In this document: positions 1-64,000 of the stretch, in pieces
Layout of the letters: the number at the start of each line of letters is the position of its first letter
Numbering within the stretch: position 1 is the first letter of the stretch
Source of the DNA: Pelagomonas calceolata
Taxonomy: Eukaryota; Sar; Pelagophyceae; Pelagomonadales; Pelagomonadaceae
Length of the DNA stretch: 64,000 bases
Reading direction: 5' to 3'
NCBI GenBank assembly: GCA_918797485.1
Contig: CAKKNE010000006.1
Location: forward strand, 1,364,001-1,428,000
Translations under genes and position numbers: made by a program
Notes under the pieces: generated by a model
The model's database searches: none
What the model saw: the letters and a program-made list of their open reading frames with translations, nothing else
What the model was told of the DNA's origin: nothing

Positions 1-2307
1 GTCGTCGCCGTGCAGGCCCGGCGGCGGCGCGCCCAGCGGCGACGACATCGGAGACGCCCGCGGCTGGAGGGGCGGCGAGATCGGCGACCGCGGCAGGCCC
101 GGCGGCGCCAGGTCCCGCGGTGGAGAGCGGGGCGTCTGGACCAATCGACCCGGCTCCCAGGCCGACGCGAACGCGTTGCCGCCGCCGATGGCGCGGTCGA
201 AGCCCGGCGCCTTCGATTGTTGCGGCGGCGGCGGCGGCGGGCCGTTCGAGCCCCAGGCCGGCGGCGGCTCCGGCGCGCCCCAGGCGGGCGGCGCAATCCG
301 CGGGTCCGGCTCGGGCCGGCGCGGCGGCGGCGGCGGCCCGACGGCGCCCCAGGCGGCGCCCGGCGCGCGCGCGGGCGCCGGCGGCGCACCGGGAGCGCCG
401 ACGGGCGCCGGCCGACCCGCGCCCGGCGGGCCGACAGGCGCGGGCGGGCCGGGCGCCGCGCGCGCCGGCGGCGGCGCCATTGCTGGCGGCGCGCGCGCCG
501 GCGGCGGTTCCGGCGGCGGCGCGCGGTCCGCGCCAGGAGCGCGGCCGACGGCGCCCCAGGCCGGCCCCGGCGCCTTCTGGATGATGGGCGGCTCCGGCGC
601 CGGCGCGGGCGCCGCCCACGCCTTCGGTTGCTGTGCAGGTTTCGGTGGCGGCGGCGGCGCCACAACGGGCTTCTCCGGCGGCTCCGGCGCGCGCTCGAAG
701 AGCGTGCCCTTGTCCACGGCCGCAGAAACAAAACCGGACGCGTTCGCGATGCCCGCGAAGTCGATCACCTCGAGACAGGCGGCCGCGTGCCGCTGCTTGT
801 TTGAGGGTAAAGCGCGTAGCTTGCGCACGCATCGTTCATCTAACTCAACAGCTAAGGCTCGGATGGCGACGGTGAGTTCGGGCTCGAGACACCTCCCGTG
901 TCTATCCTCCCGCAGCAAAGCTCGCACGACGTCCCGTTGTCTGAAACACCGCGCCACGAAGCCCTCCACATTGGCCACGTTGTCGACGTAGCCCGGCTCG
1001 TCGAGGCGGTGGCCGATCTTCGTTTGATCGTGTTTCGCGAGTTGCGAGAGCGCGTGGACGGTCTGCGAAGTCAGCGCGTAGCGATCGGCGACCCTACAAA
1101 GCGCCGGCTCGAGCGTCTTCAGCTCCTTCGCCAGCGCCGCGAAGTTGTCGCGCTTTTTGGTGGCGCTGAGTACGAGCGCACTCCAATTCTGGAACCCGTC
1201 CGCGGATCGGCCCTTCTCGAGGCGCCGTACGAGCCGGACCTGCTCCAGCGGCGGTAGCGCTCTGAGAGCAGCACAGGCCGACGCGTCCACACCATGTGAA
1301 GAGACAAACGCGTCCGTCCGCCGCCGCGCGACGTGCACTGACGGGACTGGATCAAACGCCGACGACGACGCCGAGGCCTCCTCCTGCCGCGCCGAACGCT
1401 GCTTCGGCTGCGAACTCACGGACTGGAACTCGGGCTCGGCGCGCTGGCCGAGAGCCGCGGCATCTTCGGCCATGAGGCGCCGCGCCAGCGCCAGCGACGC
1501 CTCCTCGGACTGGGCCTGGGCCACTCGACGTCGTTCGGCCTCCTCCCGTTCTCTCTGGAGCAACAATTCCCGCTCCGCTTGCGCTTGGGCCTGCAGCCGC
1601 CGCTGTTCCGCCAAAAACGCCTCTCTCCGTTCCGCCTCGTGGTCGATGCGCGGCGCGCCGATGGCGCCGATGGGCCGCCGCGCCGACGTGGGGTCGTAGA
1701 CCGGATCGCTCCCGAGGGGCGGCTCGGTCTTGGCGCCCGCAGCGACTAAGGACCACGGAGAATTCAAAGGCTTCGGCGTCACGCTCTTGGGTATGGCCTC
1801 GATGTAGAAGAAGGACTTGTCGCCCTTGGGGATGTGCCTTCGCAAGCCGTATTTTTCCAGTAAATCATCATTCAACCAGGAGACGCCTTTCTTCCGCGGC
1901 AGGGACTTGTGCTGGATGTAGAATTGATCGATCTCGCCGGACCGCATGCGCTTGTCGTTCCGCGACAGGATCCACGCCGCCAGCGCCGTGCAGATGGTCT
2001 GCTCGTCTGATGACTGTCGGCCGTCGGGCACTAATTCTACGACCCACCCGTCCGGAGGTTGCCTATCTTCAAACCTCATGCCGTACGACGCCGCCTGCTG
2101 CTGGATGTGCCTCTTTAAAGGTCTCGGGTGGTGGACGTCGTCGGGCAACTGCTTGAAAAAGTCGTCACTCCGGGAGCCTAGTAGAGGGCCGTGGCGCCGG
2201 ACGTGGTCGCGGAGCTGGCTCATGAAGGCGTGGCTGTCGCCGTGGCCGTTCTTCTGCTTCGTCGGCGTCGTGTTGGCGCGCCGCCCCTGGGCGCGGCCGT
2301 TGAGCAT
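1..2307 (-). CDS. Winged-helix-like repeat / coiled-coil protein, 3' end beyond window
   Basis: Function unknown. The frame is open for 769 codons from an ATG that has an in-frame TAA three codons upstream, and it leaves the window at base 1, so the C-terminus is missing. Visible order: two copies of a roughly 65-residue unit (residues about 30-95 and 95-170) that look winged-helix-like; an E/R/Q-rich coiled coil (about 200-275); a conserved helical domain (about 315-535); then a long Pro/Ala/Gly-rich tail (from about 540). The helical domain and one copy of the repeated unit recur in the gene starting at 40954, so the two are paralogues. The pattern of short helices (RLVRRLE, NFAA, NVEGFV) resembles protist RNA-biology proteins, but that is only an impression. 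It is divergent from the PX-domain gene. Confidence 0.8.
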   Translation of the reverse strand, partial: MLNGRAQGRRANTTPTKQKNGHGDSHAFMSQLRDHVRRHGPLLGSRSDDFFKQLPDDVHHPRPLKRHIQQQAASYGMRFEDRQPPDGWVVELVPDGRQSSDEQTICTALAAWILSRNDKRMRSGEIDQFYIQHKSLPRKKGVSWLNDDLLEKYGLRRHIPKGDKSFFYIEAIPKSVTPKPLNSPWSLVAAGAKTEPPLGSDPVYDPTSARRPIGAIGAPRIDHEAERREAFLAEQRRLQAQAQAERELLLQREREEAERRRVAQAQSEEASLALARRLMAEDAAALGQRAEPEFQSVSSQPKQRSARQEEASASSSAFDPVPSVHVARRRTDAFVSSHGVDASACAALRALPPLEQVRLVRRLEKGRSADGFQNWSALVLSATKKRDNFAALAKELKTLEPALCRVADRYALTSQTVHALSQLAKHDQTKIGHRLDEPGYVDNVANVEGFVARCFRQRDVVRALLREDRHGRCLEPELTVAIRALAVELDERCVRKLRALPSNKQRHAAACLEVIDFAGIANASGFVSAAVDKGTLFERAPEPPEKPVVAPPPPPKPAQQPKAWAAPAPAPEPPIIQKAPGPAWGAVGRAPGADRAPPPEPPPARAPPAMAPPPARAAPGPPAPVGPPGAGRPAPVGAPGAPPAPARAPGAAWGAVGPPPPPRRPEPDPRIAPPAWGAPEPPPAWGSNGPPPPPPQQSKAPGFDRAIGGGNAFASAWEPGRLVQTPRSPPRDLAPPGLPRSPISPPLQPRASPMSSPLGAPPPGLHGDD

Positions 2308-2817
2308 CTTTGTTTAGGGCGCCGGCCGGCTGCGATGTCGGCCCAGCAAGCAAGGTGTGGGCGACCCCGGGAGCGCTGGCCGTCCAGCAGTGTCGTGCCG
2401 CGTCTCGGCGGCTGCTCGTGGCAGTGAAACGGTCGCTGACCAGGACAGCTTGGCCAGCCGCTGGGCCAATTAAGCCCAGGACTCTAAGCGAGCCCCGAGG
2501 AGCCACAAAACCCGAAATTTGGCGCAGAAGCAGCCTTGGTCGTTTCGAAACGATGACTCGTCGCTTCTGCCGACGCCTTCACCGCGGGACGGGTCAGCCA
2601 CCATTGGCCAAAAGCCCAGCATTTTGGTTTTTGGCAAGCAGCCTGTGGTAAAAGAGGCACCGTGCATCGACCGCTGAAGCTCGAGAGCTGCTTTCACGCA
2701 CAGCATAGCTCGCGCAACCGTTCTACGTAAGCTTGCGCACGCGCAACAGACACAGCGGACACACACTGCTGACTCCCTGCAGCAGAAGGATTCATTACGC
2801 GCTAATACAGCGGTGCG
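2308..2817. other. Divergent spacer without recognised element
   Basis: This spacer separates the head-to-head winged-helix-like and PX-domain genes. I saw no copy of the CTAG palindrome found in most other divergent spacers here, no repeat, and no convincing coding frame. Confidence 0.5.
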
Positions 2818-3612
2818 ATGGTCGCGCGCACCTGGCTCGTGCCCTACACGGACGCGGAACGAGGCCGCCAGCAACTGCTCGCGACGATTTATCTAACTCA
2901 TAACAACGTGACCGGCCAGCTCCAGTTAGACGTGCGGGCGGACTCGAAAGTTGTGGTAGATGGGGGCCGCGCGCGCGTCGTCGTCGGCAAGGGCCACACG
3001 ATCCCGTTCTCGGTCGGGAGTAACGTCGGGCGGTGTTCCGTCCATCCGAAGACGACAGGGTTTGATTATTCGTGCACGTTCGGCGGCGAGCAGGTCGCCG
3101 AGGTCCAGCGACGGCCCGTCGCGTGGCTGGAGGCCTTCCAGCCCACGGCTGTTTCCGTCAGTGTGCAGGATCGCGTCGAGTTCCGAGCGGGAAAAAATTA
3201 TTATCAACTGGCGGTCCAAGCGGACGGCGGCGAGCCGAAATTGTACCGGAAGCGCTATTCCGAATTTGCGGAAGTTCATGACAAGATGAAGCAGGCGTAC
3301 GTCGGGTCGCATCTGCGGGCGTCGCTACCCGCGCCTCCGGCAAAAATCTTAAATCCGTTCTTCGACCAGCTCGAGCCGACCTTCGTCCAAAATAGACAAG
3401 TAGAGCTCAACGACTACGTCAAGAAGATCATCACGGTGCCGCGGGCGCTCGCGCAGCCGGCTTTGCTGGATTTTCTGGGCCTCGCGCTGCGGGCCCCTTC
3501 TGGGGAGCCCGTCGATTTGCTCGCGCCGCCGCCGGTGGACCTGCTCAATGCGCCGCTCGACGCGCCTCCCATGCCGCCGCCGCAGCCGGTCTTCGAGGAG
3601 GCCGTCGTGTAA
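2818..3612 (+). CDS. PX-domain phosphoinositide-binding protein
   Basis: A 264-residue protein probably recruited to endosomal membranes through phosphoinositides. The C-terminal half (about 115-225) reads as a PX domain: YRKRYSEF with the basic lipid-binding face, then the Pro-rich LPAPPAK loop, and the helical end with FVQNRQVELNDYVKKI. The N-terminal 110 residues form a beta-rich region of unknown type. The tail is Pro-rich (LLAPPPVDLL and following), a likely adaptor-binding segment. No BAR domain follows, so this is a short PX protein rather than a full sorting nexin. Start chosen at the first ATG of the frame. Family assignment rests on motif recognition. Confidence 0.85.
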   Translation: MVARTWLVPYTDAERGRQQLLATIYLTHNNVTGQLQLDVRADSKVVVDGGRARVVVGKGHTIPFSVGSNVGRCSVHPKTTGFDYSCTFGGEQVAEVQRRPVAWLEAFQPTAVSVSVQDRVEFRAGKNYYQLAVQADGGEPKLYRKRYSEFAEVHDKMKQAYVGSHLRASLPAPPAKILNPFFDQLEPTFVQNRQVELNDYVKKIITVPRALAQPALLDFLGLALRAPSGEPVDLLAPPPVDLLNAPLDAPPMPPPQPVFEEAVV

Positions 3613-3641
3613 CAGTGGGTCTTTCTGTAGTTGTTTCCTTC

Positions 3642-3815
3642 TTACCCGGCCTCGCATTCGCGGAGGACTACTCGCGCGCTTCGCAGGGATATCTCAACGC
3701 CCGACGTGATCGGATGCGCGCTGCCGAACACGAGTCGCGCGATCCGCGCCGTCTCCTCGAGCGTCGTCACGGCCTCGCGGAGATCGTCGAGAGTCGCGCC
3801 GTCGTCAACATAGGC
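3642..3815 (-). pseudogene. Fragment of a MYND/TPR-family gene (last TPR only)
   Basis: The minus-strand reading ATLDDLREAVTTLEE followed by ARIARLVFGSAHPIT matches the last TPR unit of the intact MYND-RINGv-TPR protein in this window (ATLDDLREAVSTLED, ARQVLGGVHPTTGEI, around 30800-30950). Homology stops abruptly near 3810, and no MYND, RING or other TPR precedes it. It is therefore a detached 3' piece of a host gene family rather than a gene. The family is multi-copy in related algae, as far as I know. Confidence 0.65.
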
Positions 3816-3996
3816 GGCGAAACCGTTCGACGGCGTCGCGGCGCTGCCCATCGGCGAGGCGACGGCGCGCGGCGTCTCCGAGGGCGTCCTGGCCCACGAC
3901 GCGCACAACTCGTACCACTACGCGGACGCCGGGCGCTTATATGAATTGGAGATGCTGCTGAACGCGTTCGCGATCGCCTCGCGGCGGCAACCGTAA
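3814..3996 (+). pseudogene. 3'-end fragment of an unidentified gene
   Basis: A 60-codon open stretch bounded upstream by an in-frame TAG and ending in a TAA has protein-like composition, unlike the surrounding shadow frames: LPIGEATARG, then VLAHDAHNSYHYADAGRLYE, then LLNAFAIASRRQP. There is no start codon or promoter context. It abuts the TPR fragment on the other strand, so this spacer is a patchwork of two gene ends. Identity unknown; coding status is inferred from composition only. Confidence 0.4.
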
Positions 3997-4014
3997 TTTA
4001 ATACACACGTCACA

Positions 4015-4662
4015 TTAGCTCCCCCAAAAACTTTGGTAGCGCCCGTTACTGGACTTCTCCAGACCCTCGAAGAAATGGTGGTCGCCCCTCCATTCGCGCT
4101 CGTCGCCCTCGGCGATGGCGTCGAAAAGGCTCCTCACCGTCCATCCGCCCGCCGGAGCGCGGAACACCCTGCTCACCTTCGGCTCGGCTCGTTTAAAATT
4201 TTCGTAGCTCTCAAAAACTATCTCCGAGTCAACGCCAGATACGAGTATGTCATCGAGGTCCCCCCGGCCGTACTCATACCAACCTATGTCCATCCTATAA
4301 TTGATTTCCGAATAATCATCGATACTGCCCGAGAACGTGTTGAACGTCTCGAGCGACATGCGCATGAACTTGTAATTCGTCTTCGGGACCCAAGCGTTAC
4401 TATGCTTATTGCCGCCAGCGCGATAAGCCTGTTCGGACCAGCGCCGCGAATTTGTCGTTGGGGGGTCCGCGGTCGCCGCTGCCTTCCAGCAGTGCGACAC
4501 GGCCGCCGGGAAACAGTCGCAGAACTCGAGGTAGTCGAGGATTTGCGGGACGATGTCCGCCGAGTCCACCACCCGCACGCTCTGGCGGCACTCGGTCGCG
4601 CACGCCGCGCCGCGCCGCGTCACGACGCAACCCGCTATCGCCGCGAGCGCGTCCACGTCCAT
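4015..4662 (-). CDS. F-box-like protein
   Basis: A 215-residue protein with an F-box-like N-terminal helix set (about residues 28-55: IVPQILDYLEFCDCFPAAVSHCWKAA pattern, split here as VPQILDYLEF and AAVSHCWKAA), followed by a compact domain rich in aromatic residues (KFMRMSLETFNTFSG, YRMDIGWYEYGRGDL). F-box proteins recruit substrates to SCF ubiquitin ligases; the C-terminal domain would be the substrate part, but I do not recognise it. The ATG chosen (MDVDALAAI) is the first one after the low-complexity upstream stretch; an earlier in-frame ATG at 4857 would put coding sequence over the promoter palindrome and is less likely. Confidence 0.7.
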   Translation of the reverse strand: MDVDALAAIAGCVVTRRGAACATECRQSVRVVDSADIVPQILDYLEFCDCFPAAVSHCWKAAATADPPTTNSRRWSEQAYRAGGNKHSNAWVPKTNYKFMRMSLETFNTFSGSIDDYSEINYRMDIGWYEYGRGDLDDILVSGVDSEIVFESYENFKRAEPKVSRVFRAPAGGWTVRSLFDAIAEGDEREWRGDHHFFEGLEKSSNGRYQSFWGS

Positions 4663-4840
4663 CACTGAACTCCTTTCCGGCGCTCTGGGCAGCGCCCCCC
4701 AGCTGAGGGGTACTTTGTCGCGCGTTTTTTGAGCCCAAGGCCCAGCTGCAGGATGCGTGCGCCCACTGCGCGTGCCAAACCACTCCGATGGCCGCCTGGA
4801 AACGCGCAGGGGCTGCCTAAGCTCAGCGCCAGCATCGGAT

Positions 4841-4862
4841 CTAGCGGCCTGTAACACACTAG
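4841..4862 (-). promoter_or_regulatory. CTAG bipartite palindrome, copy 1a
   Basis: A 22-nt element with CTAG at both ends. On the minus strand it has left arm CTAGTGTG, a centre TTACAG, and a right arm GCCGCTAG. It lies between the F-box gene and the methyltransferase gene, about 180 bp from each ATG. The 382-bp spacer holds a second copy and nothing else recognised. Confidence 0.6.
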
Positions 4863-4879
4863 GAAGCAGACTTAGTGGG

Positions 4880-4901
4880 CTAGCGGCCTGTAAGACACTA
4901 G
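4880..4901 (-). promoter_or_regulatory. CTAG bipartite palindrome, copy 1b
   Basis: Second copy in the same divergent spacer, same orientation, 39 bp after the first and differing from it at one position. On the minus strand the arms are CTAGTGTC and GCCGCTAG. It is 144 bp before the methyltransferase ATG. Two tandem copies in one spacer argue against chance. Confidence 0.65.
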
Positions 4902-5044
4902 CATGCAGACTGGGTTTTTGTCAGCCTCTTGTCAGCCGCATACTTGCTCTCGTGGTGGGGGAAGCTCGCGTTACATCCCTTTGCACTGCGCGTGGCCGCG
5001 CCGGCAACCAAAAACACTCATTCTCCGCAGCCGAGACAGCACCA

Positions 5045-6451
5045 ATGGAGGTCACACTCGCCTGGCCGACCGCCCCCGGCGGCGCCGCGACACGTCTCAC
5101 CGAGGACGACTTCGACTGGAAAGCGGCCGACCGGGCAACATTAACAAAACCGCTCGCGCTGGTCGCCACCGACGCCGACTGCACGCTGGCCATCGCGGGC
5201 GCCCACGTCGTCAGCACCGCCCTCGTCTCGAACGCGCGCAGCGTCGAGGTGTCGGGGGGCTCAACACCTGCAACGACGACGTACAAGGGCACGGTCCGCG
5301 GCGACCAGCAGAAGCAGCCGCACCGCTTCCGGGCAGAGCTGAAGGCGCTCGACGCGCCATTTGTAACGCTTAAGCTCCTATCGAGGAAAGGTGACGCGCG
5401 GACGCTCTCCATCGATTCTCTAGAGATCGTCGTCGACGCCGCCAGGACGCCGGAGGCAGCGCCGCCGCCTCCTCCGGCGCGCGCCGCGGCCACCGCCGCG
5501 TCGGCGTCGTCATCGTCCCACCAGAAGACGCTCCTCGCCGGCGCGGCGCTGCTCGACGCCGCCGAGCGGCGCCTGACGGCCCACGTCGACGCGGCCTGCG
5601 CGCGCGTGCAGCGCCACCTCGGCGCCAAGCTCGACGCGCAGGGCGCGGCGCTGGCGCGGCTCGAGGCCGCCGTGGCGCGGCTCGGGACGAGGCCTGCCGC
5701 CGCCCGGTCTGAGGCCGCCGTTGCGGCCCCGCGGGCAGCCGTCATCCCGCGCGCCGGGGAGGACGATGCCGTCGGCGCGGCGCTGAAGAAGACGACGGTG
5801 CGCTGCGGCGACCACGCGATGATGCTGTTTCTCCGCGCGGCGGACGCTACATTAGCGCCGCCGGCGAACGGCGCGGACGCCGACGGCACAGGTCTAGAAT
5901 TATGGGGCGGCGGGCGCTACCTGGCCAACTTCCTGACGATCCGGCCCGGCGTCGTCAGGGGATGCAGGGTCCTGGAGCTCGGTGCTGGCGCAGGGCTCCC
6001 GGGCCTCGTCGCGGCGCGCTGCGGCGCCGCCGAGGTGCTACTCACCGACGGCGACGCGCGCGCCGTCCGGCTGCTCGAGAAAAATATTGCCGCGAACCCG
6101 TCGTCGGAGTGTCCCGTCGAGGCGGCGGCCCTGGCGTACGGCGCGGCTCCTCCGCCGCCGTCGGAATCCAACCTGCCGACGGTCGTGCTCGCCGCCGACG
6201 CGCTGTATGTGAGCAAGCACTGCGCGCCCTTCGGGGACACGCTGAACGCGGCACTTCAAACACCGAAGGACGTGTGCTACCTCGCGCACGAGCCGCGGCG
6301 CGCCTGGTCCATGAAGGACGGCTCCCCCGTCCAGGACGCGACGGACGATGTATTAGATGCGTTCCTCGACCTCTGCTGCGACCTGGACGTGTCCGAAGTC
6401 GGAAAAACGGGCAATGTGCAGCTCTACCGCATCGCGCGACCATGTATGTGA
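5045..6451 (+). CDS. METTL21/FAM86-type protein methyltransferase
   Basis: A 468-residue protein whose C-terminal half is a seven-beta-strand SAM-dependent methyltransferase of the lysine methyltransferase (Methyltransf_16) family. ELWGGGRYLANF precedes motif I VLELGAGAGLPGLVAA; LLTDGD is the acidic motif II region; VVLAADALYV is motif IV, the usual place of the family's DxxY-type signature. The N-terminal half carries a beta-rich segment (residues 1-130) and an Ala-rich coiled coil (about 150-230), both unusual for this family. The substrate cannot be told from sequence. The chosen ATG follows the promoter palindromes; the upstream in-frame extension is promoter sequence. The stop lies 67 bp from the stop of the SET gene on the other strand. 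Confidence 0.85.
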   Translation: MEVTLAWPTAPGGAATRLTEDDFDWKAADRATLTKPLALVATDADCTLAIAGAHVVSTALVSNARSVEVSGGSTPATTTYKGTVRGDQQKQPHRFRAELKALDAPFVTLKLLSRKGDARTLSIDSLEIVVDAARTPEAAPPPPPARAAATAASASSSSHQKTLLAGAALLDAAERRLTAHVDAACARVQRHLGAKLDAQGAALARLEAAVARLGTRPAAARSEAAVAAPRAAVIPRAGEDDAVGAALKKTTVRCGDHAMMLFLRAADATLAPPANGADADGTGLELWGGGRYLANFLTIRPGVVRGCRVLELGAGAGLPGLVAARCGAAEVLLTDGDARAVRLLEKNIAANPSSECPVEAAALAYGAAPPPPSESNLPTVVLAADALYVSKHCAPFGDTLNAALQTPKDVCYLAHEPRRAWSMKDGSPVQDATDDVLDAFLDLCCDLDVSEVGKTGNVQLYRIARPCM

Positions 6452-6517
6452 TAAATATTAGTCCTATATTCGTGATCGTCCTCCGCGCCCCGGCGTGTCC
6501 ACGGTTCCACGCCCAAA

Positions 6518-9500
6518 TTAGTTCATCGTCCCCTTGCAGTTCGGCGCGCCGCAGTAGCACGGTATTTTATCATCTTCGATGGGAAACTTGTAGTCGTACA
6601 TGACCTCCTCGCCCGCCTTGATGTCTTTCAAGGCTATTATAACGATCTTCCGCGTGTGCGGGCCTATTTCCACGGTCTTCGCATACGCATTCGGACTACA
6701 ACAGTGGTTGATGAACCTCCCGATGTGACCTCGCCGCGTCGCGTCGACAATGCAGTCCTCGTCCAACCGAAACAAATAACAACTCCCAACCCCGGCCTTG
6801 TCGTAGTACTCCTCCCGCTTGTCGCCCATGTTATTCCGAATGACCTGGCCGACGTACTCAATGATGAAATCGTCCTTACTAACGTCGACTTTTGTATAGA
6901 GGCCCCAGCCGTGGATATGACTGCGACGCACGGCCAGTCGCTCAAGCACGGGCACGGCTCGCAACTCGCGGTACTTCTGGGCCGCCCATTCCTTCGAACC
7001 CTCCTTAACTTCTTCTATGTACCCTTTTCTCGACTTGACGACCGCATTATTTAAGCGAGCTTGGCGCTCTTCCCGCAGCCTTCCAGCCTCTAACGCTTCG
7101 GCCTTTTCCTGTTCTAAATCCTCCTCGGCTTGGGCTAGTGCGCGCGTGATCCTCGAGCGTCTAGCAATGTCGTCGATCGCGTCGCGAGGCTCGGATCGCG
7201 CCGAACCGGAAATGGCCGGCTTGACCTGCGCATCTCTGATCGCGGCCTGCCGTTGAGCCAGTAGAATATCGTGGGGCGTCGGTCTGACATAACAGAAGCG
7301 ATACGAGATAATTCTTCTACTATTTTTACCCCGTTCCTGGGCCTCTAACTGATGGAGGTTCTTCCGATCCGATAAGGGCATCAATTCAGCTTCTAAAGCA
7401 TAAGATGTCACTCTAGGCATCGTTTCTATCCTAGCACGTACAGCTGGCAACGAGAACCCGAAGAAACCAGAACCGTCGTCACAGAGCCCGTAAGGAGGCG
7501 CCTTCCGCCGGAAGCGATGCCGCCCGCCTTTGACGCGGTCCTTCCACATACTTTGCTCCTTCAAATTCCTAACACGTCGTAAAACTTCCCCGACGGCCTC
7601 ACCAACAGTGTCGCCCACACATGGGATCGTGGGCGCGTCGACGGCTTGAATAATGAACTGCGCCTTGTACTGTAACTTTCTTCCCACAGTAACGGGAGCG
7701 GCAGCAACCCGACACATGTACAGTGTTCGGCAATTGTTACGCGTAAAGGAGTAGAAAATTCTACAAGCCCGGTAGTTCAACGGGAAGATCCTGTCTGAGG
7801 TATGGAAGCCGACGTAGCCGGCCGGAGCAGCTTCGCCCAACCGAAAGATAGAGAGAGCACCTATTCTAAATTGAGGATGCAAGGCTAACGACATGCGCGT
7901 CCGGTCCTCGAGCCACTGCGCCCGGGCCTGCACCGCCGCACTCTCCACGGGAAGCTTCGGCTCTTCCTTCTTCTTCTTGCCGCGCGTCTTCTTCTTCTTC
8001 GGCTCGTCGAGCACGTCGTCCAAATCGTAGGTCTTCTTCTTGACCTGGCGCTTGCCTCGGCCGGTGCCGCCTTCCGGTATTTTACCTTTCCTCGACTTCT
8101 TCGCGCGCTCCCTAGCCTTCTCCCTTTCTCGCTCTCGTTCTTTCGCTTCCTGCTCCTCCCGGATCAGGTCATCTTTCCGCGCCTTCATTTCCGCTTCGTA
8201 GGCCTCCTGCGACGACATGGCCGCCTTTTCCCCTTTTTTTCGTTTCCCGTCGAAGTTGGAGGCCACTCGGATGGCGCCGGCGACGTCTCCCAGATACGTA
8301 GCTAGCGGCGTCTGCAAATGATCGGGAGGCGCTTCGATCTCCGGTAGGAGAGGAACACCGGGAGGTGGTAACTCCGACACTTCCGCGAAGACCTCCAGTC
8401 CGTTGCCTGAACAGGTATGGCGACCACCGTCACCGGCGTATCTCAGAATGACGCCCCGTCCTTCTAAGCTTTCATCAACAACAACGGTCGCGCGCGAGCC
8501 TACTCTACGAGTAGCGGGGTCGCCGTCCGTATCGGCTGTTACGATGACCTCCGACCCGGCGCGGATCCCCTTGAGCTGGGCCTGGGCTTTCCGAACGGCG
8601 ATGGCGGCTTCCGTGGCATTTTTTAACAATGTAGCGTTCTTCTTCTCGCGTCGCGCTTGCGCTCTGGCGCCTGAGGCGCAATCCGAACAGAAGACGTGCG
8701 AGCCGCCGACACAAACAGCACCGGCATGAGCACCACACCGAAAATGGAAGTTCCGCTTACAATTCGTCGAGCAGCAGCCCATCGTCGCGCCCGGTTTGTG
8801 GCAGTGCGTGCATTTCAGGTTTCGGGATCGTCGCGTCGCGTCCTGGACGTGTCTGAAGAGTCGAGTGTGTTCGTAGACCTCAGAAGACCATAAAGCACAG
8901 TTCGCGTGGACCCAGTAGTCCAAGACTAAGCCTGTTGGCTTGATCGTGTTCGACTCCTCGACTTTTTTCAGTTCTCGGTCTCGCACCGGTACTAGCCTTC
9001 CCGCGAACGCACAATCACCGTTTCTCTTACAGAGCTCACATATTCTATAGTCCTCTGATTTATATTTTGAGAGGCAGATCTCTCTCAAATCGTCGGTGCC
9101 GAACAATTGTCTATCACTCACACCATTCGCGGGTCTCGGGATGGGCACTCGTACCTCGTCCGGCCGTCGAGCTCGTCTCAGTTTCCGTTGTTTCTGGACA
9201 TCTGAGACTTTGCAGGCGGCCGTGTAGGCGAACTCGCCCTCGCCTAAGTGCGACTCGAACATACCGTTCGCGGGATCAGATCGACACCTCGGGCAGGCCG
9301 GAGGCGAGCCTTCCTCCAAGTAACCGAGGTACTGTTCCGCGCATTCGCCGTGGTAGCCCTGGCCGCAGAAGCCGCACGCGACGGGGTCCCGACCGCGTAA
9401 ATAGCCCTGGGACGACCTTCTATACCTCGACATAAGACAATCGCCTCGAGCCCCACAATTGCCATGCAAAGGCATCCGCTGGTAGTACTGCACCGACCCC

Positions 9501-12000
9501 TGTTTCTGTGATTTCATGCAATCCGAACAGGCGTCCCGTCTCGTACTATAAGTCGGCTTCGAGGGGTCTGGGGACGTGTGTCTGCCACAAAATTGGCACT
9601 CGACGCACAAGTCGCAAAAGAACTTGCCCGGCGGCGGGGCCGTGAGCGGCGGATCCAAACAATGCAAGTGATAAGCCTTGTCGCAGCCGTCACAATACAC
9701 TAATGAAGCTTCGTCGTTGTCCTCACAGACGCCACAAGCCTCACAGAGTTTGCAGTTCGGGCAGCGCCACGTCGCCAGGGCCCAGTTCGGGAGGTTCGGC
9801 GGACACGCCGCGCAGGCGCCGTGGTAGGCCTCGCCGCAGTCGCAGCAAAACACGAACGCGCCCGCCCGTCGGTCGTCCCCCGGCAGGATGGTCGATTCTG
9901 ACGAACCGCAGATGAGACATAAATCACGCCACGCTAACGAGCGAGCATTGGCCTCCGTGATGAAGGAGATTTCCGTCGTCGGTACGCAGGGCAAGGCATC
10001 CCGACACACATACCTTTCTAGTTTGAGGACCTTGCCTACGGCTGAACCCGCGATCCTATCTTTCAGTACGGTATTCGCCTTATGTCGCTTGATCGTAGCT
10101 TGCACCTTATCGTAGTGGGCCTTCTTCTCTTGGACTTTGAGACCCGAGGCGGATAGCACCGAAGTACAGTGCTCTATCTCCTGGTCGTCTCGGACCTCGT
10201 ACGTTACGAGCTCCTCGAACATTTGGGACACCTCGGCGAAGAAGCGCGCGGCCTCCTTCCAGATCTTGTCGCCTGTGTGTTGTTCAATGATCATTCGCGG
10301 GCCGCGGCGACGCTCTCGTGGTCGCGGTGGTCGCGTGACGACGGCCTCATCGGCGCCGCGGCGGCGTGTTCTCACGCCATCGACGCGACCACGTCGACGG
10401 CGGTCTCGCGAGGACGCCATCGATCAAGTTCAAGGTCGTTCACGAGACACCGCCACAAACCGGCCCGATTAAACCTAATAGCGTTCAGGCACATCAATTC
10501 AAAGTCGTCGCGCACCGCTTGAGTAGAGCGGTACTGCCCTTCGCGAGCTTTGGCATGCATCGTAGATAAATCCATGGGTGTTCTCACGACCTCCCGGTAC
10601 GTAGGAGCAATCGTATCATCCACAGGAATCGCAAATAATCCTAACTTGTCGCAGGCCTTCATTTTGTTGACGAGAGTAACGGTCTTCCGAATAGCGCACC
10701 CACCCGCACACAGGAACTGCCGCCCGAGGACCGGGTGCGTCTTCCCCCTAATCGTAAGGTACTCTTCTTGACCAATCCCTTCACAACCCGCATGCGTAAA
10801 CAGTTTGCAATTAGTACATTTAATCAACAGGTCCGCCTCCGTATCCTGTATGATTAATCCGCAACTAGGACAGTACTTTCCCGCCTTGTAGTCGATACCA
10901 CAATCTTTACACAGGTCCGAATCGCCGCGCCCATCCAACTTGTGCTTGCTAATTTTATTGAAGGTACCACATTGCCTTTGCGTCTTGCTACAGGACGCAC
11001 ACCGCAGACAGTCCGCGCACCGCCACTGGTGGCCGTTCTTTTGGGTCAGAGGTGGCCTTAGGATCTCGGGACCGCCCCAGCAGTGCAAGTGGTAGGCCTT
11101 GTCACACGTCACGCAGACGGCCGCATTGCTATGTAGATCCAGGTCCAAGCCGCCGCATTTCGCGCACGGCTTTTCAGTAGGCGCCGGTCGCTTCAGCGAC
11201 GAAGTAGTGACGATGACGTCATAGCCCGGGTCCGCAACGCTCAATTGAGCCACATCTACGGGTCCAGCAGCATCTGCTGCCGACCACCGATGGATCGGGA
11301 TATCGGTAGGCACGGACTTGCCCACCCTCCAATCTTCCCTCGTTTGTTTGGCTAGGTCGACCTCTAGATCCGCCTCATCTAAGGCAGCTCGTAGCTCCGC
11401 AGCCTTCCGCCCTTTCTGTTTCAGGATCGTGCCCAATCCAGCATGACTGCGATCCCCAGAGATGTACGGCTTGACCATCACCTTCTGAGTAGTAGCAACT
11501 TTCTTCTTCTTCTTCGGCTGCTCGGCGTAGTCCTCATCCGATAATACGGGAACTAAGCCTTGCTCCTCGGTGCCGAAATAGATGATGAACATCTTGTTCG
11601 GTGTTCGTCTATTCCACATGCGCATCGTGCCCGCGTCCTCGAGCGCCTGGCAGCACTCCCACTCCATGCAGGGCCACGGCGAATGGCCCGGCATCTTCAC
11701 GACGTAGCAGCCCCTTCCGATCATGTAGAGCTCGTTGCTATCTAGTAAATTGACTTCGTGGACTTCGCCGTCGTCGTACAGTACAATATGTAGTCGTTTT
11801 TCGTGGTCGAACGTCAGGATGCGCGCGAAATACCAGGCGTTGTCCCCCGCCCAGTAGTGTCGTAATCGGCACCCGACGAAATCGTCGCCATCGATTCTCT
11901 TCTCGAAGTCGAGGACCTCTTGCATCTTCGACGGTGGTTCCTCGTCGGCTAATGCCGCAGCTATTGCGGCGTCGTCGGCCGTGTCCGGTTCCGTCGCCAT
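6518..12000 (-). CDS. Trithorax/MLL-type histone H3K4 methyltransferase (Tudor-PWWP-PHD-bromo-PHD-FYR-SET)
   Basis: Two exons, 12000-10461 and 10272-6518, give 1764 residues. Order: Tudor/Agenet-like (about 41-90), PWWP-like (about 95-155), Cys/His zinc modules of PHD type (about 278-420), bromodomain (about 435-530), tandem PHD fingers (about 630-740; CDNDEASLVY-type core with YHLHCLDPPL), extended PHD (about 920-1040), FYRN (about 1315), FYRC (about 1400-1480), SET (about 1625-1745; HGWGLY, RFINHCCSPN, EEVMYDYKF) and post-SET Cys cluster CYCGAPNC. This is the layout of COMPASS-type H3K4 methyltransferases, acting in the nucleus. The intron cuts the bromodomain after FNRA, and splicing restores the expected helix with DKIWKEAARFF. 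The catalytic NHCCSPN and Tyr residues are present. Start chosen at MATEPDTADD; an upstream in-frame ATG lies in low-complexity DNA. Confidence 0.93.
10273..10460 (-). other. Introner-like intron in the SET gene bromodomain
   Basis: A 188-nt intron with GT donor (gtttgtgg) and CACACAG acceptor. Splicing keeps frame (total CDS divisible by three) and rebuilds the bromodomain helix. It carries two ACGCCATCGA-type core motifs on the plus strand, antisense to the gene, as found in other introns here. Confidence 0.85.
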
Positions 12001-12237
12001 GGCGTCGGCGGTTCGTCCGCGCTGCGGCGAGCTTTTTTGATCGCAGGCGCGCGCGCGTCCGGACGCGCGCCGCGCGGCGAGCAATCCTGGTCCTGTGGTT
12101 CGGGTGCGCGTCGACGCTGCGGCGGCCGGCCCGCTTGCGCGCAAATAAGAATGAACGCTTTTTAGCGCTGCGCAACGCTTGCCAGCTGCAATTCCCGCTT
12201 GACTCGCGGGCGCGGCTCTGCGGCTCAAAATGAATTC

Positions 12238-12258
12238 CTAGTGTCCACATGCCGCTAG
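12238..12258 (+). promoter_or_regulatory. CTAG bipartite palindrome, copy 2
   Basis: Left arm CTAGTGTC and right arm GCCGCTAG with a shortened centre. It is 238 bp from the SET-gene ATG and 150-170 bp from the ankyrin-FN3 ATG. Nothing else was recognised in this 407-bp divergent spacer. Confidence 0.6.
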
Positions 12259-12407
12259 CTTCAAAACATTATCTTCACAGCGGCCGGGACGGGCAAAGCC
12301 GGGGCAGCCTGCCGATACAATGGTACGGTAGCGCACACGCACAGGCTCTGGCTCTGGCTGAAAGCTGTCGAACAAGAGCCTGACGTCTAGAGACCCAGGA
12401 ATCCACG

Positions 12408-15400
12408 ATGGAGCTGCCCACAGACAGCTTTGAGCTGCCCAGCCCCACGTCGGACCTGGCCTGGAGCCCCTCACCCACCAAGCAAAGGCTGCCGGCCCTG
12501 AGCCCCCATCTGTCACTGCCGAGCCCTCATAGGAGAGGGAGCTTCGACGCGGCGCTGAGCCCGCAGCGCCGTGGGAGCTTCGACGCGAGCCCCACACGAC
12601 GTCGCAGGGACGCCGCGCTCGAGTTGGAACTGGGCGCGCCCGACGGCCAGGGCGGAAGGATAGGCGAGCGCCTCTCGCTCGGGAGCGACGGCAGCGGCAG
12701 CCCCGTCAGACGGAGGAAGCACCGTCGGAGGAAGAAGCACCGCCACAGCCGGAGTCCCGAGCATTCGCCAATCAAGGAAAGTGTCCTGGAAGGCATTACG
12801 GTGCGGAGGAAGGGCTTCGGCGGGCGACGGAAAATAGACAAAAAAAATAGGAGGAAACACAAGGGCCGGAAGCAGTACGCGCGGTTAGATGAATATGCCC
12901 AGCAGCAGGAAGCCGCGGCGCCGGGCCCCGCGCCGTCCCTCGTAAAGAGCCGGCCGGAGACGCCCGCGGACGTCGCTCCGGAAGAGTCGGACGGCTCTTC
13001 TGAAGACGAGCTAGAGGTCGAAGACGACGGTATCCAGGGCGTGCCGTCGTTGGCAAACCCCTTGTATTTGAGGATTACCATGGCTGATGGTGTGCTCGCC
13101 CGAACGGGAGCTGAGGTCGCGAGGATGGCCGTGTACCCCATCAATAAACACTGTATCGTGCGATGTATCAAGCGCGTCACACGTGAAGATCCTAGGTCGG
13201 GCAAACACATCAGGTGGTATTTAATAAATGCGCCGGTGCCGGGTTCTGGTGTGGATGAATTTGAACGCATTATACCGAAAGAGTTTTCATACCTCTCTGA
13301 TAACGAAGAGGGCGTCTGGATTCGCAGTATGAGGAATATGATTGGTTTTGAGGAGGTCAGTGTCCTTACCGAGTGTACGAGAGCCGAATACGCCGAGTTA
13401 TGTAGAAAAGAACATGCCGCCTTCGAATCCATAGAGGAAGACGCGGCCTTAGCGTTGATCGAGGCGGACGTCAACGGCTGTGCCGCATTTATTGCGAGGG
13501 CCACTCGTAGATTAGAGGAACGGCGCGTCATGATCCGCATGTTCGCACCGATCTGTCGCGAGCTCGAGACGAGTATCGAAGCCAGAAAAAAAGCTACTGA
13601 GGTTGTGCTAAATGACGACGGCGACGAAATTGCCGCCATGAACGCTACCAGAGAGGTCCACGCGAAGGCCCGGAAGGAGGCTATCGATAAAGCTCGGTTG
13701 ATGGATTTACGGTATCGGCCCGAGATACTGTTAGGTGCTTTGGCCCGATCAGCGTGTGAGACGCACAATCCGCGCGAAGCCCTGTGGACTTTGCTATTGG
13801 GTGTTGCGGCTCGCGTCAACTTATTTATTCTGCAGAACAATAAGACGAGATTGTTTGTTCACGAGGCCCAACGGTTATCAACGGATTCAGCACTAAGAGG
13901 TGATATTTTCGTCGGTTTAGCGATGCGGGGCGAGGAGGGGAAACTACGAGATCTCTTGAGACGAGGCTACGCGTCGGCGGACGTCTGCCACTCCGCGGCT
14001 CAAATTTCGGCTTTATTTGCCGCGGTAAGTTCAGGAGCGGTCGGCGCCGTCGCTGCTTTGCTGGACCACGGCGCCGCTGTGGACACGAGGGATCTCCACA
14101 ACGATTTATTACCTTATCCACTACATGTCGCCGCGTACAACGGTTATCATCGCGTCACGAAATTATTGTTAGAAAGAGGCGCCGACCGCTATCCGGTGAA
14201 TAGCGAGAACCAGACGGCCCACGCCCTATGTAAGAAGAAATGGATTGAAGAAGGTGGCGATGCTCTAGATAGATGTTGTGAGTTATTAAGGTTGGAACCT
14301 ACCGTAGTAGAGGGCGTCTATGTCGCTCAAACTACGGACAGATCCATAACCATAGAATGGCCCGTACCTCCCGAACACAAGGTGAACAAGCTGGAAGCCG
14401 ATCAAATAGTAGAAGCCTACAAGGCGACGGCCATCGAATCGGGCGTGGGGACTGAGGAGAGGACTTTAATAAGAAAGCGGGCCGAGTGCCTGAAGAGAGG
14501 TGGCGTTTACCAGCTGACGTTCCATGATCTGCCTTCTCTCGTGTGCTTGGAGGTGTGTGTCTGCGCGCGCACGAATGGCTTGTATGGGCCCCTATCGGAC
14601 AAGGTCATCGCGTTTACGGAGGGTCGAAGGCCGAGGCCTTGTGACGTACCGCACTTAGCCGGCGTCGGTCTGGATTGGTTACGGGTCGAATTCGAGTCCG
14701 TGGAAAAGACGGAAGACAAGTCCTTCGAGGAGCGGGCGCCTCCCCTAGAGTTTGAATGTGAATTGTGTGCGTGGGCGCTCAAACAAGCAAAGCCGGTCGC
14801 GGTCGATGACGTCGAGTGGGCGACCGATGTCGACACGGACGACGACGAGGAACAACACTCACCTTCAAGGTGGTCCCTGCAGACCGTAGCTTCCGTATTT
14901 GTGGAGGTTGACTCCCTCGACGACGAGCCGCCCCTCGCGGAGTTTATCGACGTGAGACAACACGTGGCGTCATTTTTAGTGGGAAGAGGCTTCGAGGAGC
15001 CGCTGCGGATGCCCGCGCTGTATGTTCGTAGTCGAGCCCGGAATAAATATGGATGGGGCCCTTTTTCTGAAGCTTCGAGGGTGGGCCGGCCGCGCGAACC
15101 CATCATTAAAGCGGTCACGGCGTCCACCACGTCCGTGTCCCTGAAGTGGGACGCGTTGGATCGGAGAAGTGCCGCCTACGAGGTCATCGTAAGGCTATCG
15201 AGGCCCGACGTCGTAGAAAGGCGGAAGCGCGTTTTGTTCGCCTTCAATACCCTACCCCTGTTGAATCAGAGGAGGCGCTACCCGCCGCAGCCGCCGCAAC
15301 AGGAGGTTGTCATCGAAAATCGGAGGGGCCAGCGGACTTGGAGGGACGACGACGACGTCTGGACGCGCGTTTCTAGGGACCGGACGGACACAGAAGTCGT

Positions 15401-16475
15401 GGCTACGAGATTGCGACCCGGTCGTTCCTATGACGTGCGGATCCGGAGCTGCCCCTTACTGGGACCGCCGGACGACTGGAGCAACGCGGCGTGTGGAATA
15501 GTGAAGACGGCTCCGGTACGGCCCGAGGCGCCGCCGGCGCCACTGCCCCCGACGAACGCCGACGCTTTACTGATGGTCCTCGCCAAGGGTCTGGGGAAGA
15601 ACACGCAGAGACGTAATTTGACCTCGATGAGGATGGGAACTGATAGGAGGCCGTCCGGTGATTCGGACACGCTGGGCGAGATCGCTCGACAACGGTCTTC
15701 TAAGAAGACAATAGAGAGGAGGCGGTCCTTCGAATCCGACTCTGATGATGATGCGTACGGCGAACCTTCTAGAAGAGATGGCTTAATAGCGGACGACCGG
15801 CGGTTGGGCGCTGGCAGCGACGAGGGCGCGTATCTCGGCTGGTGCCGTACAGTACTGCCGCCGTCCAAAGATACGAACGGTTCCGCAGTGGACAAGTGGG
15901 AGGTCGAGGTCAAGTCTGACGAGGTCGAAGTGAGGCACTCTTGTAGTACAGACGGTGACAAGGGCGTTGCCACTATCTTTTTGGTACCCGCCCGAAGTTA
16001 TGAAATACGAAGTAGATGCAGGAACGGCGCGGGCTGGTCCCGTTTTAGTCCACCACTACAGATCAAGACGCCGTGCGGGCTCTGTCCGCCCCCTACCATG
16101 CGTATTGTAAATAAAAGTGGACGGCAATTACAATTGCGAGTCGGCAAGCCGTGTACTATAGACGTCGGGAAGATCTTCCGGGCGGGCGGTCGCGGGGGCA
16201 AGCCCATCGTGACGCAGTACGAGGAAAACGAACCCAATCAACGGTTCCCGCCGCCGGCCGAGTGTACTGGCTCGTACGAGATCGCTTCCAGAGATATCCG
16301 CGATAAAGACGACGCCTGGCAGGTCACGCCCAAGAAGAGTTCGAAGGCCACGTTCAAGACTGTGATCAAAAGATTGACGCCGGGCGAGACCTACGACATC
16401 AGGGTGCGGGCGCGCTACGAGGCGGGGTGGAGCGCGTGGTCGGCTTGTTTGCGCGTCATGACGGCGCAGGGGTAA
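12408..16475 (+). CDS. Ankyrin-repeat and fibronectin type III protein
   Basis: A 1355-residue intronless protein of unknown role. Residues 1-210 are disordered and basic, with repeated RRGSFDA units (possible phosphorylation sites) and a KKHRH-rich stretch. A globular region of unknown type follows (about 225-500). Ankyrin repeats lie at about 510-625 (LLDHGAAVDTRD, PLHVAAYNGYHRVTKLLLERGAD). Several FN3-like domains fill about 630-1355, recognisable by the ends YDVRIRSCPLLG, YEIRSRCRNGAGWSRFSP and YDIRVRARYEAGWSAWS. There is no signal peptide or membrane segment, so the FN3 domains are likely intracellular. It resembles a scaffold protein; the exact number of FN3 units is uncertain. Confidence 0.8.
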   Translation: MELPTDSFELPSPTSDLAWSPSPTKQRLPALSPHLSLPSPHRRGSFDAALSPQRRGSFDASPTRRRRDAALELELGAPDGQGGRIGERLSLGSDGSGSPVRRRKHRRRKKHRHSRSPEHSPIKESVLEGITVRRKGFGGRRKIDKKNRRKHKGRKQYARLDEYAQQQEAAAPGPAPSLVKSRPETPADVAPEESDGSSEDELEVEDDGIQGVPSLANPLYLRITMADGVLARTGAEVARMAVYPINKHCIVRCIKRVTREDPRSGKHIRWYLINAPVPGSGVDEFERIIPKEFSYLSDNEEGVWIRSMRNMIGFEEVSVLTECTRAEYAELCRKEHAAFESIEEDAALALIEADVNGCAAFIARATRRLEERRVMIRMFAPICRELETSIEARKKATEVVLNDDGDEIAAMNATREVHAKARKEAIDKARLMDLRYRPEILLGALARSACETHNPREALWTLLLGVAARVNLFILQNNKTRLFVHEAQRLSTDSALRGDIFVGLAMRGEEGKLRDLLRRGYASADVCHSAAQISALFAAVSSGAVGAVAALLDHGAAVDTRDLHNDLLPYPLHVAAYNGYHRVTKLLLERGADRYPVNSENQTAHALCKKKWIEEGGDALDRCCELLRLEPTVVEGVYVAQTTDRSITIEWPVPPEHKVNKLEADQIVEAYKATAIESGVGTEERTLIRKRAECLKRGGVYQLTFHDLPSLVCLEVCVCARTNGLYGPLSDKVIAFTEGRRPRPCDVPHLAGVGLDWLRVEFESVEKTEDKSFEERAPPLEFECELCAWALKQAKPVAVDDVEWATDVDTDDDEEQHSPSRWSLQTVASVFVEVDSLDDEPPLAEFIDVRQHVASFLVGRGFEEPLRMPALYVRSRARNKYGWGPFSEASRVGRPREPIIKAVTASTTSVSLKWDALDRRSAAYEVIVRLSRPDVVERRKRVLFAFNTLPLLNQRRRYPPQPPQQEVVIENRRGQRTWRDDDDVWTRVSRDRTDTEVVATRLRPGRSYDVRIRSCPLLGPPDDWSNAACGIVKTAPVRPEAPPAPLPPTNADALLMVLAKGLGKNTQRRNLTSMRMGTDRRPSGDSDTLGEIARQRSSKKTIERRRSFESDSDDDAYGEPSRRDGLIADDRRLGAGSDEGAYLGWCRTVLPPSKDTNGSAVDKWEVEVKSDEVEVRHSCSTDGDKGVATIFLVPARSYEIRSRCRNGAGWSRFSPPLQIKTPCGLCPPPTMRIVNKSGRQLQLRVGKPCTIDVGKIFRAGGRGGKPIVTQYEENEPNQRFPPPAECTGSYEIASRDIRDKDDAWQVTPKKSSKATFKTVIKRLTPGETYDIRVRARYEAGWSAWSACLRVMTAQG

Positions 16476-16541
16476 CGTAAGTGTTGTGTTTTTATACTTA
16501 CAGGGAGCTTTCAATCCCCATCGGGAGCGGGTGCCTTTTTG

Positions 16542-16563
16542 CTAGTGTCTTACTATCCGCTAG
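16542..16563 (+). promoter_or_regulatory. CTAG bipartite palindrome, copy 3
   Basis: Arms CTAGTGTC and TCCGCTAG around a TTACTA centre. This is the one strong copy that lies in a same-strand spacer, between the ankyrin-FN3 and the SAM-RING genes, about 205-225 bp before the latter's ATG. It indicates the element serves promoters in general rather than only shared ones. Confidence 0.6.
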
Positions 16564-16766
16564 CGTCACGCGAACTTGAAAATCAAGCAAGCAAAGCGCT
16601 TTGTATAGCTGCCCGCGCACCAAAAGATGAAGCAAGCAATGCCCATCGCCAGAGTCTGGACGCGGTAGGCTGCCCGCGCACGGCCTGCGGCCCGCGCACA
16701 AGCGGGCATCATCCTGCACTTGCCGCTGCGCTGCGCTGTGCCAGCCGCTGCGCTACAGCCGCTGCC

Positions 16767-18491
16767 ATGGCCACCGCGCCCTATGAAGACCGTGCCGAGG
16801 AGGTCACGTACCTGCTGGCGCAGTGCGGCCTGGCGCGCTACTTGCCGGCGTTCAGGAATGACGACGTCGACGACTCCTGCCTCAACACCCTGACGCCGGA
16901 GGACCTCCACGACCTCGGGCTGCCCATGGGACCGCGCGCGCGCCTCGCGCGGGCGATCCGGGAGCGCAACGCCGCGGCAGCGGCTGCCGCACCGTCGGCC
17001 GCGGCAGCGCCCGCCGCACCGTCGCTGCCGCCTCCGCCCCCACTGCCGGTGTCGATGCGCGCCGCCACGCCGCCGCCGTTCGATAACGACGACGACGACG
17101 ACGACCTGTGCCAGATGTGCTGGGATAACGCCATCGATTGCAAATGCAAACACTGCGAGAAGGCCTTCTTCTGCAGCGCATGCGTTGCAAACTGGCGGCG
17201 GCAGGGCACTGCCAAGGCGCAGGGCTCGAGCTGTCCGACGTGCCGCCAGCCAGAGGAGGGGCAGCTCGAAGTCGTGGACCTGGAGGGCCGGCCGCTCGAC
17301 GCCCCGCGGGCGATGGCGTGGGGAGGAGCCGCACCGGCGGTCGTGCCCTTCCCCGGGGCCGCGGAGGCCGAGGCGCGGCGGCGGCGCGAAGCTGAGGCGC
17401 GCGCGGCCGCGGACGCCGACGCGCTGCGACGGCGGCGCGAGGCCGAAGCGGTGCGGGCTCGCGAACGGCGCGAAGCGGAGATGTACGCCGCTGCCGCCGA
17501 GGCGGAGGCGCGGCGGCGGCGCGAGGCCGAGGCCCGCGCAGCACTTAACGCGGCGGCCCTCGCGACCTCTGTCGCGGCCAAGGACGCAGGAGTGTGGGCG
17601 TCGCGTGCGTATGAGGGCAGATCCGCCGTGCGTGAGGAAGCCCATCGGCGCGCCCGCGTGACGAAACCCTCCGACGTCGGCGGCGACCACGCTGCTTACG
17701 TCGATGCCTACGTCGCGGCCGTGACCGGTGCCTTTGAGGACGCCGAGGCGCGCGCGGCGGACCGGGCCGCCGCGGCGGCCGCCGCGCGCGGTGCCCACGA
17801 CGCGGCGGTCGATCGGGACAACGCGGCCGCCGCTGTTATCTCGGCCTTCGTCGACGAGGCTGTCGCGAGTTGTCGTCGGGACGCCGCCGCCGCGGCGATC
17901 GCCGAACTCACTGAAATTGCCGGCGAGATCTTGATGCTTGTCGACGCGCACGGCGGCACGATAAGCACGACGAGCCTCGGGAACGCCTACAAAAAATGGT
18001 ATGGGAAGGACCTCGACTATCCAGGGAAGCTGACAACGTTCCTCAAGGACCTCCCTGGAGTAGAATTGATCCACGACATTAGCGCTAGGTTTCCGTCATG
18101 GATACGCCGGGCGACCGCGCTCGCGCCGATAACCAACCCCCGGGTTGCCGCCGACGTACACCGGATCCTGCAGGGGGCGGCCGCCGAGCCGGCATCCGCG
18201 GCGCCGTCGCGCAGCGTGAGCCCCGACCCCACGGCTGCTCCCTGGACGCCGGCGGCGGCGCCGGCGGTGCCTGCCTTCCATTCTCACCCGGGCATGTATT
18301 CCTGGAGGGCCCCGCCGCCGTCGCCGGTGCCCATGGGCGCCTATGTCATGCCGCCGCCCCTACCTGTGCCGCTCCTACCTGCGCCGCTCCTCAACCCGTT
18401 CGTCCTCCAGCCCGTCCCGCAAGCAAGACGGTCGCGCAACCGGGGCAAGAAGAATGGGAAGAACGAGGTGTGTGTAAGTGAATTCATGTGA
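16767..18491 (+). CDS. SAM-RING-LOTUS domain protein
   Basis: A 574-residue protein. N-terminal SAM domain (about 5-72: LLAQCGLARYLPAF, LTPEDLHDLGLPMGPRARL). A RING-like Cys cluster (about 112-165: CQMCWDNA, CKHCEKAFFC, CPTCRQP) suggests an E3 ubiquitin ligase. An Ala/Arg/Glu coiled coil with repeated EAEARRRR blocks follows (about 195-260). A LOTUS/OST-HTH-like unit sits at about 385-455 (EILMLVDAHGG, LDYPGKLTTFLKDLPGVELI), a fold that binds RNA or DEAD-box helicases. The tail is Pro-rich. Near the stop, GTAAGT at 18474 is a perfect donor, so the last six codons may be intronic and the SHOCT frame downstream could be the next exon. Confidence 0.75.
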   Translation: MATAPYEDRAEEVTYLLAQCGLARYLPAFRNDDVDDSCLNTLTPEDLHDLGLPMGPRARLARAIRERNAAAAAAAPSAAAAPAAPSLPPPPPLPVSMRAATPPPFDNDDDDDDLCQMCWDNAIDCKCKHCEKAFFCSACVANWRRQGTAKAQGSSCPTCRQPEEGQLEVVDLEGRPLDAPRAMAWGGAAPAVVPFPGAAEAEARRRREAEARAAADADALRRRREAEAVRARERREAEMYAAAAEAEARRRREAEARAALNAAALATSVAAKDAGVWASRAYEGRSAVREEAHRRARVTKPSDVGGDHAAYVDAYVAAVTGAFEDAEARAADRAAAAAAARGAHDAAVDRDNAAAAVISAFVDEAVASCRRDAAAAAIAELTEIAGEILMLVDAHGGTISTTSLGNAYKKWYGKDLDYPGKLTTFLKDLPGVELIHDISARFPSWIRRATALAPITNPRVAADVHRILQGAAAEPASAAPSRSVSPDPTAAPWTPAAAPAVPAFHSHPGMYSWRAPPPSPVPMGAYVMPPPLPVPLLPAPLLNPFVLQPVPQARRSRNRGKKNGKNEVCVSEFM

Positions 18492-18510
18492 ATTTGTCGT
18501 TGAATCCTGC

Positions 18511-19146
18511 ATGTACTACGGGGTCCCTGGGATAGATCCAAGTACATGCGGGTCGACTTGCGTCGGGGTTGGCCGGAAGCGGATCGTGGACCCCGGATGT
18601 GCCCTCGTGCATAAAGGTAGTGGCGAGCCCTTCGGCGACGGCGATAAAGTTATCGACGTGGCGGTGGCGGTGGTGCGATACCTCGCGCGCCGGGCGCATC
18701 AGCCGGAGCCGTCGTTCGCGGCGGCGGCGGCGGCGCTGCGGGCGCGCAACGCGAGCGGTTTCGCCTACGGGTTTGGTACTAATTCGACGAAGAAGACCAA
18801 GCGGCTGCACAACGCGACCGCTATCCGGAAGAAAGTACCGTGGTACAGGCGGCACGGGCACGCGAACGCGACCCTGGCGCGCCGCCATCGGGGCAATGCG
18901 ACCGGGTTCCTGCGACACCGGCGGCACGCGAACGCGACGCGCTTGCATCATCGTCGGCACCCGCGGCGCCATAACCCAGACGGGATCGGCGCGCCAACTC
19001 CAGGCGACGCGGTCGACGGCGTGGTCGTGGCGGCGCCAGCGCCGCAGGGGATTTCGTCCGAACTCGAGGCGCTGGCTGCGCTGCACCAGAAGGGCGCGCT
19101 GACCGATGGCGAGTTCGCCGCGGCCAAGGCCAAGCTCCTGGGGTAA
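18511..19146 (+). CDS. SHOCT-domain protein with Asn-X-Thr repeats (own gene or exon of the SAM-RING gene)
   Basis: The frame ends in a SHOCT-like helix pair (ISSELEALAALHQKGALTDG, EFAAAKAKLLG), a short oligomerisation or membrane-linked C-terminal module. Before it is a basic His/Arg region with six N-X-S/T sequons, four of them in NAT contexts spaced through RRH repeats. The N-terminal part is Cys-containing (STCGSTC). The first ATG is only 19 bp after the SAM-RING stop, with no room for a promoter. A join using the GTAAGT donor at 18474 and an AG at 18578-18579 keeps phase 0 but has a poor pyrimidine tract. RNA evidence would be decisive. Stops of this frame and of the renalase-like gene are under 15 bp apart. 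Confidence 0.5.
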   Translation: MYYGVPGIDPSTCGSTCVGVGRKRIVDPGCALVHKGSGEPFGDGDKVIDVAVAVVRYLARRAHQPEPSFAAAAAALRARNASGFAYGFGTNSTKKTKRLHNATAIRKKVPWYRRHGHANATLARRHRGNATGFLRHRRHANATRLHHRRHPRRHNPDGIGAPTPGDAVDGVVVAAPAPQGISSELEALAALHQKGALTDGEFAAAKAKLLG

Positions 19147-19154
19147 CATAACTA

Positions 19155-20309
19155 TCAACTTACCGTCTCCGGAGAAGGTGGAGACGCGGGCGGCTCCGGG
19201 GGAATTTCGAGCCGCCCCGCCACCCAATTCGCGGCGGCCGCCCCCGACGCCAGCGCCCGATCGACCGTCCCGCCGCCCGCGCACCAGTCGCCGCACACGA
19301 CCACCAGCGGCCGCTCCGAGCAAATAACAAAAGGCGCCTCTCCAATTTTCGCGCCCGCGGCGGGCGGCGCCGTCGGCGTTAAAACAGCCTCGTAGAGCTT
19401 TGCACCGCCACCCCCGCGCCGGGCGACGACGTCACCGTCCACGAAGACCCCGCACCGCGCGACGGCGACGTTACCAGTAGATACCGTGACGCCATCCGCG
19501 TCCGACTCATTTGAAGCATTATCAGAGGCGTAGGCCCGCACGCTGACCTCCCGAAACCCGACGGCCTTGGCCGCCGCCGCGACGCGCCCCTCCCGGTCGA
19601 GGTTGATCGCGCACCGTCTAGAGGCCTCAGCACCACATGCCACAATGACCGCATCGTACTTGCACGACAGATCGTCAATATCATAAACACTCTCCTCTGA
19701 CGCCGCGGCGAGCAGTACTGGCCTTCCAAATGAAAACCTATCTGGTCGCGCCTCGTCCAACAAATGCCGCAGTAAATTTACGTTACCTCCCGCAATACGA
19801 AAGTGCTCCCACTGGCCCGTCGCCGCGTTCCAGCCGCCCGGCCGTTCTGAGGTCCTTGCGAGTTTACCGTAGGACCTCAAGCCGTCGTCGACGTGTTCTA
19901 CGCCAGGGACGTGCTGTAAAATGTCCATCAAGACATTTGCGGAAGCCGGGTCCGCACCGTCCACCGACAGACACTGAGCACCAATATCGGCGTCCCCGAC
20001 CTCATCGTTAGGACCGCCCAATCTTCTGATAAAACTCTTTTCTCCTATACTTCTACCGGCCTCGGCGCATCGTAGCTCAACACGCGCTCCGAATGCTTTC
20101 CGCAATTGTGCAGCACAAGCGCAGCCCGCCGGGCCCAACCCTACCACGAGGATCTTCGGCCGCTGCGGGTTATTGGTCTCGGGCGGCGGCGGCGGGGCCC
20201 AGTCGCGAAAGGGCGTGCTGGCGGCCGTCGCGGCGGCTAGACGTATCGTGCCGCGGCAGGTTATGATTTCTCTTGTTTCGGGGTCCCTTGTTTGGTTCCA
20301 TTCGGCCAT
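19155..20309 (-). CDS. Renalase-like FAD-dependent amine oxidoreductase
   Basis: A 384-residue FAD protein. The N-terminal dinucleotide-binding motif VVGLGPAGCACAAQL (about 50) is followed by ELRCAEAGRSIG, the usual end-of-strand acidic region binding ribose. The C-terminal CGDWCAGGGTVDRALASGAAAA is the second FAD contact typical of renalase and related monoamine-oxidase-fold proteins (GDW..GG.V..A..SG). AGGNVNLLRHLL matches the renalase middle motif. The substrate is unknown. The N-terminal 45 residues look cytosolic, with no clear signal. Start taken at MAEWNQTRD; an upstream ATG falls in a tandem repeat. Confidence 0.8.
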   Translation of the reverse strand: MAEWNQTRDPETREIITCRGTIRLAAATAASTPFRDWAPPPPPETNNPQRPKILVVGLGPAGCACAAQLRKAFGARVELRCAEAGRSIGEKSFIRRLGGPNDEVGDADIGAQCLSVDGADPASANVLMDILQHVPGVEHVDDGLRSYGKLARTSERPGGWNAATGQWEHFRIAGGNVNLLRHLLDEARPDRFSFGRPVLLAAASEESVYDIDDLSCKYDAVIVACGAEASRRCAINLDREGRVAAAAKAVGFREVSVRAYASDNASNESDADGVTVSTGNVAVARCGVFVDGDVVARRGGGGAKLYEAVLTPTAPPAAGAKIGEAPFVICSERPLVVVCGDWCAGGGTVDRALASGAAAANWVAGRLEIPPEPPASPPSPETVS

Positions 20310-20314
20310 TTTAG

Positions 20315-20397
20315 TTAGCTTGCGCGTCCGCCGACAGACTTGGCAGCTCAATCTGTTAGCTTGCGCGTCCGCCGACAAGGCTTGGCAGCTCTATCTT
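20315..20397. repeat. Two-copy 41-bp tandem repeat
   Basis: Units at 20315-20355 and 20356-20397 share TTAGCTTGCGCGTCCGCCGA and TTGGCAGCTC, with a few differences at the inner junction. A third start (TTGCGCG) follows. The repeat begins 6 bp upstream of the renalase-like ATG, so it lies in that gene's leader or promoter. Confidence 0.75.
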
Positions 20398-20530
20398 GCG
20401 CGTTGCGACGGCAGCGATGGCAGCAATCTCAAGGGGCCTTCGCAGCGAACAAAGGAGCAGTAGAACCGGGCCGACGTGTCGAGGCTTGCCGTGCGTGCGC
20501 GTTTGCCGGCGCCCCAGCTTGCTTTCATCC

Positions 20531-20552
20531 CTAGTGTCTTACATGCCGCTAG
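20531..20552 (+). promoter_or_regulatory. CTAG bipartite palindrome, copy 4
   Basis: A consensus copy: arms CTAGTGTC and GCCGCTAG with centre TTACAT. It sits midway in the divergent spacer, about 220 bp from the ATGs of both the renalase-like gene and psb27. The 443-bp spacer also holds the 41-bp tandem repeat. Confidence 0.65.
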
Positions 20553-20752
20553 CTCTCACGCTTCCTATCAGTGATTGTGTTACCGTGAGACGCATGGGAG
20601 CGATCGAAAGACGGCTCCCGGAGGCCAAAACGAGCGCTCGACCTCGATGCAACAATCGAGCTGGAGCTCATCGCGGTGGTGCTCTGCCTCCTACCACTGG
20701 GCCCACGCGCAAGCTTGACGTACTGCAGTAGTCACAGTATATCTTGCTAACC

Positions 20753-21289
20753 ATGACTAGGTTAATCGTTGCCACTCTTGCCACCGCGGCTGCGCTTGCA
20801 CCCAGCCCTGTGAAACCAGCACAGTCTGTAATCGCGCGGCGCGACGTCGCGGCGACGCTCGGCGCCTTCGCCGCCGCCGTCGCGCTGCCCGCCTTCGCGG
20901 ACGACGCGCCGGCCGCGCCGCCCGCCGAGGCGGAAGCCCCGGCGCCCGTCGAGTTCCCCAAGGACTGGGGCATCACGTCCGACTACTACACGGACGCGGC
21001 CAAGGTCGTCGCGCACATGCGCCTGGCCACGTCCCTGGAGAAGGGCGCGCCGAACATGGAGATGATCGCGCTGAACTGCAAGAAGGAGATGATCGACTTC
21101 GTGTCGTTCTACCGCCGCTTCACGAACGTGAGCGGCAAGCAGTCCTTCTCGACGCTCTACACGGCGATCAACGTGCTCGCGGGCCACTACACGTCCTACG
21201 GGCCCAAGTTCCCCGTCCCCGAGAAGCGCCGCAAGCGCCTCTTCCAGGAGTACGCCGAGGTCGAGAAGAACATCAAGAAACGCCGCTAG
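20753..21289 (+). CDS. psb27: Photosystem II assembly factor Psb27
   Basis: Psb27 binds the lumenal side of CP43 during assembly and repair of photosystem II. The mature domain (about 75-178) shows the family's four-helix pattern: DYYTDAAKVVAHMRLA, CKKEMIDFVSFYRRF, SFSTLYTAINVLAGHYTSYG (very close to cyanobacterial Psb27) and PEKRRKRLFQEYAEVEKNI. The leader has a hydrophobic start (MTRLIVATLATAAALAP), then a twin-arginine RRDVAATLG followed by a hydrophobic stretch ending AFA, i.e. plastid import plus thylakoid Tat transfer, expected for a lumenal protein. Full length 178 residues. The stop is 26 bp from the stop of the Obg gene. Confidence 0.93.
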   Translation: MTRLIVATLATAAALAPSPVKPAQSVIARRDVAATLGAFAAAVALPAFADDAPAAPPAEAEAPAPVEFPKDWGITSDYYTDAAKVVAHMRLATSLEKGAPNMEMIALNCKKEMIDFVSFYRRFTNVSGKQSFSTLYTAINVLAGHYTSYGPKFPVPEKRRKRLFQEYAEVEKNIKKRR

Positions 21290-21314
21290 GTAGTAACTCA
21301 TATATGCTACACAC

Positions 21315-23195
21315 TTACGAATCCCCGTCCAGCAGGAACAGGAAGTCCTCGTCGCCGTACGTCTCCTCTTCATAATCATCCAACACTTCCCCGTCGTAGT
21401 CCAGGAACTCGCCCTCTTCATGCACCTCTTCGTCCTCCTCTTCCGACGCCTGCTTCAATTCCGAGTAGGGCGACCAGCCGACGGGATCGTACTCCAAATC
21501 GACGTCGTCGCCGATCATCACGAGGTCGCCCCGCACCGCACCTCGCGATTCAAGCTCGGCAGCCACGCCTAAAGCTTCCACGACCCTTCCAAACCGCGCG
21601 ACGGCGTCGGGCTGGTCGAACTTCGTCATCGCCGCGATCTTCTCCAAGCGCGGCGAGTCGACGCGCCACTGGCCCGCGTAGCCCTCCTTTGTACCATCGG
21701 TGATCGTGAAGCTGCTGTCGGCCTCCGGCGAGTTGGCGAAGGGCGGATCTAAGTCGACTCGTTCGCCGACCGGCGCGTACGTATCGGAAGAGTGCTTATC
21801 CACAAAACCTCGCAGCTTCGTCATCAATGCATCGACGCCCTTGCCGCTCAAGGCCGAGGCCGTCGCGACGCGAGTATGCTCGCACTTTGCTCGTAATTCT
21901 TGTACTAGCTGAGCTTCCCTCGATGCATCTAATGCGTCGACCTTGTTCAGGAGCACGACTCGAGGTTTTTTCGCGAGTGTATCGGAGTAACTTTCGAGCT
22001 CCCTGGAGATGATGTCGTAGTCCGCACAAGGGTCGTCCCTCGATGCGTCCACCACATGCAAGAGACAAGCGCAGCGTTCCACGTGCTTGAGGAACGCGTC
22101 GCCCAGCCCGACGCCCTGCGACGCCTTGTCGACGAGGCCCGGGATGTCGCAGATCACGAGGCCCTTCTCCTCCTCTCGCTCGACTTCCTCCTCTACGGTG
22201 GGTTCCTCATTCACCACACCGTCGAGGATGGCGTCGAGCTGCCTGTCCGCGAAGGCGTCTGCACTCGAGCCTGTAGATTTATCGATGCCCTCCGCGGCGC
22301 CCGCCTGGTCCACGAAAGGCCGCTTGTCGCCGCGGCGGCCCGTCGACCGTCGCCGCAGCTTCTGCCGCCGCTTCAGCTCGTTCTTCGTCGCGCCTCCTAC
22401 GGCAGAACGTCTACCACGCACCTTCTTCCGCGAATCTTTCGATAAAGAGGGCTCCCAGACTCCTAGATTGGGTACCAAGGTCGTAAAGGCATAATCCGCG
22501 ACCTTGGGATTCGCCGCCGTCGCGGACCGCAACAACGTCGACTTGCCCGCATTGGGCAGGCCCACGAGGCCCACGTCCGCGACTAATTGCAATTCGAGCA
22601 CTATACTGCGCGACGCGCCGCGCTCGCCGCGCTCCGCTATTCTGGGTGCCGTCCTTCTAGCGGTCTTGAACGCCGCGTTGCCCCGACCGCCTCTACCGCC
22701 TCTCGCGACTAACAACGCGTCTCCATGAGAACGTAATTCCCCGGCGACTTTTCCTGAGGAGGCTTCTCGGACCACAGTGCCGGGCGGCACGCGGATATAC
22801 GAATCCCTAGGAGCGCGAGCGTGTTTGTTCGAGCCTCGCCCATGCTGACCCCGCTCCGCCGTTCGGACCCGTCGCCGTCGCGCCACGCCCAAAGTATTGA
22901 GATTCCGATCGCAGACCACGATCACGGAACCGCCGCGCGCGCCGTTCCCACCATTGGGACCGCCCATGGCCACGTACTTTTCCCTCCGGAAACTCAAGCA
23001 GCCGTCGCCGCCGTCGCCGCCGCTGACGTCCAATCGAGCTTCATCCCAAAACCCAAGTTCTTCGGCGCGCCGTCTCCTATTTCTTTCCTTCTCGTCGAGG
23101 AGCGTCGAGTGTCGTCTGACTTGATTTGTCGTGGCGCGCGGCGGCGGCGTTAATGAGGCGCAGGTCGCCAGGACGAATGCGGCGCGCAGGAGCAT
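21315..23195 (-). CDS. Obg-type GTPase, probably plastid
   Basis: A 626-residue GTPase of the Obg/CgtA family, which acts in large ribosomal subunit assembly. The glycine-rich Obg fold (about 50-205: VSGGDGGDGC, GGPNGGNGARGGSV, GGRGGRGNAAF) is followed by G1 GLPNAGKSTLL (about 215), G3 DIPGLVDKA, G4 NKVD and G5 SALSGKG. A basic and acidic insert of about 120 residues separates G1/G2 from G3 and is not standard. An OCT-like domain (about 540-590: RFGRVVEALGV, VRGDLVMIGD) ends in an acidic tail. A cleavable leader (MLLRAAFVLATCASL) fits an organelle, probably the plastid. Start is the ATG directly ahead of this leader. Confidence 0.9.
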   Translation of the reverse strand: MLLRAAFVLATCASLTPPPRATTNQVRRHSTLLDEKERNRRRRAEELGFWDEARLDVSGGDGGDGCLSFRREKYVAMGGPNGGNGARGGSVIVVCDRNLNTLGVARRRRVRTAERGQHGRGSNKHARAPRDSYIRVPPGTVVREASSGKVAGELRSHGDALLVARGGRGGRGNAAFKTARRTAPRIAERGERGASRSIVLELQLVADVGLVGLPNAGKSTLLRSATAANPKVADYAFTTLVPNLGVWEPSLSKDSRKKVRGRRSAVGGATKNELKRRQKLRRRSTGRRGDKRPFVDQAGAAEGIDKSTGSSADAFADRQLDAILDGVVNEEPTVEEEVEREEEKGLVICDIPGLVDKASQGVGLGDAFLKHVERCACLLHVVDASRDDPCADYDIISRELESYSDTLAKKPRVVLLNKVDALDASREAQLVQELRAKCEHTRVATASALSGKGVDALMTKLRGFVDKHSSDTYAPVGERVDLDPPFANSPEADSSFTITDGTKEGYAGQWRVDSPRLEKIAAMTKFDQPDAVARFGRVVEALGVAAELESRGAVRGDLVMIGDDVDLEYDPVGWSPYSELKQASEEEDEEVHEEGEFLDYDGEVLDDYEEETYGDEDFLFLLDGDS

Positions 23196-23463
23196 GGCTG
23201 CTGCTGAAGTGCTGTCTGATGTGCTTCTCCGGTGTGTCGCTCGCCGCCGGTAGCGTTGCAGCACCGCTGTCTGCGACAAATGTCGTCCAGCAGCGATGCG
23301 TACGCTGATTTATAACACGCGTATGGCCGTGTGCGCGGCCGCTCTGGACTGCTACAGCAAAATGTCGCTGTGCGAGAAGTCGAGCGTCGAGAGCCTCGAC
23401 GGAAGACTTCCTGCGCGGGCCGAGAGGTCCTTGGAACAGAAGAGCGAGAGCTCAAATTAGTTT

Positions 23464-23481
23464 CTAGTGTCTCACAGCTAG
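23464..23481 (+). promoter_or_regulatory. CTAG bipartite palindrome, copy 5 (short form)
   Basis: CTAGTGTC and AGCTAG are joined by a CACA centre; four bases of the right arm are missing compared with the consensus. It lies in the 572-bp spacer between the Obg and cyclin genes, 269 and about 290-300 bp from their ATGs. I recognised nothing else in the spacer. Confidence 0.5.
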
Positions 23482-23767
23482 TGTTTAGGCGGATTGACAA
23501 AAAGAGCGTCGTTATTTGCTTTTGCTCGCATAGCAGTGCACCAGTGCACGCTCTCGCGAGTTCAACACAAGCCTGCAGGAGCTGTGGGCGCCTCACAAGA
23601 ATTACGTCGTGCGCAGTGCTGCCATTTGCTGCAAACGGCAGTTCAGGTCAAAATCTGAATTTGAAGCGCACCGCCCGGCGACGCCCCGACGCAGCGCGCC
23701 AAACAGCGCCGCGCCGCCGCCGCGCCGCCACCGCATCGCTCCAAAGCGTACGCTACCGCCGCAGAGC

Positions 23768-24640
23768 ATGGAGTCCACCCCGACCTGGGTCGGCTTTGAG
23801 CACGAGGCGGCCAAGAAGCGCTACTGGTCTCAACTGAGAGCTAGAGAACGGAGCGACCCCGGCTTCTCGAGTCACGCTACTTATGTGAAGCACCGCCGCT
23901 TGTACGTGGACGGCGTCTGGCAGCTCTGCGAGGATCACCGCTTGGCGGAGACGACGGCGCACCTAGCGACGCGGTACTTCGACTTCGCGCTGCAGAAGAA
24001 CGAAGACGTATTATTCGACGAGTTTTCATTAGATGAATTACGCGTCGCTTGTGTCCTGTTAGCAGCAAAGTATGACGAGCACGAGGCGCCCCCACCTCGC
24101 GTGCTGCGGACGGCGTCCAACGAGCGCTTGGACGCCTTCCGGTTGCGGGATGCTGAGGCGAAGGTTGCGGAGGTTCTAGGCTGGCGCTTGGGTGTGGTCA
24201 CGTCGCTCGTCGCTCTTGACTTGGCTTCCGACTTGATAGTGGCTTCACCGGACATGGTGCGAGGCGCCCCGTTGCAGCGCTCGCCCAAGGCCTCGAAGTT
24301 CGTCGCGTCGTACGCGCGGTTCTTCTGCAACATGGCGTTGCAAGCCAATAGGTTCCAGACGGTGGCGCCCACTTTATTATGTAGCGCGGTGATCCGGGCG
24401 ACGCGCGAGTTATTGAACGTGGCGCCGGCTTGGCCTCCTCGGTTATCAAGGTTCACGGGCTATGGTGATGGGGAGTTATCTCGTCTCGCGCGGGACTTGC
24501 TGTCTTATTATAGGCGCGAGTTCCCGGAGCACCACGCTTCGGTCAGGTCCTTCGCCGCGTCGCCGAAGAGCGTCTTGGACGTCGCGCGGACGGAGCTGCA
24601 GTCGCCGATTCAGCAGTTGGACCTGGACCGGGACGCCTAG
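23768..24640 (+). CDS. Cyclin-fold protein
   Basis: A 290-residue protein with a cyclin box (about 45-150): HRLAETTAHLATRYFDFAL is helix 1-2, LRVACVLLAAKYDEHEAP is the signature helix 3 with the Lys that contacts the kinase, and EAKVAEVLGWRLGVVTSL matches helices 4-5. A second cyclin-like fold follows (about 160-265). This is the general A/B/D-type cyclin layout; a Glu expected further along helix 5 is not obvious. It would activate a cyclin-dependent kinase. Subtype cannot be assigned, and no destruction box is seen. The start is the first ATG after the promoter region. Confidence 0.8.
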   Translation: MESTPTWVGFEHEAAKKRYWSQLRARERSDPGFSSHATYVKHRRLYVDGVWQLCEDHRLAETTAHLATRYFDFALQKNEDVLFDEFSLDELRVACVLLAAKYDEHEAPPPRVLRTASNERLDAFRLRDAEAKVAEVLGWRLGVVTSLVALDLASDLIVASPDMVRGAPLQRSPKASKFVASYARFFCNMALQANRFQTVAPTLLCSAVIRATRELLNVAPAWPPRLSRFTGYGDGELSRLARDLLSYYRREFPEHHASVRSFAASPKSVLDVARTELQSPIQQLDLDRDA

Positions 24641-24684
24641 TAGTTTTCGCTTAACACAAGTTTCGTTTTACACTCTACATCTTG

Positions 24685-24760
24685 GCGTCGATGGCGTCGC
24701 ACTCTCATCGCGTCGCGTCTATGGCGTCCAGTGGTCCGTCCACCTCGGCGCCATCGACGC
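24685..24760. repeat. Introner-core hairpin between convergent genes
   Basis: A perfect 12-bp inverted repeat (GCGTCGATGGCG at 24685 and its complement CGCCATCGACGC at 24749) spans most of the spacer between the cyclin and GNAT stop codons. Additional partial copies lie between the arms. The sequence is the same ACGCCATCGA core found inside introns in this window. Confidence 0.6.
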
Positions 24761-25618
24761 TCACGTGTTCTTCTTCCGCGCCGCGGGCAGCCCGCTGCTC
24801 GAGGCCATGGTCCGGCGGGCGGCCGCGGCGCGCGCTGCCTTTGCCATGTTCGTAGATGGCGCGCAGCAGTCCTTCAGCGTCCAGGCCGCATCTAACTGCG
24901 CATCAACAATGTCCAGCCGCGCCGCGATCGCCGGCCGCCTTTCCCTCCACTCCGTGTTCAGCACGGAATAGAGCCGCGCGTCCCTACTACATCCGTCCTC
25001 GATGCAGTACTTGCGCAGGACGCCCTCGAGCGCGAAGCCCGTCGCCTCGGCGAGCGCCGCGTCCGTCGGTTCGAGGACGCGCCACGCGATCCGCCGGTAG
25101 CCGCGCTGGACCAGGGCGTCGACGGTCGCGAAGAGCGCGAGTGGCGCGATGGCTTCGCTTCTTATTTTTACGTCGTTGATCCGCACGGCTAGATGCCGCG
25201 GCCGGTGGTCCGTGAGCTCGAGTGTACCGACCCTTTTTGGTGGCTTCAGCGACGCGTCGACTACTACTAACCATTCTGTTGTAGGAATACTTGGGTCATC
25301 CTCATCATCCTCATCAGCCCGTCTAACAATAATGCGCCGCGGCGCCTCGCCCTTCTTCGTTCGCGCGACGACCGTTGATGTCCCGAGCTCGGGCTTTTCC
25401 TTAAGCCGCTTCGCGGCCTCGAGCAGCTCGTCTACCAGCTTCGGGCGCGGCGGCGCCGGCTTGTCCCCGTTCGCCTCGGCTCGTAATCGATCTATCGAGC
25501 CGCCTTTCACGAAGAGCACGGCTACGGTGATGATTGTGCCCACGAACACGGCGCAGCCGCACGCGATGCCGATGAGTTGCGGCGTTTGGATGGCGAGGAG
25601 CGGGTGTGGTGGGGCCAT
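24761..25618 (-). CDS. Membrane-anchored GNAT-type acetyltransferase-like protein
   Basis: A 285-residue protein with one N-terminal transmembrane helix (about 15-38: IGIACGCAVFVGTIITVAVLF), a charged linker, and a C-terminal domain like the end of a GNAT fold. YRRIAWRVLEPTDAALAEAT, then GFALEGVLRKY and RDARLYSVLNTEW resembles the RimJ/RimL pattern in which a Tyr/Arg strand is followed by GF.EG..R. The acetyl-CoA-binding QxxGxG/A segment is weak, so activity is uncertain. Substrate unknown. It could act on the cytosolic face of an endomembrane. Confidence 0.65.
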   Translation of the reverse strand: MAPPHPLLAIQTPQLIGIACGCAVFVGTIITVAVLFVKGGSIDRLRAEANGDKPAPPRPKLVDELLEAAKRLKEKPELGTSTVVARTKKGEAPRRIIVRRADEDDEDDPSIPTTEWLVVVDASLKPPKRVGTLELTDHRPRHLAVRINDVKIRSEAIAPLALFATVDALVQRGYRRIAWRVLEPTDAALAEATGFALEGVLRKYCIEDGCSRDARLYSVLNTEWRERRPAIAARLDIVDAQLDAAWTLKDCCAPSTNMAKAARAAAARRTMASSSGLPAARKKNT

Positions 25619-25754
25619 CGCGCTGGCTCTCTGTGGCTTATGAGCCAGCAGCGATGCCAACGACTGCAGCCGCTACTCTTGGCGAGTCGTAGTGTTGAAA
25701 TGTGCACGTTTGCCGCCCCTTGGGTGCAGGTGTACGTCGCCGCAGCGTTTTCAG

Positions 25755-25776
25755 CTAGCGGCGTGTAAGACACTAG
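25755..25776 (-). promoter_or_regulatory. CTAG bipartite palindrome, copy 6
   Basis: On the minus strand the arms are CTAGTGTC and CCGCTAG around a TTACACG centre. It is 137 bp from the GNAT gene's ATG and about 82-103 bp from the ATG of the small mitochondrial-type protein, in a 239-bp divergent spacer. Confidence 0.65.
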
Positions 25777-25857
25777 CCTTTGCCAGGCTAGAGGGCGATT
25801 GCTGCTTTCAGAAGGCCGGGATATTGACCCATAGCCTAAAAAACCAACGCGCCCAAC

Positions 25858-26283
25858 ATGCTGGGGAGACGGCTGGCAGCAACGGGCGGCCGCTCAGGCC
25901 TTACCGCATCGAGAAACTCGACGGCAGCGCTTAGGAGAGCCCCTACCTCAATTAGGGCTATTTCAGCCCCTGCGCGGGGCGCCGGCGGCCCCACCGCCCG
26001 CGCCGCCGCTAGAGCGCTTTCGGCCCAGCCCCGCCCCTACGAAGGGCCCTACTACTTCACCCCCGGCGGCGCTTTTCCCCTCGACGACGACAGAAACCCG
26101 CCGCGGGGACCCGGCGGCGGCCACCCCGCCTCCATCGCGCTCCCGGATCCGGCGCGGCCATCGAACGAGGACGCCATGCTCTTCCCCGACCCCGTCGCCG
26201 CTTTAGACGCCGCGGCTGCGTTGCGCGCCGACCAGGACGCGCGGCGGCTACACGCCGACGACGATGTCGCGAAAGCGGCATGA
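25858..26283 (+). CDS. Small protein with mitochondrial-type presequence
   Basis: A 141-residue protein. The first 55 residues are Arg/Ser/Ala-rich with no acidic residues (MLGRRLAATGGRSGLTASRN, SIRAISAPARG), a typical mitochondrial presequence. The mature part is acidic and Pro-rich, with YEGPYYFTPGGAFPLDDDRN and ALPDPARPSNEDAMLFPDP. I do not recognise the family. The organisation (presequence plus a small aromatic/Pro-rich mature part) resembles accessory subunits of respiratory complexes, but this is only a guess. A promoter palindrome lies close upstream. Confidence 0.6.
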   Translation: MLGRRLAATGGRSGLTASRNSTAALRRAPTSIRAISAPARGAGGPTARAAARALSAQPRPYEGPYYFTPGGAFPLDDDRNPPRGPGGGHPASIALPDPARPSNEDAMLFPDPVAALDAAAALRADQDARRLHADDDVAKAA

Positions 26284-26350
26284 CCCCCCATCGCTGTGTA
26301 AAGTAAACATCCCAATCATCTGCCAAAAAAAACAATACCTCACATTACGC

Positions 26351-26985
26351 CTATCGCGGCGGCCTGATGTTTAGGACCTTGACATCGAAGGCCACAACGC
26401 CGGCCACGTCGGCGCCGAGGCCCGCCGTTTCCTGCGTCTTCCGGTTGTCGTTCAACACGGTGCCGTAGAGCCGGTTCCGGAAGGCCGGCGACCGTGGCAC
26501 CTGTGTGGCCGTCGACGAGTGAGAAATTGCACTACCTCACGCCATCGAGCAGACTCGGGGTCACGCACGGGCTCCTTCACGCGGTCGACGTACGCGAGCT
26601 TCGAGGGCACGACCGTCCGCCGCACCTCGCCCACGCGCGCCCCCACCAACGCGCGCTCGAGACCCTCGACAACCAAACCTTGGCCGAGCTGCAGCCGGTA
26701 AGGATCCCCGTCCTCGCGCGAGTCCTCGAAGGTCCATCCCTGCTTGCCCACGAGGCGCCCCACGAGCTCCACCAGCACAATCGAGTCCCGCCCCACTACG
26801 GCATCGCCGCGGCCCTCCGTGATCTGTGCCACCGTCAGACCGTCCCCAAGATCCTTGAACTGGAGGTCGCGCGCCACCGCTGCGGCTGGCGCCAATGCCG
26901 TAGAAGTGGCGCCGGCGACGAATTGCCGCCTCGTCGATGGCTGCAGGCCGCTGACGGCTACGCACAGCAGCGGGAGCGCCCGCAT
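26351..26985 (-). CDS. FKBP-type peptidyl-prolyl isomerase, thylakoid lumen
   Basis: Two exons (26985-26569 and 26500-26351) give 188 residues. The FKBP fold is seen in VLVELVGRLVGKQGWTFEDS, FGQGLVVEGLE-like GQGLVVEGLERALVGARVGE and RRTVVPSKLAY; after the intron the frame continues PAFRNRLYGTVL and ends VVAFDVKVLNIRP, the usual final strand (VFDVELL). The leader MRALPLLCVAVSGLQPSTRR with a twin-arginine and a following Ala-rich hydrophobic stretch suggests plastid import and Tat transfer to the thylakoid lumen, where many FKBPs reside. Without splicing the C-terminus would be replaced by an Arg-rich nonsense tail, which supports the intron. Confidence 0.85.
26501..26568 (-). other. 68-nt introner-like intron in the FKBP gene
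   Basis: Donor GTGCGTGA and acceptor GGCCACACAG, phase 0. It contains CTCGATGGCGTGAGG and TTTCTCACTCGTCGACGG, close to pieces of the Mrs2 intron. Splicing restores the FKBP C-terminal strand. Confidence 0.8.
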
Positions 26986-27221
26986 CGCTGCTCTCAACCC
27001 TCGGCGTTCATGCCGGCAGGTCAAAGCACTGCCGCAGACGTTGTGCAGTGGCTGGTTTCGCCCACGCAGTGCGGCAGGACCGCTGCACTGGCCTGCACAG
27101 AGAGCAAGCGCTGCGCCTCTGTGAAAGCTAAAAAGCAGGCTAGCGCGCTGGATTGGTTTTTAGCGGCGTGCGCAGGCGCCGCATCGCTGCTGCAAAGACG
27201 TATCATTGGAAGCGATACGCG

Positions 27222-28025
27222 ATGTCCAAGGACACAGCCACAGCTAAGGACACGACCACCAATGAGTCCGCCTTGCCGATGGCGGCGCTCGCCGGCGCCG
27301 GCGCCGCGCTGCTCGCCTTGGTGGCCATCCCGGCGCCCTTCCTGCTGCCGGCGCTGCGCAAGCATTGTTTGCCGTACGTCGCGGCGAACGCGCAGCAGCT
27401 CGAATTGCTCGAAAAGGCCTGTAGGAGGCGCGGCGTAGAAGGCGCGGCCAAACGAATCGTGGACCTGGGCAGCGGCGACGGCGTCGTCTGCGTGGAGCTC
27501 GCAAAACGATTGGGCGTGGAGGCTCGGGGCGTCGAACTGAACCCCTGGCTCGTCTACTACTCAAGGTACTCGGCCTGGCGCGAGAACGTGGGCGAGCTCT
27601 GCACGTTCGAGCGCGGCGACCTCTTCAAGGCGGACGTGTCGGACGCGGACGCCGTCGCGCTCTTCGTCGTCCCGGCGATGATGGCGGATCTCGAGAAAAA
27701 GCTCGCGCGGGAGTTGCCAGCCGACGCGTGTGTGTTAGCGGCGCGCTTCCCGCTGGCGACGTGGACGGAAACACGCCACGAGGCGCACACAATCAAGTCG
27801 CGCGGCTACAACGTGAACCAGCTCTGGGAGTACGAGCTAGATCCTGCTGTTGTCCGGGCGCTGCGTGAGGAGCCGTCGTCGTCGCCGCCGCGATATAACA
27901 TTGTTGATTTGTCCTTGATGGGTGCGGGTATTTGTGATTTTTGCAACCTTTGTGCGCGGCTCAAACGAGCCGCATCGATCATTTGGATTGAGCAGAAGAC
28001 TGTGGTGCAACAACTCTTTGGGTGA
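27222..28025 (+). CDS. FAM173/ATPSCKMT-type lysine methyltransferase
   Basis: A 267-residue SAM-dependent methyltransferase. An N-terminal hydrophobic anchor (about 16-45: MAALAGAGAALLALVAIPAP) precedes the family's entry PYVAANAQQLELLEKA. Motif I is IVDLGSGDGVVCVELA, and GVELNPWLVYYSRYSAW is the hallmark of FAM173A/B, which methylate adenine nucleotide translocase and the ATP synthase c-subunit in mitochondria. ALFVVPAMMADLEKKLAREL and CVLAARFPLATW complete the fold. The last 45 residues after WEYELD are longer than usual and poorly conserved. By family, a mitochondrial inner membrane enzyme is likely; plastid or other targeting is not excluded. Confidence 0.8.
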   Translation: MSKDTATAKDTTTNESALPMAALAGAGAALLALVAIPAPFLLPALRKHCLPYVAANAQQLELLEKACRRRGVEGAAKRIVDLGSGDGVVCVELAKRLGVEARGVELNPWLVYYSRYSAWRENVGELCTFERGDLFKADVSDADAVALFVVPAMMADLEKKLARELPADACVLAARFPLATWTETRHEAHTIKSRGYNVNQLWEYELDPAVVRALREEPSSSPPRYNIVDLSLMGAGICDFCNLCARLKRAASIIWIEQKTVVQQLFG

Positions 28026-28150
28026 CGAGCCGCTGCAGCAAAAAGCAGCAGCCGTAACAACCCAGGAGCATTTTGCACACAAATCACAGCACTGCAAACG
28101 CGCTCCTACGCAGCGAACGACCGGCAAACGCACCGCATAACTGCAGCATC

Positions 28151-29697
28151 ATGTCTTCCCAGCAGTCCACGCCCACGGCGCACGCCACGCCCCTCGCCTC
28201 GCCCGGCGAGGCGAGCCCGCGGCGACGGCGCGGCGGCTCCTTCGGTGACTCTTTGAGAGGCACGCCCGCGCCCAACATCTCGCCGCCGGCGCGCGCCACC
28301 GTGAAGTCGTCGCGGCGCAAGTCCGGTAGCTTTGACGATGATGATGATGACGAATCTGGGAGGCGTTTAGATTTGGCTTTGTTACCGCGGGCGTCGCGGC
28401 GGAACTTGCAACGGCAGAAGCGCGCACGCGTCGTAGAAATGCACGCCAGTGGCAAGCAAACTACACTCTTTTTACGAATGAGGGAGCTCCAGCAGCTCGT
28501 GCGGGACGCGGTGCCGAAGGCGCGGCATCCGTCGCAAACGGATTTACATAAGCGCAAGGCCCACAACGCCTTGCACCCGCGAGATCTACGGGCCGTCGAC
28601 GCGACGAACCCGCACGCCTGCAAGAATCCGAGCGTGGTCGTGAGACAACATGTGATCGTGTGCAATTTTCCACCTTTACGATGCGTCGTCGTGTGGGATA
28701 GATTACTCGCCTTACTACCGGCGGACGACCACGAGTTGGCGGATGAGTTGCAGAGACAGCTCGCGGACCAGCTCTACCCTGACACTTCAGCAAAGCCGGT
28801 CGCGACCTGTGTGGAACTCAAATTCTCGCGGCGCCTCCGCCACTGCTGAATCATGGCCTCTACGCCATCGACGCGACACCTGCTCGACGGCGTGGATTTG
28901 TCGGTTCCTCACCGCTCGACGGACGGCACCCGACTCACCGTTTGATTTGCGCACAGGTCTCCACCGACGACGTTAATACTAGTATAGAGGAGAATGAGTC
29001 CTCGCAATCATTACCGGAGCTGGACGACGAGGCGCCCTTCGAACTAAGGGCGTTGGAAGCGGTTCTAAGGACTTGTACTTTGAGACTCGACGCGGCTTGC
29101 GAAGAAGTGGAACCGGTCGCGGAAGAAACGATGCGCGAACTCCAAACAGCTAGACAAGTAGCATTAGCTTCCCTGGAAAGGTTACGCCACGTCAAGAACG
29201 CCGTCTCTCATCTAGAAGCGAGGACGCGCGACACGGCCGAAGCGTTGGAGGCGATCCTCGACGAGGACGAGGACATGTGCATGATGCGTTTATCTTTACT
29301 CAGGGAGCGGCCGCGGTTGTTCGATCCTCCTATCAGTCCTGAGTTACTGACGCAGCATGAGGACGTCGAATTGCTACTCGAATCCTATCTACAGGATGCG
29401 GAGGCGGTGCAAACGAGGCTGGAATTGATCCGACTGCGTATTGATAATGCGGAAGATCTCTTCGGGATGAAGCTCGACCTCGCGCGAAACCGGTTGATCA
29501 CGGCGGACACGATCTTCACTTTATTGGGTATGGTGGTGGGCGCCGGGGCCATGGTCGGCGGGTTCTTCGGCATGAACCTGCACCAGGAGAAGAGCTCGTT
29601 CGTCATCGTTTGTGTGGTCACTGCCTCTGCATTGATGCTGTCGACGGCGTTCGTCTTCTGGTATCTGGTGCGGTCGGGGACGCTCGTGCTGGCGTAA
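28151..29697 (+). CDS. Mrs2/CorA-type magnesium transporter
   Basis: Two exons (28151-28810 and 28957-29697) give 466 residues. Mrs2-family proteins form pentameric Mg2+ channels in mitochondria, plastids or the vacuole. A Ser/Pro-rich N-terminus precedes RDLRAVD, matching Mrs2's RDLR(A/K)(I/V)D. VVVRQHVIVCNFPPLRCVV is the start of the regulatory domain. Exon 2 gives the long stalk helices and two C-terminal membrane helices joined by the diagnostic pore motif GFFGMNL (about residue 423). Removing the intron joins ...PVATC to VSTDD in phase 0. Membrane and organelle of residence cannot be told; no clear presequence is seen. It follows the FAM173 gene on the same strand at 126 bp. Confidence 0.92.
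28811..28956 (+). other. 146-nt introner-like intron in the Mrs2 gene
   Basis: Donor GTGGAACT and acceptor GCGCACAG, phase 0. The 5' part carries TCAAATTCTCGCGGCGCC, the interior ACGCCATCGACGCGAC and CTCGACGGCGTGG, and the 3' end GACTCACCGTTTGATTT. The ends match those of the GH81 intron almost exactly. Confidence 0.88.
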
Positions 29698-29839
29698 TAT
29701 ACTTAATGTTCCTCTCGCGTCGATGGCGTTGGTGGGGCGTCTGTAGAGCGTTCGCGACTTTTTGGTGAGTTGAAAAAACGGGTTTTCCAAGCCGAGTCAA
29801 GCCGCCGCGCAAGCCCAATAACTCACCGCAAAACGCAAG

Positions 29840-30958
29840 ATGATCCTCACAACATGCGCCGCCTGCGCCGCCCCACTGGCCCACGACGCGCCGCGTTGTG
29901 TGCGCTGTAAAATTCGCTATTGTGACTCGACTTGCCAGCATGACCACTGGCGCCGCGGCCACAAGCAGATGTGTAAGAAAATACACCGCGGCGGCAACGC
30001 AGAACAGTATAATGCAGACAAAAAATACAAGGAGGCCGTCGCGGTCGCGGTCGAGGCGTGCGCCAAGGACACGAAGGGCCAGACGTGCTACATCTGCACG
30101 CAGGCCCTCCACTGGAAGACGAAGGAGGGCCTCGTGCGCATGTGTGCGTGCCGCGGGACGGCGGGCTTCGCGCACGTGTCGTGCTTGGCGGAGCAGGCGA
30201 AGATTTTGGTCGCGGAGGTCGAGGAGAATAATTTGGGCGACAAAGCGATGGATGTGAGGTTTGCACGGTGGTACTCATGTAGCCTGTGCGAGCAACAATA
30301 CCATGGCGTCGTGGGCTGCGCGCTCGGGTGGGCGTGCTGGAAGACGTACCTGGGCCGGCCGGAGACGGACACGGCTCGGAAATTGGCGATGAACCTGCTT
30401 GGGAATAGTCTAGCCATTGCAAACCATCACGTAGACGCGTTGACCGTGAAAGAGGCCGAGTTGTCAATGCACCAGCGCGTTGGCGGACCAGAAGAGCACA
30501 TACTCGCCACGCGGAGCAATCTTGCGATGACGTATCGGGCGCTCGGACGGGAGGAAGAGGCACTGCACCTGCGTCGAGAGGTATACTCCGGACGTTTGAA
30601 GCTTAATGGCGAAGAACATGAAGAGACTCTCCGAGCGGCCTTCAACTACGCGAACTCCCTTCTTAGTCTACAGCGCTACGCAGAAGCCAAGGCACTGTTG
30701 CGCAAAACGATGCCTGTGGCGCGTCGTGTTCTCGGAGAGGGTAATAGACTCACGCTCAAGATGAGGTGGACTTACGCGAAGGCGCTCTACAAAGACAACC
30801 GCGCTACGCTCGATGATCTCCGCGAGGCCGTGTCGACGCTTGAGGACGCGGAACGGACCGCGCGGCAGGTGCTGGGCGGCGTGCACCCGACCACGGGAGA
30901 GATCGAGCGTGCCCTACGAGACGCGCGAGCCGCGCTCCAAGCCGCGACGGAGAAGTAA
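29840..30958 (+). CDS. MYND-RINGv-TPR protein
   Basis: A 372-residue protein. An N-terminal MYND finger (about 6-45: CAACAAPL, CVRCKIRYCDSTCQHDHW, HKQMC) is followed by a RINGv/RING-CH-like Cys/His set (about 83-160: CYICTQAL, CACRGTAGFAHVSCL, WYSCSLCEQQY). Tetratricopeptide repeats of kinesin-light-chain type fill about 215-365 (NLAMTYRALGREEEALHLRREVY, RAAFNYANSLLSLQRYAEAKALLRKTMPVARRVLGE shown here only in part). MYND and TPR bind proteins, RINGv may give E3 ligase activity. Related genes are expanded in pelagophyte genomes, to my knowledge. A detached piece of this family lies at 3642-3815. Confidence 0.82.
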   Translation: MILTTCAACAAPLAHDAPRCVRCKIRYCDSTCQHDHWRRGHKQMCKKIHRGGNAEQYNADKKYKEAVAVAVEACAKDTKGQTCYICTQALHWKTKEGLVRMCACRGTAGFAHVSCLAEQAKILVAEVEENNLGDKAMDVRFARWYSCSLCEQQYHGVVGCALGWACWKTYLGRPETDTARKLAMNLLGNSLAIANHHVDALTVKEAELSMHQRVGGPEEHILATRSNLAMTYRALGREEEALHLRREVYSGRLKLNGEEHEETLRAAFNYANSLLSLQRYAEAKALLRKTMPVARRVLGEGNRLTLKMRWTYAKALYKDNRATLDDLREAVSTLEDAERTARQVLGGVHPTTGEIERALRDARAALQAATEK

Positions 30959-30986
30959 GTCTCGGATAGTTAAGCGGGGAGAGGAC

Positions 30987-32702
30987 CTAGATGCGCGTGA
31001 TCTCCGCGCGCGTGCGCGCCGGGACGCCATGCACGACAGTCTCGTCACCCTCCGCAGACAAGGGATGGACCGTCAGCTGCGAGAAGGTCCCGCCACCCGC
31101 GCCTTTCGACAAGTGCCCCGGGTTCAGCACCAAACAACCTTGCACGTCGCGCGCGAAGGGCTGGAGCTTCGAGGGCGTGATGAGGACGTCGGGCTGTAAA
31201 GGTAACTTCCACTTCCCGTGCTGCCGCAGGTCGACGGGCGCGTCGGCCACGGTCGAACTCATAGAAGGCGGCGGGAAGAGCGGGTAGAAGCTTCTCTGTG
31301 ACAATAAGTGAGACGCTAACCGAGCCACGCGCGGCATCTTCGCTATTTCAGAATTGTCGCGCCCGTTGTGGAACAGCTCCTGCGAAGACAGCTGAAATAA
31401 GACATCAGTAGCCGTCACACCCACCACCACTTCATTAATCTTGAACAGACCGGGGTTGCCGACAACATGCACCTGGGAAGGCAGTTCCAACGAACCAACA
31501 GGCATCTCGTCCTGCCACGACGGCCGCGCGTCATTCTGAGCACCGAGCGGAGGCGCGTCCAATGGTGGCTGCGGGAACACCGGCTCCGCAACTAGATCGC
31601 GAGTAGCGGGAGCCAGGATGAATTGCGTCGGGCAGTCCTCCTCAATAACTAACTTCTCGAGGGCCCAGGCCACCTTCAATACAAACAACGTCGCGGCATC
31701 GACGCTTTCATCACCTTCCTTCAGATCGTTGTTCTTGGCCAGCGGGTGGTCGGCGTCCACGAAGGGGCCTAACAGTACGACGGCGTCGGGCTTTGCAGCT
31801 CTACAAGCCGCTAGTAAATCTTTTAGCGGGCTGTAATCGAGGTCGTCCGACGTCGTGTAGGGGCCGCTCGCCGCCCAAATACTGAGAGGCTGGTTGTTCT
31901 GCTGCTTCGTGTGGAACTCCTGCATCTGTTTGGCTGGAGTAGAAGCGGGCGGTGCTGGAGACCCTAAAATAATGGACCTCGCGAGGATCGTACCATCTTC
32001 ACCCGGTGCCGATCCCACGACCCCAACGACCTGGCCCGGAAACAAGGCGTAGCTACCTTCCACGGCGGTCAAATCGAGAGGCACGCGGAAGCCACCTTCC
32101 GACCGCTCGCCCTCGAGGCACACTGATGATTTGTTCAACCGGCCATCAAGAGCATCCAGACACACGCGCCCACAGAAGAGCGCCGGCGTCTGCGTCGCCG
32201 TGCCGATGGCACACGGCTCCACATCTTTCTCAGAGAAGTTTTCTCGTATCTTCTGGGCCGCCTCTACGAGCGAAGCATCTAAGGCCGCACACCGCTCGCC
32301 GGGCGGCGTGAACATGTGGCGATACCTCGTGGCGGTGCCCACGGCCAACTGCGTACTCTCCGTGCCGCCGTAGGCTTTGCTCGAGGTCCACGCGTCGACG
32401 TCTTTTTCGGTAGGCGCGGCGACGACGACGGCTCTTTGTGAAACAGAACCGAGGTCGCCCCAAGCTGCTCTGCGTTGCAGGTGTTTGTTGGCCACGTCGA
32501 CGGTGGCGCCGCCATTCGTGCGGTCTTTGTACTTGGTGGCTGTCGACGGAGGGGGCTTCGGGCTAGTTTCGGTGGCCGTGGGCGTCTCGCCGGCGAAGCT
32601 CACCTTCTTCCGCGGCGCGGGCGTCACCGTCGGGTTTTCCAAGGGGCGCTTGAGCGTGGACGGCGGCGGCGCGTCGCTGACGGGCGTGAAGCCGACGTCC
32701 AT
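30987..32702 (-). CDS. POLA2: DNA polymerase alpha subunit B
   Basis: A 571-residue second subunit of the DNA polymerase alpha-primase complex, which starts replication and lagging-strand synthesis. An N-terminal Pro/Thr-rich region (about 1-110) is followed by the OB fold (about 150-240: FCGRVCLDALDGRLNKSSVCLEG pattern, YALFPGQVVGVVG) and the calcineurin-like phosphatase fold (from about 270: DAVVLLGPFVDADHPL, QFILAPATRDL, VHVVGNPGLFKINEVVVGVT). The C-terminus LLQP-type DVLITPSKLQPFARDVQGCL, VLNPGHLSKG is characteristic of the B subunit. Metal-binding residues of the ancestral phosphatase are lost in this family. The stop is 28 bp from that of the MYND gene. Confidence 0.92.
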   Translation of the reverse strand: MDVGFTPVSDAPPPSTLKRPLENPTVTPAPRKKVSFAGETPTATETSPKPPPSTATKYKDRTNGGATVDVANKHLQRRAAWGDLGSVSQRAVVVAAPTEKDVDAWTSSKAYGGTESTQLAVGTATRYRHMFTPPGERCAALDASLVEAAQKIRENFSEKDVEPCAIGTATQTPALFCGRVCLDALDGRLNKSSVCLEGERSEGGFRVPLDLTAVEGSYALFPGQVVGVVGSAPGEDGTILARSIILGSPAPPASTPAKQMQEFHTKQQNNQPLSIWAASGPYTTSDDLDYSPLKDLLAACRAAKPDAVVLLGPFVDADHPLAKNNDLKEGDESVDAATLFVLKVAWALEKLVIEEDCPTQFILAPATRDLVAEPVFPQPPLDAPPLGAQNDARPSWQDEMPVGSLELPSQVHVVGNPGLFKINEVVVGVTATDVLFQLSSQELFHNGRDNSEIAKMPRVARLASHLLSQRSFYPLFPPPSMSSTVADAPVDLRQHGKWKLPLQPDVLITPSKLQPFARDVQGCLVLNPGHLSKGAGGGTFSQLTVHPLSAEGDETVVHGVPARTRAEITRI

Positions 32703-32873
32703 GGTTCCCAGCTAGCTGTGATTTGAACGGTAGGCGTCGAGGCGGCGCGCGGTCTTCCGCCCAGGGCTCGCAGCGGCTATAACTAGGCTGGAGCACTGCT
32801 TCTTTCAGCGTCAGCTGTCAGGATAGCGGCTTGCGCGGCCGCGGAGCAATCTCGTTCAAAATAATTAGCAAGA

Positions 32874-32894
32874 TTAGTGTCTTACAGCCGCTAG
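32874..32894 (+). promoter_or_regulatory. CTAG bipartite palindrome, copy 7
   Basis: Arms TTAGTGTC and GCCGCTAG around TTACA. One end base differs (TTAG for CTAG). It lies 172 bp from the POLA2 ATG and about 72-92 bp from the TPR-gene ATG in a 263-bp divergent spacer. Confidence 0.6.
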
Positions 32895-32965
32895 CAATTA
32901 AAATCTTTTAGTCGAGGCGCGGAGAAAGCAGGCTCGTTCAGACACCAGCGCTGCACCCGCGCACC

Positions 32966-33847
32966 ATGAGAGCCGCCGCATGGCTCCTCGTCCTCACCAG
33001 CGCGGCGCGCGCCACGCCAAAGCGACGACGGATAGCGCGCGGCGGCGCCTTACCACCCGCTTGGCTACTAAAAGGCGGCGCCGAGGCGACCAAAGCACAA
33101 AACTTAAAAACAAAAGCCGACGCCGCACAGCGCGCCGACAAATACAAAGACGCTGTATCGCTCTACGAGAAAGCGCTCGAGGATTCTTCCGGGGACGACT
33201 TGCTCGAGGCGTCCATCAGGTTAAACCTGGCGCGCTGCCACCTGAAGCTCGAGCAGGACGTTGAATGTATTGAGGTCTGCGACGTTGTGGTGGACAAGGT
33301 CTCGAGTCGCTCGCCATTAAGAGCGACGGCACTGTATCGGCGCGCTTGTGCAAAACAGAGTATAGGAGAACTTGGTGAGGCCTATGTGGACGCGAAGACG
33401 GCCCAGTCCCTGGGTCACGAGCGAGCCTTCGAGATCGTGGACGCTTGTGCGGAGCACGCCCCGCCGGAGCCGCCACAACAACTACTACCGCTAAGGACGA
33501 TGCAATCGGCGGGTGGTGCAAAAAAAGCATTGGAGGGTTTGTTGGAGGACCCGTCCCAAGCGCGAAAATTAGTACCCTTGGCAAAAACGCTCGGCTCCGC
33601 GTCGACGCTCAAAAACGTCTTGAATCTCCCGGCGGAGCGCGCGGAAAAACTCGCGGCCGCTTTACAGGACCTCGACGAGGACCGCGCGGAGAAGTGGGCG
33701 CGGCGCGCGAAACGAGCCGTCGGGGCCTACCGCGGCCTGCGCAAGTTCTCGAGGCTGTGGCGGCGGTACTTCCCGAAGACGGTCTACGCGGGCGTCCTTT
33801 ATCTGTTCGGGACGGACTCGCTGCGGCTGCTGCGGCAGAAGGACTAA
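32966..33847 (+). CDS. Secretory/organelle TPR protein
   Basis: A 293-residue protein. A hydrophobic N-terminus (MRAAAWLLVLTSAARA) reads as a signal peptide, either for the ER or for the first step of plastid import. Three TPR-like helix pairs lie at about 45-155 (ADKYKDAVSLYEKALEDSS, LNLARCHLKLEQDVECIEV, ALYRRACAKQSIGELGEAY). The C-terminal part (about 170-290) is helical, with a basic end and a possible membrane-associated helix (VYAGVLYLFG). Function unknown; the TPRs suggest a chaperone or assembly adaptor. The stop is 13 bp from that of the following minus-strand gene. Confidence 0.72.
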   Translation: MRAAAWLLVLTSAARATPKRRRIARGGALPPAWLLKGGAEATKAQNLKTKADAAQRADKYKDAVSLYEKALEDSSGDDLLEASIRLNLARCHLKLEQDVECIEVCDVVVDKVSSRSPLRATALYRRACAKQSIGELGEAYVDAKTAQSLGHERAFEIVDACAEHAPPEPPQQLLPLRTMQSAGGAKKALEGLLEDPSQARKLVPLAKTLGSASTLKNVLNLPAERAEKLAAALQDLDEDRAEKWARRAKRAVGAYRGLRKFSRLWRRYFPKTVYAGVLYLFGTDSLRLLRQKD

Positions 33848-33860
33848 CAATACACTAGTG

Positions 33861-34983
33861 TTACCCGGGCACGCGCGCGACGGCGGCCATGCGCGCGCCG
33901 GCCCGCAAGGAACACAGGTTCTGGCCCGTGGGCTGCGTGCCGGCGGCGTCGCCGCGCTCCGCCGCGGACGCGTGGCGCTTGTACCAGCGGTGGGGCGTCA
34001 GCACGGCGTCCGGCGCGACCTCAAACAACTTCGCCGCGGCGGCGCCCGCTTCTTCTGATAATCTCCATGTGAGGTCGGCCTCGCCAAACGCTAAAAAGTC
34101 GACGAAGGAGAACGCCTCGATCGCGTCTACGAGGGCCAGGAAGGTCAGGTGCCCGGGGCGAGGAAGGAAAGCGCCCGACGACCGGCGCCCAGGGCACGGC
34201 ACCACCACGACATCCGCCAGCTCACCAAGCGCCTCGGCCGCCGCCGTCCGGTCGTCGTCGTCGCAGACCGCGACGCACGTGCGCGGCCACGTCCCGCCGC
34301 AACCCGCAGACGCTCGCTTTCAGGGCTCGCGCCTTGAGCGCCCGCGCCTCCACGCCGTGCTTCCGCACGCCGCCGAGGAAGGGGACGACCGCAGCCGTAC
34401 TGTTGTAGCGCGGCCACCGCCTCGGCGTCGTACCGCACAAATCTCTAAGCTGCCATTGGATGACCGCGTCCACGCGCCGCATCGCCTCCGCATACGAGTG
34501 GCGCGCGACGACGCCGTGCTCGTACGCTGACAAGTGCATCACCCTGATGGATTCGGGGTGCGCCGGGCGCCAGACCGCGCTCGCCTCCCGTAGGACGCCA
34601 TTATTCGCGGCGTCCAGCGGCTCGCCGGCGAGGCCCCGCCAGTCGACGCGCGCCGCGACTTTGTAGGGCGCGAGGAACGCACCCGCGTAGACGGCCCGCA
34701 GGCTCTTCGACACGGGCGTTTTCGCCAGCGACGAGAAGTTCGCCTCGCGTGCGACTTGGTTTGGATCGCAGGTGCAGGCCTTGGGTGCGATGCGTTCTTT
34801 GTAGTAGGTCTGGGCCACGCGCCGCCGCGACGGGGAGCACGCGACGAAGCACAGATGTTTCGTGTCGCAGGCGTCGATGGCTTGTCGTGGCTTCTCGAAG
34901 GTCGTGCCCTTCGGGCTGCGCGCGAACCAGCAGCAGTCGTCGGCTGCTGCTGCAGCGAGCAGCGCTGCGAGCCGTCTCTTCAT
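33861..34983 (-). CDS. Glycosyltransferase-like protein with one frame break
   Basis: Two overlapping minus-strand frames together make one protein. The first (from 34983) has a hydrophobic leader (MKRRLAALLAAAAA) and a Cys/Arg-rich first half with VRVMHLSAYEHGVV-like IRVMHLSAYEHGVV and YNSTAAVVPFLGGV. The second carries AVCDDDDRTAAAEALGEL, ADVVVVPCPG, HLTFLALVDAIEAFSFVDFLAFGEADLTW and ends at 33861. Protein-like sequence changes frame near 34275, where one extra base would account for the shift; no splice signals fit such a short gap. It may be an assembly error or a recent lesion in a host gene. The DDDD segment hints at a nucleotide-sugar transferase, but this is weak. Confidence 0.5.
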
Positions 34984-35261
34984 CGTGCCATGCTGCCCGT
35001 AATTGTGGCCAAATGGGCTGCTGCAGCAAATTGGTCACTGTGATGCACTGTGCCGCAGCGATGGCGTGAGGTGCTGCGAGTTGCAGCAGCGCATGCTAAT
35101 TGAAATGCGTAGATACTGGCATATGCTGCCCTCCCGCTCGTCTTCCATTAGCATTGCCACACACAGCCGTCCAAGGACGTCGACTGCCCGATAGACACAC
35201 TGGCACAAGCTCGGGTGGGCCCGGGGGGAGCGGGAGGGGTACGGGGGACCCCGCGACGTAA

Positions 35262-35279
35262 CTAGCCTGAGCCTGAGCC
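35262..35279 (+). repeat. 18-bp word shared with the 56.5-kb spacer
   Basis: CTAGCCTGAGCCTGAGCC occurs here and, inverted and identical, at 56500-56517. Both lie in long same-strand or upstream spacers lacking the main CTAG palindrome. Confidence 0.55.
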
Positions 35280-35448
35280 AAGCTCGTACTGTTGTGGTAA
35301 ACGCGGCACGCGCCGGCCGCCGACGAATCGTCCCTACGGTATAACGAGGAGTACCAGGATCAATGTTACTTTATACACGAGAGTAAGCGTGGGAGAGAAA
35401 GCGTATCCGGCAGCTTTCGTAAGGGGACCGGACAGAGATAAGCAATGG

Positions 35449-35515
35449 GACGCCATCGAGCAGTGAGGAACCGGCACCGCCGCGCCGTCGAGCAGGCGTG
35501 GAGGCCGTGATGGAG
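35449..35515 (-). repeat. Non-genic introner-related copy
   Basis: On the minus strand CCTGCTCGACGGCG, GGTTCCTCACTGCTCGATGG and the terminal GGCGTCCCATT match the interior of the Mrs2 intron (CCTGCTCGACGGCGTGG, GGTTCCTCACCGCTCGACGG). It lies after the stop of the two-pass membrane protein gene, so it is either in a 3' UTR or between genes. Confidence 0.6.
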
Positions 35516-35553
35516 CCGCGGGCGGAGAAGCGCCGCGACGGGGAGCGATATGT

Positions 35554-36894
35554 TCAGAGGTCCGCGTCGTCGTTTTGCATGACGGAAATCACCGAGGCGA
35601 GGGACTGCGAACGCGGCCGGTTGAAGGCCACATGCAGCGCGCACGTCGCGCCGCCGATCAGCAAAGCGAGGACCGCGAAGGCGACCATGCAGCCGCGGGC
35701 CGCCTTTTTTGGTGTGTCGTAATCCTCGATGTGTCGTCTAGCTTCTGATCCCTCCCATTCGTAGGACTCGACCGTCGTGACGAGGGGCCACCCGTTCAGG
35801 GACCGCTCCGTACTGATTTGAGACTCTACCAATCGTCCGGTGAGCGGCTCGACGGCGGCCCACGACGCCGCGCCCTCTTCGAAGCCGTCGAAGCGGGTCC
35901 CGTCTATGTCGGCGTCTATGTCATAGCCGTCGACGGTGCTATTCGTGGCCTCGAACACTACTCGTCTACAAGCCACGCCCTTCACGTTCATCGCACCGTC
36001 GTCGACCAAAGCTACGTGCTTCTGGAGGGCGTCGGACCAGACGGTCCCTTTGACCTTGGCGTCCTCGCGGCGTAATGGTTTAACTCGCGTCCGCGCGCCG
36101 ACCGCTGACGGGTTCGGCGCGAGCGTGTACCGCCCAACATCATCTATGTTTCCTCGGCCGGTCCTGAGACCAATTCGATCCGTCGCGTTCCGGAGGATTG
36201 TCGAGAGCATGTCTCGGATCGGGCGCCGCGCGAAGGTGCCGTCGGTATCGAGGGTCACTATTTCCGCATCCATTGATTCAGTAGTCGTATAGTAGCTATG
36301 TCGAGAGAATTCGTATGATTTCCGCGAGTCGACCCAACTCCGGTCAGACCCCACCAACGAGTGGACGAGCCCCAGCTTTACAGGATCCAACGAAGGCGTC
36401 GCGCCGGCAAGCACCTCCTCAGAATTGGTCACGTTCCAGAGCGTCACATCAACAGATGAAACAACATTTTCGTGGAGCCGGCGCCACTCGTTCACCGTAT
36501 CAATTACAATAGCTTCCCGCGCGCGCTCCTCGACGACGTGCGCGACGATCGGCTGGACAGAAATAGCAGCCGCGGCGCAGAGGACGCCCGCTATGATTAA
36601 CGGTGTCAACTGTTTGACATTAATGCGACACCGCGCCGTCTTCATGAAACTGCTGGTGGCGCTTCTAACAGAGTAGGCTCCACTACTATCCGTCGAATCC
36701 AGGTCGTCGTCGATGTCCGAGTCCCACTGCATGCGCTTCGTGACTTGCGCCAGCGAGACGCGTTTTCGCGCGAGCCGCGGCGCTTCCAGTGATGGGGAAA
36801 GCGGTCTTATCGTAATGGCCGCGTGGGGGTGCGGCGCCGTGATGATGTCCCTCTGTGGAGAGGGACTGCGACTGGCGGCGCGCGGCGCCGCCAT
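35554..36894 (-). CDS. Two-pass membrane protein with CD36/PorA-like topology
   Basis: A 446-residue protein with a cytosolic disordered N-terminus, one membrane helix (about 95-117: LTPLIIAGVLCAAAAISVQ), a large extracytosolic domain with several N-glycosylation sequons (NVTNS, NATDR, NSTV), a second membrane helix (about 400-425: CMVAFAVLALLIGGATCAL) and a short tail. VTLWNVTNSEEVLAGATP after helix 1 resembles the FxxFNVTNPEEVLxG start of CD36-type scavenger receptors, while the small size and the late segment LTGRLVESQ recall bacterial PorA-family proteins. Assignment is open; the topology is well supported. Confidence 0.6.
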   Translation of the reverse strand: MAAPRAASRSPSPQRDIITAPHPHAAITIRPLSPSLEAPRLARKRVSLAQVTKRMQWDSDIDDDLDSTDSSGAYSVRSATSSFMKTARCRINVKQLTPLIIAGVLCAAAAISVQPIVAHVVEERAREAIVIDTVNEWRRLHENVVSSVDVTLWNVTNSEEVLAGATPSLDPVKLGLVHSLVGSDRSWVDSRKSYEFSRHSYYTTTESMDAEIVTLDTDGTFARRPIRDMLSTILRNATDRIGLRTGRGNIDDVGRYTLAPNPSAVGARTRVKPLRREDAKVKGTVWSDALQKHVALVDDGAMNVKGVACRRVVFEATNSTVDGYDIDADIDGTRFDGFEEGAASWAAVEPLTGRLVESQISTERSLNGWPLVTTVESYEWEGSEARRHIEDYDTPKKAARGCMVAFAVLALLIGGATCALHVAFNRPRSQSLASVISVMQNDDADL

Positions 36895-37524
36895 CCTGGT
36901 CGTAGCGCTTCACACTGACCAGGCCAAGCTAGGGGGCAGCCCGCTTCGCTTCACAAACCGCGCGGGCTGCCTTTCGTCCAACCGGGCAGCCTCGGGCTCC
37001 ACCTGACAAGTTGTTCCGACGCCGCCGCCGCTGCTCGAACAGGGCAGCCTGAAGGCGATTCTGTAATGCCGCGGCGGGAACCGGCGGCCTACCACGGACA
37101 CAACAGCCTATTCATTAGCCACAAAGCCACAAAACCCGTTCCCAGACCGGTGATTAATCTCGAACAATCCTTCCTACGGCCGTTTTTACGGTTGGAAGCG
37201 CTCGCCTTTTACTAGAAGAAGCTGGGTATTAATCGCAAGGTCGCCCCGACTCTTTGTAACCACGCGCCTTGCGCGCGACCCCCTCTTTTTTTGCCGGGAC
37301 CCCCTGTTCCCATTGCCCCCGGTCGAAACGCGGGCGCCGCGGACAAGCGCGCGCGGTCGCGGCCCGCCCCGCGCCGAAGTCCAGCCGACGGCCGCGGCGC
37401 CCACGACGACTCTCACCGCGATGACGGTTTCTCTAGAAAGGCAACTGGAAACGCGCCTCCAATCGGAGACGGTCGCGGCCGTGCGTCGCACAACCCCCCC
37501 CCCACGCCGTCGCCGCGAAGACTA
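36895..37524. other. Spacer with homopolymer tracts
   Basis: A 630-bp gap between two minus-strand genes. It includes GGCAGCC words, T and C runs (near 37287 and 37494) and a high-GC stretch; short frames here lack protein character. I saw no promoter palindrome and no repeat of note. Confidence 0.45.
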
Positions 37525-38685
37525 CTAACTCGACTTACCCTCATCGGACGACGGCTTCTCCGCCGCCGGCGCGTTGAACTTGTCCTCCAACGAAGCTAAC
37601 GTATTGCGCAGCGTTTTGCGCGCCAGCAACCTATTTTTTTCATTGGCCACCATGCGCTCGAAGAGCCGCAACCGCTCCGCGTGCGACGAAGCCTGAACTA
37701 ATCGTTGCACGCCCGACGTCTGCTCCTCTACTAAGGGTCCTACATCCTCCATCACCCTATCTCTCAGTGTCCGAACGTCCCTTTGCAGATCAGCAGGTAA
37801 TTCGGACAGGTTCACTGATTGAGGCAGCTGCTTATCACCCGAACCGCCGTTCTTCTCGGAGAGATATTTGATGAGCCGGTTCTGGACGTCCTGCTGCACC
37901 CGTCGGCCCGCCGCTTGCGCGCGCGCGTCGAGAAAGTTCTTCCACAGCTCGACGACGCCCCACAGAGAACCAGACCCGACGCCTCTCGAAGCTTCGAGCT
38001 TGCCGACGGCGTCTCTGGAGAAGCGGACGTCTTCCTTGCCTTGGTCCTGCATGTCGGCGACATCCCGCAGTGAATCTCTCACGGCCGCTTCCAGTTGCGA
38101 CACTTCCGACGATTCTTCGTCCGTTTCGTCGTCGTCTACGAGCTCCTCGACCTCGCACCGTAGATACGTCTCTCTGGTACGCGAATCGCCTTCGTTTAAC
38201 ACGTGTTTTATACGTACTCGAGAGTCTAACACTTTGTGGCTGCAGACGTACTTCACCGCATCATTCGTCTGTTGGCTTACTTCTTTGAGATCCTCCAGGT
38301 ACAGTACCACACCGACCTCGGCGAGCGTGTCGCTGTCCTCGGAGTTAACCATCGTAGTTACGAACCTTCTCCCACCGCTCATGAGGATGTCGGAGTACAT
38401 CTTCCGGTACCTCGGTTCGAAGATGTTGAGGACCTGGGTAGAACCAGGCGTGTAGGCCACGGCTCCCAGCGGGAAGAGTGGTAGGACCATCGTGCCGTTC
38501 GCGCCGCTCGGTTCCCTATCGGGCTGCTGGGGGTTGAGCTTGGCCAGCCACCTGATGTCGGGCGGCGCTTCGAGTTCCGGCGTTGCTCGTCTTGTTGTGT
38601 GTCGCAGCGCTATGCGCGTTGACGGCGGCGCGAATGCTGAGACAGCCACGCATGCTAGGGCACAGCTGGTCCAGCGGCGCGCCAT
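37525..38685 (-). CDS. Plastid-targeted LON substrate-binding domain protein
   Basis: A 386-residue protein with the N-terminal domain of Lon proteases but no ATPase or protease part. The leader MARRWTSCALACVAVSAFAP carries the SAFAP-type cleavage motif (Phe at +1) of complex plastids, followed by a Ser/Thr/Arg-rich transit region. The LON domain (about 70-190) is seen in LPLFPLGAVAYTPGSTQVLN, IFEPRYRKMYSDIL and GVVLYLEDLKEV. The C-terminal half is helical and charged, probably a coiled coil (AAVRDSLRDVADMQDQ, LRTLRDRVMEDVG pattern). Such plastid LON-domain proteins are known in algae and plants without a proven function. Longer upstream in-frame starts were rejected because SAFAP would then be internal. 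Confidence 0.83.
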   Translation of the reverse strand: MARRWTSCALACVAVSAFAPPSTRIALRHTTRRATPELEAPPDIRWLAKLNPQQPDREPSGANGTMVLPLFPLGAVAYTPGSTQVLNIFEPRYRKMYSDILMSGGRRFVTTMVNSEDSDTLAEVGVVLYLEDLKEVSQQTNDAVKYVCSHKVLDSRVRIKHVLNEGDSRTRETYLRCEVEELVDDDETDEESSEVSQLEAAVRDSLRDVADMQDQGKEDVRFSRDAVGKLEASRGVGSGSLWGVVELWKNFLDARAQAAGRRVQQDVQNRLIKYLSEKNGGSGDKQLPQSVNLSELPADLQRDVRTLRDRVMEDVGPLVEEQTSGVQRLVQASSHAERLRLFERMVANEKNRLLARKTLRNTLASLEDKFNAPAAEKPSSDEGKSS

Positions 38686-39220
38686 CGCTCGGATTTGAGG
38701 GATTGCTGGGATCAAGGACGCAATGCACGTCGAGTGCTTGCGCTCGCTCGGCCGCGCGCGTACGGTGGTGTGGATTTGCGATGACAGTGGCTGAGATGAG
38801 GCCGGCGCCGGCGGCTTTCCGGTACCGTTTCCTCGCCCGAGCGGAGACGTGTGCACCCGAGAGAGGCCTCGCAAAGCAGAAACCATTCGCCGGGTTTTTG
38901 GGGGGCTTGTATTGACTTTGATTGCAATTGTGCTGTGGATTTTAGGCCGAAGCCGTGCGGTGCAGCGTCCAAAGACATCGTGCAACGCACGAGGGAAACC
39001 ATGCGCGTCGGATCGCGGAGCCATAAGGCACGAGAGATGGTGCAAGCCGCTGCACTCTCCATATGATGTCACCGCTCTCCGGAGCCAAACGCGCGACGGT
39101 AGCGCTGCTCCACGCGGCGTCAGCGATGTATGCTCGCTGGCGTCGAGTTGGCACCGTCTCCTCACGCCATCGGCGCGAGCGATTTGTTCGAGACCATTTG
39201 ACGTCCGCGCAGGCGAAGCA
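38686..39220. other. Divergent spacer, possible 5'-UTR intron
   Basis: Lies between the LON-domain and tRNA-binding genes. No good CTAG palindrome was found. Near 39155-39212, a core-like CACGCCATCGGCGCGAGCG is followed by GACGTCCGCGCAG just before the next ATG, which looks like the 3' end of an introner in the leader. Confidence 0.4.
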
Positions 39221-39832
39221 ATGAGAGTAGCAGCCATGCTCCTGGCCGCGCGGGCCGCCGCGCTCGCGCCGCGCCTGCCGTCCATGGCACGGAGCGCCAC
39301 TCGTTCCACAGTAAGGATGGACGCCGCGACGCCCGAGCAGTTCGCGCGCATCGACTTAAGGGTGGGGACCATTGTGGACGCGTTCAACCACCCCGAGTCC
39401 GAGAAATTGATCGTCGAGGAGATCGACCTGGGCGAGCCCGACGGGCCGCGGCAGATCGTGTCCGGGCTGCAGGACTTCTACAAAGCGAGTGAGCTCGTCG
39501 GGAAGAAGGTTTTAGTAGTAGCAAACTTACCGACGGCGAAGTTGGGGGGCATGCCTTCCGCCGGCATGGTGTTGTGCGGTTCGGCGGACGAGAAGGCGAA
39601 GGTCGAGGTGTTGGAGCCGCCCGCGGCCTGCGAGGACGGCGAGCCGGCTTATCTCGAGGGCGTGGACGCCGACCTGGCCACGCCGAACCAGGTGAAGAAG
39701 AAGAAGCTCTGGGCGCCGGTGGCCGCCGAACTCAAACTTGTCGGTGGTGTTGCTACGTTCGACGGCAAACCGATCGAGACGTCGGAGGGGACGTGCTCCT
39801 GCGCGTCGATCACGGACGGGCCGATTTCTTAG
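39221..39832 (+). CDS. EMAP-II/Trbp111-type tRNA-binding protein
   Basis: A 203-residue protein. The OB-fold tRNA-binding domain (about 40-145) is clear: FARIDLRVGTIVDAFNHPES, then EKLIVEEIDLGE, RQIVSGLQDFYKASELVGKK and VLVVANLPTAKLGGMPSAGM, all close to the C-terminal domain of methionyl-tRNA synthetase and to AIMP1/Arc1. A leader (MRVAAMLLAARAAALAP) and a Ser/Arg/Thr-rich stretch suggest plastid or mitochondrial import. It would bind tRNA and may assist an organellar aminoacyl-tRNA synthetase. The last 55 residues (LATPNQVKKKKLW onward) extend the fold as in AIMP1. Confidence 0.85.
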   Translation: MRVAAMLLAARAAALAPRLPSMARSATRSTVRMDAATPEQFARIDLRVGTIVDAFNHPESEKLIVEEIDLGEPDGPRQIVSGLQDFYKASELVGKKVLVVANLPTAKLGGMPSAGMVLCGSADEKAKVEVLEPPAACEDGEPAYLEGVDADLATPNQVKKKKLWAPVAAELKLVGGVATFDGKPIETSEGTCSCASITDGPIS

Positions 39833-39896
39833 AGTTCGTTAAAACACAATTACTCTTCACATTTCTCGTCGATGGCGTCGGGGCTGGCAGCCACCT

Positions 39897-40310
39897 TCAC
39901 ACGTGCTCGTTGTCCCCGAGCGTCTCGCCGCGCAGCGCGTAGGCCGCCGCGCCCAGCGCTATTACTGTCGCGACCATGGGCCAGCTCAGCTCGTCGCGCG
40001 TCGCTATTGCCAGCGCTGTCGCCGCGCCGACCACGAAGACCTTGACGGCGACGGAGACCCAGGCGGGTTCGCGGTCGTCGTCGTCGAGGAGCTCATCACT
40101 CAGTAAACCGATCGCCGCGGCCAGCTTGTCGCAGCGTAGCGCGGCGTCGGCCACGTCTGCTCGCAAGAGGAGCTCGTAAATATCGTCCCGGTCCTCTTCC
40201 CAGTCGCGGTGCTCAAGGGCCACTTCTAGCGCGCCTATTATAGTTTCCCTCGTGGCGTCTGGGACGTCTTGTAAGAGTTGGGCGGTGTCGCGGCGGATGA
40301 AGTCGGCCAT
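39897..40310 (-). CDS. Small membrane protein with two C-terminal helices
   Basis: A 137-residue protein of unknown function. The first 75 residues are acidic and helical (LLQDVPDATRETIIGALEVA, DDIYELLLRADVADAALRCD). Two hydrophobic helices follow (about 84-103 VAVKVFVVGAATALAIA; about 108-128 WPMVATVIALGAAAYAL) with a short tail. No signal peptide, so it is probably inserted by its C-terminal hairpin. I do not recognise the family. Confidence 0.6.
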   Translation of the reverse strand: MADFIRRDTAQLLQDVPDATRETIIGALEVALEHRDWEEDRDDIYELLLRADVADAALRCDKLAAAIGLLSDELLDDDDREPAWVSVAVKVFVVGAATALAIATRDELSWPMVATVIALGAAAYALRGETLGDNEHV

Positions 40311-40953
40311 CTGCTGCTGTCTGCACCTGCCAGCACCACGTATGCGCGCGCGAGTGCTGCTGTGGCGCTGCTGCAGCAGTGGCTTTATGGCTTTGCGGTG
40401 GCTAGCGGTCTCGAAACTTTTGCTGCACTTCGAGCACTGTCTGAAAATGCTTCCTGCAAATTCACACCAGCGGTGCGCACTGTAAGTCTCGTTTTTTTTG
40501 GAAAATGTCAGCCCAGAAAAACCCGTACCAAAAGTTTAAATCTCAAAGAACGCCTGCAGGCCTCTGTTCCGCCCAGAGCACGGCCCTAGGCTTCGCATGG
40601 CGCCCGTACGCCGCGGGTGAGGCCGAGGCACGGGCGGGACCAGACTCCGCACGAGACATTAAACGCCCGCCGCTGCACGCCGCGAGACGCACTCCATTAT
40701 CCGGCGAGCATCTCAGGCGCACGATCTGTATTGGCAACGAGGGTCGCAGCGAAAACGCGTGGTCATTGCGCCTCGGGAGAACACAAATAGTCTCATAGAG
40801 TGTTCCACGGGCGCCAAACCCGGCGCGCGCGACCGCAACAAAGCTCAAACTGCGGCGCCAGCACCCAAAGACGCGGCGCCCGCAACCCACCTCGGCGCGC
40901 GACGCACAGAGCCCGCAGACGCGGACCCAGGTCAGCGCGCGACCACCGACGCG
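40311..40953. other. Divergent spacer with a half-site only
   Basis: The 643-bp gap between the small membrane protein and the SAM-domain gene holds one CTAGCGG half-site near 40402 without a proper second arm. Frames here have no protein character. Confidence 0.4.
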
Positions 40954-43196
40954 ATGGCGCAGACCCAGCACCTCCCCGCCTTACTGGGCAGCGTGGGCCT
41001 CGGACACCTCGCGCCGCGCCTGACGCAAAATGAAATCGACTGGGAAACAGCAAGGCTCATGAAGTCGAGCGACCTCGCCGACGTCGGCATGACCTCCCAA
41101 GAGGCGGCGCTCTTCCGCGCGGCCGTGGCGCGGTCGCTCGGCCTGTTCACGCGCGTGAACTCGAGCAACATGATCACACCTCTGGGTCAGAGCGAACCGG
41201 TCAAGATGAGCACCTTCGCGCGGGGCGTGAAAGGCGTCGACCCCGGCGCTTTGGTGTCCTACGTGACGACGCGCCTGGGCGAGGCTTCCGATGTCAGACC
41301 ATTGGCGAAGGTCGCTCCGCCCGTCAAGGAAGAAGGAGGTCGGTGGCGCCGCGGCGTGACGCTCGCGCCCGAAGCTCCAGCACCTGTACAAAAGAAGGCC
41401 GTGCCTCCTCCAATCCCGAACGCCTGGGGCCTCCTGCCCAAGCCCGCCGAGCCGGCGCCGGCGCCGCCGGCGAACGCCTGGGCCGCGCCGCCGGGCCTCC
41501 AGCCGGCGCCTCCCGAGCCGCCGAAGGCCAACGCCTGGGCCGCCGGCGCGCCTTTATCCGCGAGGACCACCGGCGCGAGCGCCGGCGCGCCGCTTGTCCA
41601 CAAGGACAGTACGAGCTCCTCGGAATCCATCAAGTTCGTCGGGTCCGTGCCTCCACCCAAACGAGAAACGGCCGACGAGCGCGCCCAGACGGCCATGATG
41701 GTCGCGCTCCGAGCGTGGGTCGCGAAGCAGCCCCAGAAGAAGCAATTGATGTCCGAGGTCCACCACTTCTGGACGGCCCACCCCGAATTGACGAAGCCTA
41801 GGGAGCGCATGACCAAAGTGGTAGAGAGGCACGCACCAACCCATGGCATGAAGTTCCGCAAACTGCCGGCGCCGGACGGCGGCGTGCTGGAGCTCGACGC
41901 CCCCAAACCTATTGTACAGAACGCGTGGACGGCGCCGCCCCAGAAGGCGCCGGCGCCGATCGCCGCGCCGGAAATCCAGCTGAACATGGGCCGGTCGCCC
42001 GTGTTAGCCGCGGCGGCGCCGGCGCCCATGCCCTGGAACCCCTTGTTGGACGCCGTGGTCGGCGAGGCGCCGGCGCGGTCTGTGGTCGGGTTCGTGCCGG
42101 AGAGACTCGGCTCCTCCGCTTTGAACGGGGACGGGCACGAACGACTCGGCCCGTCGGCGCCTGTGTGAAAATCAAATTTCAGGCGCCCCACGCCATCGAC
42201 GCGACGCGTCTGCTCGATGGCGTAGAGCTTCTACGCCGTCGACGCGATGCCGTAACCTCGCTCACTGGTTGATTCCCACTCAGGTCGGCGCTGAACGGCG
42301 ACCGCCTGGCCTTCGAGCAGTCAGCAAAAAATGAGGAGGCGTCCCAGGCCTTGATTCAGAAGTTGCTTGCTGATGATAGAGCTACTCTACAAAGACCACC
42401 ACCCGCGCGCAAGCCGCGGCCGAAGCCGCGGCGGACCGCCGGCTCCGCGTTCGATCCGCCGCCCACCGTCGAGTCGGCGAGACGTAGGGTCGACGCCTTC
42501 CTCCTGAAGCACCCCAAAGTTGATAAAAGGGGCACGGCGGCCCTTCGGAGGTTGGAGCCGCGAAAACAGATTAGACTTGTACGTAGATTGGAAGCGGACC
42601 AGCACAAGTCCGAGGTCGACGGCGTGTTGGTGCTAGCTTCCATCAAGGACAACAACAACTTCGCCGCCACGGCTTCTGAGTTGCAGAAGCTTACGGATAG
42701 TCTGAGACCCGTCGCGGACCGCCTCGCTTTGTCTTCAGACGCCGTCGCGAAGCTCTCCACACTAAGTAGAGAGGACCAGTCCAAGGTCGCGACGCGCTTC
42801 GAGGAGCCGGGCTACTTGGATGATCTGCGGAACGTGGAAGGCTTCGTCAAATGCTGCTTCCACGATCGAGGCGACCCCCTCAGAAGGTTACTGAGAGGTA
42901 GACCGATGGAGCCGCTCCTCGTAAAAGCGGTCCAGGAGTTGGACCTGGCTCCTGATTGTATTGCGGCTCTCAGAAAGCTGGCTCTCCGCAAGCAGAAGGA
43001 CGCCGCGGCCGCGATTACATCTCTTGAGACGTGTGTCACGTCGTCCACGCTCTTGGCCGCTTTGGAAGACGGTTCTTTGTTGAGCGGCGCCCTGAAGGAG
43101 CGCCTGCAGCGCGCTTCGCAAAGCAAGTGGGCGCGGCCGGACAGCGTCGTCTCGTCGACGTCGTCGTCGGAGCTGTCCGCGCTCGGCGCCTGGTAG
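40954..43196 (+). CDS. SAM and winged-helix-like protein, paralogue of the window's first gene
   Basis: Two exons (40954-42164 and 42284-43196) give 707 residues; the total is divisible by three. An N-terminal SAM domain (about 5-70: LLGSVGLGHLAPRL, MKSSDLADVGMTSQEAALF) is followed by Pro/Ala-rich linkers with repeated NAWG/NAWA units, one winged-helix-like unit (about 248-315: LRAWVAKQPQKKQLMSEVHH, then HGMKFRKLP), another linker, and a helical domain (about 460-707) homologous to the first gene: ARRRVDAFLLKH, IRLVRRLEAD, NVEGFVKCCF. Function unknown; SAM plus a nucleic-acid-type fold suggests an RNA- or chromatin-linked assembly protein. Start is the first ATG of the frame. Confidence 0.8.
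42165..42283 (+). other. 119-nt introner-like intron in the SAM-domain gene
   Basis: Donor GTGAAAAT and acceptor CCCACTCAG. Near the ends are AATCAA and TTGATT as terminal inverted repeats. Inside is a perfect 10-bp hairpin, ACGCCATCGA with TCGATGGCGT. Splicing joins frames precisely to complete the domain shared with the paralogue. Confidence 0.88.
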
Positions 43197-43336
43197 CTTC
43201 GTATCCTCTCATCCTGTCTGCATAAGAAGTCTCCCATACTTTCCTCTTCTTTCGCGGCGCCCAGTCGTATTGGCATTCGGCGCGCGGAATTCAGCGCCGG
43301 GCGCCGCCCCCCCGAGCCCGGCGTAGATTGCGGAAG

Positions 43337-43800
43337 ATGGGCGACGTCAGCGACCGGTTGGAGGTCAAGGTCGTCGCCGCGCGGGGGCTCGGCGAGGTCG
43401 AGGGCGGCGACTGCAACCCGTTCGCGCTGGTGCGGTGCGGCGCCGAGGAGGAGCGGACGGCCGTCGCCTCGGCGACGTCGTCGGCGCCCGAGTGGAACGC
43501 GAGCACGATGATATTCACGGACGTCGCCGACGCGGCGGACGACGTCGTCGTCGCCGTCATGCACAAGGCCCTGTCGGCGGCGCGGGACAAGGCGCTGGGC
43601 CGCGCCGTGATCATCCTGCGGACGTGCTTCCAGGCCGTCGCCGTCGAGCAGGACGACTGGTTCCCGCTCGAGGACGCGGACGGCCGGGCCTGCGGCGAGG
43701 TCCGGCTCGAGCTGGCGTACTTCGTGGACGCGGACGACGACTTCACGGACTCACGGTCGCCCAATGGCGCTAGTAATCAAACAACAATTACTCCAGCAGA
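43337..43800 (+). CDS. C2-domain protein, 3' end unresolved
   Basis: The frame from MGDVSDRLEVKVVAARGLGE reads as a C2 domain (about 7-125): VVAARGLGEVEGGDCNPFAL is strands 1-2 with Asp in the calcium loop, PEWNASTMIFTD is strand 4, and GRAVIILRTCFQAV and WFPLEDADGRACGEVRLELAYF complete the fold. C2 domains bind membranes, often with calcium. The reading stays open to 44581, but beyond about 43790 it runs antisense to the Noc3 gene and loses protein character; the real stop, possibly after a small intron, cannot be placed. It begins 140 bp after the preceding gene on the same strand. Confidence 0.6.
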
Positions 43801-43818
43801 CGCCGTCGACGCGGGCGC

Positions 43819-45447
43819 CTACCGCCGCTTCTTCTTCCGCGGCGGCTGTCTAGATACCGGCTCCGGCACGAGCCGCGCGTCCAGCAACTTTCGAGGATCG
43901 TCGCAAGCGCCCGGCCGCGTGCCCGCCAGCATGGCCCGAGCCTGGGCCGCGACCCGCGCGTCGACGTGGCGCGCCAACAACAGCAGCTCCCAGGCCGGCG
44001 CGCCGAGCGCGCTCGCCTGTTCTGCGGACGCCGCCGCGGCGTTATACGAAGCGCCCGCACTGTGGGGCCCGCGCGCCTCGTCGTCCTCGAGGAGGCATTC
44101 CAGGATGGGATCCCTCTTCATAATGTTCCGGGCCGCCGCGACGAAGGCGGCGCCGTTGTATCTGTGTAAAGCTAGGAGTAGGGCGCGCCTTAGTACTGCG
44201 GCCGCCCTTCTCGTCTCGAGGCGCGACCTTTCTACCGCGGTCCTCAGAACGCATTCCAGCGCTTGTGAGTCCACACTTCCATCGACACATGCTTGTAATA
44301 AAGCGCGAAACACGCCATCGACGAACGCGCCGTCGTCGTCCAACTCCAACGCACTCCGCGAGACGTCAGCTAATACGAGAGCGGCGTCGGCGCAACACAA
44401 GGCCGTCTCGGGCTCGCACTGGTCGTCTCGAGCGATGCCTCGTATCTGGTTCAAACATGCGTCGACGACGTCCGCGTTCGCCGCTGGTGCTAATTTTTTA
44501 AGCCCACGCAACGCCGACGGCAACAGAACCCGTCTCGTACGAGCGTCGCCTCGGTACGCCGCCTGCACGACCCGCCCGTAGATCAGCCCGAGCTCATGCA
44601 CTAGAGAGCGAGCGTTCCGCCTCGTCTCCTCGGCATCGACGCGCGCGGCCGTTTCCTTCATGTCTTTGGCCGCCTGGATCTCGTCGTCGCGCGCTTTCCT
44701 CGTCTTCGTCTTGACCTTCTTCGCGGCTTTTTGAGGTTGTTTTTTGGTCGCGAGCTTCCTCAGGCGATTTTTCTCGAGAAAAGCTTCGTCGTCGAGAGCT
44801 GCGGGCGCTGCCAAGTCGGCTAACAGGTCGAGAGCATCACATCTTCTAAGACCGCCCTTCCTATCGCGTAACAAGCCATGGATCGCCTTCGCGACGCTTA
44901 GTGACGCGGCACCGCTCCGGTCATCTGATATGGCCCTTCGCAAGGACTTGAGCGCTGATTCCCTCACTACCTCATCAGCGTGATCTAGACCAGGTGCGGC
45001 CACCCTCAAAACATCCTCGGACAGGTTAAAGGAAGGTCTTCGAGCATACAACTCCCCGCAACACCTCATAGCAACAGCCACTAATGATGCATCCGTATCT
45101 TTATTCTTAGCGGCTTTGCTCAAAGACGAGACGAACACGCCGTAGGCCTTGACGAGCCACTCCTCCTTGAGCCGGAGTTTCTGCGTCTCGCGCGTCTGGG
45201 TCTGGTCCCTTTCTTTTGCGGAGGCTATGCGTACCCGATACGCGGGCAAGACGTCGAGAAAAACGGCGCACTGCGAGAGCCAGGCCCTCGCCTTTCTCGT
45301 CGTGGACGTGGCGCCGTCGGCCATCGCTTGCAACTGCTTGATCAGAGGTTCCTCGTGGTCCTGCTTCACGAGCGCTGCATCCGGATCACTTGTTATTGAT
45401 TCACATAGTACCGCTAGTTGGCCGAGCCACTTCTGGTCGCTCGGCAT
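43819..45447 (-). CDS. NOC3: Nucleolar complex protein 3 (Noc3-like)
   Basis: A 542-residue protein of the Noc3 family, which acts in pre-60S ribosome assembly and in loading the replication complex. AVFLDVLPAYRVR matches the family's LLDVLPGYRIR. NRLRKLATKKQPQKAAKKVK is a basic nuclear/nucleolar signal, and the CBF/Noc domain (about 290-460) shows ARSLVHELGLIYGRVVQAAY and LLPSALRGLKKLAPAANADV. The C-terminus ends in a basic KKKRR. The start is taken at MPSDQKWLGQL because the earlier in-frame ATG (45744) would overlap the start of the divergent gene and run through the promoter palindrome. It is shorter than yeast Noc3, mainly at the N-terminus. Confidence 0.8.
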   Translation of the reverse strand: MPSDQKWLGQLAVLCESITSDPDAALVKQDHEEPLIKQLQAMADGATSTTRKARAWLSQCAVFLDVLPAYRVRIASAKERDQTQTRETQKLRLKEEWLVKAYGVFVSSLSKAAKNKDTDASLVAVAMRCCGELYARRPSFNLSEDVLRVAAPGLDHADEVVRESALKSLRRAISDDRSGAASLSVAKAIHGLLRDRKGGLRRCDALDLLADLAAPAALDDEAFLEKNRLRKLATKKQPQKAAKKVKTKTRKARDDEIQAAKDMKETAARVDAEETRRNARSLVHELGLIYGRVVQAAYRGDARTRRVLLPSALRGLKKLAPAANADVVDACLNQIRGIARDDQCEPETALCCADAALVLADVSRSALELDDDGAFVDGVFRALLQACVDGSVDSQALECVLRTAVERSRLETRRAAAVLRRALLLALHRYNGAAFVAAARNIMKRDPILECLLEDDEARGPHSAGASYNAAAASAEQASALGAPAWELLLLARHVDARVAAQARAMLAGTRPGACDDPRKLLDARLVPEPVSRQPPRKKKRR

Positions 45448-45608
45448 GGCTGCAATGCAAGGCTGTGCGGCGATGACGGCCAATGCGTGAGACCACGGCG
45501 CGTGTTTTGCTAGCGTTCGCTGCGGCGCAGCCGCTCGAGTATTTAAACGCCGCAAAGCACCCGAGCGGCACCGATGCGCCTCGGGCGACGACACAGCGGC
45601 AAGTGCAG

Positions 45609-45629
45609 CTAGCGCGATTGACACACTAG
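45609..45629 (-). promoter_or_regulatory. CTAG bipartite palindrome, copy 8
   Basis: On the minus strand the arms are CTAGTGTG and CGCTAG with a TCAATCG centre. It is more diverged but keeps both CTAG ends at the right spacing. It is 162 bp from the Noc3 ATG and 114-134 bp from that of the coiled-coil gene. Confidence 0.5.
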
Positions 45630-45742
45630 CTTTTGCGTGATGAGGAGCGTATCCTCTTCCATAGATCGCAGGGTGCTGCTGAGAGCCAGCGACGATTGCT
45701 GCGGACCTAAACCGTGCGTCGCCGCGCGGCATCGCTTGAACC

Positions 45743-48340
45743 ATGCACTTGCGACTGCTCTACATCGTGGCAACAGCAGCCGCTCTCGTCGCGCCGCCGC
45801 AGCGGTCGCGCTTGCCGCGCACCGTGACTTACGGCTTGCGCGATCGTCTATCGGGTGCATTCCCTAGGACCACAAAAGTCGCGAAACGGCTCGGCAACGC
45901 ATTTAAACGAAACCGTGACGAGGACGACGCGGCCGCGGTCGCCGCGGCTGCCGCTGCGGCCGCCGAAGCGGCGCGCGAGGAGGAAGAACGACTCGCCTCC
46001 GAGGCGGCAGAACTCGCGGCGGCCGAGCAGCGCGCGGCGGCCGCTGCCGCGGAGGAGGCGCGGGCCGTGGCCGAGCGCGATGCAGCAAGGGCGGCGAGTG
46101 AGGCCGCCGCCGACCAGCTCGCAGAAGCGGCAGCTGCGACGAAGGTCGAGGTGGTCATCGAGCCAGATACCGCACCTGCACCGCCGGTCGAGGAGGGGCC
46201 CTCAGTCGCTGACCTTGCGGCCGCCGCCGAGCGTGAGGCCGCGGCATTGGTTGAAGAGGTGAAGGCTATTGCCGACGAGGCCGAGGCGGCGGCGGCGCGC
46301 GCGGCCGAGGAAGACGCGGCGGCGGAGGCGGAGGCGGCGCGCGCGGCGGCTGAGAAGCGCGCCGCAGCGGACCGCGAGCAGGCCGAGGCCGAGGAACGGC
46401 GCCTTGCTGAGGAACAGGCGGAACGGGATCGCGTCGCCGCGGAGCAAGCCGAGGCCGACCGCGTCGCAGCGGAGGCGGACGCGGCGGCGCGGAAAGCCGA
46501 GCAGGAGGCCGAGACGGCACGGCTCGAGGCCGAACGGCTGGAAGTGGAACGGCTCGATGCCGAGCGCGTCGCGGCGGAGGAGGCCGAGGCCTCGCGCATC
46601 GCTCAGGAGGAAGCGGAAGCGGCGCGGCGCGAAGCCGTCGAGGCGGAGCAGCGTGCCGAAGCCGAGCGCCGCGCCGAGCAGGAGCGGGCCGAAGAAGCCG
46701 AAGCCGCGGTGGCGCGGGAACGCGCCGAGGAGGAGAAACGGCAAGCGGAGGCGGCCGCCGCAGAACGGGAGCGCCGGGAACTCGAGGAGAAGAAAGCCGC
46801 CGAGGCGCAGCAGCGCGCCGAGACCGAGGCCCGCGTGGCCGCGGAACAGGCGGACCGGGAGCGCGGCGAACGCGAAGCGGCCGAGGAGGCAAAGCGCGTG
46901 GCCGCCGAGGAGGAGGCACGCCTCGCCGCCGAAGCGAAGGCCGAAGAGGAACGTCTGAAGGCCGAAAAGGCCGAGGCCGAACGGTTAGAACAGGAGAGGA
47001 TCGCCGCCGAGCGCGCGGAGGCCGAACGACTCGCTGCGGAAGAGGCCGAGCGGGCGCGCCTCGAGGCCGAGGCCGAGGCGAAGGCGCAAGCCGAGGAGGC
47101 GGCCAAAACGATGACCGCCGCCGACAAGATGCGGGCCGCCGGCGAGGCACGGCGCGCCGCGGCCGAGGCCGAACGCGCGCGCAACGCCGAGGCGCTCGCG
47201 GCGGCGGAGGCGGCGCTGGCGCGGACCGCCGAAGCCCTCAAAAAGGAGGCTGCACCGGCGCCCGCGCCCGCGCCCGCGCCCGCGCCGCTCGTGAAGAAAC
47301 AGGACGATTCGCTCGCGGCGAAGGCGCTCGGCGCGTTTAGCGGCGCGTTTGGCAAGGCACTAGCGCCGGTCGCGGACGCCGCAGGCCAGGTGGCGTCGCA
47401 GGCCGCCGCGGCGGCCGGCGACGCCCTCAAGGAGAAGTTCGACGAAGCGCAACGGGAAGCCGAGGCGCGCCGCGCCGTCGAAGCGGCCGCGGCGGAAGAG
47501 CGGCGCAAGGCCCAGCGGGCCGCGGACAAGAAAGCCAACGAGGCGAAACGCGCCGCCAAACGCGAGGCCGACAAGCGGCGACGCGAGGAGGAACGCGTCG
47601 CGCGACGCGAGGCGGAAAAGCAAAGACGAGAGAAGGAACGCGCGGCCGAAAGGGAGGCCCAACGCATAGTGGCCGCCGAGAAAGCTCGAATGGCGCGCGA
47701 GGCCGCGGTAAAGGAGGCTGCCGACGCGGCGGCGGCGGCAGCCGCAGATGTCGCCAAGGGCGCCGCCGACGCGGCCGCGGGCGTTGTTGTCAACGCCGCG
47801 GATGCCGCGGTGAGCGGCGCCGCGCGGTCGGTGAAGTCGACGGTCGACGGCGTGACCGGAAAGATCGTCGAAGAAGCGGTGGCAAAGCCGGCCCGCGCCG
47901 CCGCGGAATTGCCCGGAAAATTGGCCTCCAAAGCTGCCGGCGCCGTCGCCGACGGGGCGAAAGGGGCCGCGGCCGCCACGGGCCAGGCGGCCGCCGACGC
48001 GGCGAAGGGGGCCGCTGCCGCGGCTCAAGGTGCCGCCGTCGGCGCTGCGTCTGCGGCTGGCCGCGCCGCTGCGGATGCCGCGAAGAACGCGGCGACAGGC
48101 CTCCTCGACGCGCTCAACCCCTTCAAAAAGGGCTCCGCCGACGCGCTTTCGAAGACCGCCGCGCCGCCGCCGCCGAAAAAGGCCGGCCCGAAGCCCGTGT
48201 CGCGCGAGGACACGGCGAAGGTCAAGGAGCGGTGCATGGCGAAGGTATTGATCCTCGTCGACCAGGGCGTGATCACCTCGGGTCAGGTAGAAAAATACTA
48301 CGAGGAGATGGTCGAGGACGAATTGAGTAAGCTCCGATGA
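45743..48340 (+). CDS. Plastid-type coiled-coil / LEA-like protein
   Basis: An 865-residue protein. The leader ([19 protein letters not shown]) followed by an Arg-rich stretch suggests secretory or plastid import. Residues about 55-500 are almost purely Ala/Glu/Arg ([17 protein letters not shown] blocks), a very long charged alpha helix or coiled coil resembling TolA. An Ala/Pro hinge follows (about 503-515). A second Glu/Arg stretch (about 560-650) leads to an Ala/Lys-rich region (about 655-790) with repeated [10 protein letters not shown] units like LEA-type amphipathic 11-mers. The end is globular and conserved-looking ([34 protein letters not shown]). Function unknown; it may bridge or stabilise membranes. 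Confidence 0.65.
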
Positions 48341-48351
48341 TGTGAATTTTT

Positions 48352-49002
48352 TTAGGTGCCCGCGCGCCGCCGCAGCTCCTCCACCGGCGGCGCGGGCTCG
48401 GGAATAGGGAGCCCGGGAAGCAACACCCCGAGCAGGATCTGCCAGCCCGGGATCGAGAACGCGTCCTCCTGGAAGACGACGAGCCCGTCGCGCACGCGAA
48501 ACGTCGTGTGCACCACATAAGGTTTGATGGTGGCGCCGGGCCCGACGCGCACGGAACCCGAGAGGCGCCAGTCGACGGCGATCTCCTCGCCGCGGGGCGC
48601 GCAGGCGATGACCTCGCAGCGCGCGTCCTCGCCGAATAATCGCGCGACGCCCTCGGCGTAGTTCTGAATGCCCGTCAATGAGACGTCCGGGTCCTCGAAT
48701 TTGAAATCATCGCTGAAGTATTCCGGGAGCACTTTCCCAGTCACGAACCACTCGCGCTCCCGCAGGCCGCGGTCGAGCGCGCCCACCAGCTCGCCGAGGG
48801 GCAGCGGCGTTTTCGGTTGATCCCAATCCACGCCGAGCTCAATCGGCGCCTGTTTTGGGATGAACCGCCCGAGAAATTCTGTCACGGGATTCACGTAATC
48901 TTCCTCTCCGCCCGCGTTTATGACGCGTGCGACGCTGCGTCTTGTGGGCACCAGGCCTGCAGCGCCCGACGCGGCAAGCAGCGCTGCAATGGCTCGCAGC
49001 AT
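48352..49002 (-). CDS. SnoaL-like/DUF2358-type organelle protein
   Basis: A 216-residue protein. The leader (MLRAIAALLAASGAAGLVP) followed by RRSVARV suggests plastid or mitochondrial import. The domain (about 65-190) resembles the NTF2/SnoaL-like DUF2358 family of algae and plants: ALDRGLREREWFVTGKVLPE, YFSDDFKFEDPDVSLTGIQNY, EEIAVDWRLSGSVR, YVVHTTFRVRDGLVVFQEDA. This fold forms a cone that binds small ligands, but no catalytic residues are apparent. The last hydrophobic stretch (WQILLGVLLPGLPIP) may sit at the membrane. The stop is 11 bp from that of the coiled-coil gene. Confidence 0.75.
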   Translation of the reverse strand: MLRAIAALLAASGAAGLVPTRRSVARVINAGGEEDYVNPVTEFLGRFIPKQAPIELGVDWDQPKTPLPLGELVGALDRGLREREWFVTGKVLPEYFSDDFKFEDPDVSLTGIQNYAEGVARLFGEDARCEVIACAPRGEEIAVDWRLSGSVRVGPGATIKPYVVHTTFRVRDGLVVFQEDAFSIPGWQILLGVLLPGLPIPEPAPPVEELRRRAGT

Positions 49003-49218
49003 TCTGAACAGCACCGATGTATGAGTGCACAAACCAAGCGCAACGGCGAAAACACAGCAGTTATGGTGAATATTTGCAGCAATATACGAGGCATGAAAAA
49101 CCCGATTTGATTGCGTCCGCGACGCATCCCATGGGATGCGCGCGCGCATTGGCGTACGCCGCAACGCCGCCGCCGCCGTCGTCGACGCAAGTTTAGGGAA
49201 CACCGACTTACCCCAGAA

Positions 49219-49935
49219 CTAATAGCCCGGCTGCGCCGCCGGCGGCTTCTGGAGCCCGTCCTCGAACGTGGGCGCCGCCGGCGCGGGCGCCTCCTCCTTC
49301 GGCTCTAAAATAGTGACCACGTCCGCGAGGGGCTCCTTGGGCCCCGTCTTGCCCGTCGCGTCGTGGGGCAGCATGATCGACACCTTGACGCCGAGGACGC
49401 CCTGGCGCATCAGCACGTGTCGCACCGCGGCGTCGATGTACGCGCGCTTCGAGTGGCCCGTCTTGATCATGTAGCCGTCCGTGAACTTCATGGCCTTGGC
49501 GCGCTGCGCTCGCAGCTTGCCCGAGACGACGACCTCGACGCCCTTCGCGCCGCTCTCCATCACGAACCGCACGACGCCGTAGCACGCCCGCCGTACCGCC
49601 AAACCGCCCAGTAATTTGTACTTCAAAGACTCGGCCTGGGCTTGCGAGCACAACCCTCGGTTCGCCACGCGCTCGGCGTACAATTCGACGGCGCCGTCCT
49701 GGAAGTGGAACCGCTTCTGGACCACGCTCGTGAGTTCGCGGATGCGCTGGCCCTTCTCGCCGAGCACATTTTGCGTGCGCGTCGCGCGGATGATGACCTC
49801 CGTGCGCAGCGGCGTCACTCTAACTTCCACGCCCGCGTAGCCGTCCTCCGCGAGCTCGCGCGTCAGGAGCTCGTTGAGCTCGGCATAGAATAAGCCGTCG
49901 GCCACGAACTTGCGCTTCTTCGAGATCTGGGACAT
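49219..49935 (-). CDS. RPS3: 40S ribosomal protein S3 (uS3)
   Basis: A 238-residue protein. It is an essential part of the small cytosolic ribosomal subunit at the mRNA entry site. The start [20 protein letters not shown] and the KH type 2 domain with its [10 protein letters not shown] loop (about 55-65) are hallmark. [20 protein letters not shown] and [20 protein letters not shown] are nearly identical to other eukaryotes. The C-terminus is Pro/Ala-rich. No intron, unlike many eukaryotic RPS3 genes. The upstream sequence has a CT-rich run just before the presumed leader. Confidence 0.97.
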
Positions 49936-50545
49936 TTTGCCTGCGGGCGGTGAGCGGCGGTCGCGCGCGGGGGCCTCTTTCTCTCTACAACATCGCTCTT
50001 GTTCGCTGCTGCGTCGATGGCGTCCGCTTGCGCCCTAGTTTTGAGCGCACCGCTGCCGCGGCGGCGTCGCAGAGCCGGCTCGAGCGGTGCTGCCTCGCCG
50101 CTGCTGCGTGCTCGCTCCGCGTCGCGGTGCCTCGACGCTTTGCGAGACGCTTCCGAGGGGGCTCCTGGGTCCTGTGACGGGACGCCGGCACGCACCGGCT
50201 GTCAGCTGTCGCGTGAGACGGCAATCAAAGCTTATCTCCGATTTTGTTGAGCGACGGCCGCGGGTTTTGGAAAGATTTTTGCGCCGGCGTGTAGCGCCAA
50301 GCAGCCCTCAGAAACACCTCGAGGACGGATAGGCCCGCTTACGGACAGCTGGGCGGGATTACTAGTGTCTTACAAACGCTAGGTACACAAACTCGCGGTC
50401 GACCACAAGCCGCGCTATCTCCACGTTGGCAAGCGTTCGCGACGTCTGGGGACTCTCCACGAGCCACCTCGCCAGCCGCCGCAACGCCTTGCGCTTCGCC
50501 GCCGCACTAGCAGCACGCAAAAGCGACAGCACAAGCAAAGACAAA
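49936..50545. other. Long divergent spacer between RPS3 and Ski8 genes
   Basis: The region contains a CT-rich tract near 49975-49995 close to RPS3, one introner-core word (GCGTCGATGGCGT near 50011) and the CTAG palindrome (own entry) nearer the Ski8 gene. No coding frame is convincing. Confidence 0.5.
50362..50382 (+). promoter_or_regulatory. CTAG bipartite palindrome, copy 9
   Basis: Arms CTAGTGTC and ACGCTAG around TTACAA. It is 164-184 bp before the Ski8-like ATG and 427 bp from the RPS3 ATG, the largest distance seen on either side. Confidence 0.6.
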
Positions 50546-51622
50546 ATGGCCATGCTCTACTCGGAACGAGAAATCAAAGAGGCCCACGAGTCGGGCATCT
50601 GGAGTGTAGCTTGGACGGCTAGAGATGAAATCATCACCGCGTCGAATGACGAGACGTGCGCGATCTGGGACGCTAGTACTGGAGCCCAAAAGCACGTCCT
50701 GAGGGGCTGCGGCGGCGGCGCCGTGTCCGTCGTGAGCGATAGGACTGGGAACACCATCTGCAGTTCGTCTGTCGACTGCCACGTGAAAGTGTGGGACGCG
50801 GCATCTGGTGAATGCCGAGGCACCATAAACACGGGAAAAATTGACGGCCAGGTCGACGCGTGGACGCTGTGTTCCGATGGGGACCAGGAGCTTGTGTCGG
50901 GTTCGAATCGAGGCGCCGTCAACTGCTGGGATTTATCAACCCTACAAAAAACTGCATCACATACCATAGTAGAGGACGACAAATTCGTCCTGTCTGTTGG
51001 GAGACACGAAAACACGATCGCGGCGGCGACCTACGACGGCCAGCTTTGTATTGTAGATAGGAGAAGCGGCTCGGTCACGAAGTTCGAGCAGGACGGACGG
51101 GAGGACCCGGTCCGATCCCTATGTTTCGTGCGGGACGGCCATGGCGTGCTGTTTGCGGACGACGGCGGCACGGTGCGCTACTACGATAGGAGAGTCGACG
51201 CGAAGCCTTCCTACATATTCTACGTGAACCAGAGCTGGTGCATGACGGTCCGGGCGTCTCCTGATGGTACACATTTTTGTACGGCTGGAGCGGATAGACT
51301 CGTCAAGTTCTGGGATCTGAACATGAAGAACGAGATCGCGCGTATTGATGGTCATACTGATCAGATCTGGGAGGTCGCCTACAGTCCGGACGGCTCGCAA
51401 CTCGCGAGTTGTTCGGACGATTGCCGGGTCCGCTTCCACGACAAAGAACGCGCCGACATTGAGTTAAAACGCGACGCCGAGGAGGCCGCCGCGGCCCGAC
51501 AGGCGCACCAGGCCGCGCCGGCGCCGGCAGAAGGATTAGACGGCGCCGACGTGTCGTCGTTGCCGCCGGCGCCTCCATCGAGCTTCCTGCGCGAGGCGGC
51601 GAAGTGGGCGACGGTCGAGTAG
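50546..51622 (+). CDS. WD40 protein of the Ski8/WDR61 type
   Basis: A 358-residue seven-bladed WD40 propeller. Blades are recognised by AHESGIWSVAWTARDEIITA, ETCAIWDAST, CHVKVWDAASGE, GAVNCWDLST, RLVKFWDLNMKNEIARIDGH and QIWEVAYSPDGSQLASCSDD. The first blade (EAHESGIWSVAW) is closest to Ski8/WDR61, a member of the Ski complex in 3'-5' mRNA decay and of the Paf1 complex in animals and plants. Family identity is likely but other small WD40 proteins cannot be excluded. A C-terminal Ala/Pro tail follows the propeller. Start taken at MAMLYSER, which fits the family length. Confidence 0.78.
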   Translation: MAMLYSEREIKEAHESGIWSVAWTARDEIITASNDETCAIWDASTGAQKHVLRGCGGGAVSVVSDRTGNTICSSSVDCHVKVWDAASGECRGTINTGKIDGQVDAWTLCSDGDQELVSGSNRGAVNCWDLSTLQKTASHTIVEDDKFVLSVGRHENTIAAATYDGQLCIVDRRSGSVTKFEQDGREDPVRSLCFVRDGHGVLFADDGGTVRYYDRRVDAKPSYIFYVNQSWCMTVRASPDGTHFCTAGADRLVKFWDLNMKNEIARIDGHTDQIWEVAYSPDGSQLASCSDDCRVRFHDKERADIELKRDAEEAAAARQAHQAAPAPAEGLDGADVSSLPPAPPSSFLREAAKWATVE

Positions 51623-51846
51623 GGCTTCCTTTTAGTTAGTTGGGGAACTACGGGGGCGCTGCGATGGCGTCTCGGGAGTGCGTCTCGGGTCGCGGCGATG
51701 GCGCATGGGTGGCACCCGGTGCCATCGACGCGACCCGCCGTCGGCCCGTCGAAGCGAAGTCTCGCCGAAGCGAGAACGAAAGATCACCGCAAACTTTTGA
51801 AAAAACACGATAGAGTCCGAGTCGACGAAGTGGGCGACGGTCGAGT
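51601..51846. repeat. Direct repeat of the Ski8-gene end
   Basis: The 20 bases 51601-51620 recur exactly at 51827-51846, and imperfect similarity (CTTCCTTTTAG/ATTCTTAAAAT, then ACGGGGGCG) continues after both. In the first copy they encode the last residues before the stop. The 226-bp offset carries an introner-core hairpin. Confidence 0.65.
51687..51736. repeat. Introner-core hairpin between convergent genes
   Basis: Arms at 51687-51704 (GGGTCGCGGCGATGGCGC) and 51719-51736 (GTGCCATCGACGCGACCC) pair at 16 of 18 positions around a 14-nt loop. It has the same ACGCCATCGA-type core seen in introns and lies between the Ski8 and FG-GAP stops. Confidence 0.55.
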
Positions 51847-51893
51847 TGGTATTCTTAAAATTTACGGGGGCGATATGGGGGTCCACGTGCCGC

Positions 51894-53285
51894 CTAGAAA
51901 GCGAGAGCTGCGCCGGCGGCGAGGAGGGTCGCGGCGGCGGGGAGCGATCGCGCCGCGTCCGAGGTTAAATTGTAGGCCGACTGACTCGAAGACGCAGTCT
52001 TCTGAGGATTCTCCTCGTAGACGTAGGCCGAGCCCGATCCGAGGTTGAGCCATTGGCCGGCCCCGACCACGACGGAGGTGCCGTCGACTGCCACGGAGAT
52101 GCCGAAGGCGTCGCCCATCGCTCCAGGTGATGTCAGCTTGGCAAAATGATCGTGAGTGGCGCCGTCGTCGCTCGTGCGGTAGACGTAGGCCGCGCCCGTG
52201 CCGAAGTTCTTGGCGTAGGCTCCGACCACGATAGTTTCACCGTCGATGGCCACGGAGACGCCGAAGTAGTCGTCCGCCGCGGCGTCGGGGGCCGTCAGCT
52301 TGGTGTACACGAGGCCAGCATCGCTCAGTGAGTAGACGTAGGCCGAGCCCGAGTTGCAGAGGGGATTGTCGGTGCAGGCGTCGTTGTCGCTGTGGGCCCC
52401 GACCACGACGGTGCCGCTGTCGAAGGCCACGGACCAGCCAAAGCTGTCGCCCCCCTCGGCGTCTGTGGCCGTCAACTTGGCCATCTGACCGTACGTGGCG
52501 CCGTCGTCGCTCGTGCGGAAGAGGTAGGCCGCGCCCGAGCAGTCGAGGGAGGGGCAATACCCCTCCGGGATTTTCCGACTTTGGCTGGCCCCGACTACGA
52601 CGGTGGCGCCGCTGATGGCCACGGATTGGCCGAAGAGGTCCTCATAAGAGCCATCGGAGGCCGTCAACTTGTCCACCTCGGCGAACGTGTCCCAGCCGTC
52701 GGTCGTGCGGAAGACGTAGGCCGCCCCGGTTTGGGTGTTGGCGCCTCTGGCCCCGACCACGACGGTGTCTCCGTCGATCGCCACGGAGTGGCCGAAGTGG
52801 TCGCCCGCAGCGCCGTCGGAGGCCGTCAGCTTGGCCAGCTGTGCGCCGTCGCTCGCGCGGAAGACGTAGACCGCCCCCGTTACGTTGTTGTCGCCTCGGG
52901 CCCCGACCACGACGGTGTCTCCGTCGATAGCCAGGGATTCGCCGAAGAAGTTGCCCGCCGCGCCGTCGGCGGCCGTCAGCTTGAACAGCTCTTCGCCGTC
53001 GCTCGCTCGGAGGACGTAGACCGAGCCAATAATTATGGGGCAAGATTCCTGTCCAGGCAGCGCGGGGTCGCAGCCGGGCGCCCCGCTCACGATGGTGTCG
53101 CCGTCGACGCCCACCGCGAAGCCGTAGTTGCGCAGGGGCGCGGCGTCCGAGGCCGTCCGCGTCGCGAGCAGCTTGAAGGTGGCGGAGTCGCTCAGCCGCC
53201 GACGGCGCGCGCCGGCGGGGCGGGCCCCTTCGCGGTCCCGCGGGGCCGCGCCGCCGACGAGGGCGGCCAGCACCCAGAGCCGCAT
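51894..53285 (-). CDS. FG-GAP repeat cell-surface protein, GPI-type end
   Basis: A 463-residue secreted protein. After a signal peptide (MRLWVLAALVGGAAP) come seven FG-GAP/integrin-propeller-like repeats (about 35-430), each with a D-G-D-T-VVVGA strand (GDTVVVGARGDNNVTGAVYV) and a Y-V-F/Y-R-T/ASDG strand. They would form one seven-bladed beta propeller. Several blades carry paired Asp residues that could bind calcium. The C-terminus has a small-residue site (TSDAARS) and a hydrophobic tail (LPAAATLLAAGAALAF) that fits a GPI anchor. Numerous related genes exist in pelagophytes, to my knowledge. DNA of the repeats is tandemly similar but clearly diverged. Confidence 0.82.
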   Translation of the reverse strand: MRLWVLAALVGGAAPRDREGARPAGARRRRLSDSATFKLLATRTASDAAPLRNYGFAVGVDGDTIVSGAPGCDPALPGQESCPIIIGSVYVLRASDGEELFKLTAADGAAGNFFGESLAIDGDTVVVGARGDNNVTGAVYVFRASDGAQLAKLTASDGAAGDHFGHSVAIDGDTVVVGARGANTQTGAAYVFRTTDGWDTFAEVDKLTASDGSYEDLFGQSVAISGATVVVGASQSRKIPEGYCPSLDCSGAAYLFRTSDDGATYGQMAKLTATDAEGGDSFGWSVAFDSGTVVVGAHSDNDACTDNPLCNSGSAYVYSLSDAGLVYTKLTAPDAAADDYFGVSVAIDGETIVVGAYAKNFGTGAAYVYRTSDDGATHDHFAKLTSPGAMGDAFGISVAVDGTSVVVGAGQWLNLGSGSAYVYEENPQKTASSSQSAYNLTSDAARSLPAAATLLAAGAALAF

Positions 53286-53521
53286 CCTGTCCCCAATGCG
53301 CGGTCGCCTCCCGCCCGGGCCGGGGCAGCTCCTTGGTACGGTTCCGCCCGGGTTAGGGGGGGCAGCGTGTTGATCTCACTCCGATTTGTGGCCCCCCAAT
53401 AATTACTGGAGCCAGGCAAGCATGCAATCCACCCGCCTCCGATCGGCAAGCCCGTACTCGTCCGGGTGGGACTCGGTGCATGAGCCGCCACGCCCTCCCG
53501 CGGGCCAGCCCTGAAAAAATG

Positions 53522-53542
53522 CTAGTAAGTCTACGTAGCTAG
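53522..53542 (+). promoter_or_regulatory. CTAG palindrome, diverged copy
   Basis: CTAG at both ends at the standard spacing, with middle TAAGTCTACGTAG, only partly like the consensus. It sits in the divergent spacer between the FG-GAP and GH81 genes, 237 bp and about 183-203 bp from their ATGs. The rest of this 439-bp spacer holds nothing recognised. Confidence 0.35.
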
Positions 53543-53724
53543 GTCGATTTAGTCTTCATCAGTGCTGCAGTTGGAGCATGCCTTGGGAGCATCTATTGAA
53601 GTGAGCTGGCCATCGGAGTGTTGTGTCTGATCCGTTTAACATCAAGTGGGTTGCAACCACTGCTATACAGCGACATTGCTCATCGCTGGCATTCAGTGCA
53701 GGGCTAATTTGCTGTTGTAGAGCC

Positions 53725-56314
53725 ATGCACGACGCCGCGGAGCAGCCGCGTCGCCGGTGGCTCGTGCACCTCGCCGCTGTGCAGGCGTGCCTGGTCCTCG
53801 CAGTAGTAACACTGAGACGCCAGCCGCGCCCGGCCGCGGAGCTGCTGCAGCACTCCCTGCATCCGCGCGAGCTGGGCTACCGCACGGCGAAGAAGCGCTC
53901 GGGCCGCGCGCCCGGCGCCGCGTTGACGACGCACCTGCGCGGCCCGCTGCCGACTAATGCCTGGTGGCTCGATTTAGCACGAAGCGACGCCGACGACGCG
54001 GCCGCGGCGGCGTACGCCGTGCCGTACCTGTTCGAGAAGACGGGCCGCGGGCTGCGGGCGTCGCCCACGCGCCTCCAGGCCTCGCCTGATTCGGTGCTGA
54101 CGTTGCACGACGCGAGGAGTGGCCTCGTGCTGGGGACCACGGAAAAGATGGGGCCCGCGGTCGTGAAGCGGGCGGGCGAGCTGGGCGTGGTGCTCGCTTG
54201 GAAGGGCGCTCTTGCGCCGGTGACGCGCGGAACTGCCTTCCTCACGATGCGCTACGAGCGGGCGACGCCCTCAATTTACTCGGGCGCGCCGCTCCACAGA
54301 CAAGCAAGGGGCAACATTACGATAGACGGCCGGAGCGCGGCGTGCGACGGTGCGCCCATGCACGTCGACCACGTCATCGAGGTCGTCACGGACGCCGACC
54401 ACCGCTGGGCCGTCTACGCCGACGCCCCTCTCCAGGTAACGTGTACGTCCGACGGCTCGCTGGAGATTCGAGGGAAAACGCCGCAAACGTTGACATTACG
54501 CGCTGCACTGTTAACAGCGTGCGCCTACGGCACGTCGTCGACGGGCGGCTGTGCCGACGACGGCGCCGTCCGCGCCGAGCGCCTCAAGCAGAACCGGGCG
54601 CTGTTCGCCGGGGCCGCGGCGCGGGCGTCGGCACCCTCGGCGTCGTCAGCTAGCGACGTCGCGTGGGAGCTCCACGATGATCACGCGCTCGTCGACTTCT
54701 CGTTCCCGCACGACGGGGCCGACGTCTTCTACGCGCTCGACCAGCACGTGGGGTGGGGCGCGCTGACGCCGGCCGGCCCCTGCGTCGACAGTTTGCATGG
54801 CACGGCGTGTCCTGTGATAGGCAAGGTTTGGAGGATGCGCGTGCCCCTCGGTCCCGCGCCCTCGCTGAAGGCGGGGCGGCCCATGTCAAACAAGGACCGC
54901 CGGGCGATCCGCGACGCTCTGAAGGCCGACGCCTCGAGAAAACTGCCCGCGTACTACGCACGCGGCGCGGGCGACACCTACTTCTCTGGAAAAGAATTAG
55001 CGCGGCGCGCCCGTCTGGTGGTCATCGCGGACGAGGTCGACGATGCGGACACCGCTTCGTTATTAGCGGCGGAGGTGCTGGCTGCTTTACGGAACTGGCT
55101 CAATCCAAAAAACGCGGAGACGCCGTTTTTGTATGATGAGCAGTGGGGAGGGTTGGTCAGTTGCGGTTGTGATTTCGATGAGTCGTCGCAACGATGCACG
55201 AACAACCCACAAAAGGACGAGTGCCCGAACTTAGATGCTTGTGGTGCGGACTTCGGCAACGGCTTCTACAACGACCATCATTTTCATTATGGTTACTTCG
55301 CCTACGCCGCCGCGGTGGCGTGCGAGTTCGCTGTGTGTAGCAAGGAGGACAAAGAACGGTTCCTACTCTTAGCGCGGGACTACGCTAATCCACAATCCGA
55401 TGATTTCGTCGCCGCGCGGCACAAGGACTGGTTTTTGGGCCACAGCTGGGCGTCCGGCACCTGCGAGCCGGCCAATCCGAATGGTCGGAATCAGGAGTCC
55501 TCGTCGGAAGCCGTCCACGCCTACGAGGCGTCGTATCTCTTAGCATCTAGGTTAGGAGACCGCCATTTACAACAGGCCTCGCGCCTGTACGCGGCCACGG
55601 AGGTCGACGCGGCGCAGCGCTACTGGCACGCGGCGACCTCCTCCCAGGTCCCGCGCGCCTACGAAAGGCCGGTTGTCGGCATGCGCTGGTCGACACTCGC
55701 CCAATTCGGGACGTGGTTCGGCGGGGACCCCGTCTTCGCGTACGGCATTCAACTCATTCCATTAACTCCATATGCTGAGGTGCGCGACTCGACGGCCTTT
55801 TCTCGTGCGCTGCTGCCGTTCTACGAGCGGGACTGCGATCGTCAGCGCCCAAATCAAATTCTCGAGAGCACCCGACTCACTGTTTGATTTCCACGCAGGC
55901 GACAAAGTGTGCGAGGACGAGGGCTGGTCCATCTCGATGATTGGGTTGAAGGCGGCGGCGGGCGACCGGGCCGGGGCCTGGGACGCCGCGCTCGCTTTGG
56001 ATGGGAAGGCCTTCGACCAGGCCGGCGGCGACGGCCACAGTCGCTCGAATTTGCTGTACTGGATCGCGACGCGGGATCCGGGGCTGGAAAAGATGGCGAC
56101 GCCCGTGCCCACTTCGCATGTGGTATCGCCGGCGCCCGTCGCGTCGCCAGTCCCCGACTGCGTCGACGGCCCCGGCCGTGCCGCCGCCAAGGCCTGCCCG
56201 GCGACGGCGCCGCACGTGTGCTACGCGGGTCCGGCCAAAGGCGGCTGCGCCCGGGCGCCCTGGTCGCGTACCGACTGTGCGCGGAGCTGCAAGCGGCCGA
56301 AGGGCTTCGACTGA
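53725..56314 (+). CDS. GH81 endo-beta-1,3-glucanase, membrane-anchored, with Cys-rich tail
   Basis: Two exons (53725-55840 and 55899-56314) give 843 residues. A type II membrane anchor (about 13-30: WLVHLAAVQACLVLAVV) precedes a GH81 enzyme: LRGPLPTNAWWLDLA opens the family's beta-sandwich and DEQWGGLVSCGCDF, FGNGFYNDHHFHYGYFAYAA, FLGHSWASGTC and GRNQESSSEAVHAYEASYLL form the (alpha/alpha)6 part with the catalytic Glu pair in NQESSSE. Substrate by family: beta-1,3-glucan, such as the storage glucan chrysolaminarin or callose. The C-terminal Cys cluster (ACPATAPHVCYAGPAKGGC, WSRTDCARSC) is a separate small module of unknown type. Its exon join through the 58-nt intron restores the frame. Confidence 0.9.
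55841..55898 (+). other. 58-nt introner-like intron in the GH81 gene
   Basis: Donor GTCAGCGC and acceptor CCACGCAG, frame restored. It has a perfect 8-bp terminal inverted repeat, AAATCAAA and TTTGATTT, around only about 24 bases. 5' CAAATTCTCG and 3' CCGACTCACTGTTTGATTT match the Mrs2 intron ends. This seems to be the family's minimal form. Confidence 0.88.
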
Positions 56315-56392
56315 GTTTTTTGACGTGTGTTCATAGTAGATGTCCATATTAAGTTGCTTTCGTTCGTACTTCCTCTGTCGTCTGCCCACGGT

Positions 56393-56517
56393 GCTAGGAC
56401 TGGTGGGCGGAGCCCCAGATACCGTTTTTCAAAACAGGATGCTTCCGTTAACGATTATTCAGTTACGGTACTAGGGCCAGTGGGCGGAGCCGTCCCTCAG
56501 GCTCAGGCTCAGGCTAG
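56393..56517. repeat. Paired GGGCGGAGCC repeats and inverted CTGAG word
   Basis: Related 22-bp words end in GTGGGCGGAGCC at 56393-56414 and 56470-56491. They are followed by an 18-bp GGCTCAGG-type word (56500-56517) that is the exact inverse of 35262-35279. The block lies in the spacer after the GH81 gene. Confidence 0.5.
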
Positions 56518-56564
56518 ATGACCTAGCTGCCTGATGACCTAGTGCCTGTATGACCTAGCTATTA
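56517..56564 (+). repeat. Three 16-bp tandem units carrying GATGACCTAG
   Basis: GATGACCTAG at 56517 and 56533 and TATGACCTAG at 56549 are exactly 16 bp apart, with GCCT-type ends between. They lie about 320-370 bp upstream of the prenylated-protein gene, which has no CTAG palindrome of the standard type, so this array could be its regulatory element. The 571-bp spacer also has a GC-rich run from 56720 to the ATG. Confidence 0.6.
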
Positions 56565-56885
56565 TGTGCAAACAGCTGCAGCGCAAAGTTTGGCACGCAA
56601 GCGCAAGCCCAACACTGAGTTTCGCTCTTGGCATATTATAGCCCTTTAGAGCTGACAGCCCTGGGACAACGGCAGGAATCGCCGCACGCCGTGGTGCGAA
56701 AAAAAATACTGGCCTGAAGTCAGCCGCCGCGCGCGCGGTACGCGCCCCCGGCCCAGCCGCTGCGCACCGCTCGCGCGCCACCGAGCCGCTGTGGTGCCGC
56801 GCCGCCGCCGCTGAGCCGCTCGCCGCCCCGCGCCGCTTGAGCCGCTCGCGCGCCGCCGAGCCACCGCGGCGACCGCGCCGTCACC

Positions 56886-57296
56886 ATGGGCAGCGACGGC
56901 GAATCAACATCAACAAACGGCGAGCGCAAGGAGCCCGAGCCGCCCGCGCGCGAACCGAAACCGACGCCGCGCGGCAGCCCCGGCGCCGAGTCGCCTCGAC
57001 GGAAACCCTCGCCGCGCGACGACCCCGCGTCGCAGTCCATCCTGAAAGCTCCCACAGAAAGGAGTCGAGGAGGGAGAAAACCACCGGAACCCACGAAGCG
57101 CCTGAGCTGGAAGGACGGTACTTTTGATGATGCCCCCGGCCCGGAACTCGCGGAGGTGCACTACGCCGAGGAGCTCCACTACAGCCCGCACAGCCGCGAC
57201 CGCGAGGTCGCGCGGCGGCAGGCCGCGCGCGCGTCGGGCCAGCTGGACGAGCTGGACGCGATGCCCCAAGGGAGGGCGTGTTGCGTCATATCCTAA
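56886..57296 (+). CDS. Small CaaX-prenylated protein with PP1-binding-type motifs
   Basis: A 136-residue disordered protein. The C-terminus CCVIS is a CaaX box (C-V-I-S) predicted to be farnesylated, with an adjacent Cys that could be palmitoylated, so it would be anchored on a membrane. An internal SILK (about residue 52) followed by KRLSW (about 73) resembles the SILK and RVxF motifs by which inhibitor-2-type proteins bind protein phosphatase 1, in the usual order and spacing; Leu replaces the preferred Val/Ile. The N-terminus (MGSDGES) is a weak myristoylation candidate. This suggests a membrane-tethered PP1 regulator. Identity is inference from motifs; no domain is recognised. Confidence 0.6.
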   Translation: MGSDGESTSTNGERKEPEPPAREPKPTPRGSPGAESPRRKPSPRDDPASQSILKAPTERSRGGRKPPEPTKRLSWKDGTFDDAPGPELAEVHYAEELHYSPHSRDREVARRQAARASGQLDELDAMPQGRACCVIS

Positions 57297-57368
57297 CCAT
57301 TAGCATTTAAATTCATCGAGGGACGTAGTTACAACACTAGTAGTAGTCGACCGGGGATATGTGACGCG

Positions 57369-58454
57369 TCATGGCCGCTTGGCGAAGGTCTGCGACACGA
57401 TGAGCGGGAACGCGAGCGTCGCGTCCGCGTACACTTTCACGGGCTTGGCCTCCATCCTGATCTTGCCCCAACTCACGGCCTCGTCCGGTCTAGCGCCTGA
57501 GTCCGAGCCGTCGAACTCCTGCCCCGTGTTCACGAAGACCGCGAAGTTCGCGCCGTTCCTCATTAAATTGGCGTTGCACGTGTGGTGTTTTACGAGGCCA
57601 CCGCCAATAATAATCATGCCCGTCGCCTTGGCCTTCACGGCTTCGTCGTTGATGAGGCGGATATCTCTGGCGATGTCGACGATGAAGCCAGGCCTCTTAT
57701 ACGAGTGAAAATACAACATGTCACCTATACTCCCATCCGTGATCGCGGGACAGAAAACCGGGATGTTGTTCTTGTGGCACCAGTAGTACACGGAGGAAGG
57801 ATCATTGATCTCCTTCCCGAAGCGGTCGATCATGCTCGAGGGCGTCCAGTGGAAGGCTTCTTCAGTAGAAGCTTTGGCGTCGACCTCGTCGTGCATCTTA
57901 TGTAAAATCGGCCGCAGCCAGTCCTCGAACTTACAATACGTGTCGTTCGGCACGAGCAAGTTCCCGATCCTATTCAGACCTTTCGGCCTCAAATCCTTAC
58001 CTCTTAATGCAAAGTCGCCCATCTTGTGCGGTGCCAGGCACTTCATTAAATCTTCTTCGATGCCTCCGCCCGTCGTTACCAGTACATCGACATGTTTGTG
58101 TTGCACGAGGTATCTTATGACTTCCCTCACACCCGACGAGATCATGTTCGAGGTATACGCTAGGAATATTTTTGCCTTCGTATTTCTTCGTACCTCGGGG
58201 CTCTTGAAATCGTCGTCTTCGTTTTCCGTGATGGGCACATCACTTAGACGCCAGGCGCGCATCCTTTCGATCTCTTTCACTGCTAGTCCGATATTCGTGG
58301 CCTGGAAGCCTGTTGTTAGTAGTTTGGCGCAGAGGCCGTCCAGAGAGCGGTCTTTGTCGAAGTCCGGCCCTTGGCACGCGGCCGTGTCTTTTAGCTCACT
58401 ATCGTCGGACTTTTGCAGGACGGCCGCGGCCACGATGCCGGGCATGGCGGCCAT
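57369..58454 (-). CDS. DHPS: Deoxyhypusine synthase
   Basis: A 361-residue enzyme that transfers an aminobutyl group from spermidine to a lysine of eIF5A, in the cytosol, with NAD. Conserved blocks are all present: [73 protein letters not shown], and [18 protein letters not shown] followed by VSWGKI with the catalytic Lys. Length is usual for the family. An alternative start three codons later (MPGIV) is equally possible. The stop lies 73 bp from that of the CaaX-protein gene. Confidence 0.97.
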
Positions 58455-58633
58455 TTTTCAGCGCTGCGCTCTGGGCGTGCGGTTGCAGTGCAGTGCGTGC
58501 AGTGCAGACTGCTTGATGCGGCAATTCGCTCAGTCTGCCGCGAATATGTCTATGTGGCAACGCGTTGCCTTGTTCCTGCTCAAAGCTATCAGCACTCCGA
58601 TGCTCGCCCGGTTTTTGGCTGCATGAGCACTCG

Positions 58634-58654
58634 CTAGCAAGTTTGCTACGCTAG
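58634..58654. promoter_or_regulatory. CTAG palindrome, diverged copy
   Basis: CTAG at both ends with standard spacing (CTAGCAAG and CTACGCTAG arms). It is in the 382-bp divergent spacer between the DHPS and dynamin-like genes, 180 bp and 183-203 bp from their ATGs. The inner sequence departs from the consensus, so it is a weak copy. Nothing else was recognised in the spacer. Confidence 0.35.
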
Positions 58655-58836
58655 CTCTACGCTATTGACCACAGCCGTAAATTGGGCTACTGCGGGTCAC
58701 CGCGTCGTCAGAAGTTCATTACAGTGTCCACGCTGCACCATACGAGCGCGCGCTTGAAAGTCACGTAGCGCCGTCGCCCGTGCAAGGACCCCTGGTACAG
58801 CACCCCTAGAAAGCTCCTCATTTGGTGCGAGCAACG

Positions 58837-60330
58837 ATGTGGCGCCACGCCAGCCGACGAATATTACAAGCCGCGCGACAGACGCGCACGCTCAAGTCCC
58901 TGATCAAGAAACGCCCGCAAGACGACGACGCCTTGCTGGACACGCTCCGATCCTGCACGCAACTCTACGAGTCACATATAGCCCCAACAAATGACACAAC
59001 CATGGGACCCTTAGAAAGGAATTATCAACCGACGATGCTACCCTTCGTCCTACTCCTAGGCAACCACTCCTCCGGTAAATCTTCCTTCGCGAACTACGCG
59101 TTAGGTCGACGAGTCCAGCAATGTGGAGTAGCCCCAACAGATGATGGATTTACGGTCATAGCGCCCGGAGAAGAAGACGCGGACCAGGACGGCCCCGCGT
59201 TAGTATCAGATCCGGATCTCGGCTTCGAGGGCCTCCGGCAATTTGGTCCTGGTTTAGTACAACATGCTAAATTAAAACTGAGAACAGATCTAGCAGCAAC
59301 GAATTTCTGTCTCATCGATTCGCCGGGCATGATCGACGCGCCTGGTGGCTCTACTCTAGATCATGGACATGAAAGAGGCTACAACTTCGAGGCGTCGGTC
59401 CGTTGGTTCGCCGACCGGGCCGACGTCATCCTGCTGTTCTTCGACCCGGACAAGCCGGGCACGACGGGCGAGACGTTGTCCGTGCTGACGAATGCCCTGT
59501 CGGGATGTGATCATAAATTACACATCATCCTCAACAAAGCTGACCGCTTCGAAAAAATTCATGATTTCGCGAGAGCCTACGGGGCGCTGTGCTGGAACCT
59601 GTCGAAGGTGATTCCAAGAAAGGACTTGCCGCGCATCTACACGACGTGTATCCCGCCGGCCGAAGGGGAAGTGCGCGAGGGCCACGGCGACTTAGCGAAC
59701 GGTCTGGAAGATTTGCGACGAACTAGAGATGATGTCATGGCCGAGGTGTTTCGTGCGCCGACGCGTCGAGTGGACAACGCCGTTACTAGACTACGAGATG
59801 CGGCTTCCGTGCTCTTGATGCATTTAGATGTGTGTTCCGCGGCTCGGAGCGCGCGGCGGAAGGAGTTGTTTGCGTTGTATGCCCCTTCAGTGTTAGCGGC
59901 GGCCGCATGTGTAAGTGGCGCCGGCGGGTTGTTCGTTGCCGGTGCGGTCTCGCCTGCCGTTGCTTGTGGCGCGGGCGGCTTGGCGGCGACGGCCGGTCTA
60001 CACTACCTAAACGCGAAGAACTGCCGGCGGAATCTCGAAAGGCTGGACTCGCAGGAGGGCCTGGATTCGTTGTACCGCAAGATCTACGCCAAGGAGAGCG
60101 TGCGGGGCGACGGCGAGTCGCTCGCGACGTGGCACGTCGTCCGGCAGCATCTGCTCGAGAAGGTCGTCCCCGTCGGCGGCGCGGCGTTGGCGCCGGCGGC
60201 GCCCATGGGCGCGCACAAGAAGCTCCGGAAGATTTTAGATGTGGAGGCGCCGCGGCTGCGGCGGCAGGCGGCGCCGGCGACCTACCCGAACGTGCGGCAC
60301 GACGACGGGTCCGAGGCGGCGGTGCCGTGA
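58837..60330 (+). CDS. Dynamin-superfamily (EHD-like) GTPase with a membrane hairpin
   Basis: A 497-residue GTPase. G1 is LLLGNHSSGKSSFANYALG (about 75), the switch region has VAPTDDGFTVI, G3 is LIDSPGMIDAP and G4 is IILNKADRFEKI, followed by the EHD-like helical region. The layout of the G domain, with long insert after G1 and a helical bundle, is dynamin/EHD-like. Near the C-terminus two short hydrophobic helices (LAAAACVSGAGGLFVAGA and CGAGGLAATAGLHYL) form a likely membrane hairpin, and there is no EH domain. This is closer to membrane-inserting dynamin-related proteins. An Arg-rich start (MWRHASRRILQAARQTR) could direct it to mitochondria. Role: membrane remodelling, target organelle uncertain. 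Confidence 0.78.
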   Translation: MWRHASRRILQAARQTRTLKSLIKKRPQDDDALLDTLRSCTQLYESHIAPTNDTTMGPLERNYQPTMLPFVLLLGNHSSGKSSFANYALGRRVQQCGVAPTDDGFTVIAPGEEDADQDGPALVSDPDLGFEGLRQFGPGLVQHAKLKLRTDLAATNFCLIDSPGMIDAPGGSTLDHGHERGYNFEASVRWFADRADVILLFFDPDKPGTTGETLSVLTNALSGCDHKLHIILNKADRFEKIHDFARAYGALCWNLSKVIPRKDLPRIYTTCIPPAEGEVREGHGDLANGLEDLRRTRDDVMAEVFRAPTRRVDNAVTRLRDAASVLLMHLDVCSAARSARRKELFALYAPSVLAAAACVSGAGGLFVAGAVSPAVACGAGGLAATAGLHYLNAKNCRRNLERLDSQEGLDSLYRKIYAKESVRGDGESLATWHVVRQHLLEKVVPVGGAALAPAAPMGAHKKLRKILDVEAPRLRRQAAPATYPNVRHDDGSEAAVP

Positions 60331-60358
60331 CTAATGTAACATTAAAACATCTTACGTC

Positions 60359-61666
60359 CTAGCCATAAGGAGTGTAGTATATTCCACCGCGAAGTTCTAG
60401 GATCTCCGTGATTTCCGCTTGAGCGTCCTGAGCAAACCAGGCATCGTTGCTATACTCCCGTTGCCAGGAGAGCCGAGAGAGCCTCGGGCACGCCATCACG
60501 AGCCGGAGCATGTCGGCGGCGCGAATACCGCGATCCTCCATATAGGACTCTATGTCGTCCACGTCGCCGGGTTCACAGTAACTGATGGTGAGGCCCTGCA
60601 GCGTCGCGGCGGACTGGCTTGAGATTATCCCCTCAACGACGCCTCGGGTTAATGCGCCTATCCAGTTCAGCTCGAGCTCCACCAGAGGGTTTTGCGAGCA
60701 AGCCGCGACGACCTGCGAGTCCGTGGCGTGGTGGGAACTGATATACACCGTCTCGAAGGTGCGAACGCCAGCAAGTAGAACAAACCAGCCTGGATTAGGA
60801 ATTCTTGTCAATTCGGGAATCCACAGCTCCGCGAGGCGAGGAAAGCCGCGCGCCGCTGCCAGAAGGGCGTCCGGCTCTATGTTCGTTTCCAAGCCACTCT
60901 CTCTTTCGCTAAGGCTCGTGAGACGATCGCCGAGCGGCGTGCCGACGATGGCATTGATGAGGTCGGGGAAGATGTGGCAGCCTTCCATATCCATTTCCGT
61001 GGCAGAGGTGCTGCGTGCAGCCGCGACGATATTTTCGAGCTGCGTTGGCCGGTATGGAGGATCATTATCGGATCTACCATCATGAATATCCAGGTACTTG
61101 AGCCGCGGGAAGTGTCGCTCATATCTTTCCGCGGGAGAAACATCGGTCACTACGTCAGAAAAAGATACCACTTCAAGCCTTGGGCAGGCGGCGGCGATGG
61201 CTACAATGGCTTCATCTGAGGTATGTACGTATCTTGGGCCGTGCAATTTGATCAGATTCGGGCAGTGGCGACACATCACGAGTAGCAGGTCAGACGAAAT
61301 GCCGGACGGCCCCAGGTCAAGCTCCCGCAGACCTCCGTTCGTGGAGCGCACAAAATCATACAGAGCAGCAAGCGACGGCGCGGATGTGCCGCTAGCGTAG
61401 AGGTGTACGCAGCCTGCTCCAAACACCTTCGCCATCGCCTCGACGGCCCGGGGCGGAGCCCGCATCGCGCGCGCCTGCCGCGGTACGAATTGCACAGACT
61501 GAAAATTAAAGATCTGCACGTGCGGGATCGCCTTCCTCGCGATCGCGCGTCTCGCGGTGTCTCGCCCGTGCGGCGAGAGTTCGCGCAGGCGCAGCAGGTC
61601 ATCTCGTTTAAGCCAGCATGCGGCCTTGTCCAGCGCGTCCTCGGGGACGCTCGCTACGACACCCAT
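60359..61666 (-). CDS. F-box/leucine-rich repeat-like protein
   Basis: A 435-residue protein. An F-box-like start (about 5-45: VPEDALDKAACWLKRDDLLRL, ARRAIARKAIPHVQI) is followed by LRR-like repeats along the rest: GLRELDLGPSGISSDLLLVM, CPNLIKLHGPRYVHTSDEAI, CPRLEVVSFSD, FPRLKYLDIHDGRSD, FPRLAELWIPELTRIP, LVELELNWIGALT. The combination is typical of SCF substrate receptors, with the LRR as the substrate-binding arc. Substrate unknown. The stop lies 28 bp from that of the dynamin-like gene. Confidence 0.72.
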   Translation of the reverse strand: MGVVASVPEDALDKAACWLKRDDLLRLRELSPHGRDTARRAIARKAIPHVQIFNFQSVQFVPRQARAMRAPPRAVEAMAKVFGAGCVHLYASGTSAPSLAALYDFVRSTNGGLRELDLGPSGISSDLLLVMCRHCPNLIKLHGPRYVHTSDEAIVAIAAACPRLEVVSFSDVVTDVSPAERYERHFPRLKYLDIHDGRSDNDPPYRPTQLENIVAAARSTSATEMDMEGCHIFPDLINAIVGTPLGDRLTSLSERESGLETNIEPDALLAAARGFPRLAELWIPELTRIPNPGWFVLLAGVRTFETVYISSHHATDSQVVAACSQNPLVELELNWIGALTRGVVEGIISSQSAATLQGLTISYCEPGDVDDIESYMEDRGIRAADMLRLVMACPRLSRLSWQREYSNDAWFAQDAQAEITEILELRGGIYYTPYG

Positions 61667-61788
61667 TTGGTGCGCACGGATGCAAAGCAGGTCCCAGCCT
61701 ATTTCTTAAGATGCGAAGCGCTGGCCAGACGAACAATTTGCACGCGTATAGGTCGATATCACGAGCTGCAGCACCTGGGGCCGGTTTC

Positions 61789-61810
61789 CTAGTGCCTTAC
61801 ATGCCGCTAG
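61789..61810 (+). promoter_or_regulatory. CTAG bipartite palindrome, copy 10
   Basis: Arms CTAGTGCC and GCCGCTAG around TTACAT; only one base off the consensus. It is 123 bp from the F-box/LRR ATG and 249-270 bp from the hydrolase-fusion ATG. The same spacer has a 16-bp direct repeat at 61947 and 62032. Confidence 0.65.
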
Positions 61811-61946
61811 CTCCGTGCTTGATGATGCAGTAAGCTGTACGCTGCAACCGAGAAGGTGCTGGCCGTGCGGAGTTTTCTTCGATCGCTGTGCACCCGTGCT
61901 CGCAGCGCTGCACTTTCGTTGCCACCGTTTGCGCAATACTGTACAC

Positions 61947-62047
61947 TGACACATCACTGCAGCAGTGCGCGCACGCATCGCTGCGTAACGTACTCAATAC
62001 CTGCAACCCCGATCTCGCATCGCTTGCACGGTGACACATCACTGCAG
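61947..62047 (+). repeat. 16-bp direct repeat in the hydrolase-fusion promoter
   Basis: TGACACATCACTGCAG occurs at 61947-61962 and again at 62032-62047, 85 bp apart. The second copy ends 11 bp before the ATG, so it is part of the leader. Confidence 0.65.
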
Positions 62048-62058
62048 TACTGGACGCG

Positions 62059-64000
62059 ATGCCAACACCACTACTCCTCCTCGCCCTGCAAGCCGCGGCC
62101 CTGCTCGCGCCACTGCCGACGCGCAGGATAACGCGCTTGCAAGCCGCGAGCACGCGCCGCCGAGGCCTGCACCGGTCGCCGGATTTAGAGCAGGACGGCT
62201 ATTTAGGAGTTGGAGACGGCCACGAGATCTACTATCAGGTAAAGACGCTCAAAAAGAAGTTTGGAGAACCGTTACCCACAGCGCTCTGGCTCCACGGCGG
62301 CCCCGGCGCGGGCTGCTATCCGAACCACGCCCGCTTCTTCGACCCCGAGAAGTGGAGAGTAGTGTTGTTGGATCAAAGAGGCTGCGGCAAGTCGAAATAC
62401 ACCGGAGAGTGCTGGGATGCTAATGACACGCCGCGCTTAGTCCATGATCTCGAGTTACTGCGGGCGCACCTCAACGTCACGACATGGGACTGCGTCCAGG
62501 GCGGCTCCTGGGGCTCGACGCTCGCCTTAGCCTATGCCCAGTCCCACCCTTCTTCAGTGAGATCCCTCGTGCTGCGGGGCGTGTGTTTGATGCGACCCCT
62601 CGAGATCGACTGGTTATTTTCACCGAACGGCGGCGCCGCGTCGTTGGCTCCGAAAGGTTTCGAAGCGTTTCGGAAGCACGTTTCACTAGAAGAGGGCTGC
62701 GATGAGAGAGCCGTGCTGCACGCCTACTACGAGCGGTTTGCAGATCCGAAGACGCGGGACGCCGCAGCAAGAGCGTGGGCTAGCTGGGAGGGCGCCGCGT
62801 CGTCGATCTCGCGACGGAGCGGCGTCGCCACCTTCTCTAAAGGGGAGTGGGCTTTTGAACATTCACCAGAGTATCAGGAGTACATGGCGAATAGAACGCG
62901 CGACAAGGTCGCTTCACTAGCGAATCGGACGCAGTCGGAGGACTACTTCAACGGGACGACCGTGCCCGAGCTAGGGTCGACCGTCGATAAAGCGCTCCCA
63001 AAGCCAAAACGCCAGCCGGCCCAACAAATGCTCACGTGTGCGTATTCCGTGAAGAACGGCTTCCTGCATGAGGACTCGATACTCGGTTCGATCGACAAGA
63101 TAAGGGACATCCCCTGCATCGCGGTCCAGGGTTCAAATGATCCGATCTGCCCGCCGCGGACGGCGTATGATCTCCATAAGGCCTGGCCGGAGATGGAACT
63201 GGTGCTCGTGGCGGGCGGCGGCCACTCGCAGTACGACCCGGACGTGCAGCACGAACTGTTGGAGGCCACCGATAGGATGCACGGGAGGCTCGCCCCGCCG
63301 GCGCCGACGCCAAAGCGCGGCGGAGGACGCCCGTCGACGCGACTCTACGCGACGGCCCGCGACGACGACTTCTCAGCTCTGACGGCGACGAAAACGCGGT
63401 TCGTCCTCGTGCAGACGCGCCATCCGGGAAACGTCGGGGCGGCGGCGAGGGCGCTCTTGACGATGGGCTTCGACGAACTGGTTTTGGTTGACCCCGCGGA
63501 CCGCAAGATCCTAAATAGGCAGAAGGCTATTGATGGAGCGAGCGGCGCCCGCGGCATCCTAGAGAAGGCAAAAATCGAAGACAGCCTCGCCGCCGCTCTC
63601 GAAGGTTTTGATTTGCGTTGCGCGACCGGCATGCCAACGGACATGGCCCGGTCCCGCTCGACACGAGTCTTCCGCGAGCCCCGAGAATACTTCCAAGAGA
63701 TTGGCGAAGTCGGCTCCGTCGCGTTCGTCTTCGGCAACGAGCGCCTGGGCTTGGCCGAGGAGGACATGGCGCTCTGCGACGTCGTCCTAGGGATCCCGAC
63801 GAACCCCGACTTCGGGTCGCTCAACCTGGCGTCGGCCGTCCAGCTCGTCGCCTACGACTGGCGGCAGGCGCTGGGCGGGTTTCCCTCGCGACAGCGCGGC
63901 GGAGGACGCCCGTCGACGCGCCTCTACGCGTCACCTATTGACGATGACCCCGCCGCGCCCGAAGACCTCGAGACGCGAGCGCCGGCTCCGCCCGACACCA
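62059..64000 (+). CDS. Proline iminopeptidase fused to SPOUT (SpoU/TrmJ-type) RNA methyltransferase, 3' end beyond window
   Basis: One uninterrupted frame of 647 codons leaves the right edge. A leader (MPTPLLLLALQAAALLAPLP plus Arg-rich stretch) suggests organelle import. An alpha/beta hydrolase of the proline iminopeptidase (S33) type follows (about 45-415): oxyanion HGGPGAGC, LDQRGCGKS, nucleophile elbow GGSWGST (about 150), acid in GSNDPICPP and catalytic His in GGGHSQYD. A linker KRGGGRPSTRLYA precedes an SPOUT methyltransferase domain (about 442-610): FVLVQTRHPGNVGAAARALL, FVFGNERLGL and SLNLASAVQLVAYDWRQ knot motifs, as in TrmJ/TrmH 2'-O-methyltransferases. After it, QRGGGRPSTRLYA repeats the linker, and another segment runs beyond the window. 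Confidence 0.85.
   Translation, partial: MPTPLLLLALQAAALLAPLPTRRITRLQAASTRRRGLHRSPDLEQDGYLGVGDGHEIYYQVKTLKKKFGEPLPTALWLHGGPGAGCYPNHARFFDPEKWRVVLLDQRGCGKSKYTGECWDANDTPRLVHDLELLRAHLNVTTWDCVQGGSWGSTLALAYAQSHPSSVRSLVLRGVCLMRPLEIDWLFSPNGGAASLAPKGFEAFRKHVSLEEGCDERAVLHAYYERFADPKTRDAAARAWASWEGAASSISRRSGVATFSKGEWAFEHSPEYQEYMANRTRDKVASLANRTQSEDYFNGTTVPELGSTVDKALPKPKRQPAQQMLTCAYSVKNGFLHEDSILGSIDKIRDIPCIAVQGSNDPICPPRTAYDLHKAWPEMELVLVAGGGHSQYDPDVQHELLEATDRMHGRLAPPAPTPKRGGGRPSTRLYATARDDDFSALTATKTRFVLVQTRHPGNVGAAARALLTMGFDELVLVDPADRKILNRQKAIDGASGARGILEKAKIEDSLAAALEGFDLRCATGMPTDMARSRSTRVFREPREYFQEIGEVGSVAFVFGNERLGLAEEDMALCDVVLGIPTNPDFGSLNLASAVQLVAYDWRQALGGFPSRQRGGGRPSTRLYASPIDDDPAAPEDLETRAPAPPDT

Follow-up and report, generated by a model that had tools for sequence, protein, structure and literature searches.

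Why does a CTAG-ended element recur in the gaps between divergent genes along a 64-kb stretch of the Pelagomonas calceolata genome (the window, that is, the whole stretch of DNA analysed)? An earlier note on this DNA had listed eleven strong copies, and 11/11 are present (Table 1). Its estimate that nine of about fifteen divergent spacers carry one is also borne out (9/15 predicted divergent spacers), seven of the nine being recovered by a 3-mismatch rule and two being accepted by eye, the one at 12238 with its altered centre and the one at 45609 with its variant centre. The centre of the 45609 copy, CTAGTGTGTC[AG]AT, is found at at least six places among the genome-wide relaxed matches listed. 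Two weak forms that the note had added, at 53522 and 58634, have only CTAG ends 17 bp apart in common with the family and do not stand out from chance. Mechanical open reading frames overrun some of the copies (4841 and 4880 in 4757..6451, 16542 in 16539..18491, 45609 in 43819..45744); our coding model puts the starts of these genes beyond the copies.

Table 1. Copies and weak forms of the element in the 64-kb window.
Feature	Position	Strand	Setting
Copy, 1 mismatch to strict form (CTAGTGTGTTACAGGCCGCTAG read on -)	4841..4862	-	Divergent spacer
Copy, exact	4880..4901	-	Divergent spacer, shared with 4841 copy
Copy, altered centre (CTAGTGTCCACATGCCGCTAG)	12238..12258	+	Divergent spacer, bromodomain gene / ankyrin/fn3 gene; by eye, outside 3-mismatch rule
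Copy, 1 mismatch	16542..16563	+	Tandem spacer upstream of gene at 16767 (SAM domain; RING match below threshold)
Copy, exact	20531..20552	+	Divergent spacer, amine oxidase-like / PSII Pbs27
Short 18-bp copy	23464..23481	+	Divergent spacer, OBG GTPase / cyclin
Copy, exact	25755..25776	-	Divergent spacer
Copy, 1 mismatch (TTAG start)	32874..32894	+	Divergent spacer, DNA polymerase alpha B subunit / TPR-like protein (below threshold)
Variant-centre copy (CTAGTGTGTCAATCGCGCTAG read on -)	45609..45629	-	Divergent spacer, NOC3-like gene / unknown; by eye, outside 3-mismatch rule
Copy, exact 21-bp form	50362..50382	+	Divergent spacer, ribosomal protein S3 / WD40 protein
Weak form, CTAG ends 17 bp apart, interior unlike family	53522..53542	.	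Divergent spacer; indistinguishable from chance
Weak form, CTAG ends 17 bp apart, interior unlike family	58634..58654	.	Divergent spacer; indistinguishable from chance
Copy, 1 mismatch	61789..61810	+	Divergent spacer, unknown / gene with abhydrolase and SpoU methylase domains

The element is real and is present in thousands of copies, as a scan of both strands of the P. calceolata RCC100 assembly, a check that the earlier note had named, makes clear. The relaxed form, CTAGTG-N8-12-CGCTAG, occurs 3,983 times (2,008 + 1,975 on the two strands) against 20 in the control (13 + 7), a density of about one per 8 kb, and the strict form 1,412 times (702 + 710) against 0 (0 + 0). Within 204 kb that include the window, allowing up to 3 mismatches and lengths of 20-23, there are 14 + 14 matches on the two strands, compared with 0 + 0 in the same 204 kb reversed and 0 in five Markov-1 shuffles of it searched on one strand each; at 6 mismatches, real and control counts are poorly separated (56 + 57 vs 47 + 36). 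Viral use of the element was rejected: the strict form has 0 matches in an IMG/VR scan, which may omit records of P. calceolata or a very near genome. The early motif of AaV, a giant virus of a related alga, is AAAAATGA, which differs from the element (PMC5917014).

The element is an asymmetric site of about 26 bp, TTGCTAGTGTCTTACA-n-GCCGCTAGC, with the fuller consensus TTG-CTAGTGTCTTACA-n-GCCGCTAG-C. This departs from the earlier description of a 21-22 bp palindrome with imperfectly inverse arms, as expected for a dimeric transcription factor. Copies range from 18 to 23 bp (n=39), and true symmetry is confined to the outer (G)CTAG. The half-sites are not interchangeable: left-right combinations number 3,983 genome-wide (control 20), left-left combinations are few at 120 (control 6), and right-right combinations, at 33, are at the control level of 30. 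A homodimer palindrome was therefore rejected. The information content is roughly 41 bits, against a need of about 14, an excess that is a puzzle in its own right.

Placement was scored in 254 kb containing 42 copies by the 3-mismatch rule, with gene boundaries from our own coding model, which is separate from the published annotation. Every copy in this sample lies in a spacer that borders the 5′ side of a gene. Divergent spacers are its commonest home (26/51 occupied, 29 copies), tandem spacers hold the remaining 13 copies (12/66 occupied), and convergent spacers hold none (0/50; Fisher p = 4e-10 for divergent vs convergent occupancy). No copy lies inside a predicted coding segment (0/42, segments under 200 bp having been dropped before the count). 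Counts outside the window are 19/36 for divergent, 11/54 for tandem and 0/36 for convergent spacers, and the relaxed form gives 24 divergent, 12 tandem and none elsewhere in the 254 kb. The earlier note had seen no full copy in coding sequence, and had offered equal density in coding or convergent DNA as grounds for abandoning its reading; neither class of DNA holds a copy here.

In divergent spacers the median distances to the two predicted coding starts are 231 and 205 bp, many copies lying near the middle, while in tandem spacers the copy precedes the predicted coding start of the downstream gene by 41-316 bp; overall the distance ranges from 41 to 775 bp. Orientation varies, as had been noticed before: eight tandem-spacer copies run with the gene, two of them as a doublet in one spacer, and five against it. 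A strictly bidirectional role is not supported, given that 13/42 copies lie in tandem spacers and that all four copies on one contig of a diverged relative (L037) are flanked by genes predicted to share a strand.

The neighbouring genes have little in common. Pfam was run on 30 window proteins, a small sample in which 18 lie beside copies (4 of the 18 without any match), and the functions beside copies are unrelated, in agreement with the earlier note. They include growth and ribosome-biogenesis genes (S3, NOC3-like, OBG, SpoU methylase, DNA polymerase alpha B) as well as bromodomain, photosystem and cyclin genes. By the 3-mismatch rule, 25/51 divergent spacers in the 254 kb are without a copy, and housekeeping-type genes also border divergent spacers of the window that lack a strong copy. 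A promoter can therefore do without the element. No clear substitute motif was found in these 25 spacers; enrichment of words such as CATCGCTGC, GGGGCAGCC and AGCGCTGC is common to spacers with and without the element.

Comparison with the diverged relative (82% identity; contigs L037 and L051) indicates that the element is conserved at matching places. One spacer pair aligns only over the element, where 22/23 bases are kept; the rest of the pair scores 20, equal to the shuffled 95th percentile of 20. Three further alignments begin exactly at a copy or 3 bp before it (L037 2199 and 4288; L051 1501). Rfam, applied to L037 at the gathering threshold, returned 0 matches.

The placing of such a tag upstream of genes suggests a role for an undescribed protein in marking or opening many promoters. 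We consider it probable, though well short of certain, that the element is the predicted binding site of an abundant general promoter factor, comparable to Reb1, Abf1 or NRF-1, that would open promoters on one or both sides. The reader of the asymmetric ~26-bp site would be an abundant nuclear protein with sequence specificity, or a pair of adjacent proteins, and once bound between coding starts it would keep nucleosomes off the gap. RNA polymerase II could then start on one or both sides regardless of the direction of the site, and transcription would be raised. Sites of general regulatory factor (GRF) type are expected to be concentrated upstream of genes and absent from predicted coding and convergent DNA, to work in either orientation and to serve functionally unrelated genes; the element has these properties, orientation being judged by position only and gene function from a small sample. 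The earlier proposal of a promoter-associated element beside unrelated genes is supported, and the element is probably a protein-binding site and not a transposon. The roughly 41 bits, far above the need of one ordinary factor, count against the explanation, as do the 25/51 divergent spacers that lack a copy and the flank stretches that 14/42 copies have in common with another spacer. More tentatively, pelagophytes may possess an undescribed promoter-defining system, in which an unusually large or composite complex would read the ~26-bp element (its ~41 bits being nearly three times the need for ~4,000 sites) and fix an open gap at about half of divergent pairs and some single promoters.

The alternative that survives best, although we regard it as unlikely, is a site for a regulon-specific transcription factor serving a growth, light or cell-cycle programme. 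Occupancy of only 26/51 divergent spacers by the 3-mismatch rule and the several growth and ribosome-biogenesis neighbours fit a regulon, yet some 4,000 sites in a genome of 16,667 genes are very many, bromodomain, photosystem and cyclin genes are among the neighbours too, and housekeeping-type genes are also found beside spacers without a strong copy. We think it improbable that the element is a replication-origin, chromatin-boundary or recombination element lying by chance in nucleosome-poor promoter gaps. The near-middle position in many divergent spacers and the long, high-information site, unlike that of an ordinary transcription factor, agree with such a role, but copies also occupy tandem spacers, at 41-316 bp from the predicted coding start downstream, and about one per 8 kb seems dense for origins. 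A little less probable again is the core promoter element that the earlier note had inferred, which, like an initiator or TATA box, would stand at a fixed distance from the points where transcription begins. The element is very common and keeps to 5′ sides in the sample, but an asymmetric core element should have a fixed orientation, whereas tandem copies face both ways (8 vs 5); further, the distance to the predicted coding start varies widely (41 to 775 bp), and a single copy would need to drive two starts, one to either side of it.

That the copies are what remains of a dispersed mobile element is very improbable, and a transposon or MITE was for the most part rejected on the evidence of the flanks and of in-place conservation: of 3,486 flank pairs, 26 match (11 of them doublets in a single spacer, the other 15 linking different spacers), 14/42 copies share a flank stretch with a copy in another spacer and 2/42 adjoin a dispersed repeat of ~130-160 bp, but 28/42 share none, such stretches as are shared are short and differ in offset, no copy lies in predicted coding or convergent DNA, and the relative keeps the element in place while its surroundings are not kept. 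Shared flanks marking a transposon, the other outcome that the earlier note had set against itself, are thus not the rule, although duplication may have spread part of the family, given the 14/42 copies with a shared flank.

In our judgement, little is known of how promoters are built in photosynthetic stramenopiles, and Pelagomonas is an abundant ocean alga. One well-defined element at thousands of promoters offers a direct handle on a protein, a nucleosome footprint and two-way promoters for the group. The main text of the P. calceolata genome paper uses the words 'motif' and 'promoter' 0 times, and we recognised no published description of the element in a limited literature search, a weak statement.

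Among known systems, CTCF and REST-type multi-zinc-finger sites are around 20 bp, asymmetric and high in information, and in these respects resemble the element; they are not known to sit in divergent promoter gaps in its manner. NRF-1 recognises a short symmetric palindrome, whereas the element is asymmetric, ~26 bp long and unrelated in sequence. Yeast GRF sites are much shorter and likewise unrelated in sequence. Within the same supergroup, the INR, FPR and DPEP core promoter elements serve many oomycete genes, the INR being YCAYTYY close to the start site (PMC3599244). By eye, the element shows no similarity to the INR definition or to part of the FPR definition, and the words CTAG, palindrom- and bidirectional are absent from that text (PMC3599244). 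In a compact sponge genome, a GC-box occurs in about 36% of bidirectional vs 29% of unidirectional promoters, and Nrf-1 sites occur close to starts but at no clearly fixed position (PMC4773876). Another likeness is to yeast Reb1, Abf1 and Rap1, which are promoter-bound factors shaping the architecture and directionality of many genes (PMC9481977). These yeast factors limit divergent noncoding transcription, whereas the P. calceolata element favours divergent coding pairs.

The 11 strong copies that the earlier note reported from the window were all recovered where it had placed them, and the sequence they share is abundant throughout the Pelagomonas calceolata RCC100 genome. We scanned an assembly of eight contigs and 32,445,274 bases, including contigs of 90,574 and 39,373 bases, in which the window spans C6:1364001-1428000. 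It matches the published RCC100 genome, for which 32.4 Mb, six contigs of nuclear DNA, a plastid of 90 kb, a mitochondrion of 39 kb and 16,667 genes are given (PMC9481584). In genome-wide exact-pattern counts, the strict form CTAGTGTCTTACA-N0-3-CGCTAG occurs 702 + 710 times, versus 0 + 0 for the pattern read backward. The left part CTAGTGTCTTACA by itself occurs 795 + 804 times, and the right part accompanies 1,412 of these 1,599. The relaxed frame CTAGTG-N8-12-CGCTAG occurs 2,008 + 1,975 times, versus 13 + 7 for its control. Allowing up to three mismatches in 204 kb including the window gave 14 + 14 copies by strand, whereas the reversed sequence gave 0 + 0 and five Markov-1 shuffles none; at six mismatches, real and control matches separated poorly. 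Further, the spacing of CTAG pairs across 254 kb is most often 17 or 18 bases (13 and 27 pairs), all other spacings from 4 to 60 having 0-6.

The element was earlier described as a palindrome. Interchangeable half-sites would predict many more symmetric forms than we counted: at equal stringency the counts are 3,983 for left-right frames against 20 in the control, 120 against 6 for left-left and 33 against 30 for right-right, a distribution that speaks against that description. The left-left excess over control points to a minor symmetric form. Among 39 copies with up to two mismatches, lengths are 22 bp (26 copies), 21 (8), 20 (2), 18 (2) and 23 (1); TTG is favoured before the frame (T 31, T 31, G 29), which is mostly followed by C (31). 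At window position 45609, and at six places among the relaxed-frame matches listed, there is a second type of centre, CTAGTGTGTC[AG]AT, with related forms in a relative (contigs L037, 462, and L051, 1501). In 26 oriented 22-bp copies (CTAG-N14-CTAG, at least 12 of 22 consensus matches), the 30 positions considered carry about 41 bits of information, a figure somewhat inflated by how copies were chosen, and about 26 without the eight CTAG selection bases. About 14 bits would suffice for addressing 3,983 sites, and the excess points to a multi-finger protein or to a pair of proteins sharing one site.

Positions relative to genes cover 254 kb of the 32.4 Mb (C6:1304001-1508000 and C1:1120001-1170000), on which a coding model was trained; it called 77% coding, after which segments below 200 bp were removed. 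Boundaries are our own calls rather than the published annotation, and introns or concealed small genes may account for some of the 'tandem' gaps. By these calls, and with up to three mismatches, 29 of 42 copies lie in 26 of 51 divergent spacers and 13 in 12 of 66 tandem spacers, with none in 50 convergent spacers or in predicted coding sequence. Divergent occupancy exceeds convergent (p = 4e-10) and tandem (p = 0.0003, weaker at 0.02 once spacers shorter than 250 bp are set aside); at tandem density, the 9,032 bp of convergent spacer would be free of copies with a probability of 0.0075. DNA outside the window, on which the earlier note had not drawn, has 19 of 36 divergent, 11 of 54 tandem and 0 of 36 convergent spacers occupied. 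Within the window, its count of strong copies in nine of 15 divergent spacers holds, seven by the three-mismatch rule and two (12238, 45609) by eye.

Most divergent-spacer copies occupy the middle part of the spacer, at 74-775 bp from the predicted coding starts; the median is 231 bp for starts on the CTAGTGTC side and 205 bp for those on the CGCTAG side. In tandem spacers, eight copies run along the gene direction, a doublet in one spacer supplying two of them, and five run opposite. The element is directional, yet promoters do not seem to care about its orientation.

Some contigs resembling pelagophyte nuclear DNA sit in GTDB MAGs that carry the names Spirochaeta sp. and Desulfobacteraceae, apparently through misbinning in the public record: L034, L036, L037, L044 and L046-L053 in MED672, and L035, L045, L038 and L043 in ERR599032 bins. 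For L036/L044, L038/L043 and L053 this judgement draws on the element, on the coding model and on short matches rather than on whole-genome alignment. Exact element matches numbered none in IMG/VR and five stretches in GTDB species genomes, in MAGs labelled Spirochaeta or Desulfobacteraceae; records very near RCC100 may lie outside both scans. Because 7.8 kb of L034 aligns to RCC100 at 82%, and L037, L050 and L051 show syntenic matches of 76-94%, these four are misbinned pelagophyte DNA; L035 matches at 90-96% across part of its length. Counted across entire MAGs, the relaxed frame shows no enrichment over its control (9 versus 7, 1 versus 25, 1 versus 8), as expected if the bins are mostly bacterial.

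With these misbinned contigs as the relatives compared, nothing in the L034 spacer aligns to its counterpart L039 except the element, at 22 of 23 bases, the rest scoring 20, the shuffled 95th percentile. Three alignments to RCC100 start at a copy or 3 bp before it (L037 2199; L037 4288, copy at 4291; L051 1501), and from these end points the copies there appear to be retained in RCC100. Copies at L037 462 and 5353 fall between alignments, and those of L050 and L035 within long ones, so they have no bearing on conservation. All four L037 copies lie between predicted same-strand genes, and the element is thus used outside divergent pairs. At C6:2236930-2236962, 33 bp match the element at 91%, and the facing stretch, L037 7515-7682, holds only CTAGTGTCTTTTATCTAG; a copy was likely gained or lost here, and copies therefore seem to turn over.

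Dispersal as a mobile element is hard to reconcile with the flanks, since 28 of 42 copies have no flank match to another spacer. Flanks match in 26 of 3,486 pairs, 11 being doublets in one spacer and 15 joining different spacers; the latter involve 14 copies, and by their sequence some copies appear to have spread together with adjoining DNA. Doublets, 25-70 bp apart and some with short duplicated flanks, suggest local duplication. A dispersed repeat of about 130-160 bp, with a strong hairpin (GTCGCCGATTCATCGGCGGC), adjoins two of the 42 copies, both in tandem spacers. Its L037 299-455 copy has at least 39 matching places in the RCC100 genome, and Rfam at gathering threshold returned no match on L037. 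In five of nine places listed, an element copy comes next on the same side, 7-76 bp away; wherever gene calls exist it lies between tandem genes.

Positions of element doublets and of the dispersed hairpin repeat
Feature	Sequence	Positions
Doublet	Window	4841-4901
Doublet	C6	1341825-1341869
Doublet	C6	1361801-1361892
Hairpin repeat	L037	299-455, 2050-2172
Hairpin repeat	L002	1345-1465
Hairpin repeat	L029	6253-6374
Hairpin repeat	L011	8039-8150
Hairpin repeat	L010	3679-3770

Pfam was run on 30 window proteins, 18 of which adjoin copies, four of these without any match. Neighbours include ribosomal protein S3, DNA polymerase alpha B subunit, a NOC3-like protein, an OBG GTPase, a cyclin, PSII Pbs27, a bromodomain protein, lysine methyltransferase and SpoU methylase domains, and a WD40 protein. 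Divergent spacers without a strong copy flank, for example, deoxyhypusine synthase, a tRNA-binding protein, a dynamin-like protein and GH81. The window thus offers no clean functional split. Divergent spacers across the same 254 kb, whether or not they hold the element, are also enriched in the words CATCGCTGC, GGGGCAGCC, AGCGCTGC and AGGGCTGC, which are possibly further promoter motifs.

The most likely reading, which we hold with moderate confidence, is that the element is the putative site of a general promoter factor; its position, mixed orientation and conservation are what the sequences show. An abundant protein would bind the element and remove nucleosomes from the gap, and transcription would begin on one side or both. 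To our knowledge, the sequence resembles neither yeast general regulatory factor sites nor NRF-1/GC-box, and we claim no membership of a known family. Yeast general regulatory factors (PMC9481977) and NRF-1/GC-box promoters (PMC4773876) are the closest working parallels.
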